Origin: Alcanivorax sp. S71-1-4
GTDB lineage: Bacteria; Pseudomonadota; Gammaproteobacteria; Pseudomonadales; Alcanivoracaceae
Reading direction: 5' to 3'
Length of the DNA: 59,896 nt
Assembly: GCF_009846755.1 (NCBI RefSeq)
Contig: NZ_AQOR01000026.1
Coordinates: 1 to 59,896, forward strand
Position 1 is the stretch's first letter. Every line of letters begins with the position of its first letter. A program made the translations under genes and the position numbers. Positions 1-59,896 of this stretch are shown here, piece by piece. Under the pieces are notes generated by a model that saw only the letters and a program-made list of their open reading frames with translations, was not told where the DNA came from and did no database searches.

Positions 1-22
1 GGAGTTATTCAGAGGTTCCTTA
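1..22. repeat. Partial end of a palindromic repeat element
   Basis: The first 22 bases match the right-hand arm of the element at 15356-15622 (GAGTTATTCAGAGG core) with two or three substitutions near the tip. Only this end is inside the window; the rest would lie to the left. It abuts the stop codon of the short ORF at 20-139. Confidence 0.6.
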
Positions 23-139
23 GCAAAGGGACAAATGCGACAGCAGCAACCACACCCCACCCTGCTGCCAGCCCCACCAGCCCAGCGCGCACAGCAGCAT
101 CACCGCGCCACCGAGGATCAGCTTGCCCGTCAGGCTCAT
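20..139 (-). CDS. Possible 39-residue small membrane protein
   Basis: A 39-codon reading frame whose ATG overlaps the stop of the MFS transporter gene in an ATGA arrangement, which would couple its translation to that gene. The product is one hydrophobic segment (about residues 5-20, ending in GWWGWQQGG) followed by a short tail ending in Cys. The last codons and the TAA stop lie at the edge of a repeat element, so the original C-terminus may have been altered by insertion. I do not recognise a family. It could be a chance ORF; the overlap and the hydrophobic pattern are the only support. Confidence 0.35.
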   Translation of the reverse strand: MSLTGKLILGGAVMLLCALGWWGWQQGGVWLLLSHLSLC

Positions 140-1350
140 CCCGCCTCCTGCACCGTCTGGATACGCGCCACCGGCCGCTCTGTGACGCGCATGTTCAGCA
201 ACGCCGCCAGCACGCCCAGCCCAATGGAAATCTGCCACACCAGTTCATAACTGCCGGTGCGATCAAACAGATAACCGCCTAGCCAGCCGCCTGCGAACGA
301 ACCGACCTGATGAAACAGGAACACGATACCGCCGAGCATGGACAGGTTCCGCACACCGAAAATGGTGGCCACGATGCTGTTGGTCAGCGGCACCGTGGAC
401 AGCCACAGCACGCCCATGGCCATGCCAAACAGATAGGCACTCCAGGGCGTCAGCGGCAGCCACAGGAACAACACGATCACCACGCTGCGCAGCAGATAGA
501 TCCAGGCCAGCAATCCGGCGCGGAACAGGCGGCTGCCGAGCCATCCGGCGAGCCAGGTGCCGACGATATTGAACAGCCCCACCAGCGCCAGCACCGTGGT
601 GCCGACCGTCGCCGGCAGTTGCTGGTCCACCAGATAGGCCGGCAGGTGCAGGCCGATAAACACCAGTTGAAAACCGCACACGAAGAAGCCCAGCGACAGC
701 AGCCAGAAATCCGGGCGCGAGAAGGCCTCGCCCAGCGCCTGAGAGAGCGTTTGCGCCGGCGTGTTCGGCAACGGCTGCGCGGCACGCACTCGCACCATGG
801 AGGCGAACGGCAGCATCATCAGGGCCAGGATCGCCAACCCGATCAGCGCGCCCTGCCAGCCAAAACCGCGAATCATGCCAAGCACGCCCGGCAACATCAG
901 GAACTGGCCGAGTGAACCGGCGGCGGACACCAGGCCCATGGCCATCGGCCGTTGTGCATCCGGCACCACGCGCCCCACGGCGCCGAGAATGACGGAAAAT
1001 GACGTGGCCGACAGCGCCAGCCCGATCAACACGCCGGTGCTCATGGTCAGCATCAGCGGCGTTGCCGCGCCGCTCATGCCCCACAGGCCCAATGCGTAGA
1101 CGACAGCACCGACCAGGATCACCCGGCCGGCACCAAAACGATCCGCGAAGGCGCCGGTAAAAGGCTGTGCCAGCCCCCAGACCAGATTCTGGATGGCAAT
1201 GGCAAAGGCAAAGGTTTCCCGGCCCCAGCCATAGTCATCACTCATCGGCGACAGGAACAGCCCGAAACTGTGGCGCACCCCCAGCGCAATGGCCAGCACC
1301 ACCGCCCCGCCGATCATGACGCCGAGAAAAGTACGTTGTGATGTGGTCAT
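136..1350 (-). CDS. MFS transporter
   Basis: A 404-residue major facilitator superfamily permease of the inner membrane with about 12 hydrophobic segments in two halves, which is normal for the family. The early motif RHSFGLFLSPM in helix 1-2 and the DRFGAGR loop between helices 2 and 3 match the MFS signature region. It resembles the oxalate/formate-antiporter and monocarboxylate-transporter-like group, but the substrate cannot be read from sequence. Its ATG overlaps the stop of the upstream TetR gene (1347-1350), so the two are probably translationally coupled. The regulator is a good candidate for controlling this transporter. Confidence 0.85.
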   Translation of the reverse strand: MTTSQRTFLGVMIGGAVVLAIALGVRHSFGLFLSPMSDDYGWGRETFAFAIAIQNLVWGLAQPFTGAFADRFGAGRVILVGAVVYALGLWGMSGAATPLMLTMSTGVLIGLALSATSFSVILGAVGRVVPDAQRPMAMGLVSAAGSLGQFLMLPGVLGMIRGFGWQGALIGLAILALMMLPFASMVRVRAAQPLPNTPAQTLSQALGEAFSRPDFWLLSLGFFVCGFQLVFIGLHLPAYLVDQQLPATVGTTVLALVGLFNIVGTWLAGWLGSRLFRAGLLAWIYLLRSVVIVLFLWLPLTPWSAYLFGMAMGVLWLSTVPLTNSIVATIFGVRNLSMLGGIVFLFHQVGSFAGGWLGGYLFDRTGSYELVWQISIGLGVLAALLNMRVTERPVARIQTVQEAG

Positions 1351-1940
1351 GAGCGTGCCTGCGCGTGCAAGGTCTTGCGGGCGGTATCAAGCAATTCTTC
1401 TGACAGCGCATCGCCGCGCGTGGCGCGCGACAGCACCAGCGCACCGATCATCATGGAAAAATCCGCCAGCGCCTGGCGACGACGGCTGGCCACGTCCCTG
1501 CCATCGCTCAGCGCGGTGAATTCGGCCAGCAGGGTCTTCAGGCCCTGGGTATAGGCATCACGCAGCGGGCTGTCATCCGGTTCACGCGCCACATCGCCGG
1601 CAAAGCCGACCACCGGGCAACTTTCGCCCGGTGCATCACGGCTGCTGACCGAGAGATGGTAATCCACCGTGGCCAGGCGTGCCCGCGACCGCTTGCGAAA
1701 CGGCGCGTGACGCTTGGCCCAGCGTTCTTTTGCCTGCCCAAAGGCACGCGAGCAGGCCTGCGCCGCCAGCGCTTCCTTGGAATCGAAATGGCCGTAGAAC
1801 CCCCCGTGCGTCAGCCCGGCGGCGGACATCACTTCGGCGACGCTGCTGCCCTGCAACCCGCGCTCGCGGAACAACCGCGCGGCGGCGTCACAGATGGCAT
1901 CGCGATTGGCTTCGCTCTGTTTGCGGCTGACCCGTGGCAT
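1347..1940 (-). CDS. TetR/AcrR family transcriptional regulator
   Basis: A 197-residue one-component repressor. An N-terminal TetR helix-turn-helix lies at about residues 10-55, with the recognition region AGLTHGGFYGHFDSKEAL. The rest is a helical ligand-binding domain that includes a CPVVGF motif around residue 108, seen in the NemR/YxaF-like branch of TetR proteins. It is the middle gene of a tight panE-tetR-MFS unit: its ATG shares one base with the panE stop and its stop overlaps the MFS start. It probably regulates its own operon, perhaps through the imperfect palindrome at 2921-2944. The ligand is unknown. Confidence 0.85.
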   Translation of the reverse strand: MPRVSRKQSEANRDAICDAAARLFRERGLQGSSVAEVMSAAGLTHGGFYGHFDSKEALAAQACSRAFGQAKERWAKRHAPFRKRSRARLATVDYHLSVSSRDAPGESCPVVGFAGDVAREPDDSPLRDAYTQGLKTLLAEFTALSDGRDVASRRRQALADFSMMIGALVLSRATRGDALSEELLDTARKTLHAQARS

Positions 1941-2881
1941 CAGTCCACTCCCGGCAGGTCGCCGCGACGGCGGCGGGCTTCGTAGGTGCGTAAATGCGTG
2001 CAGGCGACCATCAGCAATGAGGTGTCCGGCGAAGCCCCCCTGTCGCGGCGTTTGAGCAAGTCGCCCAGCAGATGCTCGCCCTCGCTTTCCAGCCCGCGCT
2101 CCACATCGCGCAACATGGAAGCAGTGAGTGTGGAATCAGGGCTGGCCAGTACACTGGCCAGCCGGTCATGTGCCGCCGGACGTACCGGGAAGCCGGCCTG
2201 TGCCGCCACGGCCTCACATTCTGTCTGCATCTGTTGCATCAGCGGCGCAGCACCGCCCGCCAGCATGTCGCACACTGCGCCGCGCATCAGGCAGGTCAGC
2301 CCGGCGAGCGTGGCGATGAAGGTCCATTTTTCCCACATGGCCTGGAGGATATTGTCGGCATGGCTGAGGGTAAAACCGGCGTTGCCAAGCGTTGCCGCCA
2401 CGGCACGGGTACGTTCGGAATATCCGCCGGCAGGTTCGCCGAACACCAGATGGGCGATGTCATTGAAATGCAATATTTCACCTTCGGCATTACGGTCAGC
2501 GGAAATCATGCACAGGCCACCCAGCACCGCCGAATCGCCAAAGCGCTCGCGCAAAAGATCCAGGTGTGCCAGGCCATTCAGCAACGGCAGGATCAGGCTG
2601 TCCGGCCCCACCGCTGGCGCCATGGCCTCCATCGCGCCGCCCAGATCGCGCGCCTTGCAACTCAGCAGGATCAGGTCAAACGGCACCAGGGCATCGCCCG
2701 TCACATGCGGCGGGGCCGGATGATGAAAATCACCCAGCGGGCTGTGTACAGTGAGGCCATCGCGGGCCAGCACGGCGGCGCGCGATGGCCTCACCAGAAA
2801 CGTCACATCACGCCCTGCCTGCAGCAGCCGTGCCCCGAAATAGCCACCCACGCCACCGGCGCCTACCACCAGAATCCGCAT
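1940..2881 (-). CDS. panE: Ketopantoate reductase family protein (PanE/ApbA)
   Basis: A 313-residue NADPH-dependent 2-dehydropantoate 2-reductase family enzyme, which in its classical role reduces ketopantoate to pantoate for coenzyme A synthesis. The N-terminal Rossmann motif GAGGVGGYFGARL is at residues 7-19, and the CKARD and LLNGL segments match the family. I chose the ATG at 2881 because the Rossmann strand follows at once and GAGGG lies 7 bases upstream; an in-frame start at 2932 would add an unlikely tail. Its place in an operon with a TetR regulator and an MFS exporter suggests a paralogue acting on another 2-oxo acid rather than the housekeeping enzyme. Confidence 0.8.
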   Translation of the reverse strand: MRILVVGAGGVGGYFGARLLQAGRDVTFLVRPSRAAVLARDGLTVHSPLGDFHHPAPPHVTGDALVPFDLILLSCKARDLGGAMEAMAPAVGPDSLILPLLNGLAHLDLLRERFGDSAVLGGLCMISADRNAEGEILHFNDIAHLVFGEPAGGYSERTRAVAATLGNAGFTLSHADNILQAMWEKWTFIATLAGLTCLMRGAVCDMLAGGAAPLMQQMQTECEAVAAQAGFPVRPAAHDRLASVLASPDSTLTASMLRDVERGLESEGEHLLGDLLKRRDRGASPDTSLLMVACTHLRTYEARRRRGDLPGVD

Positions 2882-2920
2882 CACCGTACCCTCACTGCCC
2901 TGCATCGGAAAGGCATTAAA

Positions 2921-2944
2921 AATAGATGACATGCATCATTTATT
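2921..2944. promoter_or_regulatory. Imperfect palindrome, candidate TetR operator
   Basis: The arms AATAGATGA and TCATTTATT are inverted repeats with one mismatch, separated by CATGCA. They lie 40 bases upstream of the panE ATG and between divergent genes. Size and position suit a TetR dimer site for the regulator in the same operon. This is inference from symmetry only. Confidence 0.4.
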
Positions 2945-3016
2945 CAACAGACAGCCGCTGCCAGCCGAATCCGCTACACTCGGCAGCTCACCACCAACAG
3001 GCACGGGGCATCACTC

Positions 3017-3478
3017 ATGGGTGTGGAAATCGAACGCAAGTTTCTGGTGCGCGATACCGCCATGCTGGCGGATCAGCGCGGCGAGTATCTGAGCCAGGGT
3101 TATCTGAGCCACACTCCGGAAGCGACCGTGCGGGTGCGCATCGCCGGTGACCGCGCCTTTCTCACCGTCAAGGGCCGCAACGAAGGCGCCCGCCGGGCCG
3201 AGTTCGAATACCCCGTGCCCGTGGACGATGCCCGCGAGATGCTCGCGTTGTGCCCCGCCGGCCGTATCGAAAAAACCCGCTACCGGGTGCCGGTCGCGGC
3301 ATTCGTCTGGGAGGTGGATGTGTTCCATGGTGACAACGAGGGCCTGGTCGTTGCCGAAGTGGAACTGCCGGATGAACAGGCCGCCCTGACGTTGCCCGCC
3401 TGGGCTGGTGAAGAAGTCACTGATGACCCGCGCTATTTCAACAGTGCCCTGAGCCAATGCCCGTTCCGAGACTGGTAG
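3017..3478 (+). CDS. CYTH domain protein (triphosphate tunnel metalloenzyme)
   Basis: A 153-residue single-domain CYTH protein. The hallmark ExExK motif is at residues 4-8 (EIERK), followed by alternating charged strands (TVRVRI, RAFLTVKG, RAEFEYPV, VEVDVF-like and VVAEVEL) that build the eight-stranded tunnel. The acidic and basic residues needed to bind metal and triphosphate are present. Bacterial members are usually inorganic triphosphatases or have undefined nucleotide roles. The length is typical for short gammaproteobacterial CYTH proteins without a CHAD domain. It is a single gene, divergent from panE and followed by a small hairpin at 3491-3510. Confidence 0.85.
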   Translation: MGVEIERKFLVRDTAMLADQRGEYLSQGYLSHTPEATVRVRIAGDRAFLTVKGRNEGARRAEFEYPVPVDDAREMLALCPAGRIEKTRYRVPVAAFVWEVDVFHGDNEGLVVAEVELPDEQAALTLPAWAGEEVTDDPRYFNSALSQCPFRDW

Positions 3479-3490
3479 CACACTACCTGT

Positions 3491-3510
3491 AAGACACACT
3501 TACGTGTCTT
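3491..3510 (+). terminator. Short hairpin after the CYTH gene
   Basis: AAGACAC and GTGTCTT form a perfect 7-bp stem around a 6-base loop, 12 bases after the stop codon. Only a TC-rich tail follows, so it is a weak intrinsic terminator at best. Confidence 0.35.
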
Positions 3511-3588
3511 TCATGCCCTGCTCCTTTAAAAAGCCCCTCGTTCATACCTGATGGCGAAATCCAGCGCCGCTAAAAAAAGGAGCGAGGC

Positions 3589-4944
3589 ATGCAAAGGAAA
3601 ATATGGCTGATTCTGGCGATCACCGGGCTGACCGCTTGCGGTGGCGGCGGGGGTGGAGGCGGCAACAGCGCTCCGGCCGAACCGTACACCGGCACCCTCA
3701 CCGGCACACTGGTTGCCCCCAATGGCAGCACCCCCATCGCCGGCGCCACACTGCATATCACCGAAAACGGTGCCCGTGTCGCCATCGATGCACGCGCCGC
3801 TGTGACGCAGGACTGCCCGGCCCCGGACAACGCCAGTGAATGGACCTGTTCCGGCGCCGACGGCCGCTTCAGTTTTGAAGTGACCGACCTGCCTCCCGGC
3901 AGCGTGCTGCATGCTCGCAAGGGCGCCTGGTCATTGGCCCATACGCTGTCCCTGAAGGGTCCCAGCCCTGGCCAGCTCGGGCCCGTGGCCTTCGACAGTG
4001 ACACCGCTGCCGGCGCAGCACGCATTGCCGTGGTCACGGGCGATTACGACCGCATTGAAGACCTGCTCGCCAAAATGGGCATGGGCGAAACCGGCAGCAA
4101 CAGCCTGGCCGCGCGTAGCGCTGCGGTGCTGACTCACGGCCATCGCCATATCCACTCTCCCGTGGCACGCAGCAGCCTGCTCGCGGCCCCGGCCAGCCTT
4201 GAAGATTGCCAGGCCATTGAGGAGCCTGCTGAGCTCTGTGATTGCCTCCAGCAGGAACTGGGCGAGGATTTTCCTTGCGATCTCAGTGGTGGTGATGGCC
4301 TGGAACTGGGCACGGAAACGTTTGATCTGTACGACGGCAATGATGTACTGCCCGCCAGTTATCCGGATGTTACCGAGTTGTTCGCCAGCCAGGACGGTCA
4401 GCCACGTCTGTTCGGCTATGACATTGTGTACGTGAACTGCGGCGCCGACCTGCCCGACAACGTCAACTGGCAGACCATCCTGCAACAGTTCGTGGCAGAA
4501 GGCGGCGTGCTGTATGCCACCGACTGGGCCAGCGAATGGGTAGAAGCATTTCAGGGGGATGTGGCGCCGGCCCTGACCAGTGGCGACACACTGGATACGC
4601 TCGACGCCACAGTCGTGGATGCAGCACTGGCCGACTGGCTGGGCAACGTGACCTGCGCCGAGGGGCAATGCATCGATGGCAACGCCGTGACCCTGGCCGG
4701 TTTCCTGTCAGGCTGGCATCTGCTCAAACCCCTGAATGAGGCCAGCGTCACGCCGCTGGTGCGCGCCGATGTGACGGCGTACGGCTTCCCGGGGGAAACC
4801 AACGCACTGATGACCTACCAGTTCAGCCACGGTGACGGCCAGGTGATCTACAGCTCCTACCACACCGAGCCACTGAGCCATGCGGACGATTACCTGCCGC
4901 AGGAACGTATTCTCGAATACCTGTTCTTCAGCCAGACACCCTGA
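3589..4944 (+). CDS. Lipoprotein with a GATase-like C-terminal region
   Basis: A 451-residue predicted outer-envelope lipoprotein. The signal peptide ends in the lipobox LTAC (Cys17), followed at once by a run of eight glycines as a flexible linker. Residues about 34-110 look like a carboxypeptidase-regulatory or Ig-type beta domain (GTLTGTLVAPNGSTPIAGATL). The C-terminal part, about residues 235-450, has the alternating strands of a class I glutamine-amidotransferase-like fold (YDIVYVNCGAD, FVAEGGVLYATDW, GQVIYSSYHTEP), but I see no clear catalytic triad. Several Cys pairs suggest disulphides. Function unknown. A strong hairpin follows the gene. Confidence 0.75.
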   Translation: MQRKIWLILAITGLTACGGGGGGGGNSAPAEPYTGTLTGTLVAPNGSTPIAGATLHITENGARVAIDARAAVTQDCPAPDNASEWTCSGADGRFSFEVTDLPPGSVLHARKGAWSLAHTLSLKGPSPGQLGPVAFDSDTAAGAARIAVVTGDYDRIEDLLAKMGMGETGSNSLAARSAAVLTHGHRHIHSPVARSSLLAAPASLEDCQAIEEPAELCDCLQQELGEDFPCDLSGGDGLELGTETFDLYDGNDVLPASYPDVTELFASQDGQPRLFGYDIVYVNCGADLPDNVNWQTILQQFVAEGGVLYATDWASEWVEAFQGDVAPALTSGDTLDTLDATVVDAALADWLGNVTCAEGQCIDGNAVTLAGFLSGWHLLKPLNEASVTPLVRADVTAYGFPGETNALMTYQFSHGDGQVIYSSYHTEPLSHADDYLPQERILEYLFFSQTP

Positions 4945-4948
4945 GCCC

Positions 4949-4982
4949 TCACCGCTGCCTGCCTCCCGGCAGGCAGCGGTGA
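4949..4982. terminator. Strong 15-bp hairpin between convergent genes
   Basis: A perfect 15-bp GC-rich stem (arms 4949-4963 and 4968-4982) with a TCCC loop lies between the stops of two convergent genes. It has no T-tract on either side, so termination may be Rho-assisted or only RNA-stabilising. Confidence 0.5.
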
Positions 4983-4987
4983 ACCTG

Positions 4988-5362
4988 TCACGCCTGCGCA
5001 GCGTCGATGATGTCCTGCGCCGCCCGGAAGGCATCAATGGCGGCCGGCGCGCCCGCGTAGACCGCACAATGCAATAACGTTTCGCGAATTTCCTCCACGC
5101 TGCAGCCATTATTCAGTGCACCGCGCACGTGCCCTTTCAGTTCCTGCGGGCATTTCAGCGCGGTCAGCGCGGCCAGGGTGATCAGGCTGCGGGTGCGTCG
5201 GTCCAGCCCGCCCCGGGTCCAGACACCGCCCCAGGCATGTTCATTGAGAAAAGCCTGCAGCGGCTGCGTGAAATCGGTGGCATTGCCGAGGGCACGGTCC
5301 ACAAAGTCTTCACCCATCACCTCACGGCGCGCCTGCAGGCCGGCGGACTGCGCATCGCTCAT
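4988..5362 (-). CDS. Carboxymuconolactone decarboxylase family protein
   Basis: A 124-residue all-helical protein of the CMD/AhpD superfamily, closest in size and pattern to 4-carboxymuconolactone decarboxylase (PcaC). The core segment LITLAALTALKCPQELKGHVRGALNNGCSVEEIRE and the later HCAVYAGAPAAIDA contain the family's conserved Glu, Cys and His residues; the Cys at residue 71 is not in an AhpD-like CxxC pair. I chose the ATG at 5362 because GGAGGAG lies just upstream; the longer frame upstream has shadow composition. No protocatechuate genes are nearby, so a true beta-ketoadipate role is unproven. Confidence 0.8.
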   Translation of the reverse strand: MSDAQSAGLQARREVMGEDFVDRALGNATDFTQPLQAFLNEHAWGGVWTRGGLDRRTRSLITLAALTALKCPQELKGHVRGALNNGCSVEEIRETLLHCAVYAGAPAAIDAFRAAQDIIDAAQA

Positions 5363-5453
5363 GGTCACTCCTCCAACAGAACAGGAAAGCACGGCAGCAT
5401 ATCGGCTTTCGCTCTCCGGCACTGCCCGTTTTCGGCAATCGCCCTCTACAACA

Positions 5454-5469
5454 CTGACCATATAGACAG
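5454..5469 (+). promoter_or_regulatory. LexA (SOS) box upstream of imuA
   Basis: CTGACCATATAGACAG fits the gammaproteobacterial LexA consensus CTG-N10-CAG with an AT-rich centre; only the fourth base departs from CTGT-N8-ACAG. It ends 12 bases before the imuA ATG, a typical operator position for this SOS-induced pair. Confidence 0.75.
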
Positions 5470-5481
5470 TATCATGAGCGC

Positions 5482-6403
5482 ATGTCGACCCAGCCTCCTC
5501 TCCAGTCGCTGCTGCACCGCCCGGACATCTGGCGGGGCCGCGACAGTACCGGCACCCGCCGGCCCACGGCATTGCCCACCGGCTTCGCCGCGCTGGACCG
5601 TGCCCTGCATTACGGTGGCTGGCCCGCCCACGGGCTGACCGAACTGCTGTGTGATGCGCTGTGCCCGCTGCGCCTGCTGCTGCCCGCCCTGGCCCGGACC
5701 GTGGGCGAGGGCCTGGTGGTGCTGGCCAACCCACCGGCCCTGCCCGGCGCGGCAGCCTGGCAGGCGGCGGGGCGTCCCGCTGGAACGCCTGCTGCTGCTC
5801 ACTGCCAGCCAGCCGGCGCTGCTGCGGCGTGCGTGCCTGGAAGCCGCCAGTTCCGATGCCGTAACGGCCATGCTGGTATGGCTACCCCGCCAGGAGCGAG
5901 ACCCGCGTCTGCTGCGCCGCCTGCATCTGGCCGCCCAGCAGGGCCGCTGCTGGCTGGTCGCCGTACGCGACAGCCAGTGCCGCCAGCACAGTTCGCCTGC
6001 CCCCTTGCGGCTGAGCCTGACGCCAGTGCAACACCCTGACGTCGACGTGCAACTGGAAGTCATCAAGCAACCCGGTGGCTGGGCCGGGCAGCAGATCACG
6101 CTGGCCTGGCTGCCCCCCTCACTGCGCCAGCCCGCCGCGCCACCGGCCCAGGCCCTCACGCCTGCCCATATGGACACGCACTCGCCCCGTTTGCCTGCCG
6201 TGGCGCCGCGTCCCGAGCCACCGCAGGAACCACCCGAATACCGTCTCGGCCTCCCCGGCAAAGCGGCCGCGCCGCCCGTGCTGGACCTGCCGGGACGCCC
6301 CACCGGCGATGTGCCACTGCCCGTTACCGCACCCGCCACGCCCAGGACGCCGCCGGCAGCTGCCCGGCGGCGCAGGCGCCGGGCGGTGGATCAGGAGCAC
6401 TGA
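5482..6403 (+). pseudogene. imuA: imuA (SulA/RecA-like mutagenesis protein), frameshifted
   Basis: ImuA is the RecA-like accessory factor that works with ImuB and DnaE2 in SOS-induced translesion synthesis. The opening part (LPTGFAALDRALHYGGWPAHGLTELL) lies in the frame starting at 5482. The continuation (GVPLERLLLLTASQPALLRRACLEAASSDAVTAMLVW) lies in the +1 frame and runs to a stop at 6401-6403, two bases before imuB. The switch falls at a run of four G at 5769-5772; removing one G restores a 306-residue protein. As written the first frame stops early. It could be a true inactivating indel or a homopolymer sequencing error. Confidence 0.8.
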
Positions 6404-6405
6404 AC

Positions 6406-7932
6406 ATGCCCGAGCCACTCTGGTGTGCCATTCGCCTGCCACAACTGCCGCTGGAAGCCCTGCACAGTGATGCACAAACCCCGGCGGTACTGGCCGGGCG
6501 GCAGCGGGTGTTGCTGGCCTGCCCGCTCAGCCTCGCCGCCGGCATCACACCGGGCATGAAACTGGCCACCGCCCATGCCCTGTGCGACAGCCTGCGCGTC
6601 TGCCAGCGGGAGCTCGCCACAGAGCAGCGACAACTGCAGCAACTGGCCTGGCAACTGCTGCGCTTCACGCCCGGCGTCGCCCTGCACCAGCCCTGCGTGG
6701 CCGAACAGGGCCAGCAGCCCGGCGCCGACGACCTGGCCACCTCGCCCGGCCTGTTGCTCGATCTCGGTGGCAGCCTGCGGCTGTTCCGGGGCAGTGAAAA
6801 CCTGCTGGTGACCCTGTTTACCTGCCTGACCGACGGCCCGCTGAGCTGGCAGGCGGGGCTGGGCCATACGCCGCTGGCCGCCTGGACACTGAGCCACGCC
6901 CCGGCGGATGTCAGCCTGCATGCACTGCACCGGAGCCGGCTGGGGCCGGATCCCGCCTGCCCGGACCTGCGCGAGCTTGTCTTGCAGGCCCTGGCCAGCC
7001 TGCCACTGGAAACGCTGCCGCTGCATGCCGCCCTGAAAGACAAACTGCTGGCACCCGGCTTCCACAGCCTTGCGGAACTGATCACCCTGCCCCGGCCGGC
7101 GCTGGGCCGGCGCTTCGGCAAACCTTTCCTGCACTGGCTGGAACGGCTGCTCGGCGAACGCCCCGACCCGCGCGAGCCTGTCACGCCACCCGCCCGCTTT
7201 CGCAGCCAGTACGATATCGAAGCCCCGATCACCCACCAGCAATCGCTGCTGCCCCTGATGCAACGCCTACTGGCAGAACTGGAAAGCCATCTGCACTGGC
7301 GCCACCAGGCCGTGCGCAGTATCCGCTGGCAACTGACCGATCACCTGGGCGACGCGCCGCCGCTGATCGTGCGCCGCACCCGGCCTGGCAGTGATGCTGC
7401 CACCTGGCTCACGCTCACCGGCCGGCATTTGGAGCAGCACCGCCTGCGTGCGCCCGTCCTGCGGCTGGTGCTGACCGTCAGCCGCCCGGAGCGGGTCGAG
7501 GGCACCAGCCACGCCCTGTTCCAGGACCCCGGCGAACGCGCCGGGCGCCACACGCTGCTGGAAAAGCTCGCCAGCCTGCCCGGCCTGCACCTGCACCAGA
7601 TACGCCAGTGCGATGAACACCTGCCGGAACTGGCCCAGGCCCTGACCGACCCCCTGCGCCCTGCAGCCAGTATCCCGCCCGTACACCCCCCCCATGCCCG
7701 GCAACCCCTGTGGCTGTTTGATCCCCCCCAGCCACTGAGCAGCGGCAGTGATGGCCAGCCCCGCTGGCGCGGCGCCCCGCTGACCCTGCTCGGCCCGGAC
7801 CGCACCCTGAGCAGCGACTGGTGGCAACAACCCCGGCAACGTGACTACTTCCTCGCCCGCCACCCCGGCAACCAGGCACTCTGCTGGCTGTACCACTGTG
7901 ATACAGGCTGGTTTCTGCACGGGCTGTTCTGA
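6406..7932 (+). CDS. imuB: ImuB, inactive Y-family polymerase-like protein
   Basis: A 508-residue Y-family DNA polymerase homologue. It has the N-terminal palm/finger-like start (LWCAIRLPQLPLEAL), the helix-hairpin-helix-type region around residues 215-245 (LPRPALGRRFGKPFLHWLERLLGE) and a C-terminal extension containing the ImuB-like RQPLWLFDPPQPL segment. The catalytic aspartates of active Y-family enzymes are not apparent: the opening motif has AIRLP where active polymerases have DxD, matching ImuB's known role as a non-catalytic hub linking ImuA, DnaE2 and the beta clamp. It starts two bases after the imuA stop with GGAG upstream and is presumably co-transcribed from the LexA-controlled promoter. 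Confidence 0.9.
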   Translation: MPEPLWCAIRLPQLPLEALHSDAQTPAVLAGRQRVLLACPLSLAAGITPGMKLATAHALCDSLRVCQRELATEQRQLQQLAWQLLRFTPGVALHQPCVAEQGQQPGADDLATSPGLLLDLGGSLRLFRGSENLLVTLFTCLTDGPLSWQAGLGHTPLAAWTLSHAPADVSLHALHRSRLGPDPACPDLRELVLQALASLPLETLPLHAALKDKLLAPGFHSLAELITLPRPALGRRFGKPFLHWLERLLGERPDPREPVTPPARFRSQYDIEAPITHQQSLLPLMQRLLAELESHLHWRHQAVRSIRWQLTDHLGDAPPLIVRRTRPGSDAATWLTLTGRHLEQHRLRAPVLRLVLTVSRPERVEGTSHALFQDPGERAGRHTLLEKLASLPGLHLHQIRQCDEHLPELAQALTDPLRPAASIPPVHPPHARQPLWLFDPPQPLSSGSDGQPRWRGAPLTLLGPDRTLSSDWWQQPRQRDYFLARHPGNQALCWLYHCDTGWFLHGLF

Positions 7933-7965
7933 GGCCAGAGATCGGAAATATTCACAACCGCTATT

Positions 7966-7984
7966 GATAACAATTCCCATTAAT
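7966..7984 (+). promoter_or_regulatory. Candidate Fur box
   Basis: The 19-mer starting GATAACAATTCCCATTA matches the classical Fur consensus GATAATGATAATCATTATC at about 12 of 19 positions, counted by eye. It lies about 50 bases upstream of the chosen start of the DUF6607-like lipoprotein gene, in an AT-rich patch of an otherwise GC-rich region. Confidence 0.5.
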
Positions 7985-8033
7985 GAAAAGATGCGCCCTT
8001 TCTCCTACCCCGTACCAGAAAGGACCTGCTGAC

Positions 8034-8990
8034 ATGGCACACCTGCTTTCGCGGCTGCTGCTGAGTACCGCCCTGCTGGGCCTGGCCGCCTGCGCCACCA
8101 CCCCGGCCCTCGACACGACCGATACCGCTGACCGTGAACGTGACCGCCAGGCCATTCTCGCCATGGCCGGCCATTACGCGGTGACCTTCGACTTCCTGGA
8201 AAACCTAGCACTGGCCCCGGACTACCACCTGCACGACAGCCATACCTCCGAGGCCCACGAACTGGTGCTGGTGGTGGAAGACACCCCCGAGCACATCGTG
8301 CTGCAACATATTCTGGTCTCCGAGCGCGGCCATGTGGTGAAACACTGGCGCCAGGACTGGACCTACCAGGCCACGGACTTCTGGACCTACGCCGGTGACT
8401 ACGCCTGGACACAACGCCACATCAGCCCGGCCGACGCCGCCGGCAAATGGCTGCAGACCGTCTGGCAGGTGGACGACAGCCCGCGCTACGCCGGCATCGG
8501 CCGCTGGGAACATGGCCACGGCATTTCCACCTGGACCTCCGACGTGACCTGGCGCCCGCTGCCGCGCCGCGAACACATCACCCGCGACGACTACGATGTG
8601 CTGGTGAGCACCAACCGCCACACCATCACCCCGACCGGCTGGGTACACGAACAGGACAGCTACAAATTCAATCGCGCAAACGATCAGTACCTGGCGCATG
8701 AAGTAGGCACCAACACCTATACCCGCGATGACGCATTCGACCTGTCACCGGCCGCCGGCTACTGGGAAAAAACCCACCGCTTCTGGGCCGCTGTGCGCGA
8801 TAAATGGGACACTCTGCTTCACAACAACGACACCGTCGCCCTGGCCCAGCCAGACAGCCAGGACTTCGAAGGCTCGCACCTGATGGCCCTGCTGCAACGC
8901 GCCAACGACCTGTCGCATCAGACACTGGACGAGGCGCAACTGTCACAACGGGTGGACGACACCCTGACGCCGTTCGTGCGCCTGGACTGA
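8034..8990 (+). CDS. DUF6607-like lipoprotein
   Basis: A 318-residue exported protein. I chose the ATG at 8034 because it opens a clean lipoprotein signal peptide with lipobox LAAC at about residues 17-20 and has AAGGA upstream. The mature part is rich in Trp, His and acidic residues (HWRQDWTYQATDFWTYAGDYAWTQRH; RYAGIGRWEHGHGISTWTSDVTWRPLPRREH). This pattern recalls the DUF6607 family of uncharacterised envelope proteins often found near iron or haem uptake genes. The candidate Fur box upstream would fit an iron-stress role. The family name is from memory and should be treated as likely, not certain. Confidence 0.65.
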   Translation: MAHLLSRLLLSTALLGLAACATTPALDTTDTADRERDRQAILAMAGHYAVTFDFLENLALAPDYHLHDSHTSEAHELVLVVEDTPEHIVLQHILVSERGHVVKHWRQDWTYQATDFWTYAGDYAWTQRHISPADAAGKWLQTVWQVDDSPRYAGIGRWEHGHGISTWTSDVTWRPLPRREHITRDDYDVLVSTNRHTITPTGWVHEQDSYKFNRANDQYLAHEVGTNTYTRDDAFDLSPAAGYWEKTHRFWAAVRDKWDTLLHNNDTVALAQPDSQDFEGSHLMALLQRANDLSHQTLDEAQLSQRVDDTLTPFVRLD

Positions 8991-8998
8991 TCTCCCCT

Positions 8999-9023
8999 GG
9001 CGCCGGACAGGGACGCCGGCGCC
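8999..9023 (+). terminator. GC-rich hairpin after the DUF6607-like gene
   Basis: GGCGCCGG and CCGGCGCC form a perfect 8-bp stem with a 9-base loop, starting 8 bases after the stop codon. No T-tract follows. The rest of the gap up to 9206 shows nothing else I can assign. Confidence 0.3.
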
Positions 9024-9206
9024 GCCCCCTTGAGCCCCTTCCCGGGCAATGCCAGAATTCCCCCCGTCGAAAAAGACAGGCCGGTGTCGGTTAGTCCGGC
9101 CATCCCGCACAGGGATTCTGACGGGTTTCCTGTCCCGCCCCGCGACATACATCCCCGGCACGCCACAGGGCCCGCCGGCTTTTCTGTATGTCATGAGAGG
9201 TGCCCC

Positions 9207-9629
9207 ATGCAGCAACGTGTTTCCGTCATCACCCTGCCCGTCGCCGACATTGCCCGCAGCAAGGCGTTCTATTGCGACGGCCTCGGCTGGCAACTCGCGT
9301 TTGAAAACGAACAGGTACTGTTCTTCCAGATCAACGGCATGGTGTTGTCGCTGTTCCAGCGCGATGCCTATGCACAGGACAGCACCCGCCCCTACCAGCC
9401 CGGCAGCAGCACCTGTGCGCTGGGCCACAACACGCTGGATCGTGACGACGTGGATACGGTCTACCGGCAGGCACTGGCCGCCGGGGCGGAAGCGGTGAAA
9501 ACACCGCAGGCCACGTTCTGGGGAGGCTATGCCGGCTATTTCGCCGACCCGGACGGGCATATGTGGGAGGTGGCGCATAATCCTTTCTGGCCGATTTCGG
9601 AAGAGGGCCATACGACCTTCGCCCCCTGA
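9207..9629 (+). CDS. VOC (glyoxalase/bleomycin resistance) family protein
   Basis: A 140-residue vicinal-oxygen-chelate fold protein with two beta-alpha-beta-beta-beta modules. The first is VSVITLPVADIARSKAFYCDGLGWQLAFENEQVLFFQINGMVLSLF; the second ends in GYAGYFADPDGHMWEVAHNPFW, with the Glu that usually binds the metal. The ATG at 9207 has GAGAGG upstream and begins directly at the fold; the longer upstream frame is non-coding in character. The WEVAHNPFWPIS ending is typical of a common uncharacterised VOC subgroup. The reaction is unknown. The gene is convergent with the NYN-domain gene, with a palindromic repeat between them. Confidence 0.85.
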   Translation: MQQRVSVITLPVADIARSKAFYCDGLGWQLAFENEQVLFFQINGMVLSLFQRDAYAQDSTRPYQPGSSTCALGHNTLDRDDVDTVYRQALAAGAEAVKTPQATFWGGYAGYFADPDGHMWEVAHNPFWPISEEGHTTFAP

Positions 9630-9640
9630 ACATGCAAAGT

Positions 9641-9815
9641 GGCGGTAGGGTGGGTAGAGCGAAAGCGAAACCCACCGGGTCCATGCCCGTTAATCACTCC
9701 CGCAAAATCATCGAAACCAGCCGACGTGGGAGGCAGGGAGTTTCGATGATTTTGTGCGAGCAGTGTGCGGCATGGACATGGTGGGTTTCGCCTTTGGCTC
9801 TACCCACCCTACGGC
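9641..9815. repeat. Palindromic intergenic repeat (MITE-like), GTAGGGTGGG type
   Basis: The left arm (about 9641-9691, GTAGGGTGGGTAGAGC...) is repeated inverted at about 9766-9815 with a few mismatches. Inside is a second inverted repeat: the segment at 9701-9717 pairs with 9740-9758, giving a nested long hairpin. The element fills the whole gap between two convergent genes and ends one base before the stop codon of the NYN gene. Related GTAGGGTGGG...AACCCACC repeats occur in many proteobacteria, as far as I recall. Confidence 0.75.
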
Positions 9816-10550
9816 CTATTTGGTGCGTGCGTCGCGGATATACATGACCGAATTGTCATTGCGCATCTGCACGCTGAACAGCTCGCTCGCGCGGATCAGG
9901 TCACTGAGTTTTTTATAGCCGTAGTTCACTGGCGAGAAAGACGTATTGTTGGAAATATACTGGCCCACCCGGCTGAAATTGGACCAGCCGTCTTCGTCGG
10001 CCGACTGCTCGACCGCTGTGCGCAACAGTTTGACCAGTTCCGCATCCTGCCGCAGCTTCGCGCGCGGCACTTTGCGCTTTGCCAGCGCTTCGCCTTCGGT
10101 CTGGGTTTCGTCGTCGGTTTCCAGGTTTTCGGTGTAGATGAACTGGGAACAGGCTTTCACAAACGGCATCGGCGTTTTCCTGGCACCAAACCCGTATACC
10201 AGCTTGCCTTCCGCCAGCAGCCGCATCACCAGCGGGGTGAAGTCACTGTCGCTGGTCATCAGCGCAAAGGCCTCCACATTGCCCGCATAAAGAATGTCCA
10301 TGGCATCGATGATCATGGCGGCGTCGGTGGCATTCTTGCCAGACGTGTAGGCAAACTGCTGGATCGGCTTGATCGCCAGCGGATGCAGCTGCTCCTCCCA
10401 ACCCTTGAGCTGTTCGCTTTTCCAGTTGCCGTAAGCGTGCCGCACATTCACCTTGCCGTATTTCGACAGTTCATCCAGCACGCCTGCCGCAGAACGGTAG
10501 CTGACATTGTCACAGTCAATCAGTAATGCGATCCGAGCTTCCTTCGCCAC
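9816..10550 (-). CDS. NYN domain protein (LabA/DUF88 family) with LOTUS-like tail
   Basis: A 244-residue protein with an N-terminal NYN (PIN-like) nuclease domain. The acidic residues are in place: LLIDCDN near the start, KNATDAAMIIDAMD around residue 73 and MTSDSDFTPL around residue 100. The C-terminal region, about residues 165-240 (AVEQSADEDGWSNFSRVGQYI... YGYKKLSDLIRA), matches the OST-HTH/LOTUS RNA-binding fold. Such proteins are thought to act on RNA. I prefer the GTG at 10550 because GGAG lies 7 bases upstream; the ATG at 10556 has almost no spacing to it. The start lies inside the upstream sterol-desaturase-like gene. Confidence 0.8.
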   Translation of the reverse strand: MAKEARIALLIDCDNVSYRSAAGVLDELSKYGKVNVRHAYGNWKSEQLKGWEEQLHPLAIKPIQQFAYTSGKNATDAAMIIDAMDILYAGNVEAFALMTSDSDFTPLVMRLLAEGKLVYGFGARKTPMPFVKACSQFIYTENLETDDETQTEGEALAKRKVPRAKLRQDAELVKLLRTAVEQSADEDGWSNFSRVGQYISNNTSFSPVNYGYKKLSDLIRASELFSVQMRNDNSVMYIRDARTK

Positions 10551-11484
10551 GCACATTCTCCATGGGTATCGAACGTTGCCATTCCGGTGGCCGCCACAGA
10601 TGTTGCAGACGTTGCCACCAGCCGCCTTGTTGCGTCATGTCACGGAACATAGCCTGATACTCGTGCGTCCACAACGTGATCAGGTCCTGTGCCGGCGGTG
10701 GCTGCGTGACACCATAGTGAATGCGCTCCTTCGCCCGCTCATCGGCGAAGGTACCGAACAGCCGGTCGAAGATGATCAGAATGCCGCCATAGTTGGTGTC
10801 GATATAGCCGGGGTTACGGCCATGATGCACCCGGTGATGGCTGGGCGTGTTGAAGAAAAATTCGATCACCGCAGGCAGCCGTGTCACCAGCGTGGTGTGA
10901 ATGAAAAACTGGTACACCAGAGACAGCGCATAAGCCACGCCGATCCACACCGGATTGAAGCCAAGCCAGATCATCGGCACATAGAACAGCCACTGGCCGT
11001 TGAAGATGTTCAGTGCGCTTTGGCGCATGGCGGTGGAGAAATTCATCCGCTCGGAGGAGTGGTGCACCACATGGGCGGCCCAGAACCAGCGCACCCGGTG
11101 ATTGGTACGGTGCATCCAGTAATAAGCAAAGTCGGTGCCGATAAAGACCAGCAGGCCGGTCCAGACATTCAGTTCCAGATCAAACAGCCGGTAGTGATAG
11201 ACGAAGGCATACACCGGGAACATCAGCAACCCGGCAAACAGCAGCTCCGTCACCTGATACCCCATGCCGAGCATGAAATTGCGGATCGCCTCCGGCACAT
11301 TGAACAGCGCCGGATCATGGCGAATACGGCGGTACTCCCACACCGTGACGCCAATGAACACCGGCGTGGCCAGCACGAAGATCAATTGCCGCAGATCCAG
11401 TGCCAGCCAGGCTGGCAGCAAATCCCGCAGGGCCAGCAGGCCACTCTGCTGAAGCATTTCCGTGAACATGTCGAACAAAGACAT
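10516..11484 (-). CDS. Sterol desaturase / fatty acid hydroxylase family protein
   Basis: A 322-residue integral membrane di-iron protein of the fatty acid hydroxylase superfamily. The histidine clusters are all present: HRTNH around residue 133, HVVHHSSE around residue 146, HTTLVTR around residue 205 and HRVHHGRNPGYIDTNYGG around residue 231. Hydrophobic segments occur before and between the clusters. Family members hydroxylate or desaturate lipids or sterol-like substrates using O2; the substrate here is unknown. The gene overlaps the downstream NYN gene by about 35 bases and is divergent from the AraC gene. Confidence 0.85.
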   Translation of the reverse strand: MSLFDMFTEMLQQSGLLALRDLLPAWLALDLRQLIFVLATPVFIGVTVWEYRRIRHDPALFNVPEAIRNFMLGMGYQVTELLFAGLLMFPVYAFVYHYRLFDLELNVWTGLLVFIGTDFAYYWMHRTNHRVRWFWAAHVVHHSSERMNFSTAMRQSALNIFNGQWLFYVPMIWLGFNPVWIGVAYALSLVYQFFIHTTLVTRLPAVIEFFFNTPSHHRVHHGRNPGYIDTNYGGILIIFDRLFGTFADERAKERIHYGVTQPPPAQDLITLWTHEYQAMFRDMTQQGGWWQRLQHLWRPPEWQRSIPMENVRGEGSSDRITD

Positions 11485-11543
11485 GACCGGCCTCCCGTCT
11501 TGTTGTGATGGTGCCTATTGTTACCCCGCCCATCCCCCTCATA

Positions 11544-11572
11544 TTGACCATCAGCGACTTATTTTTGACAAT
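11544..11572 (+). promoter_or_regulatory. Possible sigma70-type promoter for the AraC gene
   Basis: TTGACC (11544-11549) and GACAAT (11567-11572) are spaced by 17 bases, 36 bases upstream of the chosen AraC start. The -35 element is good and the -10 moderate. Confidence 0.35.
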
Positions 11573-11608
11573 CGATGCCACCCATACTTCTGCAAGCCCG
11601 GTGATCCC

Positions 11609-12640
11609 ATGAGCATGCTGCTACGCCTGACCGGCGCCTGGACCGGCCTGCTGACTGACTGGCTCGACAGCCAGTCGCTGCCGGCGCCGGACCTCCGCGC
11701 CACCCTGGCCCAGTACGCCCCGGACGATGCCGTGCCGGTGGACGTCTGGCGCACGCTGTTGCAGCAGGCCGTCGCGCGCGTGCCCTCCCAGGTGGCGCCG
11801 GAGCTGGCCATCGGCACGGGTGTACAGCCCCATCACATCGGAGTGCTCGGTTACCTGATCCTGGCGACCGACACGCTCGGCGAAGCAATGCTGGCCTACC
11901 AACGGTATGAGCGGCTGTTCTACGGCGTGAATCTGGCGGAGGTCGCGGTCCACGGCGACGACACCGAACTGCGCTGGCCCGCCGCGTCGGTGCCGCTGGG
12001 ACAACTGGCCGACGGCGCCGCCATTGCCGCGCTGGTGACCTTCCTGCGACGCCAGTTGCCGCCCCCGGCGCCCGCGCCCACCCTGGTCACCTTTGTCGGG
12101 GCACCACAGCGCGCCGGAGACGCTGATGCCTACCGGCGTTTTTTCGAATGCCCGGTGCAGTTCAATGACACCCATGTGCGCGTGCGCTTTCCCAACCGCC
12201 TGCTCGCCATACCCATGCCCCATCGCGACCCGGCCCTGCGCGCGCTGCTTGATCGCCAGGCCCAGGCACTGCTCACGGCGCTGCCGGACACCGACGCCTT
12301 TGACCGCGCCTTGCGGCAAACCCTGCCACGCCTGCTGACCGACGGTCGCGCCGGTTTGCCGGACATGGCCCGTGCCTTGCACATGTCATCGCGCACGCTG
12401 CAACGCCGGCTCGGCGAGCACGGTATCAGCTGGCAACAGTTTCTTGATCACGCCCGCTCGGGGCTGGCCGTGGAATACCTGGCGGATCACACCCTGACAC
12501 TCAGTGACGTGGCCTTGCTGCTCGGCTTTTCTGAACAGAGCGCGTTCACCCGTGCTTTCCGTCGCTGGCATGGCATTACCCCGGGGCGCTGGCGCCGTCA
12601 GCACAGCCCTGCATCAAGGAGCACCCTGTGTACAGCCTGA
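11609..12640 (+). CDS. AraC family transcriptional regulator (Arabinose_bd type)
   Basis: A 343-residue regulator. An N-terminal ligand-binding domain of the type found in OruR/ArgR-like AraC proteins (about residues 20-210, including GVLGYLILATDTLGEAMLAYQRYERLF) precedes a C-terminal pair of helix-turn-helix motifs (LPDMARALHMSSRTLQRRLGEHG and LSDVALLLGFSEQSAFTRAFRRWHGITPG). I start it at 11609, with 11615 also possible, because the upstream frame is unlike coding sequence. It overlaps the downstream pirin-like gene by 13 bases, so both probably share a transcript. The effector is unknown; the divergent sterol-desaturase-like gene is a possible target. Confidence 0.8.
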   Translation: MSMLLRLTGAWTGLLTDWLDSQSLPAPDLRATLAQYAPDDAVPVDVWRTLLQQAVARVPSQVAPELAIGTGVQPHHIGVLGYLILATDTLGEAMLAYQRYERLFYGVNLAEVAVHGDDTELRWPAASVPLGQLADGAAIAALVTFLRRQLPPPAPAPTLVTFVGAPQRAGDADAYRRFFECPVQFNDTHVRVRFPNRLLAIPMPHRDPALRALLDRQAQALLTALPDTDAFDRALRQTLPRLLTDGRAGLPDMARALHMSSRTLQRRLGEHGISWQQFLDHARSGLAVEYLADHTLTLSDVALLLGFSEQSAFTRAFRRWHGITPGRWRRQHSPASRSTLCTA

Positions 12641-13293
12641 CCCGCGACGCACTCACCCTGGACGGCTTCGCCGGATTGCGAGAGCGCCTTTATGTGATGG
12701 ATTCCCGCCGCTTTGGTGACCAGCGCCTGCCGGAGAGCAGCGAGGGCCTGGGCCAGCTGGTGTATCTGGCCGACGCCATTTTTCTGCCGCATGGCAGCAC
12801 ACGCGCCCATGAACACCGCGAAGTGGACATCATTTCCGTGATGGTGCGCGGCCGTGTGCGCCATGACGGCAGCCTGGGGGGTGGCCAGGTGCTCGAGGCC
12901 GGCGACGTGCAGGTGCAGTACGCCGGTGCACACGGTTTTCGCCACAACGAAATCAACCCGGACGACAGCGGCACGCACATGATCCAGCTCTGGATGCAGC
13001 CACGGCAGCACGACGGCCCGCCCCGTTACCGGGTCTGCCGGCCGGCACCGGATGAACGCACCGCGGTTTACGGCCAGTACAGCGGCGATACCCGTGTGGA
13101 CGTCTGGCGTGCCAGCGCCGGCCGGCAAGCTGGCCAGCCCGGACGCATGCTGGGTTATCTGGTGTACGGCAGCGTGCGTGTCACCGAGGGCGAACAGACC
13201 TGCACCCTCGAACCGGAAACCCTGTTTATCGGCGACGACCTGATCCTCGACGCCGACAGCGCGTCACTGCTGCTGCTCGTCCACGAACTCTGA
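12628..13293 (+). CDS. Pirin family (bicupin) protein
   Basis: A 221-residue cupin protein. The metal-binding motif is visible in the first cupin barrel: ADAIFLPHGSTRAHEHREVDIISVMVRG, with His residues about 53, 59 and 61 and a Glu at 63, as in pirins. The second half, about residues 130-221, is a degenerate cupin (GYLVYGSVRVTEGEQTCTLEPETLFIGDDLIL). It starts with GTG and has AAGGAG six bases upstream. Pirins in bacteria include quercetin dioxygenases and regulators of central enzymes; the role here is unknown. Its 3' end overlaps the convergent GDYXXLXY gene by 30 bases. Confidence 0.8.
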   Translation: MYSLTRDALTLDGFAGLRERLYVMDSRRFGDQRLPESSEGLGQLVYLADAIFLPHGSTRAHEHREVDIISVMVRGRVRHDGSLGGGQVLEAGDVQVQYAGAHGFRHNEINPDDSGTHMIQLWMQPRQHDGPPRYRVCRPAPDERTAVYGQYSGDTRVDVWRASAGRQAGQPGRMLGYLVYGSVRVTEGEQTCTLEPETLFIGDDLILDADSASLLLLVHEL

Positions 13294-13836
13294 CGGCCGC
13301 TCCCCCACCGCCACCAGCGCCGCCTTGCCATTCGCCGCCAGCATCACCCGCGCCGCCCCGCCGCCGCGCAATGTGTCTTCCAGGGCCAGCGCCTTTTCTT
13401 TCGGCGCGAACCAGGCCTCGATACCGTAGCGCAGCACATACTGCCCGCCGCTGGCCCATTGCACCCGGCCACGCACGACCGTGCCGTGCTCCGGCCGCTG
13501 CGTACTCAGCGCCGTGGCCTGCCAGAAACCGTCCTCGCCCGGTGCCAGCGTCACATACACACGCTGGCCTTCGCGCAGGGTGTCCTGGTCCGGCAATAAC
13601 GATGCCGGCAGCGACGAGATACCGTAGTTCAGCCGGGCATAATTACCCCGAAACAGATCACGCGGGTCCACCGGCACGACACGCAGCGTCACCGGCTCCC
13701 CCGTCCAGAGCGGATACTTCGCGCCCAGATACACGCCGGCCAGCATCACCAGTTGCAGCAACGCCGCCAGCACCAGCAGCCAGCTGCGCCAGTTCATCGG
13801 TTTTTCGGTCAGTTCGTGCAGCGTGTCAGTGCTCAT
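13264..13836 (-). CDS. GDYXXLXY domain protein
   Basis: A 190-residue membrane-anchored protein. A single transmembrane helix at about residues 17-37 (WLLVLAALLQLVMLAGVYLG) is followed by a periplasmic beta-rich domain. The family signature GDYxxLxY appears as GNYARLNY after DPRDLF, around residues 65-72. Such proteins are regularly encoded next to DUF2157 membrane proteins, as here. I chose the ATG at 13836, which overlaps the upstream gene by 11 bases and fits coupled translation. Function unknown; probably an envelope-stress or membrane-associated pair. Confidence 0.8.
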   Translation of the reverse strand: MSTDTLHELTEKPMNWRSWLLVLAALLQLVMLAGVYLGAKYPLWTGEPVTLRVVPVDPRDLFRGNYARLNYGISSLPASLLPDQDTLREGQRVYVTLAPGEDGFWQATALSTQRPEHGTVVRGRVQWASGGQYVLRYGIEAWFAPKEKALALEDTLRGGGAARVMLAANGKAALVAVGERPSEFVDEQQQ

Positions 13837-15151
13837 TCGCCACCTCCCGCGCCGTCGCACTGCGCCAGAAACGCGCAGCGGCGAACAACACCCCGCCAGC
13901 CACGGCAAACAGCAGGGCACTGCTCAGGTAGTCTCCGATCAGGTCCAGATAACGCATCAACACCACGGCCAGCAGCAACACGATGCCGCCATAGAACCGT
14001 TTGGCCAGCCGCCGGCTCAGGCCGGAAAAAATCAGCGCAATGCCAATGGCCAGCAACACCAGGTTGATCAGCAGTGCCATCGGGACCGCGAGCTGCAAAG
14101 GCGGCACCGACAGCGGCAGTAACAGCGCCGCGCCCACCAGCAACACCACACCCAGCAGCCCCAGACGCAGGCGCGCACTCATCCAGCGCGTCAGCACTGC
14201 ACTGATCACCACCACGCCCATCAGCAGCCAGGCTATCGGCGCGCCATGGAACAGCCAGTCCTCGCCGAATTCGCGCCAGGCCGCCGGATAACTGAACACC
14301 AGCAGCAACATCAGCCCCAGGCGGCTCAGCCAGCCCAGTACCAGCGCGGCGTCCGCACGCCGACCACGCAACGGGTGGTCACGCTGGGTCAGTGCCAGGG
14401 CGGCCAACAGCAAGCACAGCACGACGGTCAGGCCCAGATGCTCGACCCACTCGTCGTACACGCGCCAGTCCTGCCAGCGCAGCATGCTCCACTGGTACAG
14501 GCCATTGAGCCAGATCACGGCCAGTGCCAGCGCACTGATCAACAGCACACCCAGGCGCTTGCGATACAGCACCTGATATAACGCAGCGCCAATAAACAAC
14601 GGCATCAGCCACGGAAAACTGAACTGGAATTCGGTGAACATCCACAGCGAGGCCAGCGACAACTGCAATAAATGCAACAACCGGCTGGCCGTCAGCCACG
14701 CCATCGGCAGCGCGCCCAGCGCCCACCACAACAGCCCGTCGGGATAATGCTCACCGAGATGATAAATCTGCGCGATCAGCATAATGCTGGCGCCGTAGGC
14801 AATGCCGCCGGCAAACAACCACAGCACCGCGTTGTCGCGCTGGCCGCGCACCCAGCGCAGCAGGCCCATGCCATTGAGCAGCGCGGTAAAACCGATCAGG
14901 CCGAGCATGCGCCCGGCCCGCGACAGCTCATCCCAGTTGTGCGACAGCAACAGCAGCAGGGCCGCGCCGCCGCACAACACCGCCAGTGCCGACAGCACCC
15001 GGTAACCCAGCGCCGGCTTGCCCACCTCCGACAATGAACGGTCATAGCGCGCCAGGATGGCGTCGCCCTGGGTGGGTTCGATCAACCCCTCGTCGACCCA
15101 GCCACGCACTTCGCGCACCAGCTCGCCCTTGAATAAACGCATCACGCGCAC
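13826..15151 (-). CDS. DUF2157 domain membrane protein
   Basis: A 441-residue inner-membrane protein. A soluble N-terminal segment (about residues 5-45, LVREVRGWVDEGLIEPTQGDAILARYDR) is the DUF2157 start. It is followed by about 12 hydrophobic helices, many with paired Trp/Leu runs. The GTG start at 15151 has AAGGA eight bases upstream; the ATG three codons in would have poor spacing. It overlaps the downstream GDYXXLXY gene, its usual partner. No catalytic motif or substrate can be inferred. Confidence 0.8.
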   Translation of the reverse strand: MRVMRLFKGELVREVRGWVDEGLIEPTQGDAILARYDRSLSEVGKPALGYRVLSALAVLCGGAALLLLLSHNWDELSRAGRMLGLIGFTALLNGMGLLRWVRGQRDNAVLWLFAGGIAYGASIMLIAQIYHLGEHYPDGLLWWALGALPMAWLTASRLLHLLQLSLASLWMFTEFQFSFPWLMPLFIGAALYQVLYRKRLGVLLISALALAVIWLNGLYQWSMLRWQDWRVYDEWVEHLGLTVVLCLLLAALALTQRDHPLRGRRADAALVLGWLSRLGLMLLLVFSYPAAWREFGEDWLFHGAPIAWLLMGVVVISAVLTRWMSARLRLGLLGVVLLVGAALLLPLSVPPLQLAVPMALLINLVLLAIGIALIFSGLSRRLAKRFYGGIVLLLAVVLMRYLDLIGDYLSSALLFAVAGGVLFAAARFWRSATAREVANEH

Positions 15152-15355
15152 AGGTAATTTCCTTCTCCACGGCGTTGCTGCAAGATTGCCCGGTAACCGG
15201 CTGGCAGGCCAGTGCTTCGCATCGGGAACAGGATGCCCTGCACGCGGTCTTTGTTATCGGTTACCCCATCCCATTTCACGCCCCCCTTTCAGGAGGACAG
15301 GCCAGTGCGCCATTGATGCCGTCGCCCCCGGGCGACCCGTGACACACGCTCGCAG
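15152..15355. other. Upstream part of a 508-bp divergent gap
   Basis: The gap between the DUF2157 gene and the ABC-F gene runs from 15152 to 15659. This first part holds no ORF with coding character. An AGGAGGAC stretch near 15292 is followed by GTG at 15304 but leads to no convincing protein. The remainder is the palindromic element at 15356-15622 plus 37 bases of leader. Confidence 0.5.
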
Positions 15356-15622
15356 AGGGAGCCTCTGAATAACTCCCCGGTGGTTCTGCGGGCGCTACAG
15401 CATGCAGTAGCAAGGCGCGGCGCGCCGGCAATGGCCGTAGCCCTTGCCAAGCGACGCAACGCGGCTAATGCGTGCTGTAGCGCCCGCCCTGCGGGGCTTT
15501 CCGGGCGGCGCCTGCGGAGCAAAGCGACTTCTCGACGTAGCCCGCTATGCCTTCGAAGTCGCGCCTTGATCAGATGCCGCCCGGAAAGCCAGAACCACCG
15601 GGGAGTTATTCAGAGGCTCCCT
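15356..15622. repeat. 267-bp palindromic element with cloverleaf-like structure
   Basis: Perfect 33-bp inverted terminal arms lie at 15356-15388 and 15590-15622. Directly inside are two further hairpins: 15389-15405 pairs with 15470-15486 (one mismatch), and 15495-15509 pairs with 15576-15590 (perfect 15 bp), with an inner 8-bp stem at 15524-15531/15555-15562. The fold is an outer stem with two side hairpins. No transposase is encoded, so it resembles a MITE. A target duplication is not clear: AG flanks both sides, but alternatives exist. The end of a second copy is at 1-22. Confidence 0.85.
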
Positions 15623-15659
15623 AGCTGCGTCGGTTTCACCGCATTACCGGAGCACCCCC

Positions 15660-17297
15660 ATGCCTGTCTCGACGACCGCCTCTGTCGACGTCCGCCACCT
15701 GACCTGCACTCTGCCGGATGGCCAGACGCCGTTTCATCATCTCAACCTGCAACTGGACCAGCGCGCCACCGGCCTGACCGGCCGCAACGGCAGCGGCAAA
15801 TCCCTGCTGGCCGCCCTGATTGCGGGCGTCTCGCCGCCCACCCAGGGCGAGGTGCACCATGCCGTGCCGGTGGCCTACCTGCCGCAACATCCGGATGTCA
15901 CCGCCACCCCCGATGTCGCTGCCCTCAGCGGCCACGGCGCCGTGCTGAACGCCCTCAGACGGCTGGAGGAGGGTCACGGCACCCCGCAGGACGTCGAACG
16001 AGCCGAGGGCCAGTGGGACCTGCGCGAGCGATTGCAACACGCACTCAGCGACGCCGGCCTGCGCGACCTGCCGCTGGCCACCGCCAGCCGCCATCTCAGC
16101 GGCGGCGAAGCCACCCGGGTCATGCTCGCCGGCCTGTGGCTGCGCTCCGATCACTATCTGGTGCTGGACGAACCCGGCAATCATCTGGACGCCGCCGGCC
16201 GTGACTGGCTGCGCACCAGAATCCGCCAGCACCGGCCTGGCGTCTTGTTGGTCAGCCACGACCGCACCCTGCTCGACGGGATGACGCGCATCCTGTCCCT
16301 CGACAGCGACGGGCTGCACAGTTTCAGCGGCGGCTACCAGGCCTGGCGCCAACACCGCGCACAGCGACAACAGGCAGCACAGCAGGCACTGGACCATGCG
16401 CGCGCAGCAAAGCGCCGTGGTGAACGCGCCCTGCAAACCGAACACGACCGGCAGCAACACCGCGCCGCCGCCGGCCGCCACAAAGGCCGCGACAGCAACC
16501 AGGCGCAGATCCTGCTGGACCGTCAGAAAGAACGCAGCGAAGGCACTGCCGGCGCCCATCAGCGCCGCCGGAGCGCACAACGTGATGCGCTCGCCGCGCA
16601 GGTCCGCGACGCCGCCGCCCGCGTGGCCGAAGCACCCGGCATTCATTTTATTTCCGGCGCGGCGACACCGCCCGCCGGCCGCCGCGTGCTGACACTGGAT
16701 CAACTGGTGCTGCCCCACAGCCCGCCACAACGACCGCCCCTGACACTCACCCTGACCGGCGCCCAGCGGCTGGCCCTCACCGGCGACAACGGCAGCGGCA
16801 AGAGCACCCTGCTGCGCACGATCGCCGGGCAATGCCAGCCCGTCGCGGGCCAGTGCAGCGCGCAGGTGCCCGTGGCCCTGCTCACCCAGGACCAGCATCT
16901 CGGCGACGCCACACACGCCCTCGCCGCCCTGCTGGCCGCCGACCCGACGCTGTCCATCGCCGACGCCCGCACCCGGCTGGCCCAGGCCGGCCTGGACGAA
17001 CAGGCCATTGTGCGCCCGCCCGCACAGCTCAGCGGCGGCGAGCGGCTCAAGGCCGCTCTGCTGTGCGCACTGAGCCGCGCGCCGACACCGCAACTCCTGC
17101 TGCTGGATGAACCGGACAACCACATCGACCCGGACGCCATCGATGCCGTGGAACACCTGCTGCGGAGCTGGCAGGGCGCCCTGATCGTGGTCTCGCATGC
17201 ACGGCCTTTTCTGGAGGCGCTGGCGCTGACCGGCGAGCTGGCACTGCATGCCGGCGGCTGGCAGCTCACTGAACACCTCACAGGACAAGCGCCATGA
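15660..17297 (+). CDS. ABC-F family ATP-binding protein
   Basis: A 545-residue soluble protein with two ABC ATPase domains and no membrane helices, as in ABC-F proteins that act on ribosomes. Domain 1 has Walker A GRNGSGKS (about residue 41), signature LSGGEATR and Walker B YLVLDEPGNHLD. Domain 2 has GDNGSGKST (about residue 378), LSGGERLK and LLLLDEPDNHID. Between them is a linker rich in Arg, Gln and Ala (about residues 225-310), the P-site tRNA interaction region in characterised members. Family roles range from translation factors to antibiotic resistance; I cannot choose between them. GGAG precedes the ATG. Confidence 0.85.
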   Translation: MPVSTTASVDVRHLTCTLPDGQTPFHHLNLQLDQRATGLTGRNGSGKSLLAALIAGVSPPTQGEVHHAVPVAYLPQHPDVTATPDVAALSGHGAVLNALRRLEEGHGTPQDVERAEGQWDLRERLQHALSDAGLRDLPLATASRHLSGGEATRVMLAGLWLRSDHYLVLDEPGNHLDAAGRDWLRTRIRQHRPGVLLVSHDRTLLDGMTRILSLDSDGLHSFSGGYQAWRQHRAQRQQAAQQALDHARAAKRRGERALQTEHDRQQHRAAAGRHKGRDSNQAQILLDRQKERSEGTAGAHQRRRSAQRDALAAQVRDAAARVAEAPGIHFISGAATPPAGRRVLTLDQLVLPHSPPQRPPLTLTLTGAQRLALTGDNGSGKSTLLRTIAGQCQPVAGQCSAQVPVALLTQDQHLGDATHALAALLAADPTLSIADARTRLAQAGLDEQAIVRPPAQLSGGERLKAALLCALSRAPTPQLLLLDEPDNHIDPDAIDAVEHLLRSWQGALIVVSHARPFLEALALTGELALHAGGWQLTEHLTGQAP

Positions 17298-17389
17298 CAG
17301 CCGCGCCCGTCACTGCGGCCAACGCCCGCATGGCGAGCAGGCTCTATGCTGCGGCCTTATTCCTTCCGGCACATCACAGGACAGCGATC

Positions 17390-18415
17390 ATGACGGAGAC
17401 GCAGCGCGCCAAGGCCGAACAACTGCTCAATGCCCAGGTGGGCTACCTGCTCAGCCAGCTCGACCCCAAACAGTTCAAGAAGCTGGCCAAAGAGGAAATC
17501 GACATCGCTTTCAAGGTGATGAAAACGTTGCGCCTGAATGACGTGGTCAGCGCAGAACAGGTACGCCATACCGCACGCCGCTACGCGGTAGAGATGGACA
17601 TCTCCGGCGCCATTCCCGAGCTGATCGGTGAAATCGCCGACCGGCTCTATAACCACCCCGGCCACGACAAGAACAGCTTCGAAGACCTGATCAGCGACCA
17701 GGAAGTGGCCGAACTGCTGGACGTGGTGCTGGAAATGGACGCGCTGCGCCAGCGCCTGATCAGCGAGATCGCCGGCAGCCCGCTGACCATCAACCTGATC
17801 TCCGACATGCTGTACCGCGGCATCCAGGGTTTCATCACCCAGGGCACCAACATGGCCGGCAGCATCCCCGGCGCCAGTTCGATGCTCAAGCTGGGCAAGT
17901 CGGTGGTCAGCAAGGCCGCCCCCGGCCTGGAAAAATCCGCCGAGCAGAACATCAAGAAGTACATCGCCCACAACACGCGCAGCATCATTCGCCAGAGCGA
18001 GAAACGGCTGGAGAAGGCCATCGAGAATGGTGAGTTTCGCCAGGCAATGCTGGATTTCTGGGACGAGATCAAGGAACAGAAGGTCGCCACCCTGCGCCGC
18101 TATGTCACCCGCGACGAACTGGAAGATGCCATGGTCACCGGCCTGGAAGCCTGGAAACAGTTCCGCGCCACCCGCTACTTCGGCAACCTGCTCGATGCTG
18201 GGGTGGATTTCTTCTTTGAAAAATACGGCGACACCGCCCTGGACAAACTGATCGGCGAAATGGGCGTGGACAAGAAAATGGTGCTCGACGAAGCCCTGCG
18301 CTACGCCCCGCCGATCATCGAGGTGCTCAAGGAGCGCGGCATCCTGCAGGACACCCTGCGCCGCCGCCTGGAAGGCTTCTGGTTCGCCGACAGCACCCTG
18401 GCACTGCTGAAGTAA
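17390..18415 (+). CDS. Conserved-looking helical protein, function unknown
   Basis: A 341-residue protein with strong coding character. It is almost entirely helical and rich in Glu, Lys and Leu, without a signal peptide. Segments include LDPKQFKKLAKEEIDIAFKVM near the N-terminus, a slightly hydrophobic middle with GIQGFITQGTNMAGSIPGASSMLKLGKS (about residues 142-170), and the amphipathic DALRQRLISEIAG. It may associate with the membrane through the Gly-rich middle. The ATG at 17390 has AGGA upstream and follows the ABC-F stop by 92 bases. I do not recognise a family. Confidence 0.75.
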   Translation: MTETQRAKAEQLLNAQVGYLLSQLDPKQFKKLAKEEIDIAFKVMKTLRLNDVVSAEQVRHTARRYAVEMDISGAIPELIGEIADRLYNHPGHDKNSFEDLISDQEVAELLDVVLEMDALRQRLISEIAGSPLTINLISDMLYRGIQGFITQGTNMAGSIPGASSMLKLGKSVVSKAAPGLEKSAEQNIKKYIAHNTRSIIRQSEKRLEKAIENGEFRQAMLDFWDEIKEQKVATLRRYVTRDELEDAMVTGLEAWKQFRATRYFGNLLDAGVDFFFEKYGDTALDKLIGEMGVDKKMVLDEALRYAPPIIEVLKERGILQDTLRRRLEGFWFADSTLALLK

Positions 18416-18424
18416 TCCACCCGC

Positions 18425-18441
18425 GCCCCGCTTTGCGGGGC
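18425..18441 (+). terminator. Hairpin after the helical protein gene
   Basis: GCCCCGC and GCGGGGC form a 7-bp stem around TTT, 10 bases after the stop. A C-rich rather than T-rich tail follows, so support for intrinsic termination is partial. Confidence 0.4.
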
Positions 18442-18516
18442 CTGCCCCCCTGCATTGCCTGGCATCGTTGCGGTATGATGCCGCCTTTCCTCACCCCATG
18501 GCCGCACGAACCCTCC

Positions 18517-19119
18517 ATGAGTGAACGCAACGATCGTCTGCGCTGGCAAGTCGTCACCGGCCTGCTCAAGCACTTTCACCTGGAACGCTGGAGCGAGCGC
18601 TTCAACCCGCGTCTGGTCCTGGCCGGGTTCAACTTCATCAATGCCGGCGTCAGCATTACCCTGATCGCCTTTATCGCCCTGATCAGCCAGGAAGCCTTCA
18701 TCTTCCCCTCGCTGGGCGCTACCGCCTTCCTGCTGTTCTACCTGCCGCTGGCAGAAGCCTCTGCGCCACGCAACGTGCTCTGCGGCCACCTGATCGGCGC
18801 CCTGGTGGGCTGGCTCAGCCTGGCCACCTTCGGCCTGCTGGACGAGCCCTCGGCGATGATCAATGGCGTCGAGCTGCCCCGGGTGGCCGCCGCCGGCCTG
18901 GCCCTGGGCACCACCTGCTTCCTGATGGTGCTGCTGCGGGTGGTGCACCCGCCCGCCGCCGCCACCTCACTGATGGTGGCACTGGGCACCATGACCAGCC
19001 TGCACCAGATCGAAGTGCTGCTGGCCGGTGTGGTGCTGCTGCTGATCCAGGCCATGGTCATCAATCGCCTGGCCGGCATTCCCTATCCGGTCTGGTCGAA
19101 GCACACGCCGGACACTTGA
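18517..19119 (+). CDS. HPP family membrane protein
   Basis: A 200-residue integral membrane protein with four or five hydrophobic helices and the family signature VVHPPAAATSL at about residues 151-161. The early segment FIFPSLGATAFLLFYLP matches the conserved helix of HPP proteins. Cyanobacterial members transport nitrite; others are uncharacterised, so a small-anion transport role is only a suggestion. I chose the ATG at 18517 because the upstream frame is Cys/Pro-rich and unlike the family. A LexA-like box begins four bases after its stop. Confidence 0.8.
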   Translation: MSERNDRLRWQVVTGLLKHFHLERWSERFNPRLVLAGFNFINAGVSITLIAFIALISQEAFIFPSLGATAFLLFYLPLAEASAPRNVLCGHLIGALVGWLSLATFGLLDEPSAMINGVELPRVAAAGLALGTTCFLMVLLRVVHPPAAATSLMVALGTMTSLHQIEVLLAGVVLLLIQAMVINRLAGIPYPVWSKHTPDT

Positions 19120-19123
19120 CGCA

Positions 19124-19139
19124 CTGTCCATAAGGACAG
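19124..19139 (+). promoter_or_regulatory. LexA (SOS) box, palindromic, upstream of dnaE2
   Basis: CTGTCCATAAGGACAG has the full CTGT-N8-ACAG consensus and 6-bp perfect arms. It lies 230 bases upstream of the dnaE2 start and is the only strong LexA-like site between hpp and dnaE2. A promoter overlapping it would give a long leader carrying the tandem repeats at 19300-19354. Confidence 0.7.
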
Positions 19140-19299
19140 TAATCTGGGCGTCCGGTGAGCACACGGATTCCTGTGGTACTGCAACACCACCCCGTGACGA
19201 TCTCCCCCAGCGCCAGGGACGGCGCTTGCTCCCGGACCTTTTCCCGATGCCCTGCATCCCCTGTGCAGCATGTGCGGCATGCACAATGCCCTGCACACC

Positions 19300-19354
19300 A
19301 AACAGTCTGCACAAACAGTCTGCACAAACGGTCACTGCACAACGGTCACTGCAC
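19300..19354 (+). repeat. Tandem 13-15 bp direct repeats in the dnaE2 leader
   Basis: Two exact copies of AAACAGTCTGCAC (19300-19312, 19313-19325) are followed by two near-copies of AACGGTCACTGCAC (19326-19340, 19341-19354). They end 15 bases before the dnaE2 ATG. They may be a slippage-born tract or a multi-copy binding site; the shared core is TGCACAAA. Confidence 0.8.
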
Positions 19355-19369
19355 AAAGAGCCCGCCCCG

Positions 19370-22300
19370 ATGTTCGCCGAGCTGCACGTCACCACCTCAT
19401 TCACCTTCCTGACCGGTGCCAGCCAGCCCGATGAACTGGTGCACCGCGCCCTGGCGCTGGGTTACAGCGCGCTGGCCATCACCGATGAATGCTCCCTGGC
19501 CGGGGTCGTGCGTGCCTGGCAGGCCGCACGCGATACGCCGCTGCACCTGATCGTCGGCAGCCGCGTCCGCCTCACTGGCGAGCCGGCCCCCCAGGTGATC
19601 CTGCTGGCCCCGGACCAGCCCGCCTACGCCAACCTGTGCCAACTGATCACCCTGGCCCGCCGCAACAGTGAAGAAAAAGGCCGCTACCACCTGACGCCGG
19701 CAATGCTCGCCGCCCACAGCGAGCACCTGCTGTGCCTGTGGCTGCCGGGGCCTGACGCCGCCCACCACGACACCGAACTGCGCTGGCTCGCCGGCCTGTT
19801 TCCCGACCGGCTGTGGATTGGCTGCGCCCTGTTGCAGGACACCGACGACGCCGCGCTGTACCAGCAACTGTATCAACTGGCCTGCACCCACCACCTGCCG
19901 ATGGTGGCCTGCAACGACGTCCACATGCATGACCCGCAGCGGCAGCCTTTGCTGGATGTCCTCACCGCACTGCGGCACCACACCACCGTGCAGACTCTCG
20001 GCTCATTGCGTTTCGCCAATGCAGAGCGTCATTTGCGACCGCTGGCCAGGCTGCGTGCGATCTACCCGCCGGCACTGCTTGAAGAAACCCTGCGCATCGC
20101 CGGGCGCTGTACCTTCCGGCTTGATGCGTTGCGCTATCACTATCCGCGCGAGGTGGTGCCCGAGGGCCTGAGCGCCGCCGGTTATCTGCGGCAACTGGTG
20201 GACGAAGGCGCCGCCCGGCGCTGGCCTGGAGAAGGCATGCCCGCCGCCGTGCGCAAGCAGGTCGAACAGGAACTCGCCCTGATTCGCGAGCTGGAATACG
20301 AATATTACTTCCTCACCGTGCACGACATCGTCGCCTTTGCCCGCGGCCAGGGCATCTTCTGCCAGGGACGCGGCTCGGCGGCCAACTCCGCCGTCTGTTA
20401 CTGCCTGGGCATCACCGAAGTGGACCCGTCGCGCAGCCAGTTGCTGTTCGAACGCTTCCTCTCCCGCGAGCGCGACGAGCCACCGGATATCGACGTGGAT
20501 TTCGAACACGAACGGCGCGAGGAAGTAATCCAGTACATCTACCGTAAATACAGCCGCGAGCGCGCCGCACTGGCTGCCACCGTGATCAGCTACCGGCTGC
20601 GTTCCGCGATCCGCGATGTCGGCCGCGCCCTGGGATTCGACCAGCACCGGCTGGCACTGCTCAGCAAACAGCTCGCCTGGTGGGACAAACCCGACACCCT
20701 GCCCGAGCGCTTTCGTGAAGCGGGCCTGAAAGACACCCGCCTCGCGCGGCTGTTCCAGGCCCGCGTGGTCGAACTGCTCGGCTTCCCGCGCCACCTCTCC
20801 CAGCATGTCGGCGGTTTCGTTATCAGCCAGCCGCCGCTGGCCACGCTGGTCCCGGTGGAAAACGCCGCCATGCCGGAGCGCACCATCATCCAGTGGGACA
20901 AGGACGATCTCGAAGCCCTCGGCCTGATGAAAGTCGATGTGCTGGCGCTGGGCATGCTCACCGCCATTCGCAAGATGCTCGATGTCATCAACGGCTACCG
21001 CCACGCTGCCGGCCGTGCCGCCCTGACCGTGCAGGACATTCCGGCAGAAGACCCCGCCACCTACGACATGCTCTGCAAGGCCGACAGTGTCGGCGTATTC
21101 CAGGTGGAATCCCGCGCGCAGATGAGCATGCTGCCGCGCCTGAAACCGCGCCGGTTTTATGATCTGGTGATCCAGGTGGCGATCGTGCGGCCCGGCCCGA
21201 TCCAGGGCGACATGGTGCACCCCTTTCTGCGCCGCCGGGACGGCACCGAAGCCGTGGATTACCCCGACGAACGCATTGAGGGCGTGCTCTGCCGCACCCT
21301 CGGCATTCCCATCTTCCAGGAACAGGTCATCCAGATGGCCATGGTGGCCGCCAACTTCAGCGGCGGCGAAGCCGATCAGCTACGGCGCGCCATGGCACGC
21401 TGGGGCAAGAGCGGCGAGCTGCTGCAATTCCGCGACAAAGTCATTCACGGCATGCTCGGCAACGGCTACAGCCCGGAATACGCCGAACGGATTTTCGAAC
21501 AGATGAAAGGCTTTGGCGGCTACGGTTTCCCTGAATCGCATTCCGCCAGTTTTGCGCTGCTGGTGTATCTGTCTGCCTGGCTCAAGCGACATCACACCAG
21601 CGCGTTCTATTGCGGCCTGCTGAACAGCCTGCCGATGGGATTTTATTCACCGTCACAGCTGCTTCAGGACGCACGCCGTCACGGCATCGAAGTACGCCCG
21701 CCGTGCGTGGACCACAGCCACTGGGACTACACCCTGGAAGACACCCACCGCCAGCCGCTGGGCATGCAGCCGGCTGTGCGCGTCGGCCTGCGGCAGGTCA
21801 GCGGTTTCAATGAAGACGCCGCACAACGTATCCTGCAGGCCCGCCGCGACGCGCGTTTCACCGATGTCGCCGATCTGTGCGCCCGCGCGCGTCTGGACCG
21901 CCGTGAGCGCGAAGCACTGGTGGCCGCCAACACCATGGCCCGGCTCACCGGCCACCGCCATCAGGGCCAGTGGGAAATTCTCGCCGTGCAGGCATCACCA
22001 CCGCTGTTCGACCAGCCTGTGCACAGCCACAACCTGCGGGATGGCGTACGCCTGGACGCCCCCTCTGAAGTGGACAACCTGCTCGCCGATTACCGCAGCC
22101 TGAGCCTGACCCTCGGCCGCCACCCGATGGCACTGGTGCGCCACCGCACACCGTTCAACCGCTGCCAGAGCGCACGGGATCTGCGGCGGCTCAATCAGGG
22201 CCGTTTTGTACGTGTGGCGGGCGTGGTCACCAACCGCCAGCGCCCCGGCACCGCCTCGGGCGTGCTGTTCCTGACACTGGAAGATGAAACCGGCAATACC

Positions 22301-22486
22301 AGCGTGATCGTCTGGCGCACGCTGCAGGAACGCTGCCGCAAGGCCATCCTCAGAGGTCAGTTGCTGGTGGTGAAAGGCACGCTGGAAAAAACCGAAGAAG
22401 GCGTGATCCACGTGATCGCCGGGGAAATCCTCGACGAGAGCCACGCCCTCGCCGAGTTGAAAACCCGCTCGCGGGATTTTCACTGA
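19370..22486 (+). CDS. dnaE2: DnaE2, error-prone DNA polymerase III alpha
   Basis: A 1038-residue C-family polymerase, the catalytic subunit of the ImuA/ImuB/DnaE2 translesion machine. A PHP domain opens the protein (MFAELHVTTSFTFLTGAS), with the degenerate metal site usual for DnaE2. The polymerase core follows with FCQGRGSAANSAVCYCLG, the catalytic acidic motif PDIDVDFEH (about residues 372-380) and the second acidic motif LMKVDVLALGML (about 519-530). A C-terminal OB fold carries RFVRVAGVVTNRQRPGTASGVLF. I start at 19370 because the 48 upstream in-frame codons are Cys-rich and lie in the repeat tract. It is separated from imuAB by 11 kb but has its own LexA box. Confidence 0.93.
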   Translation: MFAELHVTTSFTFLTGASQPDELVHRALALGYSALAITDECSLAGVVRAWQAARDTPLHLIVGSRVRLTGEPAPQVILLAPDQPAYANLCQLITLARRNSEEKGRYHLTPAMLAAHSEHLLCLWLPGPDAAHHDTELRWLAGLFPDRLWIGCALLQDTDDAALYQQLYQLACTHHLPMVACNDVHMHDPQRQPLLDVLTALRHHTTVQTLGSLRFANAERHLRPLARLRAIYPPALLEETLRIAGRCTFRLDALRYHYPREVVPEGLSAAGYLRQLVDEGAARRWPGEGMPAAVRKQVEQELALIRELEYEYYFLTVHDIVAFARGQGIFCQGRGSAANSAVCYCLGITEVDPSRSQLLFERFLSRERDEPPDIDVDFEHERREEVIQYIYRKYSRERAALAATVISYRLRSAIRDVGRALGFDQHRLALLSKQLAWWDKPDTLPERFREAGLKDTRLARLFQARVVELLGFPRHLSQHVGGFVISQPPLATLVPVENAAMPERTIIQWDKDDLEALGLMKVDVLALGMLTAIRKMLDVINGYRHAAGRAALTVQDIPAEDPATYDMLCKADSVGVFQVESRAQMSMLPRLKPRRFYDLVIQVAIVRPGPIQGDMVHPFLRRRDGTEAVDYPDERIEGVLCRTLGIPIFQEQVIQMAMVAANFSGGEADQLRRAMARWGKSGELLQFRDKVIHGMLGNGYSPEYAERIFEQMKGFGGYGFPESHSASFALLVYLSAWLKRHHTSAFYCGLLNSLPMGFYSPSQLLQDARRHGIEVRPPCVDHSHWDYTLEDTHRQPLGMQPAVRVGLRQVSGFNEDAAQRILQARRDARFTDVADLCARARLDRREREALVAANTMARLTGHRHQGQWEILAVQASPPLFDQPVHSHNLRDGVRLDAPSEVDNLLADYRSLSLTLGRHPMALVRHRTPFNRCQSARDLRRLNQGRFVRVAGVVTNRQRPGTASGVLFLTLEDETGNTSVIVWRTLQERCRKAILRGQLLVVKGTLEKTEEGVIHVIAGEILDESHALAELKTRSRDFH

Positions 22487-22518
22487 GCAGCCTGGCCGCC
22501 CGGCGCAAAAACGCTGGC

Positions 22519-24303
22519 TCAGAAGCCGTCCACCGGACGCTGATAACCCGCCCCTTGCACAGCACTTCTGCGCAGCGAGTTGGCCTCGCGGGTGTTGACG
22601 TAATACACCGTGGCGGTGTCCGCGTCGGCATGGACCTGTATCAACCGATGCGGCCCCGGTGCCAACCCATACATCGACACGTTTTCAGGCGTGGCCTCCA
22701 GTTCGCCGAGCAGCACCGCGCCGGCCTTGGGGTCGGCGGCACTGACTGCCGCGATATCCTGGCCGCGCCACAAGAATACTTCGCTCAGTTCGGTCATGTT
22801 GGCGATCGACTCCCCCTTGCCAGAGGAAGAAGCCCCCACCCACTGCGCGTTGGCAATTTCCAGCGAATCACTGCCATCCATCTTCATCGCCACGGCATTA
22901 TCCTGGCCATCGATATCGGTACGGTTATAAAAAATCCAGCCGTCACGGCTGCCCAGCACCTCCGTCATAATGCCAAGCCAGGCGGCATTGCTCTGGTCCA
23001 GCACCTGGCGATCATTGCCCTCGCTGTCCCAGCTGACCACGGCATTCCCTGCCGACACGGCGACCCGGCCGTCATCCGCGATGACAAAACCGCTGAAGTA
23101 ACCCAGGTTGTCTTCCTGCTCCGCCAGCAATGACCAGTTGTCGCCTTCCACCCGGTACAGATCCTGCGGGCCCGTGGACGCGGCACCGGCCACACCGAAA
23201 TACAGGACGTCGCCCTGCCGGGCCAGATGACGGGCCGCCGGCATGATCGGGCCGCCGGCCACGCCCACCGGGAACATCAGCGGTTCATCGTGCTCATCCA
23301 GCACCTGAACGAGGCTGCTGGCTGCCGGTAGTGACGGCGTGTAGCGCCACAGGCTGGCGCCTTCAGAAGTGCACTCTCCCCCTGCGGCATTAACGACAGT
23401 GGCAATCACCAGATAGTGGCTGCCATCGCTCAGCGGTCCGCTCAACGATGCTGCACTGGTCGCCTCCCTGTTGCCGGGCAGAAGGTTTTCGACACCGAGA
23501 GAACTGAGCTGGCCTGCGCCCGGGCCCGGTGATGCAGAAGACCTGTTCTGGACCAGACGATAGCCACCGGGGCATTCAAGGTCGTCGTGTGTCCTCAGCA
23601 CCAGGTATCGCTGATAGCCGGATGAATCACTTTCCTCCAGCACAACGACATGCCTGACGGTCGGTGACATGGCAAACTGGGGCGCCGCCGTTTCCTCAAA
23701 CGTCATCCGCACTCGCCGTTCATTGCCTGCCAGGCCGTACACCACCGCTGCGTGCCCGGCATCCGCGTAATTCTGCCGGACCAGACCGAACCCGGCGCGG
23801 AGATAATTTTCCGACGATACCCGAACAGGCGTCGAGTCCCCTGGCACAGTACTCACCTTGGCAAAGCCTTCCGAAGTGGCGTTGCCGGATGCCCGATTGT
23901 GCAGATACAACACATCCGACACCCGATGATCTTCAACGCTGCCGTCATCATTGATGGTGGCTTCATAAAGCGGCACATAGAAAGCGCGGCCAAATTCCTC
24001 CACCCCGATGTCGGCGGCGTCCTCGATATTCATCTGCAGCGCACTGCTGACACCTGGGTTCGCGGGATCGATCACATACAGTGTCGAGGCAGCCCCGGCC
24101 TGCGAGACCTCACTGCTGCTGAAGTACAACAGATCCTGATTGTCGGCATCGCCCTGCAGGCCAGACAGCCCGGGCAGCTCTGTGCCGCCCCCGGCGCCGT
24201 TGCCAGCGCCGCCGGAACTTCCGCCGCCACCACCACAACCTGTCACCACCACCCCGGCCAGCACCAGAGAAAGCATCCCGGTCATTTTCCCGCGCGTTCT
24301 CAT
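22519..24303 (-). CDS. Large lipoprotein with beta-propeller-like repeats
   Basis: A 594-residue exported lipoprotein. The signal peptide ends with lipobox VTGC, followed by a long Gly/Ser/Ala linker. The body alternates short beta strands with Asp/Gly turns (LYVIDPANPGVSSAL, DVLYFGVAGAASTG, GRVAVSAGNAVVSWDSEGN, GWIFYNRTDIDGQDN), which suggests a beta-propeller. No catalytic motif is seen. The ATG at 24303 has AAGGAG upstream. Its function could be surface binding or a structural role. It is convergent with dnaE2 and divergent from the LuxR gene. Confidence 0.75.
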   Translation of the reverse strand: MRTRGKMTGMLSLVLAGVVVTGCGGGGGSSGGAGNGAGGGTELPGLSGLQGDADNQDLLYFSSSEVSQAGAASTLYVIDPANPGVSSALQMNIEDAADIGVEEFGRAFYVPLYEATINDDGSVEDHRVSDVLYLHNRASGNATSEGFAKVSTVPGDSTPVRVSSENYLRAGFGLVRQNYADAGHAAVVYGLAGNERRVRMTFEETAAPQFAMSPTVRHVVVLEESDSSGYQRYLVLRTHDDLECPGGYRLVQNRSSASPGPGAGQLSSLGVENLLPGNREATSAASLSGPLSDGSHYLVIATVVNAAGGECTSEGASLWRYTPSLPAASSLVQVLDEHDEPLMFPVGVAGGPIMPAARHLARQGDVLYFGVAGAASTGPQDLYRVEGDNWSLLAEQEDNLGYFSGFVIADDGRVAVSAGNAVVSWDSEGNDRQVLDQSNAAWLGIMTEVLGSRDGWIFYNRTDIDGQDNAVAMKMDGSDSLEIANAQWVGASSSGKGESIANMTELSEVFLWRGQDIAAVSAADPKAGAVLLGELEATPENVSMYGLAPGPHRLIQVHADADTATVYYVNTREANSLRRSAVQGAGYQRPVDGF

Positions 24304-24679
24304 CGTAAAGCTCCTTTGAATTCTGTATTGATTCCGTGCCAAGGCACCTGATCGGGAACGCACACACCCGGCGCCTTCAACCTCTGGCGCCTGCACCTTC
24401 CTTCGCGGCCTTCGCATCGCTACTGCGAGCGCTTTTTTTCGCTTCGCCAATGCATCGAGGATCACGTTGCATCGCGGCCCACATGGTAGTTTTCCCGTCC
24501 GGTTTACCGTTATCGTGCAAATGCACTACACTGAACGGCACTCAGGAAAGGGTACGATCCAGCCAGCCGCACCGCTCTGCGCCCCGATACAGACCTGTCC
24601 GACACGCACGTCGAACAGGGCATGCACGAGGGATTCGAGAGGTAACGGCTGGCAGGTGACAATAAAAAAGGACAGGGCC
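24304..24679. other. 376-bp divergent gap between lipoprotein and LuxR genes
   Basis: No coding sequence is convincing here. It should contain both divergent promoters. The only symmetric site I see is GTGCA-AA-TGCAC at 24515-24526. The right end carries a good ribosome binding site (AAGGA, 7 bases before the luxR ATG). Confidence 0.5.
24515..24526. promoter_or_regulatory. Small palindrome upstream of the LuxR gene
   Basis: GTGCA and TGCAC are perfect 5-bp inverted repeats separated by AA, in the divergent gap. It is a possible site for the adjacent LuxR-type regulator, but short palindromes arise by chance. Confidence 0.25.
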
Positions 24680-25609
24680 ATGCACCCGAAAATGAGCGAC
24701 TTCATCCTCGCCATTCACGATGCCAGCATGCATCTTTCACCGGCTGAATTTCATCACTGGACGTTAAAGGAAATACGCCAGTACATTGATTTCGATTTTG
24801 CCATCTGGGGCGCGGGCAACGGTCAAAGCCGCGAGCTGCACATGGCCACCATCCTGGACCAGACCGACACCCTCTTCGACACCTGGGAGACCGTGAAGCA
24901 CGAGGACCCGTACGCCAACCTGGTCATCGGCAACACCGGTAAAACCTGGTCCATCGAGCAACTGAGCGGCTTCCGGCAAAGCCGTGCCTACCATGAGCAC
25001 TGGGGCCTCTATCACGCCCGTCAGATGATCTCGACCATGGAACTGGATGCCCGGACCGGGCTTCATATCTTTGTCACCCTGGCACGAGAGAGCCAGAGGC
25101 TGATGTTCAGCGGTCAGGACACGCAAACGAAGCACCTGATCACCCAGCACCTGTTTCTTGCCGCACGTCACAACGACATGCACAACCTGCGCACCCATCA
25201 GGCGCCGGCCGCCTTTGTTGACCGTCGGGGGTTGTTGCATGCATCACTGCCGGAATTCACCGCACTGCTGACCAGCGAATGGGGCAGGCAGGCCGGCCAG
25301 TTTCTCCCGGCCCACGTCACCCGCGCATTGTGGCAGCAGGGGCACTACCACAATCACCGCATCTCATTGAACGCGGAACGCTTCCATAATCGGTTGCTGG
25401 TCCGGGCGGGCATCGTGCCTCGCATCAATCTCAGCGCGCGTGAAAAGGAGATCGCCTGGGCCTACGCCGGTGGCAACAGCCACAAGGAAGTGGCGAAAAT
25501 GCTGGGCATATCACCCACCACCGTGCGAACCCACCTGGCAAGGATTTACCAGAAACTGTCCCTTTCCGACAAAGGCGCCCTGGCGATCTGGCTCAAGGAA
25601 AATAGTTGA
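24680..25609 (+). CDS. LuxR-type transcriptional regulator
   Basis: A 309-residue protein with a C-terminal LuxR helix-turn-helix at about residues 245-305: LSAREKEIAWAYAGGNSHKEVAKMLGISPTTVRTHLARIYQKLSLSDKGAL. The N-terminal 200 residues are a PAS/GAF-like sensory region (WTLKEIRQYIDFDFAIWGAGN). They lack the recognisable W-Y-D pattern of acyl-homoserine-lactone binding domains, and no LuxI-type gene is nearby, so this is a LuxR solo with an unknown signal. AAGGA seven bases upstream supports the start at 24680. Confidence 0.8.
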   Translation: MHPKMSDFILAIHDASMHLSPAEFHHWTLKEIRQYIDFDFAIWGAGNGQSRELHMATILDQTDTLFDTWETVKHEDPYANLVIGNTGKTWSIEQLSGFRQSRAYHEHWGLYHARQMISTMELDARTGLHIFVTLARESQRLMFSGQDTQTKHLITQHLFLAARHNDMHNLRTHQAPAAFVDRRGLLHASLPEFTALLTSEWGRQAGQFLPAHVTRALWQQGHYHNHRISLNAERFHNRLLVRAGIVPRINLSAREKEIAWAYAGGNSHKEVAKMLGISPTTVRTHLARIYQKLSLSDKGALAIWLKENS

Positions 25610-25670
25610 TTGGCCTGGCTCCACGGTGAACGCCGAACCGGCAGCGGGCTTTGTCAGGCATGAAGGTCTC

Positions 25671-25698
25671 AAAAAAAACCCCGGTGGGTAGGCCGGGG
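25671..25698 (-). terminator. Rho-independent terminator for the 25755-26228 gene
   Basis: Read on the minus strand, CCCCGG (complement of 25693-25698) pairs with CCGGGG (complement of 25679-25684) around an 8-base loop, followed by eight T. It lies 57 bases after the stop of the small secreted protein gene. Confidence 0.75.
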
Positions 25699-25754
25699 GC
25701 GTATCTAAACTGCTCTCAGGCAGAAACAGAACAAAAGAGTGACACGCGCCAGCC

Positions 25755-26228
25755 TCAGCGGTGGGGCAGCAGCGCGCTGAGTGCCAGATTCGGATTGAAT
25801 TCCGCGTCGCGGAAATCACGCAGGTAGTCGCGGGCAAACCGTTGCACGGCGGGTTCCCCGGCCGCCACACTGCGTTGCAGGAACTGTTGCAGGGTCAGCC
25901 GTTCGCCCGCCAACTCCAGCAAGCGGGCATCCGGGTCGAGCCCCAGATCAATCACCACATATTCGAGATTCTCCGCACGCAGGCCACTGACAAGGGTCTG
26001 CATCAGAGTACGGCCGGCCTCGCAGGGCAGGTTCAGCACCTGCGGCACATCGTCGTAATCCAGCACGCCACGATCCAGCAATACCTCGACCTGCGGGCCC
26101 AGCGCGCTGTCCTGCGCGGCGGCCAGACACAGCGCCCGCCCCAGCACCGGATGCACGTCAGCGTGTGCACCCGTCACCGCAACGGCACATAACAGCGTGG
26201 TCAGGGCGAAGCGCGGAAATCGGTTCAT
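25755..26228 (-). CDS. Small secreted protein, function unknown
   Basis: A 157-residue protein with a signal peptide and a likely AHA cleavage site around residue 23. The mature part is helical with two Cys (CLAAAQ and LPCEAGRTLMQ) that could form a disulphide. It includes LDRGVLDYDDVPQVLNLPCEAG and YVVIDLGLDPDARLLELAGERLTLQQFL. The ATG at 26228 has GGAAGAG upstream. I recognise no family. An intrinsic terminator follows. Confidence 0.7.
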   Translation of the reverse strand: MNRFPRFALTTLLCAVAVTGAHADVHPVLGRALCLAAAQDSALGPQVEVLLDRGVLDYDDVPQVLNLPCEAGRTLMQTLVSGLRAENLEYVVIDLGLDPDARLLELAGERLTLQQFLQRSVAAGEPAVQRFARDYLRDFRDAEFNPNLALSALLPHR

Positions 26229-26451
26229 GCTCTTCCAGCTAAATGATTGGCCAGCGAAAATAATCAGCATTGAAGCGGCGGGAATTATACGAATAAAGAA
26301 CCAATCCCGATAACAAATCGGGCGCAGGCGTAAGTAAATCAGACGAATGGCAGGTCAGTGAACAGCATTACACCGAGGACCTGTCCGACGCATGACACCC
26401 GTCACATCCGGGCCTGCATGACTGCCATCAAAACGCCGTCAGACTTCGCGC

Positions 26452-28665
26452 TTAACGGAACAATTGTCCAAGAAACAGGTTCACCGCGTAATCACCGCCC
26501 TGCGCCACACCGACCGCGAGATACGCCGGCCCCACCGGCGTGTCCGCACCGAAGAACACGCTGCCGGCGGAGATGGCGTTGCCGGCCCCCATGTCATCGC
26601 GCGTTTCCCAGACATTGCCCCGTTCCAGTGAAGCGCCGACAAACAACGGCACCGGTGCCGGCAACGGCGTATCCGGTCCCAGCGGGGTCAGGGCCACCAG
26701 CCGCGTCAGCGCGCGGTGCTGCCCCCAGCGGCTGCGCGGCCCGAGCCCGGAGAGTTCAAGAAAGCCACCGACCGGGATCAGGTTGGCAATATCCACCTGG
26801 TCGGAATCGCTGACACTGAGGTCGCCTTCCAGCAAAAAGGTATAGCGCCGCCAGGTCATGGCGAAAGTCGCCTCGCCGACAAAACGCCGAAATGTGTTGT
26901 CGGCCCCCAGCGACGGCTCATGCCATTGCCATTCCGCCGCCCAGCGCGTGCCACGGGTAGGAAACGCCAGGTCATCCAACGTGTCCCAGCCTACCCGCGC
27001 AAGGCTGTAGGCATCGTCATAATCGCCTTCACCGAGCGACAGGCCGCCGCGAAAATCCAGATCCCCCCACTTGCGTACCAGGCCAGCACGTACCTCGCCA
27101 CGCTGGCGGAACAACTGGCGGCCGATGGCCAGCCCCGCCTGCCGCTCGCGGCGCTGGTAACTGGCCAGCGCTTCGTCCTGCACGGTCTCATCGAACAGGT
27201 CGACGCGATCCGCCTGATACAGCAGTTGCGGTTCTATGAAGTAACGCATGTGAAAATCCAGCGGCTGCACGAAGCGCGCTTCCAGCCGTGGTGTGGTGCC
27301 GATGTCCGCACGCATGAACGCGGTGCCGCCCAGGCGGTTCAACCCCGCCAGGCGCAGGCTGGCACCGAGACCAAAATCGGAGTTGCCGCGAAAATCATCA
27401 CTGACCCGCAACCCGACACGCAGAAAATTGCTGCCCTCGTGCCGCACCCGGCAGACCAGCCGCAGGCCGGTCTGCCCGTCACGCTCGATGACCCGGTAAC
27501 GGATGTCGCGGAAATAATCCAGGCCGTAGATGGCGGAAATATCTTCCTGCAGACGCCCCGTATCCAGCGGCTGGCCGGCTTTCTGACGCAACAGGTTGCG
27601 GATCACCCGGTCGTGCACCGGCCCGTCGTTTTCCACCTCGATAAAATCGATCACCGGGGTGCGCGCGGTTTCCCCTTCCCGGGCAGGCGCTGTCACCGGC
27701 ACCGTGGCGCCGAGCAGATCGTTCGCCGCCAGCGTCTGGATAGCGGCGGCATAACCGGCCGTCATGGCTTCATCCACGGCACCGAAACTGGAATTGGTCA
27801 CGCCGACAAGCTGCGGCCGGATGAGGATATCCCGCTCGGTCAGCGTTTTCGCCTGTGCCTGGCTGTTGCCACGCACCAGCAGGCCGGTCAGTTGATCGAC
27901 CACGTCCACCACCGACAGGATTTCATCGGCGGTGCGGGCCGGCGTCCCCACGTCGACCACAATCAACCGGTCCACCCCCATCGCCCGGGCCACATCCACC
28001 GGCAGATTATTGGCAATGCCCCCGTCCACCAGCAGTTTGCCGTCCCACTCCACCGGCTCCAGCAAACCGGGAATCGACATGCTGGCGCGCACCGCCGTGC
28101 TCAGCCGTCCACGCGACATCACCACCTGCTCCCCGGTCACCAGGTCTGCGGCCACCGCACGAAACGGAATCGCCAGCCGGTCAAACGAGGTGACACGGTC
28201 AATGTCGGCAAACAACTGGTCCAGAATCTGCGTCAGGTGCTGGCCCTGGATCACGCCACGCGGCAGCACGATGGCCCCGTCACGGATGTTGAGCCGGTAA
28301 TCGGCCGCCAGCCCGGCATCGAGCTGGCGAAAAATGTAAGGCTGGTCACGGCGGGGGGAGCGGTCAGTGAAGGCATAGGCCCAGTCGGTGGTGCGCGCCA
28401 CCTGCTCCACCTCGGCGGCATTCTTGCCCGAGGCATACAGCCCGCCAACGATGGCCCCCATGCTGGTGCCGGCAATCGCATGCACGGCGATATTGTTTTC
28501 TTCCAGTGCCTGCAACACACCGATATGGGCAAACCCCCGGGCACCGCCGCCGGACAGCACCAGCCCGACACGCTCGTCGGCGGCCACCGCCGGTGCCGCA
28601 TGCGCCGGAGACAGAAGGAAAAGAAGGGAAACCTGACAGATCAGAAGGATCCGCGTCCGTGCCAT
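26452..28665 (-). CDS. Patatin-like phospholipase, type Vd (PlpD-like) autotransporter
   Basis: A 737-residue protein. The order of domains is signal peptide (cleaved after SPAHA, about residue 23), patatin phospholipase (about 30-230), POTRA-like domain (about 335-405) and an outer-membrane beta-barrel to the end. The patatin signatures are complete: oxyanion loop SGGGARGFAH, nucleophile GTSMG and the catalytic Asp in LLVDGGIANNLP. The barrel half shows alternating strands such as GGTAFMRADIG and LEARFVQPLDF. This architecture is that of Pseudomonas PlpD, a self-secreting lipase. The start at 28665 gives the cleanest signal peptide. Confidence 0.88.
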   Translation of the reverse strand: MARTRILLICQVSLLFLLSPAHAAPAVAADERVGLVLSGGGARGFAHIGVLQALEENNIAVHAIAGTSMGAIVGGLYASGKNAAEVEQVARTTDWAYAFTDRSPRRDQPYIFRQLDAGLAADYRLNIRDGAIVLPRGVIQGQHLTQILDQLFADIDRVTSFDRLAIPFRAVAADLVTGEQVVMSRGRLSTAVRASMSIPGLLEPVEWDGKLLVDGGIANNLPVDVARAMGVDRLIVVDVGTPARTADEILSVVDVVDQLTGLLVRGNSQAQAKTLTERDILIRPQLVGVTNSSFGAVDEAMTAGYAAAIQTLAANDLLGATVPVTAPAREGETARTPVIDFIEVENDGPVHDRVIRNLLRQKAGQPLDTGRLQEDISAIYGLDYFRDIRYRVIERDGQTGLRLVCRVRHEGSNFLRVGLRVSDDFRGNSDFGLGASLRLAGLNRLGGTAFMRADIGTTPRLEARFVQPLDFHMRYFIEPQLLYQADRVDLFDETVQDEALASYQRRERQAGLAIGRQLFRQRGEVRAGLVRKWGDLDFRGGLSLGEGDYDDAYSLARVGWDTLDDLAFPTRGTRWAAEWQWHEPSLGADNTFRRFVGEATFAMTWRRYTFLLEGDLSVSDSDQVDIANLIPVGGFLELSGLGPRSRWGQHRALTRLVALTPLGPDTPLPAPVPLFVGASLERGNVWETRDDMGAGNAISAGSVFFGADTPVGPAYLAVGVAQGGDYAVNLFLGQLFR

Positions 28666-28706
28666 ACACCGCCGCTCCACAGCCCGTCACAGAGGGCCGG
28701 CGACAA

Positions 28707-29501
28707 TCAGTCTTTCATCACCCGCCCGGCCAGTCGGGTCAACCAGCGTTCGGGCAGCAAACGCGCGCCACCGACCGAGCTCTTGTACAACATGCCCGGC
28801 ACGACCACAACCCGACCACGTGCCAGCCCGTGCAGACCATCGCGCGCCACCCGCTCCGCGCTCATCAATGCGGCTTTCTTGTAGCCTTCGATACGCTGGC
28901 CGGCGACTTCGGCGAATTCCGTCTCGGTGCCGCCCGGCGCCAGTGTGCTGACAACAACACCCTGCGGCCGCAACTCCTCCGCCAACGCACGCCCCAGACT
29001 CACCACATAGGCCTTGGTGGCCGCATAGGTGGCCATGCCGGGGATCGGCAGATACCCTGCCACCGAGCCGACTTGCAGAATCCAGCCCTGGCCACGCGCC
29101 ACCATGTCGGCGGCAAACAGATGCGTGAGCGCCGTCAGCGTGCGTACGTTCAGGTCGATCATGCGCAGGTGATCATTCAGCGGCAACGCCAGCAACGGCT
29201 GCTGGAAGCCAAAACCGGCATTGTTGATCAGGATGTCCACCGGCAGGTCCAATTCGCGCAATTGCCGGTGCAAGGTATGGGGCGCGTCATGCGCCAACAG
29301 GTCCATGGCAATCACTTCGCATTCGATACGGTGCGCGGCACCCGCCTCACTGCAACGTACAGCCATGTCATGCAGCCGGTCGGAGCGCCGCGCCACCAGC
29401 ACCAGATCACACCCTGCCGCCGCCAGTTGCAGCGCCATGGCCGCGCCAATGCCACTGGACGCGCCAGTGACCAGTGCCCGCTTGCCCTTGAATACATCCA
29501 T
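28707..29501 (-). CDS. Short-chain dehydrogenase/reductase (DltE-like)
   Basis: A 264-residue classical SDR. The cofactor motif TGASSGIG is at residues 12-19, with NNAG around 92-95 and the active-site set Ser (VGSVAGY), Tyr and Lys (YAATK) around 143-161. The motif composition suggests NADP(H) preference (ARRSDRL after strand 2). The tail (SAERVARDGLHGLARGRVVVVPG) is typical of the YqjQ/DltE-like SDR group, whose substrates are unclear. It lies between the old-yellow-enzyme homologue (30 bases upstream) and the patatin gene (41 bases downstream), a likely operon. Confidence 0.85.
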   Translation of the reverse strand: MDVFKGKRALVTGASSGIGAAMALQLAAAGCDLVLVARRSDRLHDMAVRCSEAGAAHRIECEVIAMDLLAHDAPHTLHRQLRELDLPVDILINNAGFGFQQPLLALPLNDHLRMIDLNVRTLTALTHLFAADMVARGQGWILQVGSVAGYLPIPGMATYAATKAYVVSLGRALAEELRPQGVVVSTLAPGGTETEFAEVAGQRIEGYKKAALMSAERVARDGLHGLARGRVVVVPGMLYKSSVGGARLLPERWLTRLAGRVMKD

Positions 29502-29531
29502 GTGTCGCTCCCTGCCCTGCCGCCGTTCTGA

Positions 29532-30776
29532 TCAGGCGCGCATGCGCCCCATGCGCAGTCGTCGCCAGCCCACCACACCCAGTACCTTGAGCAGCGACCC
29601 CAGCCCGGAGGCGTCCGCCTGCGGCGCCTTGCCACGGCTGATACGGTCAAGTTGCAGCGTGTACCAGGACACTTCCATCATCGCCATGTCGTCCACCGCC
29701 TTCAGGCCGGTACGAATCGGCTTCACCTCACTGGTCACCGCGCGCCCGGAGAGCACATCGTGCGACAGCGCGGGCGCCAGCACCAGCGGCCGCGCCAGGC
29801 CAACCATATCGGTGGCGCCACTCTGCAGCGCGGCGACCATGCCTTCGGTGGTGCGGAAACCGCCGGTCACCATCAGCGGCGTGTTCACGCGCGCGCGGAC
29901 CTGTTCCGCGTAGTCGAGAAAATACGCCTCGCGCTGACGGGTACTCTGCTTTGCACCCTGGCCGGCCATGCTCGGCTTTTCGTAGGTGCCACCGGAAATC
30001 TCGATCAGGTCCATGCCCAGGCCACCGAGCGTTTCGACCACCTGCATGGATTCCGCTTCGGTAAAACCACCGCGCTGGAAATCGGCCGAGTTGAGTTTGA
30101 TCGAGACCGGGAAATCATTGCCCACGCTGGCACGGATGGCCCGGTACACCTCACACACGAAACGCATGCGGTTTTCCAGGCTGCCGCCCCATTCATCGGT
30201 ACGCTGGTTATGCAACGGCGACAGGAACTGGCTGACCAGGTAACCGTGCGCGCCATGAATCTGCACGCCGGTAAAACCGGCCTCACGGGCCAGGGCAGCG
30301 CTGCGGGCAAAACGCTGTATCAGGTCCTGAATGTCAGCGCCGGTCAACGCGCGCGGCGTGGCAAAGAACCGCTTCAGTGCCGGGTTGCTGAAACCGATTG
30401 CCGACGGCGCCACCGGTTGCCGTGACAACAGCACCGGGCTCTGTTTGCCGGGATGGTTGAGCTGCATCCAGAGATGCGTGCCGTCGCGCGTGCCGGCACG
30501 CGCCCAGTCCCGCAGCGCCGCCATATCGCGGCTGTCTTCCAGCACCACATTGTGCGGTTCGCCAAGCGCGCGGCTGTCGATCATCACGTTGCCGGTCACC
30601 AGCAGCCCCGTACCGCCTTCTGCCCAGCACTGGTACAACCGCGACAGTTTTGGCGTCACGCGGTTGTCGCGCGACCCCAGTGTTTCGCTCATGGCCGACT
30701 TGCCCAGCCGGTTCTTCAACACCGCGCCGCAAGGCAGCGTCAGTGGTTGCGCGATCAACGTCACATCTTGCGCCAT
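29532..30776 (-). CDS. NADH:flavin oxidoreductase, Old Yellow Enzyme family
   Basis: A 414-residue FMN-dependent TIM-barrel enzyme. Visible landmarks are LKNRLGKSAMSE near the N-terminus, the HLWMQLNHPGKQ strand, the substrate-binding GVQIHGAHGYLVSQFLSPLHNQRTDEWGGS segment and the C-terminal phosphate-binding TGGFRTTEGMVAAL and DMVGLARPL. OYE family members reduce activated C=C bonds or, in related groups, act on enoyl-CoA substrates; no Fe-S cluster Cys motif is present. I chose the ATG at 30776 with GGGGAG seven bases upstream. It is first in a minus-strand unit with the SDR and patatin genes. Confidence 0.88.
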   Translation of the reverse strand: MAQDVTLIAQPLTLPCGAVLKNRLGKSAMSETLGSRDNRVTPKLSRLYQCWAEGGTGLLVTGNVMIDSRALGEPHNVVLEDSRDMAALRDWARAGTRDGTHLWMQLNHPGKQSPVLLSRQPVAPSAIGFSNPALKRFFATPRALTGADIQDLIQRFARSAALAREAGFTGVQIHGAHGYLVSQFLSPLHNQRTDEWGGSLENRMRFVCEVYRAIRASVGNDFPVSIKLNSADFQRGGFTEAESMQVVETLGGLGMDLIEISGGTYEKPSMAGQGAKQSTRQREAYFLDYAEQVRARVNTPLMVTGGFRTTEGMVAALQSGATDMVGLARPLVLAPALSHDVLSGRAVTSEVKPIRTGLKAVDDMAMMEVSWYTLQLDRISRGKAPQADASGLGSLLKVLGVVGWRRLRMGRMRA

Positions 30777-30912
30777 GTCATGTCTCCCCGTCCGGGTGCT
30801 GTCATGATTACGCAAACAGCGGGCGGCAGAATGCTGCGTGCGCCGTTCGCAAACTGGCCTGCATTATGCATCCCCTGCCAACAACGGAATTATCGTTTCG
30901 GGACATTACGCC

Positions 30913-31236
30913 ATGATTGGAGTGCTTTCCGCCCTGCTGCATCGTGACACCGCCGGCACTCACACGGTCTTCATGCGAGTGGTGTGGCTGAGCTGGGCCC
31001 TGACCCTGGCCGGCGCACTGCTGGCTTCACTGAGCATCAGCCTGCAACTGATCGGTATGGCACTGTTCTATGGCGCGATCGTGACCGGCTTTACCGCCGG
31101 GGCGGCAGCGCTGTACACCCACCAGCGCGGTGCCTGCACCGGGCTGGTGCTGGCGGCACTGATTCCGGGCCTGCTGTGGCTGGAGCCGTGGCTGCCCCCG
31201 GCCATGCTGGACATGCTGCACGCCCTGGCTCTCTGA
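30913..31236 (+). CDS. Small membrane protein, function unknown
   Basis: A 107-residue protein with three hydrophobic segments: VWLSWALTLAGALLASL, LIGMALFYGAIVTGFTAGAAAL and GLVLAALIPGLLWL. The chosen ATG follows a weak GGGAC ribosome site; an upstream in-frame start at 30838 would add 25 unlikely residues. I recognise no family. It is divergent from the OYE gene. Confidence 0.6.
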   Translation: MIGVLSALLHRDTAGTHTVFMRVVWLSWALTLAGALLASLSISLQLIGMALFYGAIVTGFTAGAAALYTHQRGACTGLVLAALIPGLLWLEPWLPPAMLDMLHALAL

Positions 31237-31360
31237 GCAGAGCATCCCGCCGGGCCCACTGCGCCATCCGTCGCAATTCGGCGCACGCGCCGCTGCGGTG
31301 CCGGTGGTGCGCCGCTACACTGGCGCCACTGATACGGTTGGCCAGTGGACCTTGACAGCA

Positions 31361-31999
31361 ATGGCATACTCACCGCGTTTCACACTACCTCTGTTATTCG
31401 GCGTGCTGACCCTGAGCGGTTGCCTGATGGCGCCGGACGACCCGGCCAGCGACTACCCGAGCCTGGACCAGATTCCGATGGAGATCCCGCCCGCCGAAAC
31501 GGACCTCACCGCCTGGCAGGTGCCCCCGCAACTGGGTGATTACCGCTTCCAGGGCGAAGCCACACTGGAAGGTCAGCGCACGCGCATTCTGCGCTACAGC
31601 CATGCGCAGGACGGCACCCTGATCGACCTGACGCTGTTCCCGCTGCCCGGCGGCTGGGACACCATGACCCCCACCCGCGCAGTGGCCGGCCAGTACGGCC
31701 AGCAACGCCAGCAACTGATCGAGCGCGCCCTGCGCCATGGCGCCCAGGAAGTCCAGCCGCTGGATGAAAGCCTGCTGACCGTCGATGGCATCAGCTACCC
31801 CGTGGCCCGGGGACGGCTGGCACAGCGCTACCGCAGCAGCACGCTGACCACGCTGGTGCAGCTCACCGCATTGCCGCCGGTGTTCGTGCTGGCCACGGCC
31901 AGCGTGCCCCCCGAGCAGACCGACGCCACCGAGGTGCTGCTGGGCGACGCCCTGCTGGCCCTGGCCCGGCTCAACGCCGACATCGTGAACCTGCCCTGA
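31361..31999 (+). CDS. Lipoprotein, function unknown
   Basis: A 212-residue exported protein with a lipoprotein signal peptide and lipobox LSGC (Cys about residue 21). The mature part has an acidic Pro-rich linker, then an alpha-beta region (LGDYRFQGEATLEGQRTRILRYSHAQDGTLIDLTLFPLPGGWD) and a helix rich in Gln. The pattern recalls small membrane-associated domains but I cannot name a family. Its stop codon directly abuts that of the convergent AEC transporter, forming TGATCA. Confidence 0.65.
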   Translation: MAYSPRFTLPLLFGVLTLSGCLMAPDDPASDYPSLDQIPMEIPPAETDLTAWQVPPQLGDYRFQGEATLEGQRTRILRYSHAQDGTLIDLTLFPLPGGWDTMTPTRAVAGQYGQQRQQLIERALRHGAQEVQPLDESLLTVDGISYPVARGRLAQRYRSSTLTTLVQLTALPPVFVLATASVPPEQTDATEVLLGDALLALARLNADIVNLP

Positions 32000-32878
32000 T
32001 CACCGCAGCACATACCCCAGCAGCAACGGCAACAACACAAAGGCGAGCGCGGTGGACACCACCACCATGCCCGCCACCTCCTGCGGTCCCTGTTGATAGC
32101 GTTGCGCAAACAGATAATTGAACACCGCCACCGGCATGCTCGACTGGATCAGCACCACGCCACGCAAGGCCCCCTCGACCGCAAACAGCTCACAGACCAG
32201 GAAACCGACCGCAAACCCCATCAGCAGCCGCAGCAGCGCAAACCCCGTCGCACGACCCAGGCCCGCCACCTGCAACTGCCCCAGCGAAACACCGAGCGTA
32301 ATCAGCATCATCGGGATGGTCATGCCGCCAATCAGCTCCACGGTGTTGAACAGCCACGCCGGCAGGCGCCACCCGGTGACCACCATCAACACGGCGATGG
32401 CCACCGACACCACCACCGGATTGGTCAACAGCTCGCGCAGAAAACTCTGCCCGCTGACCACCACCACACCAAGCGAAAAATGGCCAATGGAATTGAGCAT
32501 GAACCAGGCCAGCCCGAGCACCAGCCCCTGATCACCAAACGCCAGCAGACACAGCGGCAGCCCCATGTTGCCCACATTCGGAAACGTCATGGCGGTGAAA
32601 TAGACCCGCGGCGACACCCCGCTGAGGCGGATCACCGCCAACGCCGCCAGCGCGGTCAGTACCAGCACCGCACCATACAGCCCGCCCACTTCCAGCAGCG
32701 CCGTTTTCGAGAGCGCCACTTTGCTGAGAGTGGCCACGATCAGACACGGCGCGCCGATATACATCACCAGCGAGGAGACCATGCCGGTGTCGAACGGGCG
32801 GCCGCGCCGCACCCAGGCAAACCCGATCAGCACGCACACCAGGACAGGCGCAATAATGTTGAAAATCTGAGCAGCCAT
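32000..32878 (-). CDS. AEC (auxin efflux carrier) family transporter
   Basis: A 292-residue integral membrane protein with about 10 hydrophobic helices and an internal two-fold repeat, as in the bacterial AEC family. The conserved crossover segments are present: TAMTFPNVGNMGLPL in the first half and QSSMPVAVFNYLFAQRY in the second. Bacterial AEC members export or import small organic acids such as malate. The gene is divergent from mnmC with only 44 bases between the starts, so their promoters must overlap. Confidence 0.85.
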   Translation of the reverse strand: MAAQIFNIIAPVLVCVLIGFAWVRRGRPFDTGMVSSLVMYIGAPCLIVATLSKVALSKTALLEVGGLYGAVLVLTALAALAVIRLSGVSPRVYFTAMTFPNVGNMGLPLCLLAFGDQGLVLGLAWFMLNSIGHFSLGVVVVSGQSFLRELLTNPVVVSVAIAVLMVVTGWRLPAWLFNTVELIGGMTIPMMLITLGVSLGQLQVAGLGRATGFALLRLLMGFAVGFLVCELFAVEGALRGVVLIQSSMPVAVFNYLFAQRYQQGPQEVAGMVVVSTALAFVLLPLLLGYVLR

Positions 32879-32922
32879 AACATCCCACTACCGACAGCAA
32901 ACGCGTGGGGCATAATACTGCA

Positions 32923-34809
32923 ATGACTGACACGACACAGGACACCTTCGCCCCCCTGCAACCTGCCCGCATCGACTGGCAGGACAGCACACCCGTGGCA
33001 CAGGACTTCGACGATCCCTATTTCTCGCGCGACGACGGCCCGGCGGAAACCACCCATGTGTTCCTGCACGGCAATCAGTTGCCCGAGCGTTTCACGGTGC
33101 TGCCGCCGCGTGCCCGGTTTGTCATTGCAGAAACCGGCTTCGGCACCGGCCTGAATTTTCTCTGCGCAGCGACGCTGTTTCTGGAGCAGGCCCCCGCCGA
33201 TGCCGTGCTGCACTTCGTCTCCGTGGAAAAACACCCGCTGACCCGCGACGACCTCACCCGCGCCCACGCCGGCTGGCCACAGTTCAGGACACTGTGCGAC
33301 GAACTGGCCCGGCACTATCCCGCGCTGACACCCGGCTTTCACCGCCTGGCACTGTGCAACGGACGCCTCATGCTGACGCTGCTGTTCGGTGACGCCGCCG
33401 TGCGCCTCGGCCAGCTCCAGGCCCGTGTCGACGCCTGGTTTCTGGACGGCTTCGCGCCCGCCCGCAACCCCGGCATGTGGACCGACGCCCTGTTCCAGCA
33501 GATCGCCCGGCTGAGCGCACCGGGTGCCGGCTTCGCCACCTTCACCGCCGCCGGCTTCGTGCGGCGCGGGCTGGCCGCACAGGGGTTTGAGGTCGCCCGC
33601 GTGCCCGGCTTCGGCCGCAAGCGTGAAATGCTCACCGGGCGTTTCCCGGGTGGCTGGCAACCGGCACACAGCACACCGGGCCATGCGCTGGTCATCGGCG
33701 CCGGGCTGGCCGGCGCCACCAGCGCCCGCGCGCTGGCCGAACGCGGCTGGCACGTGACCGTGTGCGACCCTGCCGGTATTGCACAACAGGCTTCCGGCAA
33801 CCTGGCCGGCGTCGTCTACACCACGCCCAGCGCGCACGCCACGCCACAGAATCGCTTCTACCAGAGCAGCTATCTGCATGCCCTGCACTGGCTGGCACGG
33901 CATGACTTCCCCGCCCGACCCGACGACGGCGCCCTCAGCGGCGTGCTGCAACTGCCACCGGATGCCCGCCACCGCGACAAACAACAGGCCGCACTGGACA
34001 GCGGCCTGTGGCCCGCCGACGCTCTACGCCCGGCGGGTGAGGGCTGGCCCGACGCCAGCCTGCTGCTGCCCGCAGGCGGCTATCTCCGCCCGCAGCGCTG
34101 GTGCGAATCTCTCCTGCACCACCCGCATATCACCGTGCTGCACGAAGCTGTCGACACCCTGACGGCAGCGACAACCGGATGGCAGGTCGGCACGGATCAC
34201 GGCACCCACGACGCCGATACCGTCATCATCGCCAACGCCGCCGACGCCACCCGCTTGGCCGGCCTGCACTGGCTGCCGCTGAAACGCATCCGCGGCCAGG
34301 TCAGCTACTACCGCGCCACCGCTGCCAGCCAGCGCTGGTCGCAGGCCATCTGCCACAGCGGCTACCTGACCCCGGCCCTGGAGGGCTTGCATTGCGTCGG
34401 CGCCACCTTCGACCTGCATCAGCTGGAGGCCACACCACGGGCTGAGGACGACACCCGCAACCTGGCCGAACTGGCCGCCAACCTGCCGGCGCACCACGCG
34501 GATCTCGGCGGCGCAGACGCCGCCCTGGCAGGCCACCGCGTGGGGTTCCGCTGCCAGAGCACGGATTTTCTGCCGCTGGCCGGCCCGGTGCCCGATGCCC
34601 GCGCCAATCCGGCCGTGCAACAACCCGGTCTGTACCTCAGCATTGCCCACGGCAGCCGCGGCATTACCGGCACGCCGCTGTGCGCGGAACTGATCGCCGC
34701 GCTGGTCAATGACGAACCCTTGCCGGTGGATCAGGAAATGCTTGCCGCCCTGGCCCCGGAACGCTTTATTCTTCGCCAACGCAAAAAACAATCGGAGTGG
34801 ATGCCATGA
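32923..34809 (+). CDS. mnmC: MnmC, bifunctional tRNA mnm5s2U34 biosynthesis enzyme
   Basis: A 628-residue fusion. The N-terminal methyltransferase (about residues 1-235) shows the SAM-binding ETGFGTGLNFL and the DAWFLDGFAPARNPGMW motif. The C-terminal FAD-dependent oxidase (about 250-610) has the dinucleotide fold VIGAGLAGATSARALAERGW and the final GLYLSIAHGSRGITGTPL. Together they convert cmnm5(s2)U to mnm5(s2)U in the tRNA wobble position. I use the ATG at 32923; an AT-rich ATAATACT lies just before it and may belong to a promoter. The stop overlaps the following MAPEG start. Confidence 0.93.
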   Translation: MTDTTQDTFAPLQPARIDWQDSTPVAQDFDDPYFSRDDGPAETTHVFLHGNQLPERFTVLPPRARFVIAETGFGTGLNFLCAATLFLEQAPADAVLHFVSVEKHPLTRDDLTRAHAGWPQFRTLCDELARHYPALTPGFHRLALCNGRLMLTLLFGDAAVRLGQLQARVDAWFLDGFAPARNPGMWTDALFQQIARLSAPGAGFATFTAAGFVRRGLAAQGFEVARVPGFGRKREMLTGRFPGGWQPAHSTPGHALVIGAGLAGATSARALAERGWHVTVCDPAGIAQQASGNLAGVVYTTPSAHATPQNRFYQSSYLHALHWLARHDFPARPDDGALSGVLQLPPDARHRDKQQAALDSGLWPADALRPAGEGWPDASLLLPAGGYLRPQRWCESLLHHPHITVLHEAVDTLTAATTGWQVGTDHGTHDADTVIIANAADATRLAGLHWLPLKRIRGQVSYYRATAASQRWSQAICHSGYLTPALEGLHCVGATFDLHQLEATPRAEDDTRNLAELAANLPAHHADLGGADAALAGHRVGFRCQSTDFLPLAGPVPDARANPAVQQPGLYLSIAHGSRGITGTPLCAELIAALVNDEPLPVDQEMLAALAPERFILRQRKKQSEWMP

Positions 34810-35207
34810 TGCTGACTGTTACCGCCCTCTATACGGGCCTGTTCCTGCTACTGATGCTGGCGCTGGCCGCCAACGTGGTGCGCAACCGCCTGAGCGGCCA
34901 GGTGTCCCTCGGCGACGGCGGCAAGCCGGTGCTGCAACAGGCGGTACGCGCCCACGGCAACGCCGCCGAGTACATCCCGATCGTGCTGATTGGCCTGGGG
35001 ATTCTGGAAAACCTGGGCACCGGCGCGGCGATGCTGCATCTCTACGGGGCGGTGTTTTTTATCGGCCGCCTGATGCACGCCTGGGGGCTGGCACAGCCCA
35101 ACACCACCAACAACGCCCGCAAGGGGGGCATCGTGCTGAGCTGGCTGGTGATGCTGGTGATGGCGCTGCAATTGCTGTGGAAAGCGCTGGCGCACATGAT
35201 GCTTTGA
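34806..35207 (+). CDS. MAPEG family membrane protein (YecN-like)
   Basis: A 133-residue protein with four transmembrane helices and the family core VRAHGNAAEYIPIVLIGLGILE at about residues 47-68, followed by GRLMHAWGL. It matches the bacterial YecN-type branch of the MAPEG superfamily, whose eukaryotic members act in eicosanoid and glutathione metabolism; the bacterial role is undefined. The ATG overlaps the mnmC stop (ATGA), with GGAG 10 bases upstream, so translation is probably coupled. ATG at 34809 is an alternative. Confidence 0.85.
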   Translation: MMLTVTALYTGLFLLLMLALAANVVRNRLSGQVSLGDGGKPVLQQAVRAHGNAAEYIPIVLIGLGILENLGTGAAMLHLYGAVFFIGRLMHAWGLAQPNTTNNARKGGIVLSWLVMLVMALQLLWKALAHMML

Positions 35208-35209
35208 GT

Positions 35210-35455
35210 TCAGCTTTCGCCGTCCGGGTCCAGCCCCATTTCCTGCAACTGCTGGCGGGAAAGGATCGACACGGTTTCGGTGGCCTCGTCAAACCAGACT
35301 ACTGCTTCCCCCCGGCGCAACTGCCGGCGCACCTGCTCGACGCGCGTGGTGAGCGGGATTTCGGTTTCACCGTAGTCGGTGCCATCGCGCGTCACGAACT
35401 CCTCGATCAGGTTATCGAGGGTGTCCGGGGGGATTTCCTGCCAGGGCACATGCAT
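35210..35455 (-). CDS. YheU/UPF0270 family protein
   Basis: An 81-residue protein that matches the UPF0270 (YheU) family end to end: an N-terminal VPWQEIPPDTLDNLIEEFVTRDGTDYGE block followed by VEQVRRQLRRGEAVVWFDEATETVSIL. The family is widespread in gammaproteobacteria and has no defined function. The stop is two bases from that of the convergent MAPEG gene. It lies just beyond the terminator of the BVMO gene and so has its own promoter. Confidence 0.88.
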   Translation of the reverse strand: MHVPWQEIPPDTLDNLIEEFVTRDGTDYGETEIPLTTRVEQVRRQLRRGEAVVWFDEATETVSILSRQQLQEMGLDPDGES

Positions 35456-35468
35456 CGCAGCACACCAT

Positions 35469-35502
35469 AAAAAAAGACCGCGCCAGTATACGCTGGCGCG
35501 GT
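35469..35502 (-). terminator. Rho-independent terminator for the BVMO gene
   Basis: On the minus strand a perfect 10-bp GC stem (35493-35502 with 35477-35486, 6-base loop) is followed by C and seven T. It lies 42 bases after the stop of the monooxygenase gene. Confidence 0.88.
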
Positions 35503-35543
35503 GGCTATCGTCAGGGCCTCGTCAGGACGTCGTCAGGCAGCCT

Positions 35544-37028
35544 TCAGTCAATGAGATAGTCCTGCTGATTGAAGCGCCGCGCCCGCAGCCGGAACTCGAA
35601 GGTGAAGCCCGGCCACAACGCGGTGATCTTGCCGCTCTTGTGCTTGTACCAGCTGTCGCAGCCGGTGGCCCAGATCGAGCTGCCCAGCCGCGCCTGCAAT
35701 TTTTCGTTGTAGCGCGCCTGCACTTCCGGGCGCACTTCCAGCACCTTGCCACCGGCCTTGTTGCGCAGCGCCAGCAGACGGGCAATGTAATCCACCTGGG
35801 TTTCGATCATGAAGATCATCGAGGTGTGGCCCAGGCCGGTGTTCGGGCCGATGATGAAATACAGGTTCGGGAAACCGTTCACCAGCGTGCCCAGATACGC
35901 TTCCTCACCGTCTCGCCACGCATGCGCCAGGGTATCGCCGTCGCGGCCATGGACCCGGTCGGCAATGGGGTTCTCGGTAGCATAGAAGCCGGTGGCGAAC
36001 ACCAGCACGTCGATCTCGCGCTCGGTGCCATCGGCGGTAACGATGGAATTCGCACGGATTTCCCGAATGCCATGCGTCACCAGTTCCACGTTCGGCTGTT
36101 GCAGCGCCGGATACCAGTCATTGGAAATCAGGATGCGCTTGCAGCCAATGGTGTAATCCGGCGTCACGATGTCACGCATCGCCTTGTCCTTCACCTGGCG
36201 ACGGATGTGCCACTCGGCCAGCTTCTGAAACAGCGTCATCAGTTTCGGATTCAACACCAGCCCCATCACACGGCTTTCATGGCCCCAATAGATGGCGGCA
36301 CGGTGCAGTTGCCGGGTCAACGGCAACTTGCGGAACAGGGTTTTCTCCGCTGCCAGATAGGCGCGGTCGTTGCGCGGAATGATCCAGTTCGGCGTGCGCT
36401 GATACACGTCCAGCCGGCCGGCCTTTTTGGCGATCTCGGGCACAAGCTGGATCGCGGAAGCGCCGGTGCCGATCACCGCCACGCGCTTGCCGGTCAGGTC
36501 ATAGTCGTGATCCCAGCGCGAGGAATGGAACGTCTTGCCCTGAAAGGTTTCCACACCGGGAATGTCCGGCAGTTTCGGTTCCGCCAGGCCGCCGCTGCCC
36601 ATCACCAGCGAACGCGCGGTGACTTCACCGCTGCTGGTGACCACCCGCCACAGGCCGTTGGCCTCGTCATAGGTGGCATCTTCCAGCGTGCTGTTGAAAC
36701 GGATGTGCGGATACAGGCCGTAGTCGTTGGCGACCTTGCGCAGGTAACGATACAGCTCCGGCTGGGTCGGATACTTGCGCGACCAGTCCGGGTTCGGTGC
36801 GAAGGAAAACGAATACAGGTGCGACGGCACATCACAGGCCGCGCCGGGATAATGGTTGTCCCGCCAGGTGCCACCGACTTCCGCAGCGCGTTCCAGCAGC
36901 ACAAAGCTGTCCTGGCCCTCCTGTTTGAGCCGGATCGCCATGCCCAGCCCGGCAAAGCCGGTGCCGATGATGGCCACTTCCACGTCTGGCGTCGCTTTGT
37001 TGTTCGAGATCTTGTTCGCTGCGCTCAT
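35544..37028 (-). CDS. Flavin-containing / Baeyer-Villiger type monooxygenase
   Basis: A 494-residue class B flavoprotein monooxygenase that would insert oxygen into ketones or oxidise related carbonyls using NADPH and O2. It has the FAD-binding GTGFAGLGMAIRL at about residues 21-33, GGTWRDNHYPGAACDVPS, the BVMO fingerprint FQGKTFHSSRW (FxGxxxHxxxW) at about 160-170, and the NADPH-binding VIGTGASAIQL. The C-terminal ATGF motif (VFATGFYATENP) is also present. The ATG at 37028 has GGAGTG upstream. Divergent from the TetR gene and near alkB, it may act in hydrocarbon or ketone oxidation. Confidence 0.9.
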   Translation of the reverse strand: MSAANKISNNKATPDVEVAIIGTGFAGLGMAIRLKQEGQDSFVLLERAAEVGGTWRDNHYPGAACDVPSHLYSFSFAPNPDWSRKYPTQPELYRYLRKVANDYGLYPHIRFNSTLEDATYDEANGLWRVVTSSGEVTARSLVMGSGGLAEPKLPDIPGVETFQGKTFHSSRWDHDYDLTGKRVAVIGTGASAIQLVPEIAKKAGRLDVYQRTPNWIIPRNDRAYLAAEKTLFRKLPLTRQLHRAAIYWGHESRVMGLVLNPKLMTLFQKLAEWHIRRQVKDKAMRDIVTPDYTIGCKRILISNDWYPALQQPNVELVTHGIREIRANSIVTADGTEREIDVLVFATGFYATENPIADRVHGRDGDTLAHAWRDGEEAYLGTLVNGFPNLYFIIGPNTGLGHTSMIFMIETQVDYIARLLALRNKAGGKVLEVRPEVQARYNEKLQARLGSSIWATGCDSWYKHKSGKITALWPGFTFEFRLRARRFNQQDYLID

Positions 37029-37061
37029 GGTCACTCCGCTGCGGCAGGCATCCTGCCAATC

Positions 37062-37079
37062 TGACAATAGTGCGTGTCA
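37062..37079. promoter_or_regulatory. TetR operator candidate, copy 1
   Basis: TGACA-N8-TGTCA (37062-37079) in the divergent BVMO-TetR gap. A second site with identical arms and spacing lies at 37089-37106. Confidence 0.65.
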
Positions 37080-37088
37080 CTTTACTTC

Positions 37089-37106
37089 TGACAACAAGCC
37101 ATGTCA
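37089..37106. promoter_or_regulatory. TetR operator candidate, copy 2
   Basis: TGACA-N8-TGTCA again, with its centre 27 bp from copy 1. Both copies also share the extension CTGACAA on the left arm. This one ends 11 bases before the tetR ATG, so it suits autoregulation. Confidence 0.65.
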
Positions 37107-37117
37107 ACATTGCCGCC

Positions 37118-37771
37118 ATGAGCACACCCACTCCCCCCAAGCCTCGCCGGGGCCGCGCCTACCGCGGTGTCAGCATCGAGGCACGTCGCGCCGAGCGGCA
37201 CCAGAAACTGCTGGACGCCGGCATCCAGGTGATCGGCAGCCAGGGCTACCACGCCACCACCGTCAAGGCGGTCTGTGCCGAGGCCGGCCTCACCGAGCGC
37301 TATTTCTATGAGTCGTTCAGCAACAGCGAAGCGCTGTTGTGCGAAGCCTATGCGCACATCATCGCCCAGTTGCGCGAGCGCATCGGTACCAGCCTGAGTG
37401 CGCACCAGGCGCAGCCAGACACGCTGATTGAAGCCGCCCTGAACAGTTACTTCACCTACCTGCGCGACCACCCCGGCCATGCCCGGCTGATGATGGTGGA
37501 AGTGCTCGGTGTCAGCCCGACGGTGGACCAGCACTATCGCCGGGTGATGGAGGATTTCGCGGAATTTCTCGCCGCCACGCGACGAGGCCTGTATCCGGCT
37601 CAGGACACCCATGGTGTGGACGAAATGATGATTGCCACCGGCCTGATCGGCGCGCTGGTGAACATGGCCATGCGCTGGATGCTCAGCGGTTTTCGCGAAT
37701 CCCCGGAAAGCGTTGTTGCCGCCGCCCGCACCGTGCTGCTGGCGGTGAACCGGCATCTGCTGGAAGGCTGA
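37118..37771 (+). CDS. TetR/AcrR family regulator
   Basis: A 217-residue regulator with a Pro/Arg-rich N-terminal tail and a TetR helix-turn-helix at about residues 25-70 (LLDAGIQVIGSQGYHATTVKAVCAEAGLTERYFYESFSNSEAL). The rest is a helical effector domain. The ATG at 37118 follows the two TGACA-N8-TGTCA palindromes, which it probably binds, controlling both itself and the divergent BVMO. It is convergent with alkB with no spacer: the stops form TGATCA. Effector unknown, perhaps a hydrocarbon metabolite. Confidence 0.85.
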   Translation: MSTPTPPKPRRGRAYRGVSIEARRAERHQKLLDAGIQVIGSQGYHATTVKAVCAEAGLTERYFYESFSNSEALLCEAYAHIIAQLRERIGTSLSAHQAQPDTLIEAALNSYFTYLRDHPGHARLMMVEVLGVSPTVDQHYRRVMEDFAEFLAATRRGLYPAQDTHGVDEMMIATGLIGALVNMAMRWMLSGFRESPESVVAAARTVLLAVNRHLLEG

Positions 37772-38884
37772 TCAACCGACGTTGATGCGCGACCGGTCGC
37801 CGCCATAGTGATCGATCACGCGTTTGTCCATCACCTGACGCCACAGCGGTGGCACCCACGCCAGCACGATCATCGAGGCATAACCACCGGGCAACTGCGG
37901 CGCTTCATCAAAATGCCGCAGCGACTGGTACGAGCGCGTCGGGTAGGCATGGTGATCGGAGTGCCGCTGCAACTGGTACAGGAAAATATTCGTTACCCGG
38001 CGATTACTGTTCCAGGAATGTTCCGGCCGGCAGGGTTCATAACGGCCATTCTCTTTTTTGCGCCGCAGCAGACCGTAATGCTCGATGTAATTCACCACTT
38101 CCAGCAACTGGAAGCCGAACACCGACTGGATCAGCAGGAACGGCAACAGGCTCCAGCCGAGCCAGAACAGCAGCGCACCCCACAATAGTACCGACAGGCC
38201 CCACGCCTGCAGGTTGTGATTCTGCCAGTGCCACACGGGCTTGCTGTCGCGCGCCAGACGTTCTGCTTCCAGGCGCCACGCCGAGCGCAGACTGCCGAAC
38301 ACGGTGCGTGGCAGAAACCGGTAAAAGCTTTCGCCAAACCGGGACGAGGCCGGGTCTTCCGGTGTCGAAACCCGCACATGGTGGCCACGATTGTGCTCGA
38401 CAAAAAAATGGCCGTAGAACACCGGCGCCAACGCCAGTTTCGCCAGCAGGCGTTCGAAACCATCGGTCTTGTGCCCGAGTTCATGCGCGGTATTGATGGC
38501 AATCCCCATGGCCGTGCCGGTGGTGATGGCGAACCCCAGGTAGCTGTACCACGGCAGCACGTAGGTGGCGGCGACATAACAGGCGGTCACGAACGCCCAG
38601 TATTGAAAGGCCACGGCCACCCAGACCGCCACACGGTAATAGGTTTCACTTTCCAGCCGTGGCACCACCTCTTCCGGCGGGTTCTCGGTTTCCTCGCCGA
38701 GCAGCATATCCAGCAGCGGGATCATGACGAAAACGAATATCGGCCCGAACCACCAGGACAATGCATTGCCGGTGGTATTGGCGAGCAGGATGGCGCCCAG
38801 TGGCAGCAGCATGGTCAGCGTACTGAGCAGCCAGAGATAGCGGCGTTTGTCGGTCCACTCCGGCTGCAACGTCGTGGCGGTCAT
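37772..38884 (-). CDS. alkB: Alkane 1-monooxygenase AlkB
   Basis: A 370-residue inner-membrane di-iron hydroxylase that oxidises n-alkanes to 1-alkanols with electrons from rubredoxin. All histidine boxes are intact: HELGHK (134-139), EHNRGHH (163-169), NYIEHYG (266-272) and LQRHSDHHAYPTRSYQ (305-320). About six hydrophobic helices surround them. The residue that aligns with the chain-length gate Trp55 of Pseudomonas putida GPo1 AlkB is Val51. No rubredoxin gene is in the window. It has its own promoter region between its start and the terminator at 38994-39017. Confidence 0.96.
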   Translation of the reverse strand: MTATTLQPEWTDKRRYLWLLSTLTMLLPLGAILLANTTGNALSWWFGPIFVFVMIPLLDMLLGEETENPPEEVVPRLESETYYRVAVWVAVAFQYWAFVTACYVAATYVLPWYSYLGFAITTGTAMGIAINTAHELGHKTDGFERLLAKLALAPVFYGHFFVEHNRGHHVRVSTPEDPASSRFGESFYRFLPRTVFGSLRSAWRLEAERLARDSKPVWHWQNHNLQAWGLSVLLWGALLFWLGWSLLPFLLIQSVFGFQLLEVVNYIEHYGLLRRKKENGRYEPCRPEHSWNSNRRVTNIFLYQLQRHSDHHAYPTRSYQSLRHFDEAPQLPGGYASMIVLAWVPPLWRQVMDKRVIDHYGGDRSRINVG

Positions 38885-38993
38885 GACGGATCTCCGCAGT
38901 CAGCCCCGTTTAATCCATGCTGGACCCGGCGCACGGCACGTTCAAGGTGACATTTGGCTACCGGATGTTGCGGGAGGTAAATGACGTAACCAT

Positions 38994-39017
38994 AAAAAAG
39001 CCCCGCAGGTGCGGGGC
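38994..39017 (-). terminator. Rho-independent terminator for the porin gene
   Basis: On the minus strand GCCCCGC and GCGGGGC form a 7-bp stem with a 4-base loop, followed by six T. It separates the porin transcript from alkB. Confidence 0.82.
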
Positions 39018-39074
39018 ATAAAGGGAAGACAGGGAGATCAGCGCAATCTTCTGTCAGGAGGCAACAGAACTGCC

Positions 39075-40322
39075 TCAGAAATTGAACTGGGCAGACATCG
39101 CGATGCGGGTCAGGTCTGGCGTATCGCCATTGGCCGTTTCCAGATCGAAATACTGGTATTCCACACCGTAGGTCATGCGCGGCGACGGCGACCACATCAG
39201 GTTGGCGAAGCTGGAGTCATAGCGAGTCGTTACCGCACCGGTATAGTCGCCCGCGTCGCGAATTTTCGAGGTGGAATACGCCACCGTGCTGCGCAGGGTA
39301 TCGGTCCAGTAATGACGGTAGAACACCGAGGCACCCCAGGCATCCACGCCATCGATCTGGTCACCGTTGACGATGGCATCCGGGTACGCACGCAGACCCA
39401 TATAGCGGCCCACATTGCCGTAGTTCACCTGCAGGCGGATATCGTCCTTGCCGATGGTGGGGAAGCGTGCGGTCAGGCTGTAGGCATCGGCCCACTGGCT
39501 GTCGCGATTGACACCGTCATCCAGCGCCAATTTGCGCGCCAGCACACCGGCGGACACATGGCCCCAGCCGCCCTTGAAGGTCAGGCGGGTGATCAGGTCC
39601 GGGGTATCCTGCTCGTCTGCCCCGGTGTCTTCCGGGTTCTCTATCGCCACCTGCCACATGCCGCCTTCGAACGGCACCGTGTAGCGCACCATGGTCTGCC
39701 GCACGAAGTTCACGTTGGCCTGCTGGCCAAAGGCGATCAGCTCACCGATGCCGTTCAGGTCGGTAAAGGTGGACCAGGTCTGACCGATCAGCAGGTTGCC
39801 GTATTCACCATAGGCTTCACGCAGACGCGGCGCATAGCCATTGGAAACGAATTCATTGGCGCCGCTGTGTTCGCCATAAAAATCCCAGGAAACGAACGTC
39901 TTCAGACGTTTGTCACCGATCGGCGTCAGGGTTTCGAACGCGAACCGGCTCTGACGGGCGCCGAGGCTGAAGCGGCCGCTCTTGTTTTCGTCCAGTGCTT
40001 TCAGCGCGGTCGCCGTGACAATTTCATAGTTCTTGCCGTTGCTGAAACCGTTGTCGGAGTAGCTCATGTCCGCTTTGACATAACCACTGAATTTCAGCGT
40101 GGTGTTGCCCACCAGGATGCCGCCACCCGGCGCGGTGCGTACCAGATCCGAACCGGACGCCGGTTGCTCGCGCAGCGCATTGCGCATGGCGTCGATTTCC
40201 TGTTGCAGCGCATCGATCTGCCGTTGCAGGTCTGCACCGTCCTGCGCCAGTGTCGGCAACGGCAACAGCGCGAGTGATCCGAGCAGTACAGCACCGCCTG
40301 CTTTTCTGACTGGATTGAACAT
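39075..40322 (-). CDS. DcaP-like outer membrane porin
   Basis: A 415-residue outer-membrane protein. A signal peptide ending TLAQD is followed by an N-terminal coiled coil (ADLQRQIDALQQEIDAMRNAL, about residues 28-48) and then a 16-strand-type barrel from LKFSGYVKADMSY to the terminal Phe (RIAMSAQFNF). This order is that of the DcaP family of trimeric channels, which take up dicarboxylic acids and related compounds. The ATG at 40322 has GAGAGGA upstream. Next to alkB it may serve uptake of alkane oxidation products or other acids. Two GTATAC sites lie upstream. Confidence 0.88.
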   Translation of the reverse strand: MFNPVRKAGGAVLLGSLALLPLPTLAQDGADLQRQIDALQQEIDAMRNALREQPASGSDLVRTAPGGGILVGNTTLKFSGYVKADMSYSDNGFSNGKNYEIVTATALKALDENKSGRFSLGARQSRFAFETLTPIGDKRLKTFVSWDFYGEHSGANEFVSNGYAPRLREAYGEYGNLLIGQTWSTFTDLNGIGELIAFGQQANVNFVRQTMVRYTVPFEGGMWQVAIENPEDTGADEQDTPDLITRLTFKGGWGHVSAGVLARKLALDDGVNRDSQWADAYSLTARFPTIGKDDIRLQVNYGNVGRYMGLRAYPDAIVNGDQIDGVDAWGASVFYRHYWTDTLRSTVAYSTSKIRDAGDYTGAVTTRYDSSFANLMWSPSPRMTYGVEYQYFDLETANGDTPDLTRIAMSAQFNF

Positions 40323-40492
40323 GGGTGATCCTCTCTGTGTTTTTATTTTCCGGGGCGAACCCCTGTCGGGTTGGCAGGCCGTCACTGCGCGCTCCGCCCC
40401 CGCATCAACCGGGGGGCTCTCCCGAGCCGCGTGCCGTCCTCCGCAGCCGTCGGCGGGGCGTAGCGCCAACCCCCTTCGACGGATTCGGCATA

Positions 40493-40516
40493 CGGTATAC
40501 AGGACACCGTATACAG
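40493..40516. promoter_or_regulatory. Tandem GTATAC sites upstream of the porin gene
   Basis: CGGTATACAG (40493-40502) and CCGTATACAG (40507-40516) are direct repeats with a 14-base period, each around the palindrome GTATAC. FCD-type GntR regulators commonly bind GTATAC-centred sites, and one is encoded at 41066-41767. Position is 171-194 bases upstream of the porin ATG. Confidence 0.45.
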
Positions 40517-40572
40517 AATAATCCAGCCCGAATCCGCCCCTGACGCCGGCGGCTTCGGGCCTGTCGGCCCTC

Positions 40573-40983
40573 TCAGGCCGGCGTATTCAGCAGGAAGGAA
40601 CCGCGGCCGGTCGCCACTTTCCTGCCCTGCTCGTCCATCACATCCGCATTGCCCACCAGCACCTTGCGGCCCGGCTTGATGATCTCCGCGCGGGCCGTCA
40701 GCACACCCTGGCCCGACGGGCGCAGGAAGCTGACGTTCAGGTCCACCGTCAGCGGTTTCGAATCGAACCCGCAGACGCCGCGCACCGCGCTGCCCAGCAC
40801 CGTGTCGATCAGCACACAGTAGATGCCGCCGTGCACCATGCCGTAGGCCTGCAACAGCTGGTCGTGTACCGGCAGCGTCACTTCCGCCACGCCCCCGTCA
40901 ACAAAACTCACGGAGACACCCAGAAACTTGCGAAACGGGTTGGTCTCGTTCCAGGCGATCTCGTGTTCGGTTGTCCAGCTCAT
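40573..40983 (-). CDS. PaaI family hot-dog thioesterase
   Basis: A 136-residue hot-dog fold protein of the PaaI group, which hydrolyses acyl-CoA thioesters. Core landmarks are NPFRKFLGVSVSFVDGGVAEVTLPV, the central helix region AYGMVHGGIYCVLIDTVLGSAV with its HGG motif, and the strand TVDLNVSFLRPSGQGVLTARA. It has the short length normal for the family. It is divergent from the GntR gene and upstream of the porin gene on the same strand. The substrate is unknown. Confidence 0.85.
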   Translation of the reverse strand: MSWTTEHEIAWNETNPFRKFLGVSVSFVDGGVAEVTLPVHDQLLQAYGMVHGGIYCVLIDTVLGSAVRGVCGFDSKPLTVDLNVSFLRPSGQGVLTARAEIIKPGRKVLVGNADVMDEQGRKVATGRGSFLLNTPA

Positions 40984-41065
40984 CGGTATCCCGTTACCCG
41001 CCGCGCGGCATGCGCGCGAGTTCGTGTTAATCTATGGCCGCTCTGTCAGCCCGGAACGCCATGCC

Positions 41066-41767
41066 ATGCCCAGCCCCAAATCATCCAGCCTGAAGCCATC
41101 CAGCCTGACCCCGGTCCGCCGCCGCTCCATCGAGGAGGAGGTTTACCTGCGCATGCGCGAGGCGATCCTCAGTGGCGAAATGGCCGGCGGCGACCGCCTG
41201 ATCCATGAAGAGCTGGCTGGCCGTTTCGGCACCAGCCGCATCCCGGTGCGCGATGCGCTGCGTCGCCTGCAGGCCGATGGCCTGGTGGAGACCGACAGCC
41301 GCGGCGTCTACACCGTCACGCCCTGCGCCATCGAGGACGTGGAAGAAATCTATTCCCTGCGTGCGCTGCTCGAAGCGCGCGCGGTGGCCCTGGCCACACC
41401 GCACCTGAGCAAGGCCGACCTGGCCGAACTGCACCAGTTGCAGCAGGCCATGGACGCCACCGAAAGCAGCGGCGACGTGCACAGCTACGTGACCCTCAAC
41501 CAGCAGTTCCACCACGCTATTTACGAAGCCGCGCGGCAGCCGCGATTGCTGAAGATCATCGTCAGCCTGTGGCAGGGGCTGCCGCCGCTGACACCGCTGA
41601 AGATTCACTCCCGGGTGCCCGCCGCCAACCGCGAGCACCATGCCATCCTGCGTGCCCTGGCCGAGGGCGATGCCGAGGCCGCTGCGGCGGCCATGGCGCG
41701 GCACATCGACAATGCCGGTGTCGCACTGCGCGACTACATTGCCGAGGCCGGCGGGCAACTGCGTTAG
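41066..41767 (+). CDS. GntR family regulator, FCD type
   Basis: A 233-residue regulator. An N-terminal winged helix-turn-helix (about residues 22-85, VYLRMREAILSGEMAGGDRLIHEELAGRFGTSRIPVRDALRRLQADGLVE) is followed by an all-helical FCD effector domain with metal-ligand residues such as the Asp/His pattern in LNQQFHHAIYEAA and REHHAILRAL. FCD regulators usually respond to carboxylic acids. Its TAG stop is completed by the first base of the palindromic element inserted at 41767. The GTATAC sites at 40493-40516 are candidate targets. Confidence 0.85.
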   Translation: MPSPKSSSLKPSSLTPVRRRSIEEEVYLRMREAILSGEMAGGDRLIHEELAGRFGTSRIPVRDALRRLQADGLVETDSRGVYTVTPCAIEDVEEIYSLRALLEARAVALATPHLSKADLAELHQLQQAMDATESSGDVHSYVTLNQQFHHAIYEAARQPRLLKIIVSLWQGLPPLTPLKIHSRVPAANREHHAILRALAEGDAEAAAAAMARHIDNAGVALRDYIAEAGGQLR

Positions 41768-42033
41768 GGCCTGTTCACACTCATTCCAATGGCCCTGCTG
41801 GCCCTGTTTTGCCGCCCCGCAAGGCAGCCGGTGCGTAGTGTGGCGGGTCCACATGAGCAGCGGCTAACGCGGCGGGGTGGCAAAACAGGGCCAGCCCTTC
41901 GGGTTGAGCCTGAAAACGCGCCGCTCCGCGTTGCTCGTCGTTCATTTGGGTCCACCAAACTTCTCTCCTCGCGCCTTGATCGGCGCGTTTTCAGGCTCAA
42001 CAGGGCCATTGGAATGAGTGTGAACAGGCCCTA
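41765..42033. mobile_element. 265-bp MITE-like palindromic element with TA duplication
   Basis: Perfect 31-bp inverted arms at 41767-41797 and 42001-42031 are flanked by TA on both sides (41765-41766, 42032-42033). Inside are two hairpins: 41798-41820 pairs with 41872-41894 (23 bp, one mismatch), and 41903-41922 pairs with 41982-42001 (20 bp, perfect). No transposase is encoded. TA duplications suit IS630/Tc1-like or some IS5-group transposases supplied elsewhere. The element sits in the stop codons of two convergent genes and may also terminate transcription from both sides. Confidence 0.88.
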
Positions 42034-43587
42034 GGACACTTGCCGCTCGCGCCCTTTCCAGTACGGCTCACGCAGCACATGCTTGAGCACCTTGCCCGGG
42101 CCGGACATGGGCAGCGCATCGACAAATTCCACCGTCTTCGGCACCTTGTAGCCCGCCAGGGCATCCCGGCAGTGCTGTTGCAGGGTTTCCGCGCTGACGC
42201 TGACGCCATTGCGCTTCACCACCACGGCATGCACGGCTTCGCCCCAGGTCTCGCTGGGGATGCCGATCACCGCACAGGTCTGCACGGCATCGTGCCGCGC
42301 CAGCACGTTTTCCACCTCGGCGGAATACACGTTCTCCCCGCCGGTGATGATCATGTCCTTGATGCGGTCCACGATGTACAGATAGCCGTTTTCATCCATG
42401 TAACCGCCGTCGCCGGTGTGCATCCAGCCGTTGCGCAGCGCCTCGGCGGTGGCTTCCGGTTTTTTCCAGTAGCCGAGCATCACGTTCGGCCCCCGGGCAA
42501 TCACCTCGCCCACCGTGCCGCGCGGCACTTCGTTGTCGTTGTCATCGACGATGCGTACTTCCACGCACAGCCCGGCGCGGCCGGCGGAACGCACGATGCC
42601 GGACTCCCACGCCTGGGGAAGATGGTTGAACCAGGGATTGATGCTGATCACCGGCGCCGTCTCGGTCATGCCGTAGGCATGCGAGAACTGCGCTTTCGGA
42701 AACGCTTTCATGGCCCGTTCCAGCACCGCCAGCGCGATCGGTGATGCACCGTAGGTAATCCGTTCCAGACAGCTCAGGTCGTAGTCCGCGAAGGCCGGGT
42801 GATCAAGCATCATCTGGATCATGCTCGGCACCAACACCACATCGTTGATGCGTTCACGGCTGATCACCGCCATCACTTCCTCGACCCGGAACGCCGGCAC
42901 CGCCACGCTGGTGCCTGCGACCATGATCTGCGAGATCAGCTTGCCGAGGCTCGCGGTATGAAACAGCGGCGCCACATACAGGCTGACGTGGTGTTGCAGC
43001 GGCTCACCTTCAGCCATCCGCGCCACCGCCGAACTCCACAGATTGCGGTGCGAGAGCATCACGCCTTTCGGAAAACCGGTGGTGCCACCGGTGTAGAGAA
43101 TGGTGGCCATTTCATCGCCGCCGCGGCGGCAGTCTTCCACCGGGGCCACATCACCGGCCCAGTCGGCAAACGCCGTCGTGCCGGCGGGCGTGTCGCCCTG
43201 CCCCACGTGCACCACGGTCTGCAATACACCGGAGCCTTGCAGCAACCCCGCGCCCTGGGCGGCGTGGTGGTCGTCCACAAACAGCAGCGATGTCTCGCTG
43301 TCATCCAGCGAATAGATGATTTCCTGTTCGCTCCAGCGGGTGTTGACCGGCACACAGACGGCACCGGCCCACCAGCAGCCGAGAAAGAACTCCGTGTGGA
43401 AATCCGAGTTCAGTGCCAGCAGGCCGACACGGTCGCCGGGCTGGATGCCCGACTTCCGCAGCGCACCGGCCAGCCGCGCACAGCGCTCTGCCAGTTCGCG
43501 ATAGCTGATGCGCCGCTCGCCCTCAATCGTCGCTATGCGATCGGGAAACTGCTGTACGGCGCGGTGCAATCCCTGTGTCAGATACAT
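42031..43587 (-). CDS. Acyl-CoA synthetase (AMP-forming)
   Basis: A 518-residue ANL-superfamily ligase that activates a carboxylic acid to its CoA thioester through an acyl-AMP. Seen are the P-loop YTGGTTGFPKG (about residue 168), the YGMTETAP motif, the GWMHTGDGGYMDENGYLYIVDRIKDMIITGGENVYSAEVE hinge block and the catalytic Lys in GPGKVLK near the end. The substrate range cannot be told from sequence. It lies 11 bases after the Bug binding-protein gene, so uptake and activation are probably linked. Its TAG stop is formed at the edge of the inserted palindromic element. Confidence 0.9.
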   Translation of the reverse strand: MYLTQGLHRAVQQFPDRIATIEGERRISYRELAERCARLAGALRKSGIQPGDRVGLLALNSDFHTEFFLGCWWAGAVCVPVNTRWSEQEIIYSLDDSETSLLFVDDHHAAQGAGLLQGSGVLQTVVHVGQGDTPAGTTAFADWAGDVAPVEDCRRGGDEMATILYTGGTTGFPKGVMLSHRNLWSSAVARMAEGEPLQHHVSLYVAPLFHTASLGKLISQIMVAGTSVAVPAFRVEEVMAVISRERINDVVLVPSMIQMMLDHPAFADYDLSCLERITYGASPIALAVLERAMKAFPKAQFSHAYGMTETAPVISINPWFNHLPQAWESGIVRSAGRAGLCVEVRIVDDNDNEVPRGTVGEVIARGPNVMLGYWKKPEATAEALRNGWMHTGDGGYMDENGYLYIVDRIKDMIITGGENVYSAEVENVLARHDAVQTCAVIGIPSETWGEAVHAVVVKRNGVSVSAETLQQHCRDALAGYKVPKTVEFVDALPMSGPGKVLKHVLREPYWKGRERQVS

Positions 43588-43598
43588 CGTTCGAACCC

Positions 43599-44582
43599 TT
43601 AATCCAGTTGCACGCCAACTTCTTTGATGATCGCGCTCCAGACGTCATTGTCGCGCTTGACGATCGGCGCAAACTCCGCCGCTGGCAGCGGGTCGATGAT
43701 CAACGACAGGTTCTCGATACGCTGGATCACTTCCGGGTCCTCCAGTGCCTTCAGCGCACTGTCAGAAAGACGTTGCACCACATCAGCCGGCACGCCCTTG
43801 GGACCGAACAGGCCGAACCAGCCACGGTTGTCCATGCGCTCGTAGCCCAGTTCCTTGAAGGTCGGCACATCCGGCATGGCCGGCATGCGATACGGTCCGG
43901 TCACCGCCAGCGCGCTCATCCGACCGCTTCTCACATGCGGCAGTGAACCCACGCCGGACATGATCACCGCCGTAATCTGGCCGCCGAGCAGATCGGTCAC
44001 CGACGGCGCTTCGCCACGATAAGGCACATGCACCCAGTCCAGGCCGGTCTGTTCAGTGAAGGCGTGCATGTAGAGGTGGCCGGACGCACCGGCGCCGTAG
44101 GAGCCGTACACGTGACGGCCCGGCTCCGATTTCACTTTTTCCACCAGTTGTTGAGGGGTTTCGATACCGGACTCGCCGAGCACCGTCAGCACCAGCGGCG
44201 TGGTCACCAGTTGCGCAACCGGTGTGAAATCCGCCACCGGATCAAACGGCGGCTTGCTCAACAGATGCGGCGCCTGGACCAGCGACGAAATAGTCAGCAG
44301 CAATGTGTAACCGTCGGGGCGCGCATTCACCGCCGCTTCGGAACCGATCATGGTGCCGGCGCCGGAACGGTTGTCGATCACGATCGGCTGGCCGAGGTCA
44401 CGGGACATGAAATCGCCCAGCACACGCGCTAGGGAATCGGTGGCACCGCCTGGCGGAAACGGCACAATCACGCGAATCGGTTTATCGGGGTAATCGGCAT
44501 TGGCGGACAACGAGGAAAACAGGCCGGCACAGGCCAGCAGAAACGCAGCGCACAATGAAAAACTCAAACGTCCAGCTTGCAT
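43599..44582 (-). CDS. Bug/TctC family periplasmic solute-binding protein
   Basis: A 327-residue periplasmic binding protein of the tripartite tricarboxylate transporter family. A signal peptide ends at SANA before YPDKPIRVIVPFPPGGATD, the start signature of Bug proteins. The family motifs NRSGAGTMIGSEAA, PDGYTLLL and VHVPYRGEAPSVTDLLGGQ follow. Bug proteins bind small carboxylates or aromatic acids. No TctA or TctB gene is in the window. The ATG at 44582 has GGAGAAG upstream. The partner permease may be the unusual membrane protein at 44834-46234. Confidence 0.9.
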   Translation of the reverse strand: MQAGRLSFSLCAAFLLACAGLFSSLSANADYPDKPIRVIVPFPPGGATDSLARVLGDFMSRDLGQPIVIDNRSGAGTMIGSEAAVNARPDGYTLLLTISSLVQAPHLLSKPPFDPVADFTPVAQLVTTPLVLTVLGESGIETPQQLVEKVKSEPGRHVYGSYGAGASGHLYMHAFTEQTGLDWVHVPYRGEAPSVTDLLGGQITAVIMSGVGSLPHVRSGRMSALAVTGPYRMPAMPDVPTFKELGYERMDNRGWFGLFGPKGVPADVVQRLSDSALKALEDPEVIQRIENLSLIIDPLPAAEFAPIVKRDNDVWSAIIKEVGVQLD

Positions 44583-44833
44583 GGTACTTCTCCCAGCGGA
44601 TGAATTTATTTTTATATGACCACGATAGTGGCCACGGCACCCTGATCCCACAATGGCGGTTTGTATCAGCAAACATTGGCCAAACTTGTCCGCTCGCCCC
44701 GGCAAACGTTCGGCACGCGACGAAACAGACAACAGCGCCATTTCGGTGACGTCACCGAGCGGGAAATTAGCGGGTGAATACGCTGCTTTTCAGCGATGAT
44801 CAGGCTGTCTGTTACGCCGGGTAACACCCGGCC
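44583..44833. other. 251-bp gap upstream of the Bug-ligase pair
   Basis: It presumably holds the promoter for the Bug and ligase genes. An inverted repeat GTTTG-TATCAG-CAAAC lies at 44659-44674 and could be an operator. A 7-bp hairpin (44816-44832) lies just after the permease stop but has no T-tract. Confidence 0.35.
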
Positions 44834-46234
44834 TCAGAACCACAGCCACGACAGCAACAACAGCCAGCATGCACAGACGCCCATGCCGCACAGCACGTAG
44901 ACGCCGTTCCAGCGCCAGCCCATCACCTGCGGGCTGACACGCACCAGTTGGCTGGTGATCAGCATGGTGCTCGCCACCGGCGAACAGCTCACTGCCAGCG
45001 CCCAGCCGCTGGCAACGCTGAGCGCCAGCAATTCCGCCGACAGGCCAAACATCGACGGCTGTGCCATGGCGGCCAGCAGGATCGTGGACACCAGTACCGG
45101 ATTGAGCCCAAGCTGCGGCAATCCCGTCATCAGCACCAGCACCAGCAACGCCACCGGCGCACCGTACAGGCCCATGTCGGCCAGCCAGCCGGCAAATGCG
45201 TCCACCGGCAACAACCCTGCGATCAGCGTGCCCATCAGTGCGCCGGCGCACAGCACTGCCGTTTCTGCACGCAATCCACTGAACTGTTGTGGCGCGCGCC
45301 GCATCAGCCGCGCCAGGGCAAAGCGCAACGCCTTGCCCCATCCACGCCGCCGGTATTGCATCACCATCCACACCAGGGCCGCCATCGGCGCCACCAGCAG
45401 GATCGCCAGCGTCAATGATTTGTGCAGCCATTGTTCCAGCAGCACCGCGGCCAAAAACACCGCCCCCACCAGTGTCAGGAAACGCAACACCGGATGGCCC
45501 GGCATGTGCGGTTGCACCGGCGGCGGCACCGCACCGGCCAGATGACGTGGCGCGCTGACGCGATCCAGCCATGTGCCCAGCAGCATCAGCAGCAACGTGG
45601 CCCCCAGGCCCAGCGGCCACAGCCGCCACCATTTCAGATCCGGCAGCACCGACAGGATCACCGCCATGGTCATGGTCAGTGGCGATCCGAGTGGAGAGGT
45701 GGAAAATCCGCGTGTAATCGCAGTGAACATGCGCCGCGTGCGCGCTTCGCGCACCGCCACATTACCGCCGGCAGCGACGAGTGTGTTGGCACGGCGAGCC
45801 ATCACCCCGAGCAGATTCAGCACCGCCATGTTCAACAGAATGCCGATCATCAATGAGCCGGCACTGAGCGTGGCATAGCGTTTCGATGGCGGCTGGTTGA
45901 TGATCACCTGGCCACACTGGCGTACCAGGCGCGACGTTTCTGCTGCCTCACGCAAGTACGACAACGCCGCCAGAAAGGTGGCAAACCAGATGGCACGATC
46001 AAAGCCGGTGGACAACCCGGCCACGACATCGTCCGCACGCCAGACAAACAGCAGCAACACACCGGCTGCTGCGGTCAGTACTGCTCGCGGGATACGGGCC
46101 AGGCGTGGCCATTCGCTGATCAGGTAAAGCACCAGGGCGAGATACCCGGGCAGCGCCACGGGCGCCCAGCCGGACAACTGATAGGCCAGTGTCGACACCA
46201 TCACCACTGGCAACAGCAGCACGCGCGCGTGCAT
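44834..46234 (-). CDS. Multi-pass permease, ion-transporter-superfamily-like
   Basis: A 466-residue inner-membrane protein with about 12 hydrophobic segments in two related halves. Each half has a re-entrant-like motif: GFSTSPLGSPLTMTMAVILSVLP in the first and GLNPVLVSTILLAAMAQPSMFGL followed by VASGWALAVSCSPVASTMLITSQ in the second. The paired discontinuous helices recall the ArsB/NhaD ion transporter superfamily, but I cannot place it in a named family. It is not TctA-like. Its position between a Bug binding protein and a long acyl-CoA operon suggests organic acid transport. Confidence 0.7.
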   Translation of the reverse strand: MHARVLLLPVVMVSTLAYQLSGWAPVALPGYLALVLYLISEWPRLARIPRAVLTAAAGVLLLFVWRADDVVAGLSTGFDRAIWFATFLAALSYLREAAETSRLVRQCGQVIINQPPSKRYATLSAGSLMIGILLNMAVLNLLGVMARRANTLVAAGGNVAVREARTRRMFTAITRGFSTSPLGSPLTMTMAVILSVLPDLKWWRLWPLGLGATLLLMLLGTWLDRVSAPRHLAGAVPPPVQPHMPGHPVLRFLTLVGAVFLAAVLLEQWLHKSLTLAILLVAPMAALVWMVMQYRRRGWGKALRFALARLMRRAPQQFSGLRAETAVLCAGALMGTLIAGLLPVDAFAGWLADMGLYGAPVALLVLVLMTGLPQLGLNPVLVSTILLAAMAQPSMFGLSAELLALSVASGWALAVSCSPVASTMLITSQLVRVSPQVMGWRWNGVYVLCGMGVCACWLLLLSWLWF

Positions 46235-46294
46235 AGGCTCCCCTTCTTCGCGGCCGGGCCGCGGGTATTTTTGCTCTTATGGATGCAATGGGGA

Positions 46295-46317
46295 CGCCCC
46301 GCCCGGTCGGGCGGGGC
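46295..46317 (-). terminator. GC-rich hairpin downstream of the acyl-CoA dehydrogenase
   Basis: Arms of 10 bp (CGCCCCGCCCG and CGGGCGGGGC) with a 2-base loop lie 11 bases after the 46328 stop. There is no T-tract, so it may attenuate rather than stop transcription into the permease gene. Confidence 0.35.
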
Positions 46318-46327
46318 CGGCGGGACA

Positions 46328-47482
46328 TCAGGCCGTGGCGGCGCGCACCATGTTGCGGGCAATCACGATCTGCTGGATCTGCGTGGTGCCTTCGTAGATA
46401 CGGAACAGGCGCACATCGCGATACAGACGCTCGATCCCATACTCGGCCATGTAGCCGGCACCGCCGAAGATCTGTACCGCACGGTCCGCGACACGGCCGC
46501 ACATTTCCGAGGCGTACATTTTGCAGCACGCCGCTTCGGTGGAAATGTCCTCACCGTTGTCACGACGGCGGGCGGCGTCCAGCACCATGCATTTCGCCGC
46601 GTAGATTTCTGCCTTGCTGTCGGCCAGCATCGCCTGCACCAACTGGAAGTCGGCAATGCGCTGGCCGAACTGCTTGCGCTCAATGGCATAATTCAGTGCA
46701 TCATCCAGCATGCGCTCGGCCACGCCGACACAGACCGCGCCGATATGGATACGGCCCTTGTCCAGCACCTTCATGGCGGTCTTGAAACCGCGCCCTTCCT
46801 TCAGGCCGATGATGTTCGACGCCGGCACACGGCAATCCTCGAAAATCACGTCGCAGGTGTGCGCGCCGCGCTGGCCCATCTTCTTGTCGTTCTTGCCCAG
46901 GCTGATGCCCGGCGTTTTCGCATCGACAATAAAGGCACTGATACCACCGGCGCCCTTGTCTTCCGGGTTGGTGCGCGCCATCAGCGTGAACACGCCAGCG
47001 TGCGGTGCGTTGGTGATGAAACGCTTGGTGCCGTTGATCACATAGTCATCGCCATCGCGTACCGCGCTGGTGCGGATCGAGGCGGCGTCGGAACCTGAGC
47101 CCGGCTCGGTCAGCGCAAACGAGGCAATCACTTCACCAGTGGCCAGGCGCGGCAGCCAGTCGGCTTTCTGTTCATCCGTGCCATCCATCAGGATGCCCTG
47201 GGAGCCGATACCCACCGTGGTGCCGATCAGGGAGCGGAACACCGGTGACGCCTTGCACAGTTCGATCATCACCAGGCTTTCTTCTTCCATCGTCAGGCCC
47301 AGGCCACCGAACTCTTCCGGCACGGTCAGGCCAAACAGGCCGATGTCGCGCATCTTCTTGACGATAGGTTCCGGAATCGCATCGGCCTCCGAGACGGCTT
47401 CCTCGCTCGGGATCAGGTCCTCGCGCACGAAACTGCTCACGGTATCAAGAAAAGCAGTCATCATTTCCTGGTCGCGGATCAT
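46328..47482 (-). CDS. Acyl-CoA dehydrogenase
   Basis: A 384-residue FAD enzyme that introduces an alpha-beta double bond into acyl-CoA. Landmarks in order are GLTVPEEFGGLG, FALTEPGSGSD, the FAD-binding FITNAPHAG, MGQRGAHTCDVIFEDCRVPA, and the C-terminal IFGGAGYMAEYGIERLYRDVRLFRIYEGTTQIQQIVIAR with the catalytic Glu in YEGT. That Glu position matches short/medium-chain type dehydrogenases. The ATG at 47482 has CAGGAGA upstream. It is transcribed with the thiolase-like cluster, 69 bases downstream of its last gene. Confidence 0.92.
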   Translation of the reverse strand: MIRDQEMMTAFLDTVSSFVREDLIPSEEAVSEADAIPEPIVKKMRDIGLFGLTVPEEFGGLGLTMEEESLVMIELCKASPVFRSLIGTTVGIGSQGILMDGTDEQKADWLPRLATGEVIASFALTEPGSGSDAASIRTSAVRDGDDYVINGTKRFITNAPHAGVFTLMARTNPEDKGAGGISAFIVDAKTPGISLGKNDKKMGQRGAHTCDVIFEDCRVPASNIIGLKEGRGFKTAMKVLDKGRIHIGAVCVGVAERMLDDALNYAIERKQFGQRIADFQLVQAMLADSKAEIYAAKCMVLDAARRRDNGEDISTEAACCKMYASEMCGRVADRAVQIFGGAGYMAEYGIERLYRDVRLFRIYEGTTQIQQIVIARNMVRAATA

Positions 47483-47498
47483 GCTGTGTCTCCTGCAT

Positions 47499-47517
47499 GC
47501 CCCGGCCACGCCGGGGC
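47499..47517 (-). other. Hairpin in the leader of the acyl-CoA dehydrogenase gene
   Basis: GCCCCGGC and GCCGGGGC form a perfect 8-bp stem with a 3-base loop, 17 bases upstream of the ATG and next to the ribosome site. It has no T-tract. It could modulate translation or mark an RNA processing point. Confidence 0.35.
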
Positions 47518-47551
47518 GAATCAGATGAATAGGCTGTTGAAAAACACCCTG

Positions 47552-48730
47552 TTAAAGCGTATCGGCCGTGCCGAGGATAGCCGTGGACTGGCTGGAAAGC
47601 GTGCCACCGTTGCCGTGCGCCAGCGCGGTCTGCACGCCGGCCACCTGACGGTCACCGCATTCACCGCGCAGCTGGCGCACCGCTTCGATCAACGCAAAAA
47701 TGCCATACATGCCCGGGTGCCCCCAGGACAGGCCGCCACCGTTGGTGTTGACCGGCAGACGACCACCCGGCGCAATGGCGCCGTTGGCAACAAAGGCGCC
47801 GCCCTCGCCTTTCTTGCAGAAGCCGAGGTCTTCCAGGAACAGGATCGTGTTGATGGTGAAGGCGTCATACAGTTGCGCCACCTGGATATCCCCCGGCGTC
47901 ATGCCGGCCATCGCGAAGGCCGCGCGGCCGGAGTCCACCGTGGCGGTGGTGGTCACGTCATGCATGGAGGAAATCTGGCGGTTCCAGCAGGCGGTACCAT
48001 TACCGAGCACATACACCGGCTTTTGCGGCATGTCCTTCGCGCGGTCCGCGCGCACCAGCACATAGGCGCCGCCGCCGTCGGTGACCAGGCAGCAATCACG
48101 TACGGTGAGCGGGTCCGAGATCATGCGCGCGTTGAGCACGTCGTCGATGGTCATGGGGGCGCGGTCATAGGCGGTCGGGTTCAACTGCGCCCACTGACGC
48201 GCGGCCACCGCCACTTCCGCCAGTTGCTCGCGGGTGGTGCCGAACTCGTGCATGTGCCGTGATGCCGACAGCGCGTAGGCGGACGGCGGCAGCATCGGCT
48301 CATAGGGATGCTCATACGGTTGCGGGTCGAGCATGCGCCGCGTCTTGCTGATCTCGCGACGGTTCATCGTCGAGGAACGCTGCGCGCTGCCATAGCAGAC
48401 CAGCACCGCGTTGCACTGGCCGCTTTGCAGCGCCAGCATGGCCGGCATCAGGTGCGCGATAAAGCTGGAACCGCCAAGCATGGTGCCGTCGATAAACGTC
48501 GGGCGGATGCCCAGGTGCTCGATGACCGGCATCGGCCACATCGGCGCGCTGACACTGGCGGTGCAGATCCCGTCGATGTCCTGCATCGTCAAGCCAGCTT
48601 CCGCCACGGCCTGCTTGGCGGCACCGGCCAGCAGTTCCATGTCGCTGAACCCCGGCGTCTTGCCGCAACCAAAGGTGCCGACACCGGCAATGGCCACGCT
48701 GCCACGCAGTGCTGTCAGATTCGGGCTCAT
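47552..48730 (-). CDS. Thiolase-fold protein lacking the nucleophilic Cys (Ltp2-like)
   Basis: A 392-residue SCP-x/thiolase superfamily protein. The fold landmarks are present (VAIAGVGTFGCGKTPGFSD at the start, LYDAFTINTILFLEDLGFC, GGGLSWGHPGMYG and a final HGNGG). Where true thiolases have the acyl-accepting Cys before GSS (for example NCSSGSS in the paralogue at 57372), this one has TMLGGSS, so Met replaces Cys. It overlaps the upstream DUF35 gene by four bases. Cys-less thiolase-fold proteins paired with DUF35 partners include Ltp2-type retro-aldolases of steroid side-chain breakdown. That role is likely but not proven here. Confidence 0.8.
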   Translation of the reverse strand: MSPNLTALRGSVAIAGVGTFGCGKTPGFSDMELLAGAAKQAVAEAGLTMQDIDGICTASVSAPMWPMPVIEHLGIRPTFIDGTMLGGSSFIAHLMPAMLALQSGQCNAVLVCYGSAQRSSTMNRREISKTRRMLDPQPYEHPYEPMLPPSAYALSASRHMHEFGTTREQLAEVAVAARQWAQLNPTAYDRAPMTIDDVLNARMISDPLTVRDCCLVTDGGGAYVLVRADRAKDMPQKPVYVLGNGTACWNRQISSMHDVTTTATVDSGRAAFAMAGMTPGDIQVAQLYDAFTINTILFLEDLGFCKKGEGGAFVANGAIAPGGRLPVNTNGGGLSWGHPGMYGIFALIEAVRQLRGECGDRQVAGVQTALAHGNGGTLSSQSTAILGTADTL

Positions 48731-49116
48731 GGGGCATCTCCTTCGGCGCGGTCAAACAGCAGTACGCCGCGCTCATCCTGTTTCGCCACACGGGCCTTGA
48801 CCCGCAGGCCAATCGTGACGTCCGCCGGGTCCACGCCCTCGACACGGCTCATCAGCCGCACGCCTTCGTCCAGATCGATCAGCGATACGTTGTAGTCACC
48901 GCCAGCCTCGGCGGCACGCCGTACGGTGGTCACGGCGTAGACGGTCCCCAGACCGGCCGGGGCCACCCAACCCAGTGCGTCCGCGCCGCAGTGCGGGCAG
49001 ACTTCACGCGGGAAGAAAACGTGGCGCTGGCACTCGCCACACTGCTGGATGACAAATTCGCCGCCGTCGAGTTTCTGTTGCCAGGCGATCTCGATGCCCG
49101 TGGTATGCTCAGTCAT
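48727..49116 (-). CDS. DUF35 / OB-fold zinc-ribbon protein
   Basis: A 129-residue partner protein with an N-terminal helix, a zinc ribbon (CGEC and CPHC, about residues 27-44) and an OB fold (GTVYAVTTVRRAA... VSLIDLDEGVRLMSRVEG). DUF35 proteins bind acyl-CoA and complex with thiolase-fold enzymes. The stop overlaps the start of the thiolase-like gene (ATGA), a strong hint of a 1:1 complex. I chose the ATG at 49116 because GAGAG lies eight bases upstream; the one at 49122 is too close to it. Confidence 0.87.
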   Translation of the reverse strand: MTEHTTGIEIAWQQKLDGGEFVIQQCGECQRHVFFPREVCPHCGADALGWVAPAGLGTVYAVTTVRRAAEAGGDYNVSLIDLDEGVRLMSRVEGVDPADVTIGLRVKARVAKQDERGVLLFDRAEGDAP

Positions 49117-49130
49117 GGTCATTTCTCTCG

Positions 49131-50048
49131 TTACACCGGGTCCCAGCAGAACACATCGCCGGAACGTTCCAGGTCAAAGAACGAGGCCTCCAGGGCCGGC
49201 AGCGCGTGCTCAAGCACGGTTTCCGGCGTCCAGCCTTCGCTGCGGTGCACGGAACGCACCGGGCGCGGCTGGCTCATCAGGATGATCTCATTGTTGCGCA
49301 CGGCAAAAATCTGGCCGTTGGTCTTGCTGGCGTCGCTCATCAGCGTCACGGCCAGCGGTGCGATCTTGGCCGGGGTCATCTGCTTGAAGCGTTCCACACG
49401 CTTTTTCTCTTCCGGTGTTTCCGCCGGGACCGAGCCGGTCATGCGGCTCCAGGCAAACGGCGCGATACAGTTGGAGCGCACGTTGAACTTCTGCATGTCC
49501 AGCGCGATGGATTTCGACAGCGCGGCGATGCCCAGCTTGGCAGCGGAATAGTTTGCCTGGCCGAAGTTGCCGATCAGGCCGGAGGTAGAAGTCATGTGCA
49601 CATAGGCGCCGGACTCCTGCGCCTTGAAATGCGGCGCAGCGGCACGGCTGACGTAGTAACCGCCGTACAGATGCACACGGATCACCGCGTCCCATTCCTG
49701 GTCCGACATCTTGTGGAAAAAGCGGTCACGCAGGATACCGGCGTTGTTGACGATGCCGTCGATGCGGCCAAAGGTATCCAGCGCGGCGGTGACGATCTGC
49801 TGTGCGGTGTGCGGCTCGGAGACGCTGTCGGTGCTGGCCACCGCCTCACCGCCGGCAGCTCGGATTTCTTCCACCACTTTCTGTGCCGGGCCGTCGTCCA
49901 GGCCATCACCGGAGAGCGATGCGCCGATATCGTTGACCACCACTTTCGCACCCTGGGCGGCGGCGGACAGCGCGATGTCGCGGCCAATGCCGCCGCCAGC
50001 GCCGGTGACCACCACGACTTTTCCTTCGAGCAATACTGCGTTTGACAT
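49131..50048 (-). CDS. SDR, 3-hydroxyacyl-CoA dehydrogenase-like
   Basis: A 305-residue SDR longer than the classical type. Cofactor motif TGAGGGIGRDIAL is at about 15-27, NDIGASLSGDG follows strand 2, NNAG is at about 101-104, and the active-site Ser-Tyr-Lys appears as STSGLIGNFGQANYSAAKLG. The NDIG-SLxGxG pattern and the extended C-terminus match the (3R)-hydroxyacyl-CoA dehydrogenase modules of MFE-2 type proteins. It would oxidise a 3-hydroxyacyl-CoA in this cluster. It is 14 bases upstream of the DUF35 gene. Confidence 0.87.
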   Translation of the reverse strand: MSNAVLLEGKVVVVTGAGGGIGRDIALSAAAQGAKVVVNDIGASLSGDGLDDGPAQKVVEEIRAAGGEAVASTDSVSEPHTAQQIVTAALDTFGRIDGIVNNAGILRDRFFHKMSDQEWDAVIRVHLYGGYYVSRAAAPHFKAQESGAYVHMTSTSGLIGNFGQANYSAAKLGIAALSKSIALDMQKFNVRSNCIAPFAWSRMTGSVPAETPEEKKRVERFKQMTPAKIAPLAVTLMSDASKTNGQIFAVRNNEIILMSQPRPVRSVHRSEGWTPETVLEHALPALEASFFDLERSGDVFCWDPV

Positions 50049-50067
50049 GATCGGATACCTTTAGGTG

Positions 50068-50850
50068 TTATTCGGGCCAGTTGAACATCGGCGGCTGCTT
50101 GTTCAGAAAACGGCTGATGGCTTCGTGGTGATAATCACACCCGAACACCAGCGCCTGGGACATCGCCTCGATATCCAGCATGGTGTTCATGTCGCTGACG
50201 GTGGACGCTGTCACCGCGCGCTTGATCAGGGAAACCGCCAGCGGTGACGCACCGGCAAAACTCGCCGCCAGGGCCTGCGCCCGTGCCTGCAATGCCTCCT
50301 GGGGCACAATCTCGTTGACGATGCCCAGCGATTGCGCTTCCTCGGCTTTCACCTCGCGCGCCGAGAGCATCAGTTCCCTGGCACGGCGCGGGCCGACAAT
50401 GCGCGGCAGCGTGTAGAAGGCACCGAGATCAGGAATCGCGCCCACTTTCATGAACGACATGCAGAAACGCGCGCGCGGCGTGGCGATAATGAAATCCGCC
50501 GCCAGAGCCAGGCTGAACCCGGCCCCGTAGGCGGCGCCATCCACCGCCGCGATCACCGGCTTGTCCAGCGCAAGAAGATCCTTGAGCCAGTTGTGCAGGT
50601 CAGCCATGCGGTTGCGCCAGCCCTGGTTGTCCAGCCCGGCACTGCCGATGCCCTGCAGGTCACCGCCGGCGCAGAACGCGCCACCGGCGCCGGTGATCAC
50701 CAGCGCGTGCACATTACGGTCGTCGCGCAGCTGCGTGACGATGTCCCGCAGCTCATTGCGCATGGTTTCGTTCAGGGCATTGCGGCGCTCGGGGCGGTTC
50801 AGCTCCAGCGTGGCAATGCCGTTGTCGACGGAATAGCGTGTCGCTTCCAT
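50068..50850 (-). CDS. Enoyl-CoA hydratase/isomerase family protein
   Basis: A 260-residue crotonase-fold protein. The oxyanion-hole motif is GAGGAFCAGGDLQGIG (about residues 53-68), followed by AAVDGAAYGAGFSLALAADF and IPDLGAFYTLPRIVG. The second part keeps an Asp/Leu at the usual Glu-containing position (PDLGAFY), so isomerase or other crotonase chemistry is possible. The ATG at 50850 has GAGGA upstream. It sits between two SDR genes in the operon, 7 and 19 bases away. Confidence 0.87.
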   Translation of the reverse strand: MEATRYSVDNGIATLELNRPERRNALNETMRNELRDIVTQLRDDRNVHALVITGAGGAFCAGGDLQGIGSAGLDNQGWRNRMADLHNWLKDLLALDKPVIAAVDGAAYGAGFSLALAADFIIATPRARFCMSFMKVGAIPDLGAFYTLPRIVGPRRARELMLSAREVKAEEAQSLGIVNEIVPQEALQARAQALAASFAGASPLAVSLIKRAVTASTVSDMNTMLDIEAMSQALVFGCDYHHEAISRFLNKQPPMFNWPE

Positions 50851-50857
50851 AACGTCC

Positions 50858-51694
50858 TCACTCGGCCCGCGCGCGCTGGGACGCGGCGTAGGCCTCGGTG
50901 TAATCACGCCCGCCCAGCAGCGAGCTGCCGCCGTCCACGGTCAGCACTGCACCGGTGACGAAACTGGCCAGCGGGGAACAGAGCACTGTGGCCATGTTGG
51001 CAATCTCGTCGGTGCGACCGAGCCGGCGCATCGGCACTGTCTGCTCCATCACTTTCAGCGTTTCTGCCGATGGCGCCAGACGACGGATCCCCTCGGTGTC
51101 ACCGATGGGGCCCGGTACCAGTGAATTGATGCGCACACCATCCGGGCCCCATTCCATGGCCAGTACCCGGGTGAGCATGTCGATACCGGCCTTGGCGGCG
51201 CATACATGCGCCTGATACGGGGTCGGGTTGAACGCCTGCGGCGCGGAAATATTCAGCACCGCAGCGCCCGGTTTGCGCAGGAACTCGTGCGCGCCGCGCA
51301 GCACATGGAAGGTGCCGTTGAGATCGATATCGATCACCGTGCGGAAGCCGTTCGCGGACATGCCGCTGGCCGGCGCCAGGAAGTTGCCGGCAGCGCCGGA
51401 AATCAGCACATCGATCGGGCCGTAGGCCTGGTGCGCCGTCGCCAGCGCCGCCTGGATCGCCCCGGCATCGCGCACATCGGCGCTCAGGCCGAGGGCGTCC
51501 GCGCCCTGCTCGCGCAAGCCTGCCGCGGCCGCCTCGACACGCTCTGCCGAGCGGGACACCAGCGTCACTTTCGCGCCCTGGCGGGCAAATGCCTCACCGA
51601 TGGCCAGGTTGATGCCGCTGCTGCCGCCGGCGACAAAGACATGCTTGCCGGAAAAATCCAGAGCGCCGGCCAGGTTGCTTGTATTGCTCATCAT
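50858..51694 (-). CDS. SDR of the 2,4-dienoyl-CoA reductase type
   Basis: A 278-residue SDR with cofactor motif VAGGSSGINLAIGEAFA (about 21-37) and GAAGNFLAPA instead of NNAG. The active-site region reads HVCAAKAGIDMLTRVLAMEWGPDGVRINSLVPGPIGDTEG. The Lys is kept but the classical Tyr four residues before it is Val, as in the DECR branch, which uses other residues. DECR enzymes reduce 2,4-dienoyl-CoA during breakdown of unsaturated acids. Start ATG at 51694 or 51691. It is 10 bases downstream of the Bug gene. Confidence 0.82.
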   Translation of the reverse strand: MMSNTSNLAGALDFSGKHVFVAGGSSGINLAIGEAFARQGAKVTLVSRSAERVEAAAAGLREQGADALGLSADVRDAGAIQAALATAHQAYGPIDVLISGAAGNFLAPASGMSANGFRTVIDIDLNGTFHVLRGAHEFLRKPGAAVLNISAPQAFNPTPYQAHVCAAKAGIDMLTRVLAMEWGPDGVRINSLVPGPIGDTEGIRRLAPSAETLKVMEQTVPMRRLGRTDEIANMATVLCSPLASFVTGAVLTVDGGSSLLGGRDYTEAYAASQRARAE

Positions 51695-51704
51695 CGTTGC
51701 CTGC

Positions 51705-52682
51705 CTATTCGATTTTGATGCCGGTCTGGCGGATCACACTGGTCCAGACCTTGAGGTCGCTGTCGACGGTGTCGGCAAAGCCATCGCGATCACTGCCCAC
51801 CGGACGCAGGCCAAAGCCACGGATCACGTCCGCCATTTCCTCGGTGGCGATGATGCGGGCAATCTCGGCAGACAGTTTGTCCAGAATCTCATCCGGCACG
51901 CCGCTCGGCGCGAACATGCCGAACCAGCCATACGGTTCAAAGCCGGTCAGGCCCAGTTCTTTCAGTGTCGGTACCTCGGGCACCAGGTCGGAGCGTTCTG
52001 CACCGCTGACCGCGATAACATTGAAACGACCAGAATCCATGTGCGGACGAATCGAGCCGGCATCGACAATGCCCAGGCTCAGGCGCTCGCCCAGCACATC
52101 GGTCATCAGCGGCGCAGAGCCACGGTAGGGCACATGCACCAGGTCAAGGCCGGTATGCTGCTTGAGCAGTTCGCCGTGGATATGCGCCGAAGTGCCGTTG
52201 CCGTAGGAGCCATAACTGTGCTGGCCCGGCTCGGCCTTCACGCGTGCAACGAACTCTTCGAAGGTGTTCACGTTCATCGATTTCGGCACCACCAGCAGAT
52301 TCTGCGAGCGCGCCACTTCGTTCAGCGGTTCAAAGTCATCGGCCACATCGAACGGCAAGGTAGCGTACAGCGCCGGCAACTGCGCCATGGCCGTGATGCC
52401 CATCAGCAGCGTGTAGCCGTCCTTGCGCCCACGGGCCACGATATTGCCGCCGGTGATGCCACTGGCACCGGGACGGTTATCGACAATCACGGACTCGCCC
52501 CAGGCATCGGACAGCCCCTGGGCAATCTGCCGCGCCAGCGTGTCGGTGGCGCCACCCGCCGGGTACGGCACCACGATGCGGATGGTTCGCTCCGGGTAAT
52601 CAGCCAGTGCCTGGCCACCCAAGGCCAGCAGGGTGACGGCCATCAGGCCGGCGACCATTCTGTTCAGGGATCTCGATATCAT
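51705..52682 (-). CDS. Bug/TctC family periplasmic solute-binding protein
   Basis: A 325-residue paralogue of the protein at 43599. A signal peptide ends at QALA before DYPERTIRIVVPYPAGGATDTLA. The motifs NRPGASGITGGNI, KDGYTLLMG and VHVPYRGSAPLMTDVLGE are conserved. GGGAG lies nine bases before the ATG at 52682. It is embedded in the middle of the acyl-CoA operon between an SDR and an acyl-CoA ligase gene, suggesting that its ligand is the pathway substrate. Confidence 0.9.
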   Translation of the reverse strand: MISRSLNRMVAGLMAVTLLALGGQALADYPERTIRIVVPYPAGGATDTLARQIAQGLSDAWGESVIVDNRPGASGITGGNIVARGRKDGYTLLMGITAMAQLPALYATLPFDVADDFEPLNEVARSQNLLVVPKSMNVNTFEEFVARVKAEPGQHSYGSYGNGTSAHIHGELLKQHTGLDLVHVPYRGSAPLMTDVLGERLSLGIVDAGSIRPHMDSGRFNVIAVSGAERSDLVPEVPTLKELGLTGFEPYGWFGMFAPSGVPDEILDKLSAEIARIIATEEMADVIRGFGLRPVGSDRDGFADTVDSDLKVWTSVIRQTGIKIE

Positions 52683-52723
52683 GACAGGTACTCCCGATTT
52701 GTTTTTATGTAACGAGGCAGCGT

Positions 52724-54403
52724 TCAACTGCCAGTCTTGTGGTCAGCGCGAGCCTGTTCTTCCTGCAGCTCGCGCCAGAGAATCTTGCCCGTCGCAGAGC
52801 GCGGCAGGCTGCTGCGGAACTCCACTTGACGCGGCGCCTTGTACACCGCCATGCGCTGCCGCGCCCAACCGATGATGTCCTGCTCGGTGACGCTGCTGCG
52901 CCGGCCGGGCTTGAGCACCACGATCGCCTTGACCGCTTCGCCGCTGCGCCGGTCCGGTACGCTGACGATACAGGCTTCCTGGATGTCCGGGTTGTCGTAC
53001 ATGGCGTTTTCCACTTCCGCCGGCCACACTTTGTAGCCCGACACGCTGATCATTCGCTTGAGGCGATCGCGCATGAAGTAGTAGCCGTCCTCGTCCACCG
53101 CGGCGAGATCGCCGGTGCGGAAAAAGCGCTTGCCATCGCGCTCGATAAACGCCTCGCGGTTGGCGTCGTCGTTGTTCCAGTAACCCACCATGATCTGGTC
53201 GCCACTGGTGATCAGCTCGCCCACCTCGCCCTGCGGCAGTTCTTCCAGGGTCTCCGGGTCCACCACGCGTGAATCAACACCGAACGCCGGCACGCCCAGG
53301 CACTGCGGCTTGCCACGGTGCACCGGGTTGCCGTGCAGAAACGCCGCCGTCTCGGTCAGGCCGTAGGCTTCATTGAAATAGATGCCGTACTTCTCCCGCA
53401 GCATCAGCGAGATGGCCTCCGGCATCGCCGCCCCGCCACCGGCCAACAGGGCCAGGCTGGAGAGATCATGCTTTTCCAGCACCGGGTTGGAGAAAAAGTC
53501 GACCAGCATCGCCGGCGTCGCTGACCAGAAGCTGACCTGGTATTTCTCGATAAGGCGTGCCGCAGCCGCCTCGTCCCAGCGCGGCAACATCACCACCGTG
53601 GCGCCCAGCAGGATCGGCAGATTCATGCCGTTCTGCATGCCCAGCAGGTGAAACAGCGGCGCCACGGACAGGAACACCGTCTCTGCGTTCAGCCCGCGCC
53701 AGATGGCGGAGCCGTATACCGCCGCCATCAGCGTGCGATGATTGTGCACGCAGCCCTTCGGCTGCCCGGTGGTGCCGGACGTGTACGGAAGGATGCTCAT
53801 CTGATCAGGGCCAAACGTGGCGGGCGTCGCGTGGCAGCGCGCGGCCATCACCTCTTGCCAGTGCACCACCGCCGGGTCGTTGATCTCGCGGCGCGGCATC
53901 ATGACCCAGTCAGGAATGGCGAATTCACACTCCTGGCCGATGTAGTCCGAATAGGTATGGATGACCAGGTGCCCGAGCAGGCCGGCGTCCACCAGCGGGC
54001 GGGCGCGCTCGTACATTTCCTGGCCCAGCAGTGCCACCCTGGCACCGCTGTCCTCGACAAAATACTGCAGTTCTGGCGTGGTGCTCATGGCATTCACCGG
54101 CACCACCGCCGCGCCGAGCGCGAGCACGGCGTAATAGGCGATAAAGAACTGCGGGCAGTTCTGGCTGAACAGTGCCACACGGTCACCGCGGGCAACGCCA
54201 CAATGCTGCTGCAGGTAACCGGCGAGAACATCAACCTCCCGCGCAAAACGGCCATAGGTGAGCACGCCATCGTAGTAGATGACCGCTGGCCGTTCCGGGT
54301 AACGCTCGGCAGCGTCCTCGAGGTTGCGGCACAATGTCGTCGCCGGCACGCGCAGCGTCTTCGGCTGTCCTTTCGGCCAGAAACGGTAGTGTGCGTTGCC
54401 CAT
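52724..54403 (-). CDS. Acyl-CoA synthetase (AMP-forming)
   Basis: A 559-residue ANL ligase with P-loop LPYTSGTTGQPKG (about residue 206), YGLTETAAFLHGNP, the hinge block FFRTGDLAAVDEDGYYFMRDRLKRMISVSGYKVWPAEVE and the catalytic Lys in SATGKILWREL. It is longer than the ligase at 42031 and resembles the long/medium-chain fatty-acid and 4-coumarate-like groups. The ATG at 54403 has AGGAG five bases upstream; a GTG two codons earlier is less likely. It would activate the substrate bound by the neighbouring Bug protein. Confidence 0.9.
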   Translation of the reverse strand: MGNAHYRFWPKGQPKTLRVPATTLCRNLEDAAERYPERPAVIYYDGVLTYGRFAREVDVLAGYLQQHCGVARGDRVALFSQNCPQFFIAYYAVLALGAAVVPVNAMSTTPELQYFVEDSGARVALLGQEMYERARPLVDAGLLGHLVIHTYSDYIGQECEFAIPDWVMMPRREINDPAVVHWQEVMAARCHATPATFGPDQMSILPYTSGTTGQPKGCVHNHRTLMAAVYGSAIWRGLNAETVFLSVAPLFHLLGMQNGMNLPILLGATVVMLPRWDEAAAARLIEKYQVSFWSATPAMLVDFFSNPVLEKHDLSSLALLAGGGAAMPEAISLMLREKYGIYFNEAYGLTETAAFLHGNPVHRGKPQCLGVPAFGVDSRVVDPETLEELPQGEVGELITSGDQIMVGYWNNDDANREAFIERDGKRFFRTGDLAAVDEDGYYFMRDRLKRMISVSGYKVWPAEVENAMYDNPDIQEACIVSVPDRRSGEAVKAIVVLKPGRRSSVTEQDIIGWARQRMAVYKAPRQVEFRSSLPRSATGKILWRELQEEQARADHKTGS

Positions 54404-54472
54404 ATCCACTCCTGCTTATTCTAATTATTCGCCGGGGTCACCCGTGCCCCCCGGCGATAGATTGTCGTGCTG

Positions 54473-55633
54473 TCAGCCCTGGTCCAGCGAACGGGCCACG
54501 AGTTCTTTCATGATTTCGTTGGCGCCACCATAGATACGGCCGACGCGCGCATCGGTGTACATGCGTGCAATGGGGTATTCGAGCATGAAGCCGTAACCAC
54601 CGTGCAGCTGGAGGCACTCGTCGATGACCTGGCAGTTGGTCTCGGTGACCCACCACTTGGCCATGGCCGCCGTGGCGACGTCCAGCTCGCCCCGGAGCGC
54701 CTTGACCAGACAATCGTCAACGAACACCCGTGCCGCGGTGGCGCGCGTCTTGCACTCCGCCAGTTTGAAGCGGGTGTTCTGCATGTCCATCAGACGTTTG
54801 CCGAAGACCTTGCGCTCCTGCACGTAACGGACGGTCTCTTCCACGGCCCGCTCCATCACCGCCACGGCACCGACGGCAATCAACAGCCGTTCGCGCGGCA
54901 GCTCTTTCATCAGCTGCGGGAAACCCTTGCCTTCTTCCGCGCCAAGCAGGTTGGCAACGGGCACCCGGACATCGTCGAAGAACAGTTCGGCCGTGTCCTG
55001 GCCGCGCTGGCCGATTTTCTCCAGCAATTTGCCGCGACGGAAGCCCGGCAGGTCTTTCGTTTCCACCATCACCAGCGAGATACCACGCGCACCGGGGGCC
55101 TCGGTATCCGTTTTTGCCACCACACACACCAGGTCAGCATGGTAGCCATTGGTAATGAAGGTCTTGGAGCCGTTGATCACATATTCGTCACCATCGCGAC
55201 GTGCGGTGGTGCGCACCGACTGCAGGTCCGAGCCGGTCCCTGGTTCACTCATGGCAATCGCCGCCACCAGATCGCCGGTGGCCATCTTCGGCAGCCATTG
55301 CTGCTTCTGTGTCTCAGTGCCGTGGTTGAGAATGTAGTGCGCCACGATAGCGCTGTGCACATTCAGGCTGAAGCTGCTGACCAGGGCTCTGGACTGCTCG
55401 GTGCAGATCACCGCCTCGTGAGCGAACGACCCGCCGGCACCACCGTACTCTTGTGGAATACTGGCGCACAGCAGACCGTACTGCCCGAGCATGTTCCAGA
55501 CTTCGCGATCAGTCCGTTTCTGACTGATCCAGCGCTCCTCAAGGGGCGCAAATTCATTTTCGAAGATCTTCCGGGTGGCGTCCCGGAAGATCAGCAGGTC
55601 CTCGTCCATCCAGGAGTGCTTGATATCGCTCAT
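54473..55633 (-). CDS. Acyl-CoA dehydrogenase
   Basis: A 386-residue acyl-CoA dehydrogenase, paralogous to the one at 46328. Landmarks are SIPQEYGGAGG, IAMSEPGTGSDLQSV, FITNGYHADLV, KIGQRGQDTAELFFDDVRVP and C-terminal LHGGYGFMLEYPIARMYTDARVGRIYGGANEIMKE. At the end, YGGANE replaces YEGT, so the catalytic Glu probably lies elsewhere, as in long-chain or isovaleryl-type dehydrogenases. This suggests a bulkier or branched substrate than for the other dehydrogenase. It lies 8 bases after the next SDR gene. Confidence 0.92.
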   Translation of the reverse strand: MSDIKHSWMDEDLLIFRDATRKIFENEFAPLEERWISQKRTDREVWNMLGQYGLLCASIPQEYGGAGGSFAHEAVICTEQSRALVSSFSLNVHSAIVAHYILNHGTETQKQQWLPKMATGDLVAAIAMSEPGTGSDLQSVRTTARRDGDEYVINGSKTFITNGYHADLVCVVAKTDTEAPGARGISLVMVETKDLPGFRRGKLLEKIGQRGQDTAELFFDDVRVPVANLLGAEEGKGFPQLMKELPRERLLIAVGAVAVMERAVEETVRYVQERKVFGKRLMDMQNTRFKLAECKTRATAARVFVDDCLVKALRGELDVATAAMAKWWVTETNCQVIDECLQLHGGYGFMLEYPIARMYTDARVGRIYGGANEIMKELVARSLDQG

Positions 55634-55641
55634 ACCGCGCC

Positions 55642-56463
55642 TCAGGGACGACCGCCGCCACAGATCAGTGACTGGCCGCTCACATAGTTGGATTCAGGAA
55701 TACAGAACAGGTACACCGCACCGGCGGCTTCTTCCGGCGTCCCGGCACGGCCCAGCGGGATCGAGGCTTCGGCGGCTTTCAGGTTGGCGGCCTTGACACC
55801 CACCTTGATTTGCCGGCCTTCGATGTCCACGGTTTTTTCCTCTTCCGTGGCCTGGGTCAGGCGAGTGCTGATCAGGGCATAGGCGACGCTGTTCACGTTC
55901 ACCTTGTAGCGCCCCCACTCCTTCGCCAGCGTTTTGGTCAGGCCGACGATACCGGCCTTGGCGGCGGAATAGTTGCTCTGGCCGGCGTTGCCCATCAGGC
56001 CGGAAATCGAGGAAATGTTGACCACCTTGCGGAACACTTCCTGGCCGGCTTCGGCTTCAATCTTGGCCTGTTCGCGAATATAGCCGGCGGCCGCGCGCAG
56101 GATGCGGAACGGCGCCGTCAAGTGCACATCGATGATCGCCTGCCACTGCTCGTCGGTCATTTTCTGGATCACGCTGTCCCAGGTATAACCGGCGTTGTTG
56201 ACGATGATGTCCAGGCCGCCCAGTTCATTGACGGCGGTATTGACAAAACGCTCGGCGAATTCGGGATCGGTGACACTGCCGACACAGGCCACCGCCTTGC
56301 CGCCAGCGTTGATGATATCGGCAACGGTTTCTTCTGCCGGTGCCGCATCCAGATCATTGACCACCACGGCCGCGCCTTCGCTGGCCAGTTTCAGCGCGAT
56401 CTCACGGCCGATGCCACGGCCGGAACCGGATACGATCGCCACTTTACCTTGCAACTTGCTCAT
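55642..56463 (-). CDS. SDR, FabG-like 3-oxoacyl/3-hydroxyacyl reductase or dehydrogenase
   Basis: A 273-residue SDR with cofactor motif SGSGRGIGREIAL (about 12-24), VVNDLD after strand 2, NNAG (about 88-91) and the active site ISSISGLMGNAGQSNYSAAKAG. An inserted stretch around residues 195-225 (EEEKTVDIEGRQIKVGVKAANLKAAEA) sets it apart from plain FabG. It probably oxidises a 3-hydroxyacyl-CoA in this cluster. It is 13 bases downstream of the MaoC gene. Confidence 0.85.
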   Translation of the reverse strand: MSKLQGKVAIVSGSGRGIGREIALKLASEGAAVVVNDLDAAPAEETVADIINAGGKAVACVGSVTDPEFAERFVNTAVNELGGLDIIVNNAGYTWDSVIQKMTDEQWQAIIDVHLTAPFRILRAAAGYIREQAKIEAEAGQEVFRKVVNISSISGLMGNAGQSNYSAAKAGIVGLTKTLAKEWGRYKVNVNSVAYALISTRLTQATEEEKTVDIEGRQIKVGVKAANLKAAEASIPLGRAGTPEEAAGAVYLFCIPESNYVSGQSLICGGGRP

Positions 56464-56476
56464 TGAATGTTCTCCG

Positions 56477-56899
56477 TCAACCCGGGAAGCCGATCACGGC
56501 CTCGCCCTTGAGCTTGATGTCGTCATGCTGATTCTTCGTGGTCAGCGCCAGCTTCAGGCGCTGCTCACCGTCCTGTTCAAATTTTTCCACCACTTCGCCT
56601 TCGCAGGTGATCTCGTCACCGACGTGGGTGATGGCGACAAAGCGCACACCGTATTCACGCAACTGGTGCTGCGGCACCCAGTTCGTGACCAGCCGGCCAA
56701 GAAACGCCATGGACAGCATGCCGTGGGCAAACACATCCGGCATGCCGGCGCCCTTGGCGAAATCGATATCCACATGAATCGGGTTGTGATCGCCGGAGGC
56801 ACCGCAGTACAGCGCCAGGTCCAGCCGGCTGATCGGGCGGGTGGTCAGTACCGGCAGGCGATCGCCGACGTTCAGGCTGTCATAGTTGATGACCGTCAT
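56477..56899 (-). CDS. MaoC-like (R)-specific hydratase
   Basis: A 140-residue single hot-dog protein with the hydratase-2 motif YCGASGDHNPIHVDIDFAKGAGMPDVFAHGML, containing the catalytic Asp and His. It would hydrate or dehydrate a 2-enoyl/3-hydroxyacyl-CoA. It is encoded 15 bases after a second, distinct hot-dog gene (56915). Such pairs form heterodimers in HadA/HadB or ChsH1/ChsH2-type enzymes, where one subunit keeps the catalytic pair. Here this one has it. Confidence 0.87.
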   Translation of the reverse strand: MTVINYDSLNVGDRLPVLTTRPISRLDLALYCGASGDHNPIHVDIDFAKGAGMPDVFAHGMLSMAFLGRLVTNWVPQHQLREYGVRFVAITHVGDEITCEGEVVEKFEQDGEQRLKLALTTKNQHDDIKLKGEAVIGFPG

Positions 56900-56914
56900 A
56901 TCCTTTCTCCGCGC

Positions 56915-57358
56915 TCAGCCGTTGCGTACCACAGTGACACAGCGCAGCTCCGCCACCTGTTCACCGCGCTGGTTGGTGACACGGGTTTCACGCACCACGA
57001 ATTCCAGCGCCCCGCCCTTCTTGGCATAGATATCCGCCACTTTCGGCGAGAACGTCAGCCGGTCGCCGACGTAGGCCGGCGCGTGATAAATGAACTGCTG
57101 TTCGCCATGCAGCACGCGGCCAATGTCGATGTTCAGCATCTCGCGCAACGCAGCCGGGTTCGGCGCTTCCATTTCCAGACAGAACAGGAAGGTCGGCGGC
57201 ACGGGGATGCCGTCGAACCCGGCCGCGCGCGCGGCCGCTTCATCCACATACACGGCATCGTCCTGGCCAATCGCCTTGGCGAAAAAACGCAGCCGTCCGG
57301 CCTCTACGTCGGCACTGAATTCAGGCAGCGCCGCGCCAATGAATCGGGTATCGATCAC
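56915..57358 (-). CDS. MaoC N-terminal (FAS1-like) dehydratase domain protein
   Basis: A 147-residue single hot-dog domain of the MaoC_dehydrat_N type: FIGAALPEFSADVEAGRLRFFAKAIGQDDAVYVDEAAARAAGFDGIPVPPTFLF and HGEQQFIYHAPAYVGDRLTFSPKVADIYAKKGG. The Asp-His pair of the hydratase-2 motif is not seen, consistent with a structural or substrate-binding partner of the adjacent MaoC protein (56477). It starts 13 bases after the thiolase stop. Confidence 0.85.
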   Translation of the reverse strand: MIDTRFIGAALPEFSADVEAGRLRFFAKAIGQDDAVYVDEAAARAAGFDGIPVPPTFLFCLEMEAPNPAALREMLNIDIGRVLHGEQQFIYHAPAYVGDRLTFSPKVADIYAKKGGALEFVVRETRVTNQRGEQVAELRCVTVVRNG

Positions 57359-57371
57359 GGTCGTCTCCCGC

Positions 57372-58562
57372 TCAGCCTTTGGTGGACTGGTACAGGGTCA
57401 CGACACAGGCGCCCCCCAGCCCCAGGTTGTGTTGCAGCGCCACGCGGGCACCTTCCACCTGACGCTTGTCGGCGGTGCCACGCAGTTGCCAGACCAGTTC
57501 GGTGCACTGTGCCAGGCCGGTGGCACCGAGCGGGTGCCCCTTGGACAGCAGGCCACCGGACGGGTTGGTCACAACACGGCCACCGTAGGTGTTGTCGCCG
57601 TCCATGATGAATTTTTCGGCGGTGCCTTCCGGGGTCAGGCCCAGGCCTTCGTAGGTGATCAGTTCGTTGGCGGTAAAGCAGTCGTGCAGCTCCACCACTT
57701 TCACCTCTTCCGGACCGACACCGGCTTTTTCGTAGACTTCCTTTGCCGCCTGCGCAGTCATGTCATAGCCGACCACGCGGCGCATGTCCTGGCCATCAAA
57801 GGTGGATTCGTAATCGGTGGTCATGGATTGCGCGGCAATCACCACATCCATATTCAGTCCGTTGCGACGTGCAAACTCTTCCGAGCAGACCACCGCCGCC
57901 GCGGCGCCGCAGGTCGGCGGGCAGCACTGGAAGCGGGTCAGCGGATCAAAGATCATCGGTGCGCTCATGATCTCTTCCAGCGACAGCTGCTGGCGGAACA
58001 CCGCGTAGGGGTTATTCGCCGCGTGCTTGCGCGCCTTGACGGAAATCATGCCGAACGCTTCCGGGCTGGTGCCGAAGCGCTTGATGTGCTCGCGACCTGC
58101 GCCACCGAAAAACTGGGCCGCACGCGGGGCCGCCGGGTCCCAGCCAATGGCGTCGGTCATGGCTTCCTGAAAACGCGCCACCGGAGAGGGCCGGTCATCA
58201 TAGGCACCTTTCAATGCGCCCGGGTTCATCTGTTCGAAACCGAATGCCAGCGCGCACTCTACCATGCCGCTCTCCACCGCCTGGCGCGCCAGGAACAGCG
58301 CAGAAGAGCCGGAAGAACAGTTGTTGTTCACATTGACCACGGGAATACCGGAAAGGCCCACGCGGTAAAGCGCCGCCTGGCCGCTGGTGGAATCACCGTA
58401 CACGTAACCGGCGTACGCCTGCTGCACTTTGCCGTAGTCCAGGCCGGCATCCTTCAGCGCCACACGAATGGCCTGTTCGCCCATGACGTGGTAGGGGTCG
58501 CTGGCACCCGGTTTTGTAAACGGAATCATGCCGACACCGGCAACGTAGACTTTGCGACTCAA
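57372..58562 (-). CDS. SCP-x type thiolase (acetyl-CoA acyltransferase)
   Basis: A 396-residue thiolase of the sterol-carrier-protein-x group. The nucleophilic Cys is in VNNNCSSGSSALFLAR (about residues 77-92), the His in GGLLSKGHPLGATG, and the final HNLGLGGACVVTLY has the His-containing form typical of SCP-x thiolases. It would cleave 3-oxoacyl-CoA with CoA and often accepts branched or ring-bearing chains. First gene of the long operon; 227 bases separate it from the AraC gene. Confidence 0.92.
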   Translation of the reverse strand: MSRKVYVAGVGMIPFTKPGASDPYHVMGEQAIRVALKDAGLDYGKVQQAYAGYVYGDSTSGQAALYRVGLSGIPVVNVNNNCSSGSSALFLARQAVESGMVECALAFGFEQMNPGALKGAYDDRPSPVARFQEAMTDAIGWDPAAPRAAQFFGGAGREHIKRFGTSPEAFGMISVKARKHAANNPYAVFRQQLSLEEIMSAPMIFDPLTRFQCCPPTCGAAAAVVCSEEFARRNGLNMDVVIAAQSMTTDYESTFDGQDMRRVVGYDMTAQAAKEVYEKAGVGPEEVKVVELHDCFTANELITYEGLGLTPEGTAEKFIMDGDNTYGGRVVTNPSGGLLSKGHPLGATGLAQCTELVWQLRGTADKRQVEGARVALQHNLGLGGACVVTLYQSTKG

Positions 58563-58789
58563 GGGACTCTCCTCCGTACCCGCGTGGCACGTTTGCTGAC
58601 CTGAACCGGATGGGGAAACCGGTCAATGCGTTCAGGTCCGTTATTGTTCGATCACGGGTATAGAGTGGCGCCGGGGGCCATCATCAACAATGGCGCATTC
58701 GGTCAAATCCATTGGCGAAAGCTGCCAGCAATGAAGTCGGCAGTGGTCAGCGGTGACAGGTTCTGCAACCCGTCACGCCACAACGAGGA
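58563..58789. other. 227-bp gap upstream of the acyl-CoA operon
   Basis: This is where the operon promoter and any AraC binding site should be. I see an AT-rich patch near 58643-58665, but no convincing -35/-10 pair and no clear repeated half-sites. Confidence 0.35.
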
Positions 58790-59836
58790 TCAGAAAAATT
58801 CTTCTTCATGCAGGCGGCGACTGCGGTACTCGCCGGGAGGCAGGCCGGTCCATTTCTTGAAGGCACGATGAAACGTACTCGGCTCGGAAAAGCCGACCAT
58901 GGCAGCGATATCCACCAGCGACAGCTCCGGTTGGCTCAACAACTCAATGGCCGCATCGCATCGCAGGCTGTCTTTCAGTGATTGATATGTCTGCCCTTCA
59001 TTGCGCAGGCGGCGACGGAGGGTCTGAGGGGTAATACCAAAGATGGCACCCACCTCTTCCAGTGTCGGCATCTCGCCACTGAGATGACGGCGTAACAACC
59101 GGCGAATGCGTTCCGTCAGGCTGGTCTGGTCACGGTATTTCACCAGCAGGCTGGCAGGGGCCTGATGCAGAAAATCACGCACACTCATGGCGTTCTGCAC
59201 CACCGGCAATTCCAGCCAGCGTGCTTCAAAATCGAACCCCAGCACGCCCTCGTGATAATGCACCGGTGCCTGGAACAGCATTTTCACGTAGGCATCCCGA
59301 TCACGCTCGGACGGGAGATAGTACAGGTGCAGCAGCGGCAACCGCCGCGCCACCAGCCAGGAGGCCATGCCCATGGCAAAGAACAGAAAGACACGTTCGG
59401 CATAATGCCCCATGGTTTCCGGCGGGCCACGATGACAGATCCGCACACGGGCCACGCCTTTCTGCACCGACAGCCGTGCGACAAAGTCATCAATCATCAT
59501 GTGATAAAACGAAAACCCTTCACGAATCGCTTCGCCCAGGTTGCCGCACTGGATCAGATTCTTGCACATATGCGAGAAGGCACCGATACGCACCGGCTGG
59601 CTGCACAGGCCAAAAAATTCATCGCGCATCTGGTAGCGCATGGCGCGAATCAGACGTGTGTATTGCCGCTGCGATACGCGCGACAACGGCGACTCCAGCA
59701 GCGCCGGTGAAATATCTGCACGCACCAGCACCTCGCGGATATCCACACCCTGCTGGCGTGCTCCCTGCAGAATCTCATTGACCTGATAGATCGGGATCGT
59801 GTGGTGAGTGGTGGCGTTTTCCAGTTCCACTGACAT
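58790..59836 (-). CDS. AraC family transcriptional regulator
   Basis: A 348-residue regulator with an N-terminal Arabinose_bd-like domain (about residues 15-215) and C-terminal AraC helix-turn-helix motifs (LEEVGAIFGITPQTLRRRLRNEG and LVDIAAMVGFSEPSTFHRAFKKWTGLPPGEYR). The type is the same as the one at 11609. I start at the ATG at 59836; a TTG at 59848 is possible. Upstream of and in line with the 12-gene acyl-CoA operon, it is the natural candidate for its activator, with the pathway substrate or its CoA ester as effector. Confidence 0.85.
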   Translation of the reverse strand: MSVELENATTHHTIPIYQVNEILQGARQQGVDIREVLVRADISPALLESPLSRVSQRQYTRLIRAMRYQMRDEFFGLCSQPVRIGAFSHMCKNLIQCGNLGEAIREGFSFYHMMIDDFVARLSVQKGVARVRICHRGPPETMGHYAERVFLFFAMGMASWLVARRLPLLHLYYLPSERDRDAYVKMLFQAPVHYHEGVLGFDFEARWLELPVVQNAMSVRDFLHQAPASLLVKYRDQTSLTERIRRLLRRHLSGEMPTLEEVGAIFGITPQTLRRRLRNEGQTYQSLKDSLRCDAAIELLSQPELSLVDIAAMVGFSEPSTFHRAFKKWTGLPPGEYRSRRLHEEEFF

Positions 59837-59896
59837 GCGTTGATCCAATGGCTGACCAGGGCTTCACCAGACCCCGGTCGGGGCTGGCCTGGCCAG

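What the first reader, a model, noticed from the sequence alone, without database searches (positions are those of the whole stretch)
15356..42031. Two palindromic elements with different arms but one shared cloverleaf design and shared loop motifs
The elements at 15356-15622 (267 bp) and 41767-42031 (265 bp) have unrelated terminal arms (33 and 31 bp, both perfect). Both fold the same way: outer stem, then hairpin A, then hairpin B, with almost no unpaired spacer. Within the loops, short motifs sit at matching places: GCAAGGC at the start of loop A (15410 / 41819), GCGGCTAAyGCG at its 3' end (15462 / 41860), and CGCGCCTTGATC just before the 3' arm of hairpin B (15560-15571 / 41970-41981). Stems differ while loops are kept, which is what one expects if structure plus loop sequence is selected, as in a structured RNA or a transposase- or protein-bound DNA fold. 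I know no named family with this description.
Basis: partly seen in the sequence, partly recalled or inferred. Interest (0 to 1): 0.8.

Follow-up and report, generated by a model that had tools for sequence, protein, structure and literature searches.

The report
Jumping element carrying a folding hairpin
Two odd palindromes in this genome belong to a widespread family of tiny jumping DNA elements that change nearly every letter of their stems yet keep one exact folded hairpin, which suggests that the fold itself does a job still to be found.

Summary
Each element is a ~263-bp non-autonomous transposable element. Comparing occupied with empty sites in a sister genome shows a 4-bp target duplication (11 of 18 sites), as for IS5-type elements. 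Inside lie two copies of one ~97-nt hairpin module, head to head on opposite strands: 22-bp stem, CAAGGC box, inner hairpin, AACGC(A/G)G box, stem.

A covariance model finds exactly 4 modules in the window, 26 in its genome, 47 in the sister genome. Across proteobacteria, with scattered cases in other phyla, stem sequence changes completely while pairing and spacing hold (89% of helix cells pair, 49% in shuffles).

Mismatches are strand-specific. On the CAAGGC strand G·T exceeds A·C by 183 to 55, and in double elements both modules show this, each on its own strand. So the module is constrained as a folded single strand, most likely RNA; the head-to-head layout offers one correct copy whichever strand is transcribed.

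The MITE reading is well supported. RNA action is inferred and the job unknown. No Rfam match; nine paper searches listed no description.

The parts
15358..15620 (.). Element 1 (transposed unit, 263 bp, subfamily GGAGCCTCTGAATAACTCC)
   Evidence: 4-bp duplication rule applied to the same kind of arm
15356..15388 (+). Element 1 left outer arm (33 nt perfect pairing with 15590-15622; the outermost 2 nt lie in the flank)
15590..15622 (+). Element 1 right outer arm
15389..15486 (+). Element 1 module A (R1 match 76.3 bits, E 6.7e-18)
15411..15416 (+). CAAGGC box of module A
15458..15464 (+). AACGCGG box of module A
15495..15590 (-). Element 1 module B, opposite strand; AACGCGG box replaced (R1 44.2 bits, E 2.2e-9)
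15563..15568 (-). CAAGGC box of module B (read as GCCTTG on +)
15621..15624 (.). CTAG at right junction of element 1; left flank 15354-15357 is AGAG, so no target duplication is preserved here
41768..42030 (.). Element 2 (transposed unit, 263 bp, subfamily GGCCTGTTCACACT)
41764..41767 (.). Left target-site copy TTAG; holds the TAG stop of the GntR/FCD-family gene 40928-41767
42031..42034 (.). Right target-site copy CTAG; holds the stop of the AMP-binding gene 42031-43587 (-)
41798..41894 (+). Element 2 module A (R1 73.5 bits, E 3.8e-17)
41820..41825 (+). CAAGGC box of module A
41866..41872 (+). AACGCGG box of module A
41904..42000 (-). Element 2 module B (R1 84 bits, E 6e-20)
41973..41978 (-). 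CAAGGC box of module B (read as GCCTTG on +)
41926..41932 (-). AACGCGG box of module B
1..19 (-). Outer arm of a further copy of subfamily 1, cut off by the contig end, followed by TTAG

Best explanation
These are miniature non-autonomous transposable elements of IS5 type. Shown: a 4-bp target is duplicated on insertion; terminal inverted repeats begin GG in the copies delineated; copies are many and intergenic. Inferred: an IS5-family transposase acting in trans moves them, and the terminal repeats have changed over time to fit different transposases. Inside the repeats sits one (~160-bp elements) or two head-to-head (~263-bp elements) copies of a ~97-nt hairpin module: 22-bp stem, CAAGGC/AACGC(A/G)G internal loop, short helix, inner hairpin (shown). 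The module is kept as a fold of the CAAGGC-bearing single strand (shown statistically). Most likely it acts as RNA when read-through transcription crosses the element, and the inverted pair supplies one correctly oriented copy in either direction (inferred). My most likely role: binding a widely conserved host factor so that transcripts crossing or ending in the element are processed, stabilised or insulated, making insertions near gene ends tolerable (speculative).
For: Target duplication: of 22 filled sites of sister genome G035, 18 were compared with their empty sites in G000; flanks overlap by exactly 4 bp in 11 of 18 (two of the 11 hit the same G000 locus), and in 5 both copies and the empty site read the same (CAAG x4, TTAA x1). 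IS5 transposases (NF033581) in G000 and G268 have GG-starting ends and 4-bp duplications CTAA and TAAG; in G268 one IS end, GGAAACACTGATCAATGG, matches the element end GGAGACACTGATCAATGT at 16 of 18, the other IS end only at 12 of 18. Family: 26 and 47 module matches in two genomes. The 22-nt stem pairing was not part of the search pattern yet is present at 12/12, 23/28, 22/22, 53/120 and 22/32 motif sites of the cellular sets, 2/109 of viral contigs, 11/2000 mispaired nulls. Covariation on 34 modules: 89.0% of cells paired vs 49.1% shuffled, 481 double-change cells vs 159, covariation score 0.972 vs 0.209, each 0/500. Strand test: G.T+T.G 183 vs A.C+C.A 55 in 110 non-redundant modules, p 3e-17; 105 vs 51 without the G-rich pairs 5-8, p 2e-5. 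In 42 double elements 47:10 and 38:9 for the two opposed modules; in the 19 from other genomes than G000/G035, 29:6 and 23:7. 42 of 42 are head to head, 41 of 42 spaced 103-109 nt.
Against: No transcript was seen. No promoter- or terminator-like match in either element. G.T is also the better-tolerated mismatch in single-stranded DNA (recalled), so RNA is not proven. Among what I searched, G000 and G035 show no IS with the elements' own ends (arm pattern of subfamily 1 only; PF01609 loci); G314 and G203 have module hits but no PF01609 match. 7 of 18 empty-site comparisons do not give a 4-bp overlap. Element 1 keeps no target duplication and its flanks had no match in G035. The count of pairs with a change on both sides (32 of 34) is not above its shuffles (mean 30.8; 129/500 reach it), because the columns vary so much; the other measures are. 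Pairs 1-4 next to the boxes show no strand bias (8 vs 5) and much of the bias sits in pairs 5-8 (78 vs 4). Several copies have lost a box or a module or gained loop insertions, so no single copy looks indispensable. The widest searches required the two boxes, so their invariance there is partly by construction.
Confidence: 0.55

Rival explanations
1. The module works as single-stranded DNA: it extrudes as a hairpin on the lagging strand or during transposition and is bound by the transposase or a host hairpin-binding protein.
For: CAAGGC lies 52-56 nt from the element end in intact double elements, about five helical turns, and outer arms are perfect over ~31 nt, longer than a usual recognition repeat. 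G.T over A.C fits single-stranded DNA too. Purine mismatches in the inner helix positions (G.A 81, A.G 44 cells) are stable in both nucleic acids (recalled).
Against: Each strand of a double element holds one sense and one antisense module and both modules show the wobble excess on their own strand, so no single strand of the whole element is the favoured one. No module was found in the loci of the PF01609 insertion sequences read (9 loci).
Confidence: 0.28
2. No function: palindromes are kept perfect by hairpin-templated correction during replication, and the boxes are inherited relics.
For: Arms pair without mismatch in 15 of 19 delineated G035 copies although copies differ; loops gain insertions freely.
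Against: Relics would not hold the boxes, their spacing and the inner hairpin across phyla with unrelated stems; templated correction should give no strand bias in the leftover mismatches. Orthologous copies of element 2 differ by one substitution plus one insertion, so stems are not being rewritten fast.
Confidence: 0.1
3. A dispersed regulatory or structured RNA gene that is not a transposable element.
For: Strong covariation and intergenic location.
Against: Empty sites and 4-bp target duplications.
Confidence: 0.03
4. A REPIN, integron attC array or unrelated IS remnants.
For: Palindromic, intergenic and repeated; attC sites also act as folded single strands (recalled).
Against: 4-bp target duplication and long terminal repeats; by eye no RYYYAAC core in the boxes; members of all three subfamilies match one covariance model.
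Confidence: 0.03

Closest known systems
Bacterial MITEs derived from IS5-family insertion sequences
   Same: Short, no transposase gene, GG-starting terminal inverted repeats, 4-bp target duplication, many intergenic copies. IS5 duplicates YTAR (passages of PMC10359306).
   Different: Ordinary MITEs share arms by descent and keep little inside (recalled); here terminal repeats and stems differ totally between members while an internal folded module with fixed geometry is kept across genera and phyla.
QMITE2 of Coxiella and other MITEs with stable folded transcripts
   Same: Stable stem-loop transcripts, some linked to small RNAs (review PMC10969869, passages seen).
   Different: QMITE2 repeats are given there as 7-9 bp direct repeats; the passages seen mention no conserved module or covariation.
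REPINs (REP doublets moved by RAYT)
   Same: Inverted pair of hairpins, intergenic, non-autonomous (recalled; start of the abstract of PMC3116915 seen in a listing).
   Different: REPINs are shorter and leave no target duplication (recalled); here there is a 4-bp duplication and IS5-like ends.
Integron attC sites
   Same: Structure kept with variable sequence, strand-specific single-strand fold (recalled).
   Different: attC lacks terminal repeats and target duplication and needs RYYYAAC core sites (recalled); none in the boxes by eye.
AAV-type T-shaped terminal repeats
   Same: Outer stem topped by two hairpins (recalled).
   Different: A virus end replicated by an HUH nuclease (recalled); here an inserted element with 4-bp duplication. 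Resemblance of shape only.

Membership tests
MITE | terminal inverted repeats, under ~600 bp, no transposase gene | tested here: met
   263-bp units in the window, outer arms without mismatch in 15 of 19 G035 copies
MITE | multiple dispersed copies | tested here: met
   26 module matches in G000, 47 in G035
MITE | target duplication on insertion | tested here: met
   4-bp overlap in 11 of 18 empty-site comparisons, 5 with all three copies identical; 7 of 18 without it; not preserved at element 1, one-base difference (TTAG/CTAG) at element 2
MITE | moved in trans by a transposase with the same ends | tested here: inconclusive
   G268: one IS5 end matches the element end at 16 of 18, the other at 12 of 18; no IS with matching ends among the PF01609 loci of G000 and G035
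IS5-type element | 4-bp YTAR-like target | tested here: inconclusive
   CTAG, TTAA, CTAA and TTAG fit YTAR; CAAG is the commonest exact duplication and fits only the looser YWAR
IS5-type element | movement by an IS5 transposase shown | not testable with these tools
   needs a transposition assay
REPIN | no target duplication (recalled definition) | tested here: not met
   4-bp duplication
REPIN | RAYT gene in genome | not tested
   no genome search left for it
Integron attC | RYYYAAC core site (recalled definition) | tested here: not met
   boxes CAAGGC and AACGC(A/G)G; nearest string GGCTAAC breaks the rule at position 2 (by eye; no scan run)
Known Rfam RNA family | match at gathering score | tested here: not met
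   0 in the window; 15 further loci give only a tRNA and a glycine riboswitch; sub-threshold hits to the two elements are miRNA hairpins plus RtT and sbcD

The most novel reading that the evidence does not exclude
A new class of mobile structured RNA: a 97-nt module recognised by a conserved bacterial factor has ridden on changing IS5-type ends through many bacterial lineages, and its head-to-head doubling is an adaptation that makes the element work in whichever direction it is transcribed.
Probability: 0.25. Interest if true: 0.9.

Novelty: new variant of a known kind. Interest (0 to 1): 0.72.

Why it matters
MITEs are usually seen as decaying leftovers of insertion sequences. Here the inside is the most conserved part and the ends are the changeable part. 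If the module is an RNA, a widespread bacterial ligand for it awaits discovery; if it is a DNA fold, it tells something new about IS5 transposition. Either way it is testable with a reporter or a transposition assay, and a covariance model finds members that share no stem sequence. YTAR targets also contain stop codons on both strands, so duplicating such a target can leave two convergent genes intact, as at element 2.

Tried and rejected
Autonomous partner with the same arms: the subfamily 1 arm pattern with up to 3 mismatches in G000 and G035 gave element pairs and solitary arms; I scanned by script 25 fetched loci around solitary arms, contig ends and further copies and inspected ORFs at one of them. 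No IS with those ends turned up. The subfamily 2 and 3 ends were not pattern-searched. PF01609 search in 10 genomes found few IS, one with a good match at one end (G268).

Palindrome-extending correction of the target copies: some copies read CTAG/CTGG against an empty CCAG, which looked like self-correction, but the CAAG copies show none and alignments to three outgroups at the one site tried were too poor to decide. Dropped.

First unit alignment (A1) had shifted 3' stems, so it was not used for a model; an equal-length set aligned without gaps (A2). A2 holds 34 of the 49 equal-length non-redundant modules, the best paired first, so helix 1 is favoured by selection; helix 3 was not selected on and is still 82.8% paired.

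Rows dropped: one search drops duplicates and sites with too little flank; one search keeps 187 of 405 motif sites (at least 13 of 22 Watson-Crick pairs, a rule that treats G.T and A.C alike), then 110 after removing those over 80% identical. Of the 42 double elements, 23 come from the two sister genomes G000 and G035.

Rfam, phage and plasmid records: no named relative; plasmid hits were short matches in 1 and 3 records (Azotobacter, Halomonas), phages none for element 2 (element 1 was not run against phages). In viral contigs the motif is mostly chance: 2 of 109 with a stem. Nine paper searches listed no description of this family; sequence motifs are poorly searchable in text. I saw passages only of PMC10969869, PMC2267715 (a survey of stem-loop families in 40 genomes; its families were not compared with these sequences) and PMC10359306; the rest were listings.

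The ORF caller is crude (G+C by codon position), 6 of 38 cases are unknown, and some of the 38 are orthologues or duplicates of each other.
Full report
WHAT IS THERE. Both palindromes exist as described, with small coordinate corrections. As RNA they fold at -197.5 and -194.2 kcal/mol, z -14.7 and -16.4, 0 of 200 shuffles as stable. The loop motifs alone are not enriched in the window, so the case rests on the family, not on the two copies.

THE FAMILY IN THIS GENOME. BLAST of each element in its own genome (G000, 4.18 Mb) gives ten further full or partial copies of the first kind plus solitary arms, six of the second plus arms, and a third kind at C1:90445 with different arms. Reading the copies from both ends shows one layout: ~31-nt outer arm, a module of 96-98 nt, a spacer of about 6-12 nt, the same module inverted, and the other arm. 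CAAGGC begins after 52-54 nt from each end of the copies read. The module is a 22-nt stem strand, CAAGGC(G/A), 39-41 nt with an inner hairpin, AACGC(A/G)G, and the 22-nt partner strand. Copies with loop insertions are longer (up to 138 nt) and some have lost a whole module (L018, L020, L021, L047).

IT MOVES. In a sister genome of the same genus (G035, one contig) I delineated 22 copies and joined 150-nt flanks to look for the empty site in G000. Eighteen empty sites were read; of the other four, two are occupied in G000 too (L121, L158) and two matched only in pieces (L133, L135). Left and right flank overlap by exactly 4 bp in 11 of 18; two of these 11 point to the same G000 locus. In five, both copies and the empty site are identical (CAAG four times, TTAA once). 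In the other seven the overlap is 13, 2, 1, 1, -2, -3 or -6, so those sites have changed since or were misread. Element 2 is occupied at the same place in G035, with one substitution and a 22-nt insertion in a loop, so it is an old insertion; its target copies are TTAG and CTAG. Element 1 has AGAG and CTAG, no preserved duplication, and its flanks found no match in G035.

WHICH ENZYME. The 4-bp duplication and ends starting GG point to the IS5 family; that IS5 duplicates YTAR is stated in PMC10359306 (passages). CAAG, the commonest exact duplication here, fits only YWAR. PF01609 transposases are few: 6 of 10 genomes have any. G000 carries an IS5-family copy (NF033581, E 2e-103) with ends GGATGCTCTGCAC and duplication CTAA; G268 carries one with an end GGAAACACTGATCAATGG and duplication TAAG, while a 299-bp hairpin element in G268 ends GGAGACACTGATCAATGT: 16 of 18 identical to that IS end, 12 of 18 to the other. 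In G000 and G035 I found no IS with the exact element ends in the searches made, and G314 and G203 have module hits but no PF01609 match. The link is therefore suggestive, not proven.

HOW WIDE. The pattern CAAGGCGC-gap-GCAACGC(A/G)G hits 19 of 46 genomes of the family (reversed-pattern control: none), 75 of 369 of the class (control hits in 5 genomes) and 60 of 398 of the phylum (narrower gap; control hits in 7). Some hits are chance coding matches. The independent check is the stem, not part of the pattern: present at 12 of 12 own, 23 of 28 family, 22 of 22 G035, 53 of 120 named-genome, 22 of 32 class and 2 of 109 viral-contig sites, against 11 of 2000 mispaired nulls. Besides ~263-bp double elements there are ~160-bp single-module ones in which the two 53-nt arms pair along most of their length.

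STRUCTURE IS KEPT, SEQUENCE IS NOT. In 34 modules of equal length (34 of 49 non-redundant, best paired first), 89.0% of helix cells pair against 49.1% after shuffling, 481 cells have both sides changed against 159, and the covariation score is 0.972 against 0.209, each 0 of 500; the number of pairs with any double change (32 of 34) is not above its shuffles (30.8; 129 of 500). Sliding partners by 1-3 columns drops pairing to 35-42%. The stem was used to select modules, so helix 1 is favoured; the inner hairpin was not, and is 82.8% paired with 7 of 7 pairs changed on both sides. A covariance model from this alignment finds 4 modules in the window and nothing else up to E = 1, 26 in G000 and 47 in G035. 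That includes the CAAGGCA/TAACGC form that was not in the model; a few of the 34 training rows come from these two genomes.

THE CONSTRAINT HAS A STRAND. From 405 motif sites 187 have a stem by a rule that treats G.T and A.C alike, and 110 remain after removing near-duplicates. In these the unpaired cells of the 22-bp stem on the CAAGGC strand are G.T or T.G 183 times and A.C or C.A 55 times (p 3e-17; per module 68 against 13, 29 ties). Much of this comes from G-rich pairs 5-8 (78 against 4); without them it is 105 against 51, p 2e-5; pairs 1-4 show none (8 against 5). A double-stranded signal or random decay would give equal numbers, because each G.T on one strand is an A.C on the other. In 42 double elements both modules show it, each on its own strand: 47 to 10 and 38 to 9; 23 of the 42 come from G000 and G035, and the other 19 give 29 to 6 and 23 to 7. 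All 42 are head to head. So each module is constrained as a single-stranded fold in its own orientation, and a double element has one for each strand.

HOW IT MOST LIKELY WORKS. Shown: mobility with 4-bp duplication; a shared module with fixed geometry; a single-strand constraint with orientation. Inferred: IS5-type transposase in trans; RNA rather than single-stranded DNA; the inverted pair as insurance that one good copy is made whichever way the element is transcribed. Speculative: a conserved host RNA-binding factor, and a benefit in taming transcripts at insertion sites. Location fits but does not prove this: by a crude ORF caller 0 of 38 copies lie inside a gene (6 unknown), and 9 of 32 flanking stop codons lie exactly at the junction, supplied by the duplicated target. 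No intrinsic terminator or sigma-70-like promoter was seen in either element.

AGAINST KNOWN KINDS. It meets the MITE criteria tested; it fails REPIN (target duplication) and attC (core site) as I recall their definitions; it matches no Rfam family at gathering score in the window or in 15 other loci. Nine paper searches listed no description. It is a new variant of a known kind; a mobile RNA of a new class is not excluded.

LIMITS. The wide searches demanded the two boxes, so box invariance there is partly by construction. They are one genome per species, so copy-number differences within species are not seen.

Noticed in passing
L013, L016, L019, L021, L125, L131, L158, L159, L160 (loops of subfamily 1 copies): A ~20-nt mini palindrome TACCCCATTCGGGGCACAGG is inserted after GCAA in several loops, in some copies exactly inside the AACGCGG box, as if a still smaller element or a template switch targets the same spot.
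   Followed up: partly
window 9635-9822: A different palindromic element (arms 31 nt at 87% and 26 nt at 88%, containing GTAGGGTGGGTAGAGCGAAAGCGAAACCCACC); no module of the family described here was found in it.
   Followed up: no
window 1-19: The contig begins inside the outer arm of another subfamily 1 copy; other contigs (C8, C21, C26, C46, C58) also begin or end in such repeats, so assembly breaks fall at them.
   Followed up: partly
L153 4833, L154 5012, L162 4341, L163 3352; L142: Solitary ~19-24-nt arms without a partner, and one collapsed ~40-nt copy still flanked by TTAA on both sides.
   Followed up: partly
window 41764-42034: The target TTAG would have held overlapping stop codons of two convergent genes; its duplication left each gene with its own stop.
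   Followed up: yes
L129 and L137 (G035): The same insertion with related flanks lies at two places in opposite orientation in G035, and both match one G000 locus, so the element may also have been copied with a larger segment.
   Followed up: no
window 41738-42060 vs its G035 orthologue (L378): The G035 copy of element 2 has a 22-nt insertion splitting the CAAGGC box of module B.
   Followed up: yes
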